Shown here: in pieces, positions 1-24,228 of the stretch | How the letters are laid out: every line of letters starts with the position of its first letter | How positions within the stretch are numbered: the stretch's first letter is position 1 | IMG/VR virus record: IMGVR_UViG_3300045994_000756 | Span: 1 to 24,228 of that record | Length of the DNA: 24,228 nucleotides | Direction: 5' to 3' (one strand) | From: a virus | Translations under genes and position numbers: made by a program | Notes under the pieces: model-generated | Databases searched by the model: none | Seen by the model: the letters and a program-made list of their open reading frames with translations, nothing else | Told to the model about the DNA's origin: nothing

Positions 1-558
1 GTCCACCAGCTGACTGCCGAACTGGTCACGCAGCATCTGGTTGTACTTCGTCGACACCGGAGCCTTGCCGGGCACGAACAGGTCGGCCGCGTTTGCCGCC
101 GCAGAGCCAAGGTCCATGCCGGTCTCCAGTGCGCCCTTGCTCAAGCTGCGGCCTGCGCCAGCGAAGTCACCCGACATCACGGCCTTCGCGGTGCCGCGCA
201 GCGACGAGTCAACCGATGGGTCGTCGATCTTGTAGTCGTTGAAACGCCCCACGACTTCCGCGCCGGCAGCGAGCGGAGCCGCAGCGCCGAGGAAGCGCGA
301 GGCCTTGCCCGCCGCACGACCGAGGCCTTCGCTGGCACGGCCCAGCATGCTGGGCGCACGCGCCTCAGCGGCCAGCGCATTCGCCACTGGGGTCGCGCGC
401 ATGCCGCCTGTCTCGATGGGGTTCGCCGGCGCGCCGTAACGCCCGTTGCCGTGGAACTCCGGCGAGTTCGGCAGTGGTGCGGGCGGCTTGATCGGCTCGG
501 GCGACCACTCCACCACGTCAGGCAGACCGCCGGGGATTTTGGGGATTCGCGTAGCCAT
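1..558 (-). CDS. Partial Ala/Gly-rich virion-associated protein (N-terminal 186 aa)
   Basis: The frame is open from an ATG at 558 to the left edge, so only the N-terminus is present (begins MATRIPKIPGGLPDVVEW). The start follows an AAGGAA ribosome site and lies 8 bases after an intergenic palindromic motif. The N-terminal 45 residues are rich in Pro, Gly and Asn. They are followed by an Ala/Gly-rich stretch around residues 60-105 that could form an amphipathic or membrane-active helix, then a second small-residue helix near 125-165. I do not recognise the family. Its place after the tail and fibre genes, and its Ala-rich helical character, would suit an internal virion (DNA ejection) protein, but this is inference from position and composition. 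Confidence 0.75.
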   Translation of the reverse strand, partial: MATRIPKIPGGLPDVVEWSPEPIKPPAPLPNSPEFHGNGRYGAPANPIETGGMRATPVANALAAEARAPSMLGRASEGLGRAAGKASRFLGAAAPLAAGAEVVGRFNDYKIDDPSVDSSLRGTAKAVMSGDFAGAGRSLSKGALETGMDLGSAAANAADLFVPGKAPVSTKYNQMLRDQFGSQLVD

Positions 559-566
559 GGTGTGTT

Positions 567-587
567 CCTTCGATCTAAGTTCGATTA
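567..587 (-). promoter_or_regulatory. Intergenic palindromic motif, copy A
   Basis: On the minus strand this reads AATCGAACTTAGATCGAAGG, holding an intact right half-site TTAGATCGAA. It fills the gap between the distal TAA at 597 and the ATG at 558, and its 3' end supplies the AAGGAA ribosome site. It matches copy D at 18 of 21 positions. Function (promoter, operator or start-associated sequence) is not shown by the sequence. Confidence 0.6.
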
Positions 588-596
588 TCTGCCAGC

Positions 597-737
597 TTAG
601 ACGCCGACGTAGCCGCCGTCGTACTGGGTGCTCGACGAGTCGCTGCCGCTGATAGCTGCCGAAGCGTGGAGGCCGTTGAGGGCTGCAGCCGCTTGGGTCG
701 CCGCCATCTGCGCCATCTGCAGGGCCAGCTCGGTGCG
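597..737 (-). other. In-frame extension beyond the amber stop of the helical virion protein
   Basis: After the TAG at 738-740 the same frame continues for 46 sense codons to a TAA at 597-599. The extension begins RTELALQMAQMAATQ and ends QYDGGYVGV. Its Ala/Gln-rich helix followed by a Ser/Gly-rich tail looks like a natural C-terminus for the upstream protein, and its codons end mostly in G or C like the neighbours. There is no separate ribosome site or convincing start codon here. I read it as the real C-terminus of the upstream gene, cut off by an amber codon, a sequence error, or regulated readthrough. Confidence 0.65.
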
Positions 738-1625
738 CTACTTCACGCGGTCGAGCTTCACGGTGTAGTCGAACTTGGCCCAATCGCGGTAGTGGTCCGA
801 CACGACCTTGGGCATCTCGACCTTGTACTTCTCGAGCCCGCTCTCCAGCCCGAAAAACTCGGTGGCCGTGCCCATCATCTTCGCGTTCAGGTCCGCCTGC
901 GCCTGCTTGAGCTGGATCGGCACCGCGTTGCGCAGCGCCGCGTTCTTGATGTACTCGGCCATGTTCCTGATGGTCTCGACGCGCATCTGCAGGGCCAGGT
1001 CGATCGCCCGCTTGACCTGCTCGACCTCCACGTCGAACTTCTTGATCGCGATCTCGCGCGACGACACCGCCGCCTGCTCCATGGCCGTGCGCTGCGCCGC
1101 CAGCACGCCGCCGATGGCCGCACCGGGCGGCAGTGCGTAGCCCCGCGAGGCCCACAAGCTGAGCGCCTCGGTCGTGGCCCGCGCCGCGTCGCGCTGCGCA
1201 CGGTCGCGTTCGCGAGACCAGATGCGTTCTTCGACCGTCTCGTCGAGCACGGACACGCCGCTCAGCACCCGCGCCACCCATGCCTGCGCTGGCACGAGGT
1301 TGTCGTCGAGCGGGAAGACGCGGTTGAAGTAGTCGGTCGTGTAGGCGTCGATGCGCCCTTCGAGGTAGAGGGTCAGGTTGGAGTTGATGGCCGCCTGCCC
1401 GTCGAGGTTGAGCGCGTCGATACCGGCCGGCAGGTTGAGCACGCCAGGGTTGGGCACTTTGGGTGGCGGGTCGATGGGCGCCGACAGCAGCGTGTCGACC
1501 TCGGCCTTGGCCGCGTCGATGTAGGTCTTGGCGTCGGTGCGCAGCTTAGTCGCCAGCTCGTCGACCCTCGTAAAGACATCCGAGACGACTGCGGGGGCGC
1601 CGCCAGAAAAAGGTGCAGTGGCCAT
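738..1625 (-). CDS. Helical virion protein, ends at an in-frame amber codon
   Basis: This 295-aa protein starts at an ATG preceded by a clear AGGAG site that overlaps the TAG stop of the upstream gene. It is almost wholly alpha-helical, with a Pro-rich break at about residues 50-65 and long charged helices from about residue 120 onward. I see no enzymatic motif. Similar-sized helical proteins are common near the end of phage tail operons and usually carry an Ala/Gln-rich helix and a Ser/Gly-rich tail at the C-terminus. Here such a C-terminus exists but lies beyond a TAG codon, in frame, from 737 to 597; the full product would be 342 residues with the amber position read as an amino acid. Exact role unknown; tail- or ejection-associated is inferred from position. 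Confidence 0.8.
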   Translation of the reverse strand: MATAPFSGGAPAVVSDVFTRVDELATKLRTDAKTYIDAAKAEVDTLLSAPIDPPPKVPNPGVLNLPAGIDALNLDGQAAINSNLTLYLEGRIDAYTTDYFNRVFPLDDNLVPAQAWVARVLSGVSVLDETVEERIWSRERDRAQRDAARATTEALSLWASRGYALPPGAAIGGVLAAQRTAMEQAAVSSREIAIKKFDVEVEQVKRAIDLALQMRVETIRNMAEYIKNAALRNAVPIQLKQAQADLNAKMMGTATEFFGLESGLEKYKVEMPKVVSDHYRDWAKFDYTVKLDRVK

Positions 1626-1634
1626 GGTCGGCTC

Positions 1635-3260
1635 CTATGGGTTGATCTTGAAAGTCGGCACCGCTACACGGTGATCGAAGCGGTACGACTCGACGTTCTG
1701 TCCGGGGTGCCCGCCGTTGTGCTGATAGCTGACCGCGTACAGGAAGTCGCGCCTGTACTGGTTCCACGATTCTTTCTTGACGTGCTTGATCAGCGTGGCC
1801 CGGCGCGTCCAGGTGGAGCCGAAGTCTTTCGACTCATACAGAGCGATGTCGTTGAACGAAGGACCATACAGAGGCCCCTCAGCCACAATGACCTGCAGGT
1901 TCCCGTAGGTCGTCTGTTCGGGGAAGCCGTACATGTGCGCTGGCCACGGCATGTAGTGCGAACTCCACGTCGCCCCCATGTCGCTGGTCGCGAAGAACTT
2001 GTTGTTTGTCGCTGAGGAAGCGGTGCTACTCACGCACAAACCGATGCGCCCGTTCTTGGCGTCGATGATCAGGTCGTTGGGGTAGACCCATGATGCCCCC
2101 GAGGTGATGCCGTCAGGGAACAACTCGCCCACGTTGTAGTTCGGCGGCGAGGGGATGCGGGTCAGCGCGTACAGGTTCGGGCCTGCGAACAGCCGATGCT
2201 CAAGGATGTTGTTCGGCGACCCGGCTTGATCCTTCAGGATGACGAAGGAGACGAAGTACATGTTGCGGAACCAGCGCACGCTGAGCGTGCCACCGGTCAT
2301 GTGCCGGTTGAAGTTCCACGGCGGGGTCGCCGTCGGCGGGCTGGCGGGACAGGCCCACGCGTTCGAGCACCCAGCGAACAGGTACGACAGGTCGATCTCG
2401 GTGTACGTCTCGCCGCTGTCTGTCGAGAGTAGGAAACGCGGCAGCGGCAGGTTGACGTGTGGGTAGCTGGTCGGGTTCGTCAGGTAGGCGCCGTACGCGG
2501 CCGCAGTGACCACGACCAGGTACGTGTCGGGGCGGAGAATTTGGATCGCCCCCACGTCGTAGTTGTACGTGGTGAACGCGGGGATCGTGGCTTGGAGCCA
2601 GCGTACGCCGCGCGCTTTGGCGGTGGCGTCGTCGAGCCGCACCTGGCTCTCTGGCAGCGAGCGATTGCTGCCCGCGAGGAACAGCGCCCATACGATGTTT
2701 CGCTGCTGGCTCTTCCCCCCGACCAGAGTGCGAATGACGCGGGTGTCCTGCGGGGGCGAGAATAGCCCGTCCGGCTGCGGCGTCTGTAGGTACTGCTCGT
2801 AGGTCGGAAACGCGAAGTTCTTCGATGAGGCGTACGCGATCCAGCTGCTTGGGTACCACTGCGTCGTCACCAACAGTCCGCCATTCGACCCCGACGTGAA
2901 CCCGCCGGCCAACGCCGTCTCCGAGGGGAAAGGCCAAGCAGGGTCGTCGGCGACGCCGACGTTGAATCGGGTCTTCTTGAACTGGCTGGTCATCTTGGCC
3001 GCGGCGTATGCCGTGCGGCCGTAGGAGCCCCCGTAGAGGACGCCGGGGTACGGGCCGGCATAGCCCCGCAGCAAAAACTGATCGGTGACTACTTCCGAGC
3101 CGCCCCACTGCCGCACCGACGAGAAGGCATCGCTCTTGCGCGCCTCGGTGTTCGGCGTGATCGCCTGCGCGAACGGCATGTCGAGCTTCTCCAGCGCCCG
3201 CATGTTGGCCAGGCCCTCGGGCGACGTGCCGCCGAACTCCTTGGGGCCGAAGCGGCTCAC
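1635..3260 (-). CDS. BNR/Asp-box beta-propeller virion protein (possible glycan-binding or depolymerase)
   Basis: The protein has 541 aa. Three Asp-box signatures of the S-x-D-x-G-x-T-W type are visible: STDSGETY at 279-286, SDMGATW at 426-432 and SKDFGSTW at 477-484. Such boxes mark beta-hairpins in sialidase-like and other propellers. This suggests a glycan-binding or glycan-degrading propeller, such as a tail-spike or receptor-binding subunit. I cannot identify the full catalytic set of a true sialidase (arginine triad, Tyr/Glu pair), so enzyme activity is unproven. The start is a GTG overlapping the stop of the upstream gene as GTGA, which implies translational coupling. It ends in TAG at 1635, just before the next gene's ribosome site. 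Confidence 0.75.
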   Translation of the reverse strand: MSRFGPKEFGGTSPEGLANMRALEKLDMPFAQAITPNTEARKSDAFSSVRQWGGSEVVTDQFLLRGYAGPYPGVLYGGSYGRTAYAAAKMTSQFKKTRFNVGVADDPAWPFPSETALAGGFTSGSNGGLLVTTQWYPSSWIAYASSKNFAFPTYEQYLQTPQPDGLFSPPQDTRVIRTLVGGKSQQRNIVWALFLAGSNRSLPESQVRLDDATAKARGVRWLQATIPAFTTYNYDVGAIQILRPDTYLVVVTAAAYGAYLTNPTSYPHVNLPLPRFLLSTDSGETYTEIDLSYLFAGCSNAWACPASPPTATPPWNFNRHMTGGTLSVRWFRNMYFVSFVILKDQAGSPNNILEHRLFAGPNLYALTRIPSPPNYNVGELFPDGITSGASWVYPNDLIIDAKNGRIGLCVSSTASSATNNKFFATSDMGATWSSHYMPWPAHMYGFPEQTTYGNLQVIVAEGPLYGPSFNDIALYESKDFGSTWTRRATLIKHVKKESWNQYRRDFLYAVSYQHNGGHPGQNVESYRFDHRVAVPTFKINP

Positions 3261-5266
3261 TTGATCCGCCGCGACGAGTCCACCGACATCAGCTCGGCGC
3301 CGGCCAACTCGAAGTCGGCGCCAGCGTCGTTGATGATCTCGAACTGCATGTAGTTCGCCTTGAGCCCGCGGCCCACGTCGATGCGCTGCTGCTGCATCGC
3401 GGTGTCGCTGCGCCGCGCGTCGTAGGTGTAGGCGTTGCCCTTGTCGTCGGTGACGCGCAGCTGCATCGTGCCGTAGCTGCTCACGCTCATGTACGCGGAC
3501 TCAAGGCGCTTGAGCATCTTCGAGCCGAAGTCCATCCGGCCCATGTTCACGTTGGCGGTGATCGGGGTGCCGGCATCAGTGTCGCCGTCGAGTTCGTAGA
3601 TGCCGTCGCTGCGCACGCCGTAGTAGGTGCCGCCGATCTTCGCGTAGCTGTTGAAGTTGAAGTTCTCGTAGCGCGCGCTTGCGCCGGTCTCGACGTTCAC
3701 GACCCAGACCTGGCCGGCAGCGCGCGACTGGCTGTCGATTGACGTGGCGCCGATCACGGAGTTCATTACGGCGTTCAACACCGACGTGCTCGTCAAGCTA
3801 GAGCTGGCGTCGATGGACGAGAGAGCTGCGGCGTCAATCACCGGCGTCACCGACCCGAACGAGGTGACCGTGCCCGCACTGTCCATGTAGACGACGATGA
3901 ACGTGGCGGCGCTCACGGTCGGGAAGACCCCCAGCACCGCGCCCAGGGTCGTGGTGCGGGTGACGCCGCTCAGCGGTGTGCCGCCGGGCGAGACCCCACC
4001 CGCGTCGGCGATGATGTCGGAGAAGTTAATGCCGCCCGCCGAGGCCCGGAACACCGGCAGCTGCAGGTCGGCGGCGGCATACTCACGCCCACCAAACACC
4101 GCGAACGGGAGCAGGCCCAGACCCGCGTCGCCCTGCCCCGACTGCGCCGAGCTTCCGAGCCCGATGGCCTGGAAAGCGTAGAGCATGACGTTGCCGGCGC
4201 TGTACGTCGGCACTGGTAGCGCCACAGGGTGCCCTGCGCTGCCCGCGCCGGCCCCAACAACGAACAGCCGCGAGAGGCTCAGGGCCGCAACCGCTGAGGT
4301 CTTGCCGGCTGTCACCGAGAACGGCTGCAGCGGCATGGTCGTGTTGACGGCGAAGTTGCCGCCCGCCACGAAGAGCGGCATCAGCGCGCTCTGGCTCGAA
4401 CCCATCACGTAGTCGGGGCCGGCGACCGCGACAGTCCCTGCCGCATCAAACAGGCTGATGATCGGCGTGTGCACAACGTCGGTCGACGCGTACAGGTGGG
4501 CGCGGATGTAGAGCTGTCGAATCGGGCCGGCACGCCGGCGCGTGGACAGGTAGACGTTGTAGCGCGGGTACGCGTCGCCAGATGCGGCGACCCAGTACAC
4601 CGGCTGGCTCCCGACGACCTCGATACCGAGGCGCATGCCGACCGCCGAGAGGTACGCCGGAAGCGTGTACATGATCTGACCGTTTTCCCAGACCTGCGCG
4701 GTGCTCCCGTGCACGTACCAGCCCCACGTGATCGTGCTCGGGTCGGACAGCGGGTCGCCGCCACTGCCGCCCCCGCCTGGCGCAAACCAGTCAGGGACGC
4801 CGCAGACGATCCCGAGGGGGGACGGGTCGAAGGAAAAACTCATCTCGCCCGTGAGAAACCCGGCTACGGAGATGGCGTGTGCGGCCCACCCGAAGTTGTT
4901 CACTGTCGGGGTGTCGACGACCGTCGTCGTCCCGCCGAGCGTGCCCGGCGTACCCGGCGTCGGCGGTACTGCCGGCACGGCGGCGTGGTAGACGAGCGTC
5001 GTAACGTCGGCGCAAGAGTAGACCGGCACGCTTGGGAGGAACGTGGTCGAGCCTGCGTCGCTCCCGTTGCCTGATGTGACGGCAAGCGTGGCCGACGGGT
5101 ACGAGAAACCGCAGACGTTGGTCGTGACCGCGCTCGTGTACGCGGGCACGGCTGGGGAGCCGGGGAACCCCGGCGTGCCGGGCACGCCGGGGGTTGTCGT
5201 GACGCTTGAGCCTTGCCCGACCAAGCTGCGCTTGTTGAGCGCGTTGTGACGAGCGAGGGTCGTCAT
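3257..5266 (-). CDS. Large tail/fibre-associated protein with collagen-like motifs
   Basis: The protein has 669 aa. The N-terminus carries short collagen-like Gly-X-Y runs: PGVPGTPGFPGSP at about 26-38 and PPTPGTPGTLGG at about 101-112. A Gly/Ser linker lies near 165-172. The middle is beta-rich and low in charge. The C-terminal ~150 residues form a distinct Tyr/Gly/Asp-rich region (for example YYGVRSDGIYELDGDTD, then GADFELAGAELMSVDSSRRI near the end); to my memory it recurs at the C-terminus of phage virion proteins annotated only as hypothetical. Together this suggests a trimeric tail or fibre component. It follows the previous gene by 2 bases and overlaps the next gene by 4. Confidence 0.8.
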   Translation of the reverse strand: MTTLARHNALNKRSLVGQGSSVTTTPGVPGTPGFPGSPAVPAYTSAVTTNVCGFSYPSATLAVTSGNGSDAGSTTFLPSVPVYSCADVTTLVYHAAVPAVPPTPGTPGTLGGTTTVVDTPTVNNFGWAAHAISVAGFLTGEMSFSFDPSPLGIVCGVPDWFAPGGGGSGGDPLSDPSTITWGWYVHGSTAQVWENGQIMYTLPAYLSAVGMRLGIEVVGSQPVYWVAASGDAYPRYNVYLSTRRRAGPIRQLYIRAHLYASTDVVHTPIISLFDAAGTVAVAGPDYVMGSSQSALMPLFVAGGNFAVNTTMPLQPFSVTAGKTSAVAALSLSRLFVVGAGAGSAGHPVALPVPTYSAGNVMLYAFQAIGLGSSAQSGQGDAGLGLLPFAVFGGREYAAADLQLPVFRASAGGINFSDIIADAGGVSPGGTPLSGVTRTTTLGAVLGVFPTVSAATFIVVYMDSAGTVTSFGSVTPVIDAAALSSIDASSSLTSTSVLNAVMNSVIGATSIDSQSRAAGQVWVVNVETGASARYENFNFNSYAKIGGTYYGVRSDGIYELDGDTDAGTPITANVNMGRMDFGSKMLKRLESAYMSVSSYGTMQLRVTDDKGNAYTYDARRSDTAMQQQRIDVGRGLKANYMQFEIINDAGADFELAGAELMSVDSSRRIK

Positions 5267-5268
5267 GG

Positions 5269-5712
5269 TTACGCCGTCGGCTGGCCGATCTGGAAGAAGT
5301 CGATGACTTGCGTCACGGCTGCGACGAGGGCAGCGGAGGTCAGGTTCAAGTCGCCGCCGACGGTGGCGATCGAGCCCTGCAGCCGCAGCGCCGTGGTGCT
5401 CAGCGCGTCGGTGTCACCAGTCATCTTCCAACGGAAGAATGTCGCGGTGCCGTTCGCGGCGTTCACCCCGCTCCACACCTCGCCGGGCGTTTTCGACAGT
5501 ACGCCAGCGACGGCGGGCGTCGAGAACGTGAGGCCGGTCGCGCCGCTGGCGTTCGAGATCGTGCTCAGTAGCGTGGCCGCGCCGAGCGCAGCGTCTGCGT
5601 CGACCGGCGGCGTGCCGGAGTAGAGGTAGAGCTTGCCGAGGGTCAGCAGCGAGTTGAGCGAGCCGGTCGACAGAATGCCGTTGCGCACGCCGGTGGATGC
5701 TTTCAGTGCCAT
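5269..5712 (-). CDS. Small virion protein, distant paralogue of the 10.6-11.4 kb pair
   Basis: The protein has 147 aa. Its layout resembles the two tandem proteins near 11 kb: a short N-terminal motif (STGVRNGIL here; AAVRNGMLD and VAVRNARLD there), then a strand with LYSGTPP (LSGAPP, RTGAAP), a G-T-A-aromatic strand, and a C-terminal GG/TGxDxxxxxxA segment. It therefore appears to be a third, diverged member of one small beta-rich virion family. The start follows AAGGAACCACC and palindromic motif copy B, so it probably begins a transcription or translation unit. Role unknown; a minor tail or neck component is likely from context. Confidence 0.75.
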   Translation of the reverse strand: MALKASTGVRNGILSTGSLNSLLTLGKLYLYSGTPPVDADAALGAATLLSTISNASGATGLTFSTPAVAGVLSKTPGEVWSGVNAANGTATFFRWKMTGDTDALSTTALRLQGSIATVGGDLNLTSAALVAAVTQVIDFFQIGQPTA

Positions 5713-5727
5713 GGTGGTTCCTTGTTG

Positions 5728-5751
5728 TCTAACTTAGATCGCGCTTCGATT
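5728..5751 (-). promoter_or_regulatory. Intergenic palindromic motif, copy B
   Basis: The minus strand reads AATCGAAGCGCGATCTAAG then TTAGA. It carries the ATCGAA element, most of the left half-site (GATCTAA), a central G and half of the right half-site. It fills the gap between the TGA at 5752 and the ATG at 5712. Confidence 0.6.
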
Positions 5752-6255
5752 TCAGGCCGAAGCGAGCGAGACTCCGGCGAGTACGCGGAGCACGTCGCCG
5801 ATGTGGAAAGGTTTCGGTGAGGCGAAGCGAACGACGGAGCCCAGCAGACCGGAGCCGCTGCCCTTGGCCGCCGAGCTGGAGATGAACCCGCCGTACACGA
5901 TCGAGTCGATAGTCGAAACGAACTCGGCCGGTGTGGCGACGTTGCTGAGCGTGCCGGTGGTTGCAGCTGTGTTGCTGAACGCCACGCGCGTCGCGGCATC
6001 GTAGTAGATCAGTTCGGTCGCGACTGCGTTGAGCGTGGCTGCGGTGATCGACTGGGTCGGCGTGTAGTCGCCCGAGTACAGCCCGATGTACCAGGTGCTG
6101 CTCTGCGCCGCGCCGCGGAACGAGGCGTTGAGGATGTAGTTCTCGCCTTCGAGCGGGACCAGGTTGTCGGTCAGTTCTTCGCTCAGGATGATGCCGGCGC
6201 GAAGGTGCTGGACAAGGTATTTGAAGCCGGGCTTCATGCGTTCGGAGTAGTTCAT
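5752..6255 (-). CDS. Small tail-region virion protein (167 aa)
   Basis: I place the start at the ATG at 6255, which overlaps the previous gene's TGA as ATGA and follows a GAGGAA site. The frame is open further upstream, but that part lies inside the neighbouring gene and is a shadow. The protein starts MNYSERMKPGFKYLVQ and has a basic, hydrophobic first 35 residues. A DNLVPLEG..YILNASF segment and a GLYSGDYTP turn follow, then a beta-rich C-terminus ending VLRVLAGVSLASA. This layout recurs in small phage virion proteins located near tail genes, whose exact role is not established. It sits between the propeller-like protein and palindromic motif copy B. Confidence 0.75.
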   Translation of the reverse strand: MNYSERMKPGFKYLVQHLRAGIILSEELTDNLVPLEGENYILNASFRGAAQSSTWYIGLYSGDYTPTQSITAATLNAVATELIYYDAATRVAFSNTAATTGTLSNVATPAEFVSTIDSIVYGGFISSSAAKGSGSGLLGSVVRFASPKPFHIGDVLRVLAGVSLASA

Positions 6256-7520
6256 GGGGTTCCTCGGTGGACGATCTCGGCTTCCATATAGGAGCTGGCG
6301 TTGGCGAGCGACAAGGGCCGCGAACCGAACAAGCTGACGATGGCCTGCTTGACGCCGTTGGCATCGCGCAGAAGACTCGCGGCGGTGGCTGACGGTGTGA
6401 TGGCGACGTGCTCTTCTTGGAGGTTCTTCACGGCCCCGCCGGAGTTGCCTTCGACCAGCCCCCGCACACTCATCCAGTTGACGAGGGCGATGTCGGGGCG
6501 GCTCACATTCGAGCCAGCGATGGCGCCGTACGGCAGCACAGCACGCAACGCGCAGTCGGGGAACGCGGCATCGAGCCAGTAGGTCTGGTCGGCCGCGAGG
6601 AACAGGCCGTTGTCCGCCGGGCTCGCGCCCGTCATGACTTCGAGGATCGTGACGGGCTCGGGGAACTGAATGAACCCGCTCGTCGGGTTGTAGAGTCCTG
6701 GCATGAAGGGCTCGCTGTAGAACAGCGTCGAGCCGTTGGCGACGAGCAGACGGCCGCCGAAGCTGCGCACGATCTGCCCGGCCGGCATGGGCTGCAGACC
6801 GACGGTCTGGCACTGCGGCCCCGTCGGCGGGCTGACGACGGTGATAGCGCCAGGCCCGGTGATCTGCGCCGCGCGGTACATGGTCTCGCCGCCGACCGTG
6901 CTCATGTAGACGTTGATCCTGACGCCCGTGCTGAGCAAGTCCAGGTACGGGAAAGCGATGCCGCCGTTTGCAGGCAGCGTGAACGCGGCCGGGTGACTCG
7001 CGGCGGACTCGTGCCCTGCTGCGTCGAGGCTGGTAAAGCAGACGAGGTAGTTGCCTGCGGGCAGCAGCCCGGCGGCTCCGGTGTCGAGCCCCGGCACGGT
7101 GGCGAGCGTAGGCACCAGCGGCTTCGATGCCCCGCTGATGATCTGTTCGAGACGGCGCCCGTCGGACCAGTAGACGCCGCCGTTCGGGGCGGTCCAGAAC
7201 GACACCGGTTGCCCAGAACTCAGCCCGGTCGTCACGAGCGTCGAGGTGAGCACGCCGGCCGGCTTCGCCAGGCTGTAGAGGTTCTCGCCCTCGACGTAGA
7301 ACGCATCGTCACCGTCAGACCAGATTGACCGGCTGTCGATCCCGGCCACCTTGAGCGTGTACCCCCGGCGGCGCTTGATGCTGCCGCTGGCGGTCAGGTC
7401 GATGTTCACCGCGTCACGTTGAAGGTAGCCCTCCTTCGTGCGCAGCGAGAAGTCCGGCCGACGGTTGTCCATGCCGGGCGCGAACGTCCCGATGGTTACC
7501 GTTTTGGGGCTGGTCGACAT
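6252..7520 (-). CDS. Beta-propeller-like tail protein (tubular-B/stabilisation type)
   Basis: The protein has 422 aa. The N-terminus (GMDNRRPDFSL, then RDAVNIDLTASGSIKRRRGYTL) followed by repeating short beta blades with aromatic and Gly turns (SDGDDAFYVEGENLYSL, VYWSDGRRLEQI, LFYSEPFMPG) resembles the propeller-type tail nozzle or DNA-stabilising proteins of podoviruses (T7 gp12 and P22 gp10 classes). I cannot confirm homology by eye. Such proteins sit at the distal end of a short tail. The start follows palindromic motif copy C closely, with a weak ribosome site, and the stop overlaps the next gene as ATGA. Confidence 0.7.
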   Translation of the reverse strand: MSTSPKTVTIGTFAPGMDNRRPDFSLRTKEGYLQRDAVNIDLTASGSIKRRRGYTLKVAGIDSRSIWSDGDDAFYVEGENLYSLAKPAGVLTSTLVTTGLSSGQPVSFWTAPNGGVYWSDGRRLEQIISGASKPLVPTLATVPGLDTGAAGLLPAGNYLVCFTSLDAAGHESAASHPAAFTLPANGGIAFPYLDLLSTGVRINVYMSTVGGETMYRAAQITGPGAITVVSPPTGPQCQTVGLQPMPAGQIVRSFGGRLLVANGSTLFYSEPFMPGLYNPTSGFIQFPEPVTILEVMTGASPADNGLFLAADQTYWLDAAFPDCALRAVLPYGAIAGSNVSRPDIALVNWMSVRGLVEGNSGGAVKNLQEEHVAITPSATAASLLRDANGVKQAIVSLFGSRPLSLANASSYMEAEIVHRGTP

Positions 7521-7524
7521 TCGT

Positions 7525-7551
7525 CGATTCTATGTTAGATCGAACTTCGAT
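7525..7551 (-). promoter_or_regulatory. Intergenic palindromic motif, copy C
   Basis: The minus strand reads AATCGAAGTTCGATCTAAC followed by ATAGAATCG. It contains a perfect palindrome ATCGAA-G-TTCGAT interleaved with a perfect left half-site TTCGATCTAA and a damaged right half-site. It touches the upstream TAA (7551-7553) and ends 5 bases before the ATG at 7520. Confidence 0.65.
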
Positions 7552-7859
7552 TACCGCTCGACGATCTGCAGGAAGATCGTGCGGTCTTCGGTGCGCCCGC
7601 CGGCCGTGGTGATGCGGCAGGTCAACGACTCCAACGCGCCAAGCACGCCCCCGGAGATGAACGCCGTGGCCGACGTGCCGGTGAACGACTGCGACACGAT
7701 CGTGAGCCCTACGCTCTTGACCCAGGTGACCGAAGCGATGGTGTCGGTCACGATCGCAAGCCAGGGAGCCCAGTTGAACGAGTAGTCGAGCGTCGCGTTC
7801 GGGTCTTTCTTGATCTTCGCCTTGCCGGCGCTGACGACATAAGTCTCGGTGGTGGCCAT
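7551..7859 (-). CDS. Fibre/tail adaptor-like small protein
   Basis: The protein has 102 aa and starts at an ATG after AGGAACCACC. It begins TETYVVSAGKAKIKKDPNAT and then looks like a single Ig-like beta sandwich: SFNWAPWLA, alternating strands with VTWVKSVGLTIVSQS, and a final strand CRITTAGGRTEDRTIFLQI. Small proteins with this pattern are, to my knowledge, annotated as phage fibre-tail adaptors in related virion operons. Its place directly after the repeat-rich adhesin gene (8-base gap) supports a role in joining that fibre to the tail. It ends in TAA, just before motif copy C. Confidence 0.65.
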   Translation of the reverse strand: MATTETYVVSAGKAKIKKDPNATLDYSFNWAPWLAIVTDTIASVTWVKSVGLTIVSQSFTGTSATAFISGGVLGALESLTCRITTAGGRTEDRTIFLQIVER

Positions 7860-7867
7860 GGTGGTTC

Positions 7868-9766
7868 CTAGTTCACGAAGTTGGTGTGGTTGACGGCCGG
7901 CGTGAGATGACGCCGGTCTTCGGCGTTAGGCATCGCGCGCCGGCTCTCAGCGTCAGGTGCGAACGAGCGCTGCTCGGCGCTGAGCGTCGTGCGTCGACTC
8001 TCGGCGCTGGGGGCATACGTGCGCTGCTCGGCGCCGAGCGTGTAGGTGCGCTCGTTGGCGACGAAGAACAGCGCCGCGCCGTTTTGCATCGACGCGAATT
8101 GTGTGAACGCCGGCATCGCCTGCACGGCGCTCAGGACGATCTTCGAGACAGCCGAAGCAGTTTGGCCAAATGCGGGCAGCGTCTGGCTGGCCGTGGCGAC
8201 ACGCGCAGCCACGGCGGGCACAGTAGCCGTGGCTGTCTGGCCGAATGCTGGCAGGGTCTGCGCGGCCGTGGCGGCCACACGCGCCGCCGCTGTGGCAGTC
8301 TGACCAAAAGCCGGCAGTGTTTGTGCGCCGGTCACCGTGACCCTGACCGTCGCGGTGGCGGTCTGACTGAACGCCGGCAGCGTCTGCGCGGCATTGATCA
8401 CAGCGCTGCCCGCCGCGATCAGGGCGGCGTTGGCTGTCTGTCCGAACGCCGGCAATGTCTGCGCGGCGTTGAGCGAAGCGATGGCGGCGGCCGTAGCGGT
8501 TTGGCTGAAGGTCGGCAGTGTCTGTGCCGCGGTCAACCCCGCGCGCGAGACGACCGTAGCAGCCTGACTGAAGGCCGGCAGGGTCTGCGCGGCGGTGATC
8601 GCCGCGGGTGCGGCCGCCGCGCTGGCCGTGGCGGTTTGACCAAACGCCGGCAGCGTCTGGGCAGCATTGAGCTTGCCGATCAAGGCGCCCGTGCTCGCGA
8701 CTGTCGCACCAGCCAGCGTGCTCGCAACTGTTGCGGCGATGTTGAGCTTTGCAGCGCTCGTCACCGTCGCGTCGGCCAGCGTTGCGCTCAGCGTGCCGCT
8801 GGCCGATGCTGAGCCGGCAAATGGCGTCTGGTACGTGACAACCAGGGCCGGGCCGTAGCCGTTGCCGGGGGCGCCCTCAACTGCAAAGATTGCGCGGTCG
8901 CCGGGCGTGTCGTTCTCAACACGCAGCATCAAGCCGTAGTTGGCGAACGTGCCGTTGATCCAGCCTTCGACCGTCTTGTTCAGGTTCGAGTTGCCGAGCA
9001 ACCACTCGACTCCGAAGGCCAAGTGCGGGATGTCGGCGACGAACACGGGCTCGGGGTCGATGTCGCCGGAGCCGAGCGCTCCCGGCGTCGTCCAGGCGTT
9101 CGTGCCGTCGTAGGTGTCCCAGGTCAGTCCGCCCTGAGTCCAGTTACGCAGCAGACGATAGGCCGACACGCGTTGGGTGCCCGCCGTGTCGTTGGTGTAT
9201 CCGGTCAGGCGCAGTTCGGTCGTGACAACATCCCGGCCGACAGGCAGGTTGCTGAGGCCGGCGAAACGGAGGAAGTAATTCCCGAAGTAGCCCGCGACTG
9301 AGTCGTTCGAGAAGTACAGCTCAAAGTTCGCGCCGAAGTTCGTCGTCGGGCTGCTGCTGAAGGCCGTCGTGTCGATGACGCCGACGAAGCCGCCGATGTA
9401 GCCGCCCTGGGTGTTCTCAGAGATGATGGCAGTGGTCGGGCTGACGCTCTGGTGGATCGCTTTCGCGCTCAGGGTGGCATCGGCCAGCGTGGCGGTCACC
9501 GTGCCGGAGATCGGCGTCAGCGGGAGCGTTCCGGTCGCCGCTACCGTCGCGCCAGCCAGCGTAGCGGTGACGGTGCCCTTGATGTTGAGCGCGCCGGTCG
9601 CCGCTACCGTCGCGCCTGCGAGCGCGACGTTGAGCGTGCCGATGCGGGTTGGTGTCGTTGCGGCTGGCCAGAACTCCGCACCCGCGATCACACTCGCTGC
9701 CGAGCCGCGGCTCGACCTGACGATCTCGGTCGTCTGGAGACCGCGGCGCCGGAACGCTTTGCCCAC
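7868..9766 (-). CDS. Repeat-rich DNRLRE adhesin/tail-fibre protein
   Basis: The protein has 632 aa, reads from a GTG at 9766, and ends in TAG. Order of modules: basic N-terminus (1-20); three LAGATVAATG-type repeats (43-103); a DNRLRE/CBM96-like beta domain (about 115-315, with LRFAGLSNLPVG, TTELRLTGYTND, SAYRLLRNWTQGGLTWDTYDG and GLMLRVEN); two more ATL-type repeats (320-365); eight copies plus one degenerate copy of an AAQTLPAFGQTATA repeat (366-562); and a charged C-terminus of AExRR repeats (570-621). DNRLRE domains are carbohydrate-associated in other proteins. I infer a fibre or adhesin whose repeats form a stalk. The repeats flank the globular domain on both sides, as if it was inserted into an array. 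Confidence 0.75.
   Translation of the reverse strand: MGKAFRRRGLQTTEIVRSSRGSAASVIAGAEFWPAATTPTRIGTLNVALAGATVAATGALNIKGTVTATLAGATVAATGTLPLTPISGTVTATLADATLSAKAIHQSVSPTTAIISENTQGGYIGGFVGVIDTTAFSSSPTTNFGANFELYFSNDSVAGYFGNYFLRFAGLSNLPVGRDVVTTELRLTGYTNDTAGTQRVSAYRLLRNWTQGGLTWDTYDGTNAWTTPGALGSGDIDPEPVFVADIPHLAFGVEWLLGNSNLNKTVEGWINGTFANYGLMLRVENDTPGDRAIFAVEGAPGNGYGPALVVTYQTPFAGSASASGTLSATLADATVTSAAKLNIAATVASTLAGATVASTGALIGKLNAAQTLPAFGQTATASAAAAPAAITAAQTLPAFSQAATVVSRAGLTAAQTLPTFSQTATAAAIASLNAAQTLPAFGQTANAALIAAGSAVINAAQTLPAFSQTATATVRVTVTGAQTLPAFGQTATAAARVAATAAQTLPAFGQTATATVPAVAARVATASQTLPAFGQTASAVSKIVLSAVQAMPAFTQFASMQNGAALFFVANERTYTLGAEQRTYAPSAESRRTTLSAEQRSFAPDAESRRAMPNAEDRRHLTPAVNHTNFVN
7904..8059 (-). 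repeat. C-terminal AExRR repeats of the adhesin
   Basis: Residues 570-621 of the adhesin repeat an 8-10 residue unit, for example ERTYTLGAEQ, RTYAPSAESR, RTTLSAEQ, RSFAPDAESR and RAMPNAEDR. The pattern is charged and strand-forming, unlike the Ala/Thr repeats before it. It may be the docking segment for the small adaptor encoded next. Confidence 0.7.
8081..8671 (-). repeat. Nine-copy QTLPAFGQTA coding repeat
   Basis: Nine in-frame units of about 21-25 codons each encode AAQTLPAFGQTATA followed by a variable Ala/Val/Ile-rich spacer. Eight units keep the QTLP-(A/T)-F-(G/S)-Q core and the ninth is degenerate (VQAMPAFTQFAS). Synonymous codons differ between copies at the DNA level, so the repeat is old or under protein-level selection rather than a fresh slippage product. 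Confidence 0.85.
8672..8809 (-). repeat. ATL-type coding repeats, second block
   Basis: Two units of the form LSATLADATVTSAAKLN and ASTLAGATVASTGAL follow the DNRLRE-like domain. They match the block at 9458-9640 on the other side of that domain. Confidence 0.75.
9458..9640 (-). repeat. ATL-type coding repeats, first block
   Basis: Three units of about 20 residues (NVALAGATVAATGALN, TATLAGATVAATGTLP, TATLADATLSAKA) precede the DNRLRE-like domain. They are homologous to the second block at 8672-8809. Confidence 0.75.
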
Positions 9767-9771
9767 GCGCG

Positions 9772-10569
9772 CTACCCGTTAACGACTTCGCACACCAGCT
9801 CGAAGATGCCTGTCGCCGCGGCGTCCGGCTGCACGAGCGCCATCAGGGCGCTGCTGGTATAGATTTCCGGCATGCCGGTCTTCAGGAAGTCGTGCGTGTC
9901 GCCGAAGTTCGCGATGGGCACGCGGCCGCTCCACAAGCGGCGCAGCACCAGCACGTTGAACGTGCCGACCGTCGCGACCGTGCTGGTCACCGACTCGATC
10001 TTCTGCACGCCCGTGTCGCCGGCCTGCAGCGGCAGCTGCAGCATGCGGCCGACGATGGGCGCGACGCCGGTGGCGATCACGCCCGTGGTGCGCGCCGCGA
10101 CGCCGCTCTGGTTCGTGTACGTGACGGCGATGGACTGATTGCCCGTGAACGCCGTGACGGCTTCGATCCAGATTTCCGTGTTCGTGAAGTCAGTGCCGCC
10201 GATCACACGCGTGCTGTAGCTCGGCTGCGTGGCGAGCGTGGTCGCGGCGTTGAAGGCGTAAGCCCCGGCTTTGAACAGGCAGTCGAAGAGCGCGATGCGA
10301 CACGCCACCGTGGATCCAAAAGAGATGCCGGCGATGTAGCCGGTAGCGGCGCCGCCGAAGGCGTTGATGACTGGGAAGCCGGCGTCCGCGTCCGTGGGTA
10401 CGAGACCGTTGGCCGTGTTCGTGCCGGCGAGCACACCCGCGCCGGGGTTGCCAGCGGCTTGCAGCACCTGCGTGACCGCCAGGGCAACAGCCGTCACGCT
10501 CGCGGTCTTGATGATCTGCACGCGTTGGCTGGGCGCCGCGATCAGACCGTCGAGCGTGATGATGGCCAT
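9772..10569 (-). CDS. Conserved-looking virion protein, 265 aa
   Basis: The ATG overlaps the upstream TAA by one base (TAATG) and follows an AAGGGA site. The product begins MAIITLDGLIAAPSQRVQIIKTASVTAVA and alternates short helices and strands. A Gly/Ala-rich central part and a C-terminal segment (RRLWSGRVPIANFGDTHDFLKTG) precede a final strand ending FELVCEVVNG. No catalytic motif or membrane segment is clear. It lies between the paralogue pair and the repeat adhesin, so a tail-tip, baseplate-like or fibre-attachment role is plausible. I do not recognise the family. It ends in TAG, with the next gene starting 5 bases on. Confidence 0.75.
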   Translation of the reverse strand: MAIITLDGLIAAPSQRVQIIKTASVTAVALAVTQVLQAAGNPGAGVLAGTNTANGLVPTDADAGFPVINAFGGAATGYIAGISFGSTVACRIALFDCLFKAGAYAFNAATTLATQPSYSTRVIGGTDFTNTEIWIEAVTAFTGNQSIAVTYTNQSGVAARTTGVIATGVAPIVGRMLQLPLQAGDTGVQKIESVTSTVATVGTFNVLVLRRLWSGRVPIANFGDTHDFLKTGMPEIYTSSALMALVQPDAAATGIFELVCEVVNG

Positions 10570-10970
10570 TACGCGTTCCCTTCCGTCAGCGTCAGCGCGG
10601 TCACGTTAAAGATCTGAGCGACGGCAAACACGGCGTTGTCGACGATCATGTCGGTGCCGGTCGTGCCGACCGTGCCCTGCCAGTGACACGTGGTGCCGGC
10701 CGAGTCGTAGATGCGGAAGTGCGCGGCGGTGCCGGCGGCGTCGGCAGATGGGTCGGTCCAGGTGCCTGCGAGTGTTTTCGTACCGCCCGAGGCTGCAGCC
10801 AGCCAGTCCGACGGCAGGGTCAGCGTGGCGAGCACGGTGCCTGTATCGGCCGCGGCGCAGTTGGCCGGCGCGGCGCCGGTGCGGATGCGCATGATCGGCG
10901 TGACGCCAACGGCCGACTCGGTGGCGTCGAGGCGGGCGTTTCGGACAGCGACGGAGAACTGCAGCGCCAT
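10569..10970 (-). CDS. Small virion protein, tandem paralogue 2
   Basis: The protein has 133 aa, starts after a GGGAG site, and follows its paralogue by 1 base. It shares with the protein encoded just upstream the N-terminal VRNARLD motif, the RTGAAPANCA segment, and a near-identical C-terminal part (DSAGTTCHWQGTVGTTGTDM then IVDNAVFAVAQ). Both are 133 residues, so this is a tandem duplication. The paired Cys residues (in PANC and TTCH) are conserved between the copies. Beta-rich, no signal peptide; a minor structural component is likely. Function unknown. Confidence 0.8.
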   Translation of the reverse strand: MALQFSVAVRNARLDATESAVGVTPIMRIRTGAAPANCAAADTGTVLATLTLPSDWLAAASGGTKTLAGTWTDPSADAAGTAAHFRIYDSAGTTCHWQGTVGTTGTDMIVDNAVFAVAQIFNVTALTLTEGNA

Positions 10971-10971
10971 A

Positions 10972-11373
10972 TCAGGCTCCCGGTGCGGTCTTGCTGAAGG
11001 CCGTGACCTGCACGGTCTGCGACAGGGCGATCACCGCGTTGTCGATGATCATGTCGGTGCCCGTCGTGCCCACGGTGCCCTGCTCGTGGCACGTGGTGCC
11101 AGCGCTGTCGACGAAGCGGTAGTAGCCCGCTGTGCCGGCCGCAAGCCCGGTCGAGCTGAGCGGCAGAGAACTCAGCGCCTTTGCTCCTGCGGACGCGGCT
11201 GCGGCCCAGTCGGCGGCCAAGGTGTACTCGACCAGCAGCGTGCCGGTCTGCGCCGTGGCGCAGTTGGCCGGCGGCGCACCGCTCAGGATGCGGAGCTTGG
11301 CCGAGGCGCCCATGGTGGTCTCGATGGAATCGAGCATGCCGTTGCGGACGGCGGCCGAGAATTGGACAGTCAT
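10972..11373 (-). CDS. Small virion protein, tandem paralogue 1
   Basis: The protein has 133 aa and begins MTVQFSAAVRNGMLDSIET. The start has AAGGAAG upstream, provided by palindromic motif copy D, so this gene opens the block that runs on to the adhesin. It is homologous to the next gene along its whole length (LSGAPPANCA; DSAGTTCHEQGTVGTTGTDM; IIDNAVIALSQ) and more distantly to the 147-aa protein at 5269-5712. The family looks like a compact beta sandwich. Role unknown. Confidence 0.8.
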   Translation of the reverse strand: MTVQFSAAVRNGMLDSIETTMGASAKLRILSGAPPANCATAQTGTLLVEYTLAADWAAAASAGAKALSSLPLSSTGLAAGTAGYYRFVDSAGTTCHEQGTVGTTGTDMIIDNAVIALSQTVQVTAFSKTAPGA

Positions 11374-11381
11374 TTAGTTCT

Positions 11382-11400
11382 TCCTTCGACCTAAGTTAGA
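11382..11400 (-). promoter_or_regulatory. Intergenic palindromic motif, copy D
   Basis: The minus strand reads TCTAACTTAGGTCGAAGGA. It keeps the end of the left half-site, a central C and a right half-site with one mismatch. It overlaps the upstream TAA (11396-11398) and supplies the ribosome site of the gene starting at 11373. Confidence 0.6.
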
Positions 11401-12055
11401 GCCCGCCGTACGCGGTAACGCCGCGAGCGCGACGCGCACGTTCCTGTTCGAGCTTGGCTCTGTCGCAGTACGCTACGAACCGTGCCGCGAAGTCGTCGGA
11501 CTTGCGACGGTCGAAGGTCTCGGCGTCTTGCTTGTCGTAGGCGCGGTGCTTCATCCACAGCAGCAGGCCGAGGTGATGCATCGCGTCGATCTCGAAGGCC
11601 TGCTCGCCCGCATCCGTGATCGGCAGCAGCGGCAGGCGGCAGACCGACAGGTTCAGCGTCACGGTCTCGTTGGGCATCGGGTGGATGCGCACGGCGTGGG
11701 GCTCGAGCCCCAGCACCACGTGCTTGACCAGGCCGAGCTGCGTGGCCAGAAAGTACAGCCCGCGCCTGTCGGCCTGCTCAGCGGTGAGCAGCTCGACTTC
11801 GCGGCCAGTGTCGGCGCGCGTGGCCTTGCGGATGTTCAGGATCGACGCATGAGTCGTGTACCAGTCGGTGCCGGGCACGATGGCGAGCTGAGTCACCACC
11901 GCGGTGCGCGCGTCGATGATGCCGTTCGTCTTGCGGCAGAACTGTTGCTGCGCGTCGTCCTGGAAGCCGAAGACTTCCTCGTCGCTCCACAGGAACGGCG
12001 CTACGGTGTCGCTCATCTCGCTGCGGAAGACGGCGAGCAATTCGCTGGAGTTCAT
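11396..12055 (-). CDS. Head-to-tail adaptor-like protein
   Basis: The protein has 219 aa. It begins MNSSELLAVFRSEMSDTVAPF, then WSDEEVFGFQDDAQQQFCRKT: an all-helical N-terminus typical of phage adaptor (neck) proteins that sit under the portal and bridge to the tail. A beta-containing middle (residues 55-140) and a C-terminal charged helix (KHRAYDKQDAETFDRRKSDDF) complete the pattern. Family assignment is from sequence style and context, since I cannot run a profile search. The start overlaps the Rz gene's stop as ATGA. Its placement just after the lysis cassette rather than beside the portal is unusual. Confidence 0.7.
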   Translation of the reverse strand: MNSSELLAVFRSEMSDTVAPFLWSDEEVFGFQDDAQQQFCRKTNGIIDARTAVVTQLAIVPGTDWYTTHASILNIRKATRADTGREVELLTAEQADRRGLYFLATQLGLVKHVVLGLEPHAVRIHPMPNETVTLNLSVCRLPLLPITDAGEQAFEIDAMHHLGLLLWMKHRAYDKQDAETFDRRKSDDFAARFVAYCDRAKLEQERARRARGVTAYGGL

Positions 12056-12666
12056 GGTGGGGCCACCCCGCCGGAGTTTGCGATGCGAGGCCCCGTGGCG
12101 GTTTGGGAAACGAGGTCGATGATCCCCGCACGAGAGCCCTCAGCCGCCAGAGGAACACCGCTCTCGATCTGGTCGGGCTGCAGGCACGAAGCTCGCACGT
12201 ACCCCTGCAAGCCAATCACTTGGTTGGCGAGGCGTCCTGCATCTCCCGCCACGCTTTCATATCGCTCTGCGCACGCGCCGAGTAGTTGACGATCGTCGGG
12301 GCGAGCATCAATGACGGGTCCGGCTTGGGGTTGCGTGCGGGGGGCTGGGGCACGAGGACTTTGCAGTCGTGTGCGCAGCCGATCAAGCTCGCTGCGAGCG
12401 TCAAGCTCAGCAGCATGTTGAGCTTCTGTGCGGGCAATGTCTTCAACATGGGACTTCTCCGTGGCGGCAATTTTCTTGGCGAACTCGGCGTCGGCCAGCT
12501 TCTTCGCTTCGGCCATGCCCTCGTCGTAGCCGCGTTGCAGCTCGGCTGTGGCCTTGGCCGCGCCGATGTCGCGCTCGTGCTTGACGAACGCAGCAAACGC
12601 TCCGAGCGCGCCGGCAACGACGAGCGCGTAGATCAAGGGCTTGACCCACCAGAGCGTGAGGTTCAC
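12052..12666 (-). CDS. Rz: Rz-like i-spanin
   Basis: The protein has 204 aa and starts with GTG overlapping the endolysin stop as GTGA. An N-terminal membrane anchor (about residues 9-27, IYALVVAGALGAFAAFV) is followed by a long charged coiled coil (about 28-105). This is the layout of inner-membrane spanins, which span the periplasm and fuse inner and outer membranes in the last lysis step. The C-terminal half (Pro-rich, then residues 128-204) is longer than in lambda Rz. The Rz1-like lipoprotein partner is encoded entirely within this gene in another frame (12216-12449), which supports the call. It is downstream of and coupled to the GH19 endolysin. Confidence 0.85.
   Translation of the reverse strand: MNLTLWWVKPLIYALVVAGALGAFAAFVKHERDIGAAKATAELQRGYDEGMAEAKKLADAEFAKKIAATEKSHVEDIARTEAQHAAELDARSELDRLRTRLQSPRAPAPRTQPQAGPVIDARPDDRQLLGACAERYESVAGDAGRLANQVIGLQGYVRASCLQPDQIESGVPLAAEGSRAGIIDLVSQTATGPRIANSGGVAPP
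12216..12449 (-). CDS. Rz1: Rz1-like o-spanin lipoprotein nested in Rz
   Basis: A 77-aa frame lies wholly inside the Rz gene. I choose the ATG at 12449 because GGAG lies 7 bases upstream; the longer open frame before it has no such support. The product has a short basic start, a hydrophobic stretch (MLLSLTLAASLIGC) and a lipobox with LIGC, so Cys25 would be lipidated after signal peptidase II cleavage. The mature part is Pro-rich (VLVPQPPARNPKPDPS), as in Rz1 proteins, which sit in the outer membrane and bind the Rz C-terminus. Full nesting matches the lambda arrangement. Confidence 0.85.
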   Translation of the reverse strand: MLKTLPAQKLNMLLSLTLAASLIGCAHDCKVLVPQPPARNPKPDPSLMLAPTIVNYSARAQSDMKAWREMQDASPTK

Positions 12667-13274
12667 GAGAAAGCCTCCAGCGCCATGGCGGTGCGCCGCT
12701 TGCGGTCGTCGATGCCCAGCAGCTTCGAGTTGATGGCCCGCGTGACCGACTCGACGCTGCCGGTGTCGGCCAGCGAGTTGATGTGCTTGTCTTTCCAGTA
12801 CCAGCCGGCCGTGATGCAGGCGTCACCGGGCAGCGCCACCAGCTCGGGCTGCTCGGCGTACGGCAGGCCGCAGTCGGTGCCGCAGCGTGCGTAGTTGTCG
12901 CGGAACGTGAGCTGAATCAGGCCGCGGCCGCGGTACTTCCAACCGTCGCCGCTCATGGTGTCGCCGTTGCCGAAGCGGTTTGCGTAGACCGTGTTGGCCA
13001 GGGCTTGCGGCTTGCCGACCAGGCTCTGCGCCATGGCCAGGTTGATCACGCGCGTAGGCCAGTTGGCGCGGATGCCTTCAGGCCGGCTGTACCAGAGCGA
13101 CTCTTCCAGGCGCGCGAAACCGCCCGACTCGTGGCCGCACTGCCCAACGAAGTGGGCGACCCGCAGCGGCGTGTTGATCTCGTAGAGGGCACACACCTTC
13201 GCCAGCGGCTCTGCGAAGAGCCGGGCTTGCGTCGGATTGATTCCCGCCGCGATCAAAGTGGCGACGGTGATCAT
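12663..13274 (-). CDS. GH19 chitinase-like endolysin
   Basis: The protein has 203 aa, a single GH19 domain without a peptidoglycan-binding module. The catalytic region is visible: GHESGGF with Glu49 as the likely general acid and ARLEESLWY with Glu58 as the likely second acidic residue. The GH19 signature YRGRGLIQLT is at about 114-123. Phage GH19 enzymes cleave the glycan strands of peptidoglycan. There is no signal peptide or SAR segment, so export to the periplasm should depend on the holin encoded just upstream. It starts 5 bases after the holin-like gene and overlaps Rz by 4 bases, giving the order holin, endolysin, Rz/Rz1. Confidence 0.9.
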   Translation of the reverse strand: MITVATLIAAGINPTQARLFAEPLAKVCALYEINTPLRVAHFVGQCGHESGGFARLEESLWYSRPEGIRANWPTRVINLAMAQSLVGKPQALANTVYANRFGNGDTMSGDGWKYRGRGLIQLTFRDNYARCGTDCGLPYAEQPELVALPGDACITAGWYWKDKHINSLADTGSVESVTRAINSKLLGIDDRKRRTAMALEAFS

Positions 13275-13279
13275 GTCGC

Positions 13280-13489
13280 TTACTCTTTCGGACCTTGGGG
13301 CAAGCCGCGGGCGACCATGAAGGTCAGGAAGCCGATGGCCGGGCCGGCGATCTTGAGCAGCGGGTAGGCTTCGAGCACGGCCTGCTGGTCGGCGATCGGC
13401 AGCTGCAGCCAGTACGCGGCCGCGCCGGACGCGAAGAACACCACGTAGGTGCTGTAGCGCGTGAAGAGCATCTTGAGGGTGGCGTTCAT
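13280..13489 (-). CDS. Holin-like small membrane protein
   Basis: The protein has 69 aa, with two probable membrane segments at about 13-29 (TYVVFFASGAAAYWLQL) and 44-62 (LLKIAGPAIGFLTFMVARG). A short acidic loop lies between them and the tail is charged (PQGPKE). This is the size and layout of a class II holin. The ATG overlaps the previous stop as ATGA, and the gene immediately precedes the endolysin, which is the main support for a holin role. Sequence alone cannot exclude another small membrane protein. Confidence 0.75.
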   Translation of the reverse strand: MNATLKMLFTRYSTYVVFFASGAAAYWLQLPIADQQAVLEAYPLLKIAGPAIGFLTFMVARGLPQGPKE

Positions 13490-13803
13490 TTTGTGGTCCG
13501 TTGTTCGATCAGTCGGTCGCCGATGCGCTCGACCCGCAGGTCGATCTTGTTCAGCAGCGAGTTGATGCCGCTGATGTGGTCACGCAGCACCGAGTCCTGC
13601 TGCGCGTCGCGCTCGACCTGAACCTTGCGAGCGTCTTCGAGCGAAGCCACCCGCTTGTCCATGGCGTTCCAGGCCGTGAGGCCTGCACCCAGACAGGCGA
13701 TCAGCGTGATGATGTGGCCAAGGTTGACGGTGCCGTCAAACTTCACGCCGTGGCGGAAACGAACTTCTTCCAACGTGCCGGGGCGTGTCTCCACGGGATT
13801 CAC
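13486..13803 (-). CDS. Membrane-anchored coiled-coil protein in the lysis cassette
   Basis: I place the start at a GTG overlapping the upstream TGA as GTGA, giving 105 aa; a longer open frame to 14064 overlaps the neighbouring gene and is rejected. The product has a basic N-terminus, one membrane segment at about 29-46 (HIITLIACLGAGLTAWNAM) and a charged heptad-rich coiled coil from about 48 to 100 that probably faces the periplasm. It lies directly upstream of the holin-like gene and is coupled to it by ATGA. Candidate roles are a holin partner or regulator, by loose analogy to XhlA-type proteins. The family is not recognised. Confidence 0.75.
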   Translation of the reverse strand: MNPVETRPGTLEEVRFRHGVKFDGTVNLGHIITLIACLGAGLTAWNAMDKRVASLEDARKVQVERDAQQDSVLRDHISGINSLLNKIDLRVERIGDRLIEQRTTK

Positions 13804-14159
13804 TCGGCTTCGGTCTGAGCCAGCGCCCAGGCCGCGTCGCGCTCTTTGGCGTCGACCGGGAAGCCGGCCATGGCCGACAGCGCGGCTGCGTGCGGCGCGC
13901 CGGCGGCGGTGAAGTCTTCGCGTGCGCCGCGCAGCACCATCGCCTTGATGGCGGCCACGATGGCTTCCGTACGGGCGACGCCTTGAGGCGTGGTGTCGGT
14001 GATCTCGGGCTCGGGCAGATCGTCTTCCGGCACGCCGCCGGCGGCCATGACTTCCTCGTAGCACATCTCGGGCACGTGGGTGGCGACGCCCTTCTCGAAC
14101 TCGATGGCTCGGCCGAACTTGGACACGACCGTGCGGTCACGACTCATGGTGAATTTCAT
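13800..14159 (-). CDS. Hypothetical virion-region protein, 119 aa
   Basis: The start is an ATG after a GGAGA site. It begins MKFTMSRDRTVVSKFGRAIEF and continues with a short beta-rich domain (about 1-50, including FEKGVATHVPEMCYEEVMAAGG). An acidic Pro-rich linker (PEDDLPEPEITDTTP) and a helical C-terminus (63-119) follow. This N-terminal pattern is, to my memory, common in short phage proteins encoded just after the capsid genes, with no assigned function. It follows a strong UUCG hairpin, so its expression may be set apart from that of the capsid genes. It overlaps the next gene as GTGA. Confidence 0.75.
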   Translation of the reverse strand: MKFTMSRDRTVVSKFGRAIEFEKGVATHVPEMCYEEVMAAGGVPEDDLPEPEITDTTPQGVARTEAIVAAIKAMVLRGAREDFTAAGAPHAAALSAMAGFPVDAKERDAAWALAQTEAE

Positions 14160-14180
14160 GTGTTCTCCGAAAGATGAAGG

Positions 14181-14200
14181 AACGGGGCCGAAGCCCCGTT
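14181..14200 (-). terminator. Strong UUCG-loop hairpin between decoration gene and 119-aa gene
   Basis: The minus strand carries an 8-bp stem AACGGGGC/GCCCCGTT closed by a TTCG loop, a very stable C(UUCG)G-type tetraloop. It starts 12 bases after the TGA at 14213. The sequence after the stem (CCTTCATCTTT) is only weakly T-rich, so it could be a leaky terminator or an RNA-stabilising 3' end. On the plus strand the T run after it is also short. Confidence 0.55.
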
Positions 14201-14212
14201 TTCAGGTCAGGC

Positions 14213-14710
14213 TCAGACCGCGGCCTGGACTTCGCTGACGCGACCACCGATGGTGTAGAGCACCCGCACGGTGACTTTGCCGGCCGTCGCAGCCGCCACG
14301 GTGTTGGCCACCGTGATGCGGATGTTCTTGCCCGAGGTCGAGCCGGCGCGGAAGCCGGTCGGGACCAGCGCGGTGCGGCCAGCGGCCAGCATCGACGTGG
14401 CGCCGAGGTAGCGCGTGGCGTTGGCTGCGTCGCCGACCGAGATGGTCGAAGCGGTCGGGCCGACCACGGCGGTCTCGACGGCCACATCACCGCCGACGAC
14501 CACGGCACCGACCGGCAAGCCGGCGATCTCGAAGACGTTGGTGGCGACGCCGCCGATGGCGACACCGGTTGCGTTGTAGGCCGGCGCGGCGCCGGCGATC
14601 ACGTTACCGACGGTCGTCGGCATCGTGTCTGCGACCGCCGTGCTCACGTCGAACGTGAACTCGGCCATGAGCGGCCACTGGGCGCCGCGAGTTGCTTTGA
14701 GAGCGGACAT
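14213..14710 (-). CDS. Probable head decoration protein
   Basis: The protein has 165 aa and starts after an AGGAG site that overlaps the capsid gene's TAA. It is low in charge and rich in Ala, Val, Thr and Gly, with many short strands (for example VVVGGDVAVETAVVG and GKVTVRVLYTIGG) and no membrane segment or signal peptide. Position directly after the major capsid gene, with tight spacing and a good ribosome site, fits an abundant capsid-decorating or head-stabilising protein. The name is inferred from context and composition, not from a recognised motif. Confidence 0.65.
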   Translation of the reverse strand: MSALKATRGAQWPLMAEFTFDVSTAVADTMPTTVGNVIAGAAPAYNATGVAIGGVATNVFEIAGLPVGAVVVGGDVAVETAVVGPTASTISVGDAANATRYLGATSMLAAGRTALVPTGFRAGSTSGKNIRITVANTVAAATAGKVTVRVLYTIGGRVSEVQAAV

Positions 14711-14722
14711 GTTCAGGGCTCC

Positions 14723-15841
14723 TTAGTTGGCCACGTACGTCGAGACCACGCCGAAGTCTTCGGCCGTGTTCGCTTCGTAGATCGAGTTGAAGACCGGCTT
14801 CTTGAAACCGAGGATCTTGCCGATGGCGATGCCCTGCGAGTTGCCGAAGTCGAAGTCCTTCTCGTTCCACTCGGGCGACTTGATGTCGGCCATGCCGAGC
14901 GCTTGGGCGCCGCAGAACAGAACCTGCGAACCTTCCACCGTGCCGCCGGCGCCGTACTTCGAGCCCGACGAGGCGCCCGAGGTGTTCGGCACGTGGCGGA
15001 ACTCGTGCAGGTAGATGCCGTCGATCTTGACGCTGGAGCCGGTGAACAGGTTGTTGTTCTTGTCGGCCTGGCCGCTGTGGCGCAGGTTCAACATGTAGTT
15101 GTTGTCCATCTTCAGCTTGGCCATCGCGGTCGGGGTCAGGAACGCGTGGTAGGTCTCTTCGCCGCCGGCTTCCTTGATGCCGCGGATGTAGCGGTCTTTG
15201 GCGTAGGCCTTGAGCTGCACGAACATTTCCCAGGTCGGCAGGTCGGTCGCGGCCACGGCGCTCGAAGCCGCACTGGCGATCAGCGTCTTGGTGGCCGAGG
15301 TGCCGTCCCAACGCAGCCGGCGCTTGGCCGACGGGGCGGTCACGTCCTGAGCGAACTCCAGGTACTGCAGGTCGGAGCCGACGCGCAGCGAGCCGTTCGG
15401 CTTCAGCGAGTAGCTGATGCCGGCCAAGGTCAGGAACGCCATCTGGTCGATGCGGTCCGACAGCCAGTAGGCGAGCAAGTCACGGCTGTTGCCGCGGAAC
15501 TCGACGATCGACTTTTGGTCGGCCATGCGGCCTTCGTGGCGGTTCGCGTGACGCAGCTGGTCGATGCGGATCACCTGGTCGAAGGTTTGCATGCCTTCTT
15601 CGTTGTTCTCCAGCGTGCGGTCACCCGCGACGCCGTCACCGGTCAGGTCGGCCAGCAGCGTGATGACTGCGCGTGCGCCCTTTTCCGACTGCTTGAGTTC
15701 GGTGATGTGCTGGATCAGCGAGTTCGGGCCGGTGCCCAGGAACTTGTTGACGAACGACATGTTGCGTGCGTTCTTCCACAGGTCCATCGCCCAGATGGTC
15801 TTTTGCTCGTTCGTGAGCAAGCCGAAGTTCGTGAGAGACAT
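14723..15841 (-). CDS. Major capsid protein, N4 gp56-like family
   Basis: The protein has 372 aa and starts at an ATG with AAAGGGA upstream. Diagnostic stretches are GDGVAGD (68-74), LENNEE (77-82), IDQLRHANRHEGRM (93-106), and a DRIDQMAFLTLAG segment near 128-140. These match the pattern of the N4 gp56 / DUF4043 (Phage_capsid_3) HK97-fold capsid family. The scaffold gene lies upstream with two small genes and a terminator between them. Two copies of the palindromic motif (E and F) sit in its 179-base leader, so capsid expression seems to be separately initiated, as expected for the most abundant virion protein. No propeptide cleavage site is obvious. Confidence 0.88.
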   Translation of the reverse strand: MSLTNFGLLTNEQKTIWAMDLWKNARNMSFVNKFLGTGPNSLIQHITELKQSEKGARAVITLLADLTGDGVAGDRTLENNEEGMQTFDQVIRIDQLRHANRHEGRMADQKSIVEFRGNSRDLLAYWLSDRIDQMAFLTLAGISYSLKPNGSLRVGSDLQYLEFAQDVTAPSAKRRLRWDGTSATKTLIASAASSAVAATDLPTWEMFVQLKAYAKDRYIRGIKEAGGEETYHAFLTPTAMAKLKMDNNYMLNLRHSGQADKNNNLFTGSSVKIDGIYLHEFRHVPNTSGASSGSKYGAGGTVEGSQVLFCGAQALGMADIKSPEWNEKDFDFGNSQGIAIGKILGFKKPVFNSIYEANTAEDFGVVSTYVAN

Positions 15842-15857
15842 GGCGTCCCTTTCATAC

Positions 15858-15884
15858 GGTCGAAGTTAGATCGAAGTTCGATTA
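15858..15884 (-). promoter_or_regulatory. Intergenic palindromic motif, copy E (capsid leader)
   Basis: The minus strand reads TAATCGAACTTCGATCTAAC followed by TTCGACC. It holds the perfect palindrome ATCGAA-C-TTCGAT and a perfect left half-site TTCGATCTAA. It ends 16 bases before the capsid ATG, with the AAAGGGA ribosome site in between. Confidence 0.65.
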
Positions 15885-15946
15885 AGAACCAAGTGCTTCG
15901 CCGAATGTCGCTTCGTGCCTGCGGGTGGGTCTGCTGTCGTTGAGAC

Positions 15947-15969
15947 CCGATCTACGTTGGATCGAACTG
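15947..15969 (-). promoter_or_regulatory. Intergenic palindromic motif, copy F (after terminator)
   Basis: The minus strand reads CAGTTCGATCCAACGTAGAT followed by CGG. The left half-site has one mismatch and most of the right half-site is intact. It lies 6 bases after the T tract of the terminator and about 105 bases upstream of the capsid gene, the typical place for a promoter restarting transcription. Confidence 0.6.
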
Positions 15970-15975
15970 TACTCG

Positions 15976-16001
15976 AAAAAAGAGCCGCGTGTGCGGCTCT
16001 T
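15976..16001 (-). terminator. Rho-independent terminator after the Tad2 gene
   Basis: The minus strand has a 9-bp perfect stem AAGAGCCGC/GCGGCTCTT with an ACAC loop, running into six T residues. It lies 20 bases after the Tad2 stop codon and separates the scaffold/Tad2 block from the capsid gene. The plus strand lacks a comparable T run. Confidence 0.85.
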
Positions 16002-16004
16002 CTT

Positions 16005-16022
16005 AGAAAGTTGAAACTTTCT
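16005..16022 (-). other. Small hairpin overlapping the Tad2 stop codon
   Basis: A perfect 8-bp inverted repeat, AGAAAGTT/AACTTTCT with a 2-base centre, overlaps the TAG at 16021-16023 and lies 3 bases upstream of the terminator stem. It is AT-rich and weak alone. It may aid termination or affect translation end. Confidence 0.45.
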
Positions 16023-16245
16023 AGTCGACGACCGTCCAGTCGTCGGCGAGCACGTCGGTCTGGCTGGCCAGCCAGGGCACTTGCTGCCCGTCTGCCGTCT
16101 TCATGTAGATGTACGGCAGGGTCATCTTGCTGTTGGCGTCGGGCACCTGCAGCTTGAGCCACATGCCCTTCCCGTTCCAGCCGCTGCGGGCGACTTTCTC
16201 GCCTGCCTTGAGCAGCGCGATGGCGTGTCCAAAGTTCAGAATCAT
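16021..16245 (-). CDS. tad2: Tad2-like (DUF2829) anti-Thoeris protein
   Basis: The protein has 74 aa, the normal length for DUF2829 proteins, with a GGAGA ribosome site before ATG. The family signature covers nearly the whole protein: NFGHAIALLKAGEKVAR at the start, WNGKGMWL at 23-30, PYIYMKTADG at 44-53 and VPWLASQTDVLADDW at 56-70. DUF2829 has been identified as Thoeris anti-defence 2: it binds and sequesters the cyclic ADP-ribose-type signal made by ThsB, so the ThsA effector is not triggered. Binding of other nucleotide signals has also been reported for some members. Unusually, it sits between scaffold and capsid genes, followed at once by a terminator. Which signal this copy binds is unknown. 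Confidence 0.85.
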   Translation of the reverse strand: MILNFGHAIALLKAGEKVARSGWNGKGMWLKLQVPDANSKMTLPYIYMKTADGQQVPWLASQTDVLADDWTVVD

Positions 16246-16262
16246 CTCGTTCTCCAGTGGTT

Positions 16263-16526
16263 TCAGGAATTCGCCGCCCAGTAGGCGACGCGGTGTTTCG
16301 TGCCTGCCGCTACGGCCAGGTCACGGGTGTCGTACAGGTGCACGGCGGTCTGCGTCTGCGGGTCGCCGCCCCCGTCGGGGAACAGCACCGCGTTGACCAC
16401 GACCGGGCCATCGACGGTGTCGGCGTCACGGTCGCCCATCAGGCGCGTGATCAGCGCCGGGTGCTCGGTCGTGCCGTTGTAGATCGGCCCCATCACGACG
16501 ATGGGGAAGCTGATGCGGGCCTTCAT
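16263..16526 (-). CDS. Hypothetical 87-aa protein beside Tad2
   Basis: The ATG overlaps the scaffold stop as ATGA and has GGAGA upstream. The product begins MKARISFPIVVMGPIYNGTTE and is compact and beta-rich: a hydrophobic first strand, a charged middle (ITRLMGDRDADTVDG), then VVVNAVLFPDGGGDPQTQTA and VAAGTKHRVAYW. There is no membrane segment or signal peptide. It is co-transcribed with scaffold and Tad2 (17-base gap to the latter). I do not recognise it. Candidates are a small head accessory protein or an accessory gene that travelled with Tad2; nothing in the sequence decides between these. Confidence 0.7.
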   Translation of the reverse strand: MKARISFPIVVMGPIYNGTTEHPALITRLMGDRDADTVDGPVVVNAVLFPDGGGDPQTQTAVHLYDTRDLAVAAGTKHRVAYWAANS

Positions 16527-17536
16527 ACCAGGTCTCCGCGCATGACGGCCAGCGAGGCTTCGTTCAGCTCGCTGAAGGCCTTGTGGCTCATCTTCATGGC
16601 GTCTTTGGCCGTGATGGCACCGCCGCCCGACTTGTCGCTGTCCATGCCGGTCTTGGCCACGTTCGCGGGTGTCTTGCCGATGGTCTCGGCGGTCTTCGCC
16701 ACCGCGGCCGCTTTGCGGGCAGCTTCGACGGCCTTGGGGTCAACTCGAGCCTCGGTTTCGAGGGCCTTCTCCTGCGCCTTCGTCTCCGGCGGCATCACGT
16801 AGCCGACGGCCTTCTGCAGCGCGGCGCTCGGGGTGTAGCCCTTGAGCTGGTACGCCTCTTTCAGCTCCAGCACTTCGGCGACCTTTTCCTTGTCGAAGTC
16901 GACGTGGCCGGGCTGCAGCGCAGGGTACTGGGCTTCCAGGCGATCGACCGTGGTGTCGAAGCGCACGGTCTCGACGGCGCGCGCTTCCGCGGCCGCTTCG
17001 CGCATCTGCGCGTTCTTCTCGTTGATGCCGCGCTCGGTGCGGCGGATCGTGGCCATCGTGGCAGCGGCCTTGGCGGCTTCGCCGTCGGTGATCTGCTTGG
17101 CGTACTGCTCTTCGAGCGTGAGCAGGGTCTTCTCGGCCTCGGTGATCTCGGCGTTCACCTCGGTGATCTGCTTGCCCTGCTTGTACTGGGCCAGCTCGGT
17201 TTCGACAGCCGTGCGGCGCTCGCGCTCGCGGTCGAGCATCTCCTTGTGGCGCGCCAGCGGGATCGGGCCGTCCTTCTTGCTCTTGGCGGCTTCAGCTGCA
17301 GCTGCGGCCGTGGCATCTTCGTCCACGACCACGTCGGCCTTGAGGCCCTTCTTCTCGACATCCGGCAGGTCTTCGATCTTGGCGGTCTCGACCTTCTCCA
17401 CCGGGTCGAGGCGCTTTTCCACCACGCTCTCGTCGTCGGTCGGCGTCCAGTTGTCGCCGCGGTCTTCGCTGCCGCCGCCGCCGCCCGTACCGTCATCTGC
17501 GGGCTTCATGTATCGGTGATTCTTGCGGAAGAACAT
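16523..17536 (-). CDS. Capsid scaffolding protein
   Basis: The protein has 337 aa and starts after AGGAGA. It has an acidic, Gly-rich N-terminus (residues 10-60), then a long Ala/Glu/Lys/Arg-rich coiled coil (about 80-205), an amphipathic part, and a charged, partly disordered C-terminus (KMSHKAFSELNEASLAVMRGD). High helicity, strong charge and absence of enzymatic motifs fit scaffolding proteins, which guide procapsid assembly and leave or are degraded before packaging. It follows the portal after the two-gene carbohydrate cassette and precedes the capsid gene with only two small genes between. Confidence 0.8.
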   Translation of the reverse strand: MFFRKNHRYMKPADDGTGGGGGSEDRGDNWTPTDDESVVEKRLDPVEKVETAKIEDLPDVEKKGLKADVVVDEDATAAAAAEAAKSKKDGPIPLARHKEMLDRERERRTAVETELAQYKQGKQITEVNAEITEAEKTLLTLEEQYAKQITDGEAAKAAATMATIRRTERGINEKNAQMREAAAEARAVETVRFDTTVDRLEAQYPALQPGHVDFDKEKVAEVLELKEAYQLKGYTPSAALQKAVGYVMPPETKAQEKALETEARVDPKAVEAARKAAAVAKTAETIGKTPANVAKTGMDSDKSGGGAITAKDAMKMSHKAFSELNEASLAVMRGDLV

Positions 17537-17610
17537 CGTCTATCTCCTTGGGGTTGGTCTAGCGGTGGGCACACAAAACAAAGGTCGGCAAGCTGCGTCT
17601 TCCATGTTCT

Positions 17611-19305
17611 TTACAGCACAGCCAGCGCGGCGCGCAGGGCTTGGGCGAACTTGGAGGCGAGCAGATCGGCGCCGAGTTCGTAGTCGGGCAAGAACACACG
17701 CGAACCGGCAACCAAAGTTCCTGCCGGGTAGCCGTTGACACCCGTTAGGTTGTTGGTCGTTGCAGGCCGCGCCGTGTAGGTGCATCGCACGTCGGCGGCG
17801 TAGTCGATCTTTTCGCCGGGCGGCTGAATGCTGAGCGGGACCGTCGTGTCGGGTGCCACAGGGTTCGGGAACCCCACCGCACTCGTCAGAGGGATCGTGT
17901 CGTTCGTGCCCGTCATGGTGGTGTTGATGGCGACGGTGGCAACAACGTACCCGCTTGGGTGCGCGCCGCTGTAGTGGTAGCGCCGAGCATTCGTCCCGAC
18001 CGGGCCAAGCGAGCCATCGGCGGCCCCCGCGCTTCCGCCTGCGGTGCTTTGCCCGGTGATCCACTGGCCTGTGCCGGTCGATCCGCTGAACGTGCTTCCG
18101 TCGCCGCGCTTGCCGCGCCATGTCGAGTCGTAGGTGTTGACCTCGATCCACGGGCCGGAGATGCCGTACATGACACCGGACAGGGCGGCCCGGAGGGCTG
18201 GGTACTTGCTGCCGGTGCCTCCGTCTGTCAGCGTTCCATCGTCGCCAACGAACGGCTGACAGACTGCCAGCACAGCGCCTGGGGCACCGGCCCGCAAGCG
18301 CGACCAGACCGCTTGCATTGCGCTGACCGTCGGCCACCCGGCGCCGCCCGACGGGACAGCCTCGTTGATGCCCTGCATGCCGACAATCAGGTCAGGGGCC
18401 GATGCGAGCAGATCATCCGTTCGCGTGGTGCTGACGTTCTCGGCGGCGCCGGTTGTGTAGGTGCCCGCGTTGCCTGACATGCTGGTCAAGCTCGATGCCA
18501 CGTTCGGCTGTCCGTAGCCTGTTCCGCCGTCACCCTGCGCGACCATCGCGTAGCAACCGACCAAACGCAGCGCCAACGCGGCAACACTCGTGTTCGGGTT
18601 CCGGTTGGACAGGTAGCCGGAGATCGAGTCTCCGAACTGTGCGCCGATGAACTGCGTCTTCTTCAGGTCAACCGGGACGCATACCGCAGTCGATGGCAGC
18701 GCAAGCCCACAGAAGGCTGCGCTCAGGCGCACGACGAAGTGCCGTGACACGGATGTCGGGAACACGAAATACAGCACGCCTCCGAGCGGATCTGTTGCTG
18801 GCGCAGGCGGAAGCGGCGTTGCCTCACGAAGCCCGCTGCCCTCGTCCACCAGCATGTGAACGGTCACGCCGGCCGCGCCGTACCCGCCGCAGATACCGAT
18901 GACTGTCGAGTCCGTGCGGAAGCTGATCGTTGCCCCACCCGCCCCTCCAGAACGGCCGGAATACTTGAGCGATGCGCCACCGATGGTTCCGGTGACGCCA
19001 GCGACGATTCCCCACAGCGCCGCATCGAGCCCCCATGCGACCGAGCTGAACGGCGTTGCGCTGATTCCTGTCGAGCCAGCGAAGCCGTAGATCACCATGC
19101 CCGCAACGTTGCCGGGGTTGGCGGCTCCGCGAAGCAAAACCCCACCAACCAGCGTGCCCGCAGCGGCACCCTGCGCTCCCCGAACCACGACGGGCGGGGA
19201 TGCCAACGCCGGCCAGCTTTGCGCCGCGACACTGGCGGCCTGTTTGACCTTGCGCGTCGGGTTGCGCGCGGAGAACGGCGCAGCCCCGATGAGAGCGGGG
19301 TTCAA
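17611..19305 (-). CDS. SGNH/GDSL-family hydrolase with N-terminal beta-rich module
   Basis: I place the start at a TTG overlapping the upstream TGA as TTGA with GGGG just before, giving 564 aa (MNPALIGAAPFSARNP). An upstream ATG at 19407 would overlap the previous gene by over 100 bases. Residues 20-215 are beta-rich, probably a binding or attachment module. The SGNH domain follows: GDS at 225-227 (Ser227 nucleophile), a Gly block near GDGGTGY (258-264), GMQGINE with Asn314, and GAHPSG with His449. The usual Asp three residues before the His is Ser446 here. Such domains act as esterases or deacetylases, and on phage tails often modify O-antigen or capsule. Codons are less GC-strict than in portal or capsid genes. 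Confidence 0.8.
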   Translation of the reverse strand: MNPALIGAAPFSARNPTRKVKQAASVAAQSWPALASPPVVVRGAQGAAAGTLVGGVLLRGAANPGNVAGMVIYGFAGSTGISATPFSSVAWGLDAALWGIVAGVTGTIGGASLKYSGRSGGAGGATISFRTDSTVIGICGGYGAAGVTVHMLVDEGSGLREATPLPPAPATDPLGGVLYFVFPTSVSRHFVVRLSAAFCGLALPSTAVCVPVDLKKTQFIGAQFGDSISGYLSNRNPNTSVAALALRLVGCYAMVAQGDGGTGYGQPNVASSLTSMSGNAGTYTTGAAENVSTTRTDDLLASAPDLIVGMQGINEAVPSGGAGWPTVSAMQAVWSRLRAGAPGAVLAVCQPFVGDDGTLTDGGTGSKYPALRAALSGVMYGISGPWIEVNTYDSTWRGKRGDGSTFSGSTGTGQWITGQSTAGGSAGAADGSLGPVGTNARRYHYSGAHPSGYVVATVAINTTMTGTNDTIPLTSAVGFPNPVAPDTTVPLSIQPPGEKIDYAADVRCTYTARPATTNNLTGVNGYPAGTLVAGSRVFLPDYELGADLLASKFAQALRAALAVL

Positions 19306-20885
19306 GCCGTGCCCCAGTGAGCGCGCTGGTTTGCTGCCAGCGTGTCTCTGTTGCCGTTCGTGAGTGCATCGGCGAACCAGATCATTTCCGCGAAGCGGCC
19401 ATCCCACTGTGCGTTCGCGCTGCCGCCGTTGTCTTGGAACAGGGAGACAGTAGCCGGGGTGGTCACTCCAGCGTACTGGTTGCCGACGCCAGTTGTGATT
19501 GCCGCGAGTGCGGCACCGTCGACACGAGCATTCTGGTTCGCGCCGTTACGGATACGGTCTACCTGACGAAGAACCGTCAGGCTTGAGAATGCGGCCGACG
19601 CGTAGTTCGGCTCGACGTTCGTGAAGGCCGCGTTAAGCGTGAAGTTTCCTGCGATGCCGAGGATTCGCATGGTGCCGGCTGCCGTGTTGAGCAGGCTTCG
19701 ACCCTGACCCGATCCGCCCGCTCCATCAACGACGCAGAAGACACCCGCGAAGCTTGACCCACTTGCGGCAGAGATAAGCCCGCCCTCCGGTGGCATTGAT
19801 GCCGTGAACAAGGAATTGCTGGGCATCACCGAGTAGCGAGTGAATGCCCCGACTGTGATGGCCGTCAGCAGAGGCCTTGATGTGCCGCCAATGAAGGTGA
19901 AGTCGCGGGCGAAGCCGGATTGGTCGTACAGGCGGTCGAGATAGACCGAGCCGCCCGGCAGGCCCGTGATAGTGCCGTCCGGGCCTGCGGAAATGTCCGT
20001 TGTCGTGCCGCCCGTCGCTGACGTGCTGACACGAATGATCGGGCCGACGTACCCGGTGCGAAGCCGGCGATTGACGGAAAGCGCGAAGGATGAGGTTTGA
20101 CCGAAGCCGTCCAGAATGCCGATGAACGACTGCACCGCAACACTCATGTTGCTCCAGGCGAACAGGAGATTGCCGGCCACGTCCACCATTCGCTGCGCGA
20201 GCAAGCCCCGAGTCGGGTCGTAGCTGACAGAGGTTACGTCCCCAGGCGTCGCGGCCCGATTGGTCACAAGGCGAACGGTGGTGCTGTTGGGCAACGAGAC
20301 ACCAGTGACGGTATCCACCTGTGCGCCGCCGTTGGCCGTCACAAGGGCGAACTTGGAAGCCTCAGGTACGGCGCCAGTGTTGATGGCGGCGGTCAGGGTG
20401 ATGTCGAGCTGGCTCGGTGCAACCGTGCCCGACTTCACTGCGGCAGAAGGCACCGGCACCGTGATGGGGGCGTTGGAGTTTTGCGTGATGGCGTAGTACG
20501 TCGTCCAGCCATCGAACCAGAAGACGATTGTGTTGATCGCCCCGGCTGTTGCGTTCCAGCCTGCGCTGCCGCCCCACTCCGTCATGCCGGTAAACGTCGG
20601 GGTGATGACGCCGTTCGCTGCGAGCTTGACGGTGCATTGGCCCCCGATTACAGGCGTGCCAGAGACAGAGAACGCCGTCGCAGAAACGATGTCCTGCGGC
20701 GTGGGCGTCATGTACTTGTTGCCGTCCAGAGGTATGGCGGCGCTGAACGCAACCGCAACGCCGGCGCCACCCCCGCCTGGAGAGAACCCGTCAAAGTAGA
20801 CCTTTTCGGCTCCGTTCGACAGCCCGATCACTCGACCCGTGCCGGCTTCTCGGATGAAATCTGCTGTGCTGCACTCGCCTGCCAT
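19302..20885 (-). CDS. Ig-like plus concanavalin/LamG-like surface protein
   Basis: The protein has 527 aa and starts after AAAGGA. The first ~30 residues end in a Gly-rich linker (SPGGGGAG, 35-42). Residues 45-150 form a beta-rich domain; 155-240 look like a SwmB-type Ig-like domain (FALVTANGGAQVDTVTGVSL then VDVAGN). Residues 262-520 look like a concanavalin-fold domain of the arabinofuranosidase/LamG type, with SFALSVNRRLRTGYVGPIIRV and the hallmark LYDQSGFARDFT at 319-330. This suggests glycan binding on the virion, as a tail fibre or capsid-surface decoration. It is coupled to the SGNH hydrolase and has rarer codons (ACA, ATA, CGA, GGA, CCT) than the portal, hinting at separate acquisition. 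Confidence 0.75.
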   Translation of the reverse strand: MAGECSTADFIREAGTGRVIGLSNGAEKVYFDGFSPGGGGAGVAVAFSAAIPLDGNKYMTPTPQDIVSATAFSVSGTPVIGGQCTVKLAANGVITPTFTGMTEWGGSAGWNATAGAINTIVFWFDGWTTYYAITQNSNAPITVPVPSAAVKSGTVAPSQLDITLTAAINTGAVPEASKFALVTANGGAQVDTVTGVSLPNSTTVRLVTNRAATPGDVTSVSYDPTRGLLAQRMVDVAGNLLFAWSNMSVAVQSFIGILDGFGQTSSFALSVNRRLRTGYVGPIIRVSTSATGGTTTDISAGPDGTITGLPGGSVYLDRLYDQSGFARDFTFIGGTSRPLLTAITVGAFTRYSVMPSNSLFTASMPPEGGLISAASGSSFAGVFCVVDGAGGSGQGRSLLNTAAGTMRILGIAGNFTLNAAFTNVEPNYASAAFSSLTVLRQVDRIRNGANQNARVDGAALAAITTGVGNQYAGVTTPATVSLFQDNGGSANAQWDGRFAEMIWFADALTNGNRDTLAANQRAHWGTA

Positions 20886-20897
20886 GATGTTTGTCCT

Positions 20898-23027
20898 TTA
20901 GGGTTGAGCGAAGGAAACTTTGCCGGCGGCGGCTGTCTTGGCGGCCATCGCGCGATCCGTGACCGCCTTGTCGGCGGCGGCCTTCGCGGCCTGCTGCTGC
21001 TTGACCTCTTGGTCCTGCGCCTTCAGGCGCAAGCCAGCAACGTCGAGCTGCTTCTTGTGGTCGAACTCACGTTCTTTCAGGTCCATGCCGTGCTGGGCCT
21101 CAGCGACCTTGACGGCGCTGTCGGCGCCGTCGTCAGCCGGCTCGCCCTGCAGCTCGGTCTGCGTCTTGGCGAGGGTTTCTTGCGTCTTGGCCTGCTTGAG
21201 CCCGGCGTCGGCGTGCTTGACCATGCCCTCGCCCTGCACCTTGACGACTTCGGCGTCGAGCAACGCCTGCTGGCTGGCGGCTTGCGCCTGAGCGGCTTCG
21301 CTGCTTGCTTCGGCGGTCATCTGCTCGAGAATTTCGGCCTTGTCGAGCAGGCGGCTGTTCTTGATGAGCACGCTGTCAGGGATCTTGACGCCGAGTTCGC
21401 GCAGCGCGACCGCCTGGTCGAACTGACTGTCTTCGAGCGTCTCTTTGTGCGGCACCGACGTGATGACGACACCGAACTCGCCGAGCATGAGGTCGTTGAT
21501 GACTTCGCCGGTGTCGGGATCGACCTGGTTGATGGCCACGTCTTCCGTCTCGCCGGTCATGGAGTCCTTCAGCACCGTCAGGATGCGCGCTTCGGTGTAG
21601 TGCTCTTGCACCAGGTCGAGCGTGTTGCGGGCGATGAAGAAGTCGGTGCGCACGAGGTTGTCGAGCGGCTTGACGAGGTTCGTCGAACCTGACTTCTTCT
21701 TTTCCTGGATCGCTTTGGCCGCCACGTCTTCGCGGTCGAAGCCCTGCATGGAGTCGGAGACGCCGGAGATGCTCTTGATCGACTCTTCGGCCTTGAAGCT
21801 CATGCGGTCGAGGCCTTGCGGCGTCGCGTTCGGCGTGAGCTTCTCGATGCCTTCGAGTTCAGACACTTCGAGCACGATGCCGGTCTCGGAGCCGCGCTGT
21901 TCCAGCTCTTCGATCGTCATGTTCGTGAGCACGCCGGCCTTGACCTTCCAGCCGGAGTTCGCGGTCGTGTTGAGCACGTGCAGCTCTTGGCTGGTGACCT
22001 TGTTCAGCAGCTCCTGCGGGCCGGTGAGGTTCTCAACCAGGCCGATGGTCGTACCGCGGCGGAAGTGCGGGAAGTACGGCACCGGCGTGAAGTGCTTGTA
22101 CGGGCTCCACTCGTCGTGCAGCACCACGTCGTCGGCGATCACGGTCCACTTGATGCGGCGGACGAGCTTCTTGACGACCTTGAAGCCGAACTTGTCGACG
22201 AAGAACGCGATGCGGTTGCGGTCGAAGTCCTTCGGGATCGGGCGCATGTCGCCGGTCTCGGTCTCGACGAAGTGCTTCTGCACGTCGAGTTCGCGGTACT
22301 GGCGCTCGATCAGCCGGATGCTGCGCTGGACGTTGCTCTGATCCCAGCCGTTCGCGCCCCAGCCGTTGTTCATGCGGGTGCCGAAGCGGTCGCGGTTCGC
22401 CTCGATGGAGTCGTAGCCGTACATGAAGGCGCTGGACCCGCGGTTGCGCAGGTAGTCGGCGTCTTCCTTGTTGTAGAGGATCGCGATGTCGTCGGCGGTG
22501 ACCCACTTCGTCACGAAGACCTCGGACCACGTGTCGGGGTCGTACTGGTCGCCGTCGGGGTCAGGGATGACGTTCTTCGGGTTCAGCAGCTCGTAGCGCA
22601 CCTCGCCCTGCATCTGGTCGTTGTAGTCGAGTCGGATGTCGAGGTAGCCGCGCGAGCCGATGATGCCGTCGGCGAACATGTCGCTGCGCTTCCAGTCGAG
22701 CTGGTTCGCGTCGGCGATCTGCTTGAACACCTTGTTGAGCACGTCGGCGGTGCCGGCCTTCGAGCCGTTGCGTGGCCGGAACGCGATCTCGCTGCGGTTG
22801 GCGATCTGCTCGCCGAGCACGTTGCCCACGGTGCCGAGGATCTTGTTGATCGTCAGCGCCGGGCGGCGGATCAGCGCGAGCTTGGCCTTGTCGACGATGT
22901 CCCACTGGTCGCCCGCGAAGTGGCGCTCGCAGAGGTCGGCCTTGAGCACGTAACGGCTGTGGCCGTTGTCGCGCGCCCAGCTGTAGCGATTCCAGACCTT
23001 TGTGGCGACGGCGGTGTTAACGGGCAT
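20898..23027 (-). CDS. Portal protein, P22-like family
   Basis: The protein has 709 aa, close to P22 gp1 in size. The N-terminus has the family's FAGDQWDIVDKAKL (37-50) and RRPALTINKI (54-63), then IAFRPRNGSK, and GSRGYLDIRLDYNDQMQGEV near 124-143, then NPKNVIPDPDGDQYD. The C-terminal ~145 residues are a long Ala/Gln/Lys-rich helix with heptads, matching the helical barrel of P22-type portals. The portal forms the dodecameric DNA gate at the capsid vertex and binds terminase and the adaptor. It starts 9 bases after the DUF5856-like gene. The terminase is expected further right, outside the window. Confidence 0.9.
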   Translation of the reverse strand: MPVNTAVATKVWNRYSWARDNGHSRYVLKADLCERHFAGDQWDIVDKAKLALIRRPALTINKILGTVGNVLGEQIANRSEIAFRPRNGSKAGTADVLNKVFKQIADANQLDWKRSDMFADGIIGSRGYLDIRLDYNDQMQGEVRYELLNPKNVIPDPDGDQYDPDTWSEVFVTKWVTADDIAILYNKEDADYLRNRGSSAFMYGYDSIEANRDRFGTRMNNGWGANGWDQSNVQRSIRLIERQYRELDVQKHFVETETGDMRPIPKDFDRNRIAFFVDKFGFKVVKKLVRRIKWTVIADDVVLHDEWSPYKHFTPVPYFPHFRRGTTIGLVENLTGPQELLNKVTSQELHVLNTTANSGWKVKAGVLTNMTIEELEQRGSETGIVLEVSELEGIEKLTPNATPQGLDRMSFKAEESIKSISGVSDSMQGFDREDVAAKAIQEKKKSGSTNLVKPLDNLVRTDFFIARNTLDLVQEHYTEARILTVLKDSMTGETEDVAINQVDPDTGEVINDLMLGEFGVVITSVPHKETLEDSQFDQAVALRELGVKIPDSVLIKNSRLLDKAEILEQMTAEASSEAAQAQAASQQALLDAEVVKVQGEGMVKHADAGLKQAKTQETLAKTQTELQGEPADDGADSAVKVAEAQHGMDLKEREFDHKKQLDVAGLRLKAQDQEVKQQQAAKAAADKAVTDRAMAAKTAAAGKVSFAQP

Positions 23028-23036
23028 GGTGCGGCC

Positions 23037-23405
23037 TCACTTCAGGAACTTGAGCTTGTAGAACGTGCGGTCGATCGTCGAGAGAATCTCGTCGATCAGG
23101 TTCGCCAGCTCTGTGTCATCACCCGCGCACTCGGCGCGGTGGGCAACGACCCACTTGTGCAGCTCCGGGAGGCATTCGAGGGGGCTGCACCCCGCCTCGG
23201 GTTTGATGGATGGGTAGGAAGCGATGTGGCCGTTCACGCCCTGGTAGCACTCGATGAAAGCGTCGGCCTTGGCCGCGATCTCGTCGTAGAACTCACCGAG
23301 CGCGACGTGCTGCGCGTAGCTGCGCGTCGCGAGGTGGGCGAAGTGCGTCGTGGTCCGTGCGTCGAAGCAGCGGGCCACGAGTTCAGCGGCGAGTTTTGCG
23401 GTCAT
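23037..23405 (-). CDS. DUF5856-like small helical protein
   Basis: The protein has 122 aa, all-helical. A His-rich first helix pair (THFAHLATRSYAQHVALGEF then YDEIAAKADAFIECYQG, about 20-56) and a C-terminal helix (NLIDEILSTIDRTFYKLKFLK) match the pattern of DUF5856, a phage protein family with a ferritin/Dps-like four-helix layout. Conserved H, SYA.H.AL..FYD and D.F.E.YQG positions are the basis. Four Cys residues, two of them in CSPLEC, are unusual. Function of the family is not established. It lies directly upstream of the portal and is presumably co-transcribed. The ribosome site is weak. Confidence 0.7.
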   Translation of the reverse strand: MTAKLAAELVARCFDARTTTHFAHLATRSYAQHVALGEFYDEIAAKADAFIECYQGVNGHIASYPSIKPEAGCSPLECLPELHKWVVAHRAECAGDDTELANLIDEILSTIDRTFYKLKFLK

Positions 23406-23420
23406 GGCGTGCTTTCAAGA

Positions 23421-24119
23421 TCAAACCGTCTCGTAGGCGTCAAGGAAGCCAGTCCAGAAGGCGGCGGCGGGCGGCGTCACAAGTCCTTCGTCGATCTGAA
23501 CCGACGAGATGCCGCACTTGGCGGCCAGCACGATCGCAAAGGTGTCGAAGAGGGAGCCGCCCAGCGACTGCGAACGGACGCCGACGCTGACGCCGTTAAT
23601 GAAGACTTCGTACTGCGTGGCGGAAAACTCAAAGCGCAAGTCGAACGGATCACCCGTGACCGGGTACAAGACTTCGGAGTAGGCCGGGAAGTCGACTTCG
23701 GCCCAGATGTTGCGGCCGATGGGTCGGCTGGTGTAAGTGGGGTTGTCCTTGGACTTGACGTTTACGTAGCCACCGTGGAAGAACTGCCCAGTGTTTGATG
23801 CGGTGACCTGCATCTCAGCTACGAAGCCGCCGTTACACACTGTGCCGGTCGAGCTGGCAATCGCGCCCCCCGCGTCACGCTGAGAGACGCCAGTTATCGA
23901 GATCGACCCAAACGCCATCGGCGGGACAGTGACCTGGAAGGTGCAAACGGTGTTGGTGGCGTCGTTGTTGTAAACGAACCCTGTGCCGCTGAGCGACAAG
24001 CCTGCACAGCTGCCCAACGCCGTGGGGCCGGTAACCGGCGCGACGGCCGGGCTGAACACCGCGAGGCCGGCGTTGACGGCGCTGGCCCCCGAAAACAACT
24101 CCTGGTAGACGATCGTCAT
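23421..24119 (-). CDS. Beta-rich orphan upstream of portal, 232 aa
   Basis: The ATG lies 1 base after the stop of the previous gene. The product begins MTIVYQELFSGASAVNAGLAVFS and is almost entirely beta, low in charge and rich in Gly, Ser and Thr. Stretches such as SISITGVSQRDAGG, GGFVAEMQVTASNTGQFFHGG, FDLRFEFSATQYEVFINGVSV and FDTFAIVLAAKCGISSVQI look like a jelly-roll or concanavalin-like sandwich. No catalytic motif is evident. Together with the two carbohydrate-type proteins after the portal, it may be a third surface-exposed decoration. That role is inferred from fold impression and neighbourhood. Confidence 0.75.
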   Translation of the reverse strand: MTIVYQELFSGASAVNAGLAVFSPAVAPVTGPTALGSCAGLSLSGTGFVYNNDATNTVCTFQVTVPPMAFGSISITGVSQRDAGGAIASSTGTVCNGGFVAEMQVTASNTGQFFHGGYVNVKSKDNPTYTSRPIGRNIWAEVDFPAYSEVLYPVTGDPFDLRFEFSATQYEVFINGVSVGVRSQSLGGSLFDTFAIVLAAKCGISSVQIDEGLVTPPAAAFWTGFLDAYETV

Positions 24120-24120
24120 G

Positions 24121-24228
24121 TCAGGCCGCCATGTGGCTCGCGCCGTTGCTACCGACTTTGATCTGGTCTTTCCACGATTTCATCTTCGGCGGTTCCTGTT
24201 TGCGTGGCGGCTCTTTGCCGAGCGCCAG
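24121..24228 (-). CDS. Partial gene, C-terminal 35 residues
   Basis: An open frame enters from the right edge and ends in TGA at 24121. The visible end is basic and Pro-rich (KEPPRKQEPPK), then KSWKDQIKVGSNGASHMAA. It is too short to identify. Its place before the orphan and portal would suit a packaging or head gene, but nothing in the sequence shows this. Confidence 0.6.
   Translation of the reverse strand: MALGKEPPRKQEPPKMKSWKDQIKVGSNGASHMAA

Follow-up and report, generated by a model that had tools for sequence, protein, structure and literature searches.

In mycobacteriophage L5, stoperators occupy promoters as well as short gaps between genes, in an orientation that follows transcription (PMC9283540). 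In cluster K mycobacteriophages, start-associated sequences (SAS and ESAS) are positioned a few bases before start codons and are conserved before the same gene families, and half of the SAS carry an inverted repeat just upstream (PMC3203893). Cluster O mycobacteriophages (Corndog) carry 34 copies of a 17-bp dyad, a dispersed palindromic repeat without assigned function, of which 14 are intergenic and the spacing is fixed (PMC4351075), and in phage P1 the 11 late promoters all carry a conserved inverted repeat of 9 bp to which Lpa binds (PMC10695390). The element described here occurs in the gaps between genes of a phage family related to Pseudomonas phage KPP25. As with the L5-type stoperators of cluster A mycobacteriophages, many sites are spread through temperate phage genomes, at promoters and in short intergenic spaces and oriented with transcription; the L5-type sites, however, are 13 bp long, asymmetric and bound by a monomer, with more than 20 sites, whereas here an 11-bp dyad core stands in arrays of several half-sites, with 0–14 exact sites per genome. 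Because the L5 site is asymmetric and is read by a monomer, the element is not placed in the L5 stoperator family. Its location a few bases before start codons and its conservation before the same gene families recall the cluster K SAS, which in contrast are 13-bp asymmetric repeats that contain a Shine-Dalgarno (SD) sequence, lie 3–7 bp before the start and accompany non-structural genes only; the present element is palindromic, also precedes structural genes and is often without an SD sequence. It is dispersed and palindromic like the cluster O repeat but lies mostly in gaps, in arrays over promoters. As in P1, dispersed promoters have an inverted repeat in common, but the distance from the dyad to the −10 element is not constant and the dyad is dispensable at orthologous promoters.

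Half-site arrays in the gaps of the window and its relatives

The window, that is, the whole stretch of DNA analyzed, is a 24.2-kb IMG/VR virus record (IMGVR_UViG_3300045994_000756, positions 1 to 24,228). Genes were called with a simple caller written for the present analysis, and all lie on the minus strand save one call at 1–600, which looks spurious. PHROG matches identify the portal, the major capsid protein (MCP; 14723–15841, phrog_334), an endolysin and other structural genes. Three paralogous virion proteins (phrog_3758; 5269–5712, 10569–10970, and 10972–11373) are encoded in one structural operon. A short unit (around gtctggccgaatgccggcag as read on the plus strand) recurs in many imperfect copies within the gene at 7868–9766, whose product is probably a repetitive structural protein. 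No near DNA match to the window was found among known phages. Its MCP shares about 60% identity with the KPP25 protein, 70–83% with those of most fetched metagenomic relatives and 57–83% with copies in bacterial assemblies, and the element-bearing group consists of soil and freshwater phages that are kin of KPP25. A contig from a separate IMG/VR record (G035; loci L006 and L173) encodes an MCP identical to that of the window, is 100% identical to the last 3,879 bases of the window (a 3.9-kb overlap) and then runs past the window end, carrying the sequence of the window phage on through the terminase small subunit gene (terS) into a divergent early region. In the gene at 597–1625 (minus strand) an in-frame TAG occurs at 738–740, past which the frame stays open for ~46 further codons, to the TAA at 597–599; this may represent readthrough, recoding or an assembly error, the coverage of the twin contig G035 not extending to window positions 500–1000.

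The original prediction placed six copies of one composite element in gaps of the window, and all six are present and intergenic. Read on the gene-sense (minus) strand, copy A (567–587; ATCGAACTTAGATCGAAGGAA) holds the dyad array TCGAACTTAGATCGAA 8 nt before the ATG at 558 and overlaps the AAGGAA ribosome site. Copy B (5728–5751; ATCGAAGCGCGATCTAAGTTAGAC) is made up of the exact dyad TCTAAGTTAGA (5728–5738) and an outer ATCGAA half and precedes the virion gene at 5269–5712, and copy C (7525–7551; ATCGAAGTTCGATCTAACATAGAAT), before the gene for the head-closure protein Hc3 (6252–7520), is a dyad array, TCGAAGTTCGATCTAACATAGAAT, that runs into a −10 hexamer. Copy D (11382–11400; TCTAACTTAGGTCGAAGGAA), with one mismatch, includes the TAA stop codon of the gene at 11396–12055 as well as the ribosome site of the gene at 10972–11373. 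Copy E (15858–15884; ATCGAACTTCGATCTAACTTCGA) lies within the 5' UTR of the MCP gene and has two dyads in one array (15860–15870 and 15871–15881), 18 nt before the MCP start, and copy F (15947–15969; TTCGATCCAACGTAGATCG) is positioned at the predicted start of the MCP transcript, where it overlaps the first pseudoknot-like module of the leader described below. The distances of 4–16 nt to start codons given for copies A–E and the AAGGAA overlap in copies A and D were likewise correct.

For counting, the core was defined as TCKAA-N-TTMGA or TTMGATCKAA, where K is T or G and M is A or C. The window contains five exact and two one-mismatch sites of the first pattern, all in gaps, and three exact and two one-mismatch sites of the second in gaps, with a single one-mismatch match of the latter within a gene, at 13636. 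Dinucleotide-shuffled window gaps yield ~0.01 of each core pattern and at most 1, compared with the 5 and 3 observed, and TTCGATCTAA with no more than one mismatch is found 5 times against an expectation of 0.36. Half-site distances measured in 1,142 distinct gaps (172.6 kb) show that the composite element originally proposed is one realization of a more general arrangement, the better unit being an array of the 5-bp half-site TCKAA in fixed register. Convergent half-sites are separated by spacers of 1 (88 pairs), 8 (38), 12 (14) and 19 bp (9), divergent half-sites by a spacer of 0 (31), and direct repeats have periods of 7 (55), 11 (45) and 18 bp (11), while the remaining distances are mostly represented by only a few each. 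Two half-sites may be turned toward each other with 1 bp between them, adjoin back to back without a spacer, or follow one another with a period of 7 bp. Whether all copies share one orientation relative to the genes, as had been proposed, cannot be judged within the window because the core is palindromic; in the relatives a direction is given by the extra half-site at period 7, which stands in sense at 64 starts and in antisense at 4.

The sites are not spread through genes, either in the window or in its relatives, and at homologous gaps of related phages they recur before orthologs. Gaps make up 10.5% of the bases in 1.07 Mb of relatives yet hold 57 matches of TCKAASTTMGA, against 16 in called genes, and the reversed pattern gives 3 matches. 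Five long relatives have 11, 8, 6, 4, and 4 gap sites and the window has 5, compared with 0.01–0.04 after shuffling. In all, 25 sites precede MCP orthologs, 11 precede Hc3 orthologs (gene in 29 records), 10 precede terS orthologs (gene in 35 records) and 7 precede orthologs of a PD-(D/E)XK nuclease (gene in 18 records), with many further single cases before early and late genes on both strands; a late regulon confined to one structural operon, as first suggested, is thus too narrow a description, since relatives carry sites before early genes on the other strand. The window phage itself has a seventh copy outside the window, TTCGATCTAAGTTAGACTtgcgcgcATG on G035, immediately ahead of the gene that occupies the terS position, on the border of the divergent region and at a spot already indicated by relatives. 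In host assemblies that contain site-rich relatives, the phage contig bears 8 of 15 sites (G019) and 6 of 10 (G018), and sites off the phage contig, with TCTAA-type sites counted, are near the reversed-pattern background. A host regulon is ruled out by these background numbers on the host chromosomes.

Overlap with promoters and predicted leaderless starts

A TANA[AC]T hexamer ends 5–9 nt before the start codon at 28 of 2,263 distinct starts, and 24 of the 28 belong to terS or Hc3 orthologs. An SD-like sequence is present at none of these 28 starts, compared with 71% of all starts. At terS and Hc3 the −10 ends 5–9 nt before the ATG and no SD sequence is found, so leaderless mRNAs are predicted for both genes. 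The typical form at these genes, TCTAAC-N-TCTAAG-TTAGAAT-N7-ATG, in which the dyad center lies at −14 and overlaps the −10 itself, would look like a leaderless promoter beneath an overlapping operator. Copy C (TAACATAGAATcgacgaATG) would be one such case and is predicted from its sequence to be the operator of a leaderless promoter, the predicted −10 TAGAAT (7527–7532, minus strand) ending 6 nt before the ATG (7520–7518) with no SD sequence.

At MCP promoters the dyad center is positioned at −19/−20 (14 cases), −24/−25 (5 cases) or +3 (1 case) relative to the assigned −10. The predicted −10 of the MCP promoter in the window is TACAGT (15966–15971, minus strand), and just upstream of this promoter lies an intrinsic terminator-like hairpin, AGAGCCGC-ACAC-GCGGCTCT followed by a T run (15975–16000, minus strand), the hairpin as read from the letters. 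At locus L062 the promoter TTGCGT-N17-TAGAGT has the dyad within its spacer. A promoter of the form TTGCGC/TTGTGC-N17-TAGAAT is found upstream of MCP at six loci (L012, L017, L018, L020, L021, and L040), where the −35 and the spacer are formed by the 3' arm and the T run of the preceding terminator, with the result that terminator and promoter overlap.

A putative repressor operator and competing explanations

Among the three functions offered in the original prediction, a repressor operator is supported, whereas a phage RNA-polymerase promoter and an RNA signal are disfavored. The dyad arrays, which are specific to the phages, overlap or adjoin sigma70-like promoters at positions that vary, from which we infer, as on balance the probable explanation, an operator array of TCKAA half-sites with a stoperator-like layout, bound cooperatively by a putative phage-encoded protein that is most likely a repressor. 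Such a protein would engage the half-sites in alternating and directly repeated orientations. At MCP, terS, Hc3 (copy C) and copy F, the bound protein would cover the −10 or spacer region and block initiation, and at gap sites with no evident −10 (copies A, B, D, E, and their equivalents) it might block internal promoters or act as a road-block to elongation, in the manner of the L5 stoperators, at which the bound repressor halts both initiation and elongation. In this temperate family the effect would be to hold lytic genes off in the prophage or to postpone their expression. A repressor operator is the most economical explanation because occlusion tolerates variable dyad positions (−14, −19.5, −25, and +3), which contact by an activator fits poorly. 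An immunity repressor should have sites close to the first early gene, and it counts against a repressor that the sole exact dyad within the divergent regions of genomes G002 and G004 is at terS, with none close to that gene. Sites with no visible promoter could act otherwise, and the directional extra half-site would also suit an activator.

Relatives of the window phage are present as prophages. Genome G011 is identical to positions 44,739–112,563 of a 136.6-kb Herminiimonas sp. CN contig, where this prophage of 67.8 kb is flanked by 44.7 kb and 24 kb, and other relatives were found in Janthinobacterium and Rhodocyclales assemblies; the lifestyle of the window phage we infer from these relatives. 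An integrase is encoded by 11 of the 18 long genomes compared. At least four sites are present in 9 of the 11 integrase-bearing genomes compared with 1 of the 7 others (Fisher p = 0.013, not corrected for relatedness), although G008 and G009, which bear an integrase, have only 0 and 1 sites. In the search for the regulator, Pfam (E ≤ 0.01) matched no repressor family in most early proteins of the site-rich genomes G002 and G004 and gave a weak Sigma70_r4 match in one of the two; this result, like the low site numbers of G008 and G009, also speaks against a repressor. A fast-evolving early family of about 300 aa, termed A4, adjoins the primase-helicase gene (e.g. L096, 16880–17788); the nine genomes with strong matches to it each have four or more sites. 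Neither Pfam nor PHROGs gave a match for A4, whose predicted model is confident and all-helical (pLDDT 85), with no fold match in the PDB. A4 is not named as the regulator, since its co-occurrence with the sites may reflect phylogeny only and weak relatives are present in G007, G008, G009, and G013.

The main rival to a repressor operator, which we nevertheless regard as unlikely, is a site for a phage late or middle transcription activator, with the dyad replacing the −35 in the manner of the Lpa inverted repeats at P1 late promoters. The many dispersed and near-identical promoters, the directionality of the array relative to the gene and the lack of a recognizable −35 at several site-bearing promoters (terS and Hc3) would all agree with an activator. 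The P1 inverted repeat, however, has a constant place relative to the −10 and is needed for activity, whereas the dyad here occupies the several positions given above, overlaps the −10 itself at terS and Hc3 and has decayed at L025, L050, and L054, orthologous promoters that retain the −10. In addition, L062 has a −35 of its own at N17, and many sites have no visible −10 at all. A smaller probability still is assigned to a binding site for a phage nucleoid, segregation, replication or packaging protein, whose placement in gaps would arise only through coding constraint; dispersal over the genome and the precedent of the cluster O dyad (PMC4351075) speak for such a site, but the association with specific orthologous gene starts and −10 elements is strong and many gaps are without any site.

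An RNA-level signal near start codons, whether a hairpin, a translation enhancer or a processing site like the mycobacteriophage start-associated sequences, would account for the proximity of the dyads to starts, with 61 of 64 start-upstream dyads ending within 30 nt of the start (median distance 17 nt), and for the ribosome sites contained in copies A and D; an SD-like sequence is found at 25 of the 64 dyad-bearing starts. The T or G states of the two arms vary independently, however (62 TT, 36 mixed TG, and 9 GG, compared with 59.8, 40.4, and 6.8 expected under independence), indicating that RNA pairing is not preserved and that the array is read as DNA rather than as an RNA hairpin. The presence of both inverted and direct registers also implies reading of the duplex, and some dyads at MCP promoters lie upstream of the −10, hence outside the transcript, which together make an RNA signal highly improbable. 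Least credible is a promoter for a phage-encoded RNA polymerase, which the near-identical sites repeated before genes might suggest, as the −10 and, in several relatives, the −35 of the MCP promoter are host-type, the −10 often persists where the dyad has been lost, sites recur both upstream and downstream of the −10, and no single-subunit RNA polymerase is annotated in KPP25 or matched by Pfam among most early proteins of G002 and G004.

The capsid leader, a candidate RNA family

The MCP transcript opens, between copies F and E, with a structured region that is conserved in most relatives. In the window this tandem pseudoknot-like leader occupies 15900–15956 (minus strand), and it is found at most of the loci L006–L085, L147, and L149, with a conserved NCGACA in both modules. 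Module 1 (15927–15956, minus strand) reads CGT-AGATC-GGGTCT-CA-ACG-ACAGC-AGACCC, and its main stem is supported by permutation, with a score of 11.4 compared with 3.9 ± 0.6; its short first stem is less certain. Module 2 (15900–15923, minus strand) reads CGC...CGAA-GCG-ACA-TTCG, and its general form, CGY-L-S2-RCG-ACA-S2', corresponds on sequence grounds to an H-type pseudoknot. Covariation supports this second module across 50 relatives, whose sequences give a nearly gap-free alignment: 56 cells are changed on both sides compared with 20 ± 6 after shuffling (0 of 500 shuffles reach 56), 76.8% of cells pair compared with at most 41.8% when the alignment is slid, and the permutation score is 12.4 compared with 7.5 ± 0.5. 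Rfam gives no match at the leader at E ≤ 1 in the window and none at gathering thresholds in seven relatives, and the leader is considered a candidate new RNA family that is open to direct testing. Translational control of capsid synthesis, protection of the mRNA and put-like antitermination are possible roles. The put RNA of phage HK022 is a roughly 70-nt two-stem RNA (PMC9378689), and the MCP leader resembles it as a two-part structured RNA of about 70 nt near the 5' end of a phage transcript. The put element is, however, described as two stem-loops with a triplex and with no pseudoknot, whereas the MCP leader has the appearance of two H-type pseudoknots that carry a conserved NCGACA.

Taken with the arrays, the leader would form part of a new dispersed-operator system in widespread temperate KPP25-like phages, in which a candidate protein would read TCKAA in a 7/11-bp lattice over the leaderless promoters of terS and the head-closure gene and over the capsid promoter, whose transcript would open with a new tandem pseudoknot RNA regulating capsid synthesis or the long late transcript; this wider picture is tentative, and we hold it somewhat less probable than the operator array by itself. 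The gene-control logic of most uncultivated phages is not known. In a phage family that occurs as prophages in Betaproteobacteria, a single sequence word that can be read from the DNA alone marks the control points, allows leaderless genes to be predicted and points to a regulator still to be discovered. Stoperator-like control is best known from mycobacteriophages; its presence in Proteobacteria, if true, would mean either that it evolved repeatedly or that its distribution is much broader. A second conserved leader-like sequence (GGCTAGAGCCTGCAGCTCGAAAAGCG...) is found after a dyad site and before one gene family, at positions 9276 of L051, 338 of L066, 2918 of L068, and 7297 of L070.

What the first reader, a model, noticed from the sequence alone, without database searches (positions are those of the whole stretch)
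7868..9766. Modular adhesin with three different repeat types and a domain set inside one array
One gene carries ATL-type repeats, a DNRLRE-like carbohydrate-associated domain, the same ATL repeats again, nine QTLPAFGQTA units and a charged AExRR tail. The DNRLRE-like domain splits the ATL array, which suggests domain insertion. Copy number in the QTLPAF array may vary between relatives and set stalk length.
Basis: seen in the sequence. Interest (0 to 1): 0.58.

Follow-up and report, generated by a model that had tools for sequence, protein, structure and literature searches.

The report
Phage fibre "rope" carrying sugar-binding domain
The gene most likely encodes a long repetitive string on which a phage threads small bead proteins to build a flexible fibre, with a sugar-binding domain set near its far end; such strings look widespread in phages but have hardly been recognised from sequence.

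Summary
Window 7868-9766(-) encodes 632 aa: three 21-aa ATL units, a DNRLRE/CBM96 domain (NCBIfam E=2.9e-17), two more ATL units, nine QTLPAF units and six 9-aa AExR units. Directly downstream is a GP4 gp77-type fibre-tail adaptor (PF23148, E=8.7e-26). Upstream, beyond one unknown gene, are two copies of a small protein homologous to the phage 7-7-1 garland protein (profile E=2.3e-7; fold Z 13.2; weaker fold match, Z 7.2, to GP4 fibre-I gp80). Among IMG/VR relatives of that bead, a 20-21-aa-period ORF lies downstream in 19 of 30 loci with enough sequence, and upstream in 1 of 34. Of 35 rope-candidate ORFs scanned, only this one has DNRLRE. A near-identical phage lacks exactly 54 bp, two tail units, between 14-bp direct repeats; the QTLPAF count is unchanged. 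So copy number does vary, but in the anchor tail. I call it a new variant of a known kind. Not shown: that beads bind the repeats, one bead per unit, or that DNRLRE binds sugar. GP4 gp80 membership by sequence was tested and not met.

The parts
7868..9766 (-). rope-candidate gene, 632 aa
   Evidence: period 21, score 336 vs shuffle max 60 of 100
9653..9766 (-). N-terminal 38 aa, no repeat
   Evidence: sequence
9452..9640 (-). three ATL-type 21-aa units
8834..9373 (-). DNRLRE/CBM96 domain (residues 132-311)
   Evidence: NF033679 E=2.9e-17; CBM96 E=1.3e-8 on isolated domain; PDB 7vbo, 8wab
8675..8800 (-). two ATL-type units after the domain
8093..8659 (-). nine QTLPAF-type units
7898..8059 (-). 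six 9-aa AExR units (candidate anchor)
   Evidence: TRF 27-bp period
7981..8034 (-). 54 bp (two tail units) absent from L002; bounded by 14-bp direct repeats at 8021-8034 and 7967-7980
   Evidence: no other difference in the gene
7551..7859 (-). gp77-type fibre-tail adaptor, 102 aa
   Evidence: PF23148 E=8.7e-26; PDB 8jou_D E=0.0035
10972..11373 (-). bead (garland-type) protein, 133 aa
   Evidence: phrog_3758; profile to 44nx_B E=2e-23 and 9rkv_A E=2.3e-7; AF2 pLDDT 90.3, Z 13.2 to 9rkv_A, 7.2 to 8jou_a
10569..10970 (-). second bead paralogue, 133 aa
   Evidence: phrog_3758 E=1.2e-30; 56% identical to the first
9772..10569 (-). 265-aa protein between beads and rope, no family match
5269..5712 (-). 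third bead paralogue, 147 aa
   Evidence: phrog_3758 E=9.6e-18

Best explanation
The protein is the central rope of a flexible bead-on-rope virion fibre. Its C-terminal 9-aa AExR array anchors it to the ring made by the gp77-type adaptor encoded next door (inferred). Its 14 units of about 21 aa run outward as an extended chain, each offering a short beta segment that dimers of the small bead protein (10972-11373 and/or 10569-10970) clasp (inferred from GP4 fibre I and the 7-7-1 garland). The DNRLRE/CBM96 domain, between units 3 and 4 and so near the distal end, is a carbohydrate-binding head carried on the rope (domain shown; binding and orientation inferred). Unit number would set how many beads the fibre carries.
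For: Adjacent adaptor. Beads homologous to a flexible dimeric garland protein and, more weakly by fold, to GP4 gp80. Bead followed by a 20-21-aa-period ORF is a repeated gene order: 19 of 30 loci downstream versus 1 of 34 upstream, Fisher p=1.7e-7, after four duplicates and four hand-listed ORFs were removed. In 7 of the 8 bead loci that have an adaptor hit, a rope-like ORF ends within 30 bp of the adaptor start (the eighth, L054, is an artefact). Pfam gp80 genes lie beside rope candidates in L014, L015, L017, L020. The gp80 (10 chains) and gp77 (3 chains) homologues are in one PDB entry, titled 'Fiber I and fiber-tail-adaptor of phage GP4'. Ropes with other repeat sequences and an AExR-like tail precede adaptors in L013, L014, L017, L020, L021.
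Against: No direct evidence of bead-rope contact. Window beads are not gp80 by sequence (no PF23140; hhalign prob 0.6%). Eleven of 30 bead loci show no rope by my test. Adaptor neighbours in L016, L018, L035 show no rope; L015, L019 tails are degenerate. Genes near the 7-7-1 garland genes: 104 has no such repeat, 102 only a weak one. Caulobacter phage Seuss has a bead but gp036, the neighbour tested, shows no repeat.
Confidence: 0.62

Rival explanations
1. A homotrimeric fibre whose repeats fold as a beta-spiral or beta-helix stalk by themselves, with DNRLRE as receptor-binding domain; the small proteins are unrelated decoration or connectors.
For: Repeats of 15-25 aa are common in trimeric shafts (general knowledge); the bead fold also matches neck/connector chains 9mt4_K and 9c39_K (Z 10.8, 10.6), so it is not specific to fibres.
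Against: Repeat arrays follow bead genes and precede adaptors in many loci; extreme consensus divergence with constant period suits a clasped chain; the bead sequence profile reaches 9rkv, not the connectors.
Confidence: 0.2
2. A neck or head whisker with a non-receptor role (sensing, retraction, mucus binding), built the same way but not needed for host recognition.
For: Position among head-completion genes (Hc3, SU10 adaptor); in A-1(L) the distal carbohydrate module of the bead-chain neck fibre did not bind the host (PMC10966104 passages).
Against: Nothing here separates it from a host-binding fibre.
Confidence: 0.35
3. Low-complexity linker expanded by slippage with no bead-binding role; only the DNRLRE domain matters.
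For: Exact 54-bp loss between 14-bp repeats shows slippage in the tail.
Against: Period 20-21 is kept across very different sequences and phage groups; QTLPAF units are too diverged at DNA level for recent slippage (TRF 72%).
Confidence: 0.1

Closest known systems
Podophage GP4 fibre I (gp80 dimers on a rope, gp77 adaptor; PDB 8JOU; Zheng 2023, J Mol Biol 435:168258, text not seen, rope recalled)
   Same: gp77-type adaptor next door; small bead gene nearby; repetitive rope-like protein; bead fold similarity Z 7.2
   Different: Beads are not PF23140 by sequence; two adjacent bead paralogues plus an extra 265-aa gene; DNRLRE inserted; about 14 units
Phage 7-7-1 / Milano garland proteins (PDB 9RKV; Milano gp125/gp127)
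   Same: Bead family: profile E=2.3e-7, fold Z 13.2; paralogous pair of bead genes (7-7-1 103 and 105)
   Different: Garland surrounds distal tail fibres of contractile tails; no 21-aa rope found in 7-7-1 gene 104
Cyanophage A-1(L) bead-chain neck fibres (gp82-gp81-gp80)
   Same: Five bead-chain fibres with a carbohydrate-binding module at the tip
   Different: Beads are trimers modelled without a rope
DNRLRE / CBM96 domains (PDB 7VBO, 8WAB)
   Same: HMM above curated cut-offs
   Different: Here inside a phage repeat array, not in a polysaccharide lyase

Membership tests
GP4 fibre I system | gp77-type fibre-tail adaptor (PF23148) | tested here: met
   E=8.7e-26
GP4 fibre I system | gp80 bead (PF23140) by sequence | tested here: not met
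   no hit for 10569, 10972 or 5269; hhalign prob 0.6%
GP4 fibre I system | gp80-like bead fold | tested here: inconclusive
   Z 7.2, rmsd 3.8 over 103, below the Z 8 caution line
GP4 fibre I system | rope threading bead dimers | not testable with these tools
7-7-1 garland protein family (bead only) | sequence homology to garland protein | tested here: met
   9rkv_A E=2.3e-7 by profile
7-7-1 garland protein family (bead only) | garland fold | tested here: met
   Foldseek E=6.2e-6; Z 13.2, 129 aligned
7-7-1 garland protein family (bead only) | homodimer around distal tail fibres | not testable with these tools
   needs virion structure
DNRLRE / CBM96 | curated HMM above cut-off | tested here: met
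DNRLRE / CBM96 | CBM96 fold | tested here: inconclusive
   AF2 pLDDT 60; 7vbo rank 21, E=9e-3, behind TGF-beta-family propeptides
DNRLRE / CBM96 | carbohydrate binding | not testable with these tools
   needs binding assay
Trimeric adhesin/fibre | trimeric shaft | not tested
   no multimer prediction available

The most novel reading that the evidence does not exclude
There is a general class of phage rope proteins, spread over podo-, sipho- and perhaps myophage-like viruses, in which the number of 20-21-aa units is a ruler that fixes how many bead dimers a fibre carries, while domains such as DNRLRE or LamG are swapped in and out of the rope to change what the fibre grips.
Probability: 0.35. 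Interest if true: 0.75.

Novelty: new variant of a known kind. Interest (0 to 1): 0.6.

Why it matters
Bead-chain fibres are known from a few cryo-EM structures whose ropes are poorly resolved. A sequence signature (bead gene, 20-21-aa-period rope, 9-aa AExR tail, gp77-type adaptor) would let such fibres be recognised in many unannotated phages, would suggest a candidate for the GP4 rope gene (the gene next to gp80; BcepMigl gp28 type), and makes fibre length testable as a function of repeat number. The 54-bp change shows that these arrays change by whole units in nature.

Tried and rejected
Whole-protein tblastn against 50,697 phage records found nothing. Whole-protein and DNRLRE-only scans of IMG/VR gave only a near-identical phage and one distant DNRLRE protein, L003, not a rope; the Hc3 scan gave only the near-identical phage. 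The domain alone matched one Bacillus phage at 24.5%. F116p51 and the USP_25 protein are the positional equivalents before Hc3 and look repetitive, but F116p51 is borderline by test (46 versus shuffle maximum 36), so not counted. Homology of window beads to gp80 by profile comparison was rejected. The idea that every adaptor neighbour is a rope, written in note 2, is too strong: of nine annotated-phage loci read (L013-L021), five are clear, two degenerate, two negative; L022-L024 were not read for ropes. The DNRLRE model is too poor to use as proof. The DNRLRE scan of genomes gave 25 loci in diverse bacteria and archaea, no donor. In the first count 21 of 30 had downstream repeats; L054 (frame artefact) and L064 10065 (coiled coil, period 21 = 3 heptads) were then removed, with two further coiled-coil or portal-like ORFs listed as drops (L079 8366, L049 1641); L036, L041, L048, L062 were left out as duplicates. 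These drops were made by eye. Literature: nothing on rope sequences found; one paper held both 'DNRLRE domain' and 'phage' (listing only). PDB 44nx could not be described beyond 'Structural protein'.

Full report
The window is a 24,228-base linear virus record. The gene at 7868-9766(-) encodes 632 aa. The described order is present: three ATL units, a DNRLRE domain, two ATL units, nine QTLPAF units, six 9-aa AExR units. Self-similarity at period 21 scores 336 against a maximum of 60 in 100 shuffles. NCBIfam DNRLRE matches residues 132-311 at E=2.9e-17, above its cut-off; Pfam CBM96 matches the isolated domain at E=1.3e-8 but was missed in the whole protein. A ten-sequence profile reaches the solved alginate-binding module 7vbo (E=1.9e-8) and 8wab (E=4.3e-6). 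The AlphaFold model of the domain is poor (pLDDT 60); its Foldseek list is led by TGF-beta-family propeptides, with 7vbo at rank 21.

Context. Directly downstream is a 102-aa gene matching Pfam Gp77, the podophage GP4 fibre-tail adaptor (E=8.7e-26), and weakly the solved chain 8jou_D (E=0.0035). Then comes a head-closure Hc3 protein. Upstream are a 265-aa protein of no known family and two 133-aa phrog_3758 'virion structural' proteins, 56% identical, then an SU10-type adaptor, a spanin-like gene, an endolysin, the major head protein and the portal. A third phrog_3758 gene lies at 5269-5712.

The small proteins. A profile of 35 relatives matches PDB 44nx_B (E=2e-23) and 9rkv_A (E=2.3e-7). The model of 10972-11373 is good (pLDDT 90.3). 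Its best structural match is 9rkv_A (Foldseek E=6.2e-6; Z 13.2, rmsd 2.5 over 129), then neck/connector chains 9mt4_K and 9c39_K (Z 10.8, 10.6) and GP4 fibre-I 8jou_a (Z 7.2, rmsd 3.8 over 103). 9RKV is the tail-fibre model of flagellotropic phage 7-7-1; that paper describes a flexible garland of homodimeric garland proteins around the distal tail fibres (PMC12796354, passages and outline). I identify chain 9rkv_A with the garland protein from its size and copy number; the passages do not name the chain. The Milano paper describes a garland of gp125/gp127 dimers with a fold like T4 gp8 and A511 gp105 (PMC10811340, passages). GP4 gp80 itself is Pfam PF23140; window beads do not match it, and profile-profile comparison is negative (hhalign prob 0.6%). 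So the beads are garland-type by sequence and only possibly gp80-like by fold.

Relatives. Scanning IMG/VR with the bead gave 46 loci. With four near-duplicates left out, an ORF with a clear 19-23-aa period lies downstream of the bead in 19 of 30 loci with at least 3 kb there, and upstream in 1 of 34 with at least 3 kb there (four ORFs dropped by eye as artefacts or coiled coils; the first count was 21 of 30). Many have a consensus close to the window's, e.g. AAAQTLPALTQTA in L039; others are GTKNATLAAATLSGAGTV (L061) or ATSSVTLATVTTSTDV (L055). Eight bead loci carry an adaptor hit; in seven a rope-like ORF ends within 30 bp of the adaptor start, the eighth (L054) being an artefact. Scanning with the adaptor gave 11 loci; nine show a rope-like neighbour, two of these being the near-identical phage L025 and the duplicate L027, with L028 weak; L034 and L035 are not clear. 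In annotated phages, five of nine adaptor loci read (Mae-JY22, Lacusarx, DSL-LC06, BcepMigl, BcepIL02) have repeats followed by an AExR-like 9-aa tail; two (CRP-345, BobsGarage) are degenerate; Moosehead and Shagrat do not show it. Bead genes of the gp80 kind accompany four cassettes tested by Pfam and seven by my profile, of which six were in the profile itself. Pan4, Papyrus and Charlie also pair a bead with a period 20-21 protein (686 vs 121, 154 vs 55, 149 vs 50, score versus shuffle maximum), while Seuss gp036 and 7-7-1 gene 104 do not.

Variation. The closest phage (L002, IMGVR_UViG_3300045743_000610) is 99.8-99.95% identical over the compared 11.5 kb. Its rope differs only by absence of 54 bp, two tail units, bounded by the 14-bp direct repeat GCGCCGAGCAGCGC; this fits slippage or recombination between repeats, in either direction. 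All nine QTLPAF units are kept. L031 and L032, more distant from each other (73% alignment identity), differ by several indels in their arrays. DNRLRE occurs in 1 of 35 rope-candidate ORFs scanned and LamG in 4 of 35; a few of the 35 are probably not true ropes. This suits a rope whose carried domains are exchanged, but no empty-site relative was found.

Mechanism. Shown: domain order, gene order, bead homology, adaptor homology, tail copy change. Inferred: the AExR tail docks on the adaptor; each 21-aa unit is an extended segment clasped by a bead dimer (21 aa extended is about 70 Angstrom, room for one small dimer; general knowledge); the DNRLRE domain projects near the distal end. GP4 is recalled to have five gp80 dimers per fibre; the rope of its relative BcepMigl has about seven units by eye, so a strict one-to-one rule is not shown. 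I recalled the GP4 rope from the abstract of Zheng 2023, of which I saw only the citation. The library search found no paper on rope sequences.

Verdict. The finding is real and more interesting for its context than as an adhesin: it marks a bead-on-rope fibre with an inserted sugar-binding domain, a new variant of a known kind, and points to a wider, little-described class of rope proteins.

Noticed in passing
window 5269-5712 and 3257-5266 (-): A third bead paralogue sits directly before a 669-aa protein whose C-terminal part matches phrog_26502; two ORFs in the rope-candidate set also match phrog_26502. Possibly a second bead fibre, but the 669-aa protein has no obvious 21-aa array by eye.
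   Followed up: partly
window 1635-3260 (-): 541-aa protein with several Asp-box-like motifs (DSGETYTEI, DMGATWSS, DFGSTWTRR), as in sialidase-type propellers (recalled motif); no PHROG match.
   Followed up: no
window 12052-13274 (-): Lysis genes (spanin-like and GH19-type endolysin) lie inside the structural module, between the major head protein and the SU10-type adaptor.
   Followed up: no
L056 7728-8897: A GTA-type baseplate hub protein (TIGR02218/PF09356 assigned to it by inference from set-level hits) carries about five QTVPDFTQ-type units, as if a rope segment were fused into the hub.
   Followed up: partly
L029 1712-5971: A 1419-aa rope candidate with dozens of TATAYGATVAVKPNAG units and an AExR tail directly before the adaptor.
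   Followed up: partly
window rope, residues 370-558: QTLPAF spacing follows a 24/25-21-21 pattern, a higher-order unit of three (66-67 aa) that also shows in the self-comparison.
   Followed up: partly
L108 4602-6365 (phage 7-7-1 gene 102): The putative tail fibre next to the two garland genes has a weak period-20 signal (59 versus shuffle maximum 34).
   Followed up: no
window 8799-9457 (-), DNRLRE domain: Both Pfam and Foldseek point weakly to TGF-beta-family propeptides, suggesting that DNRLRE and these propeptides share a beta-sandwich arrangement.
   Followed up: no
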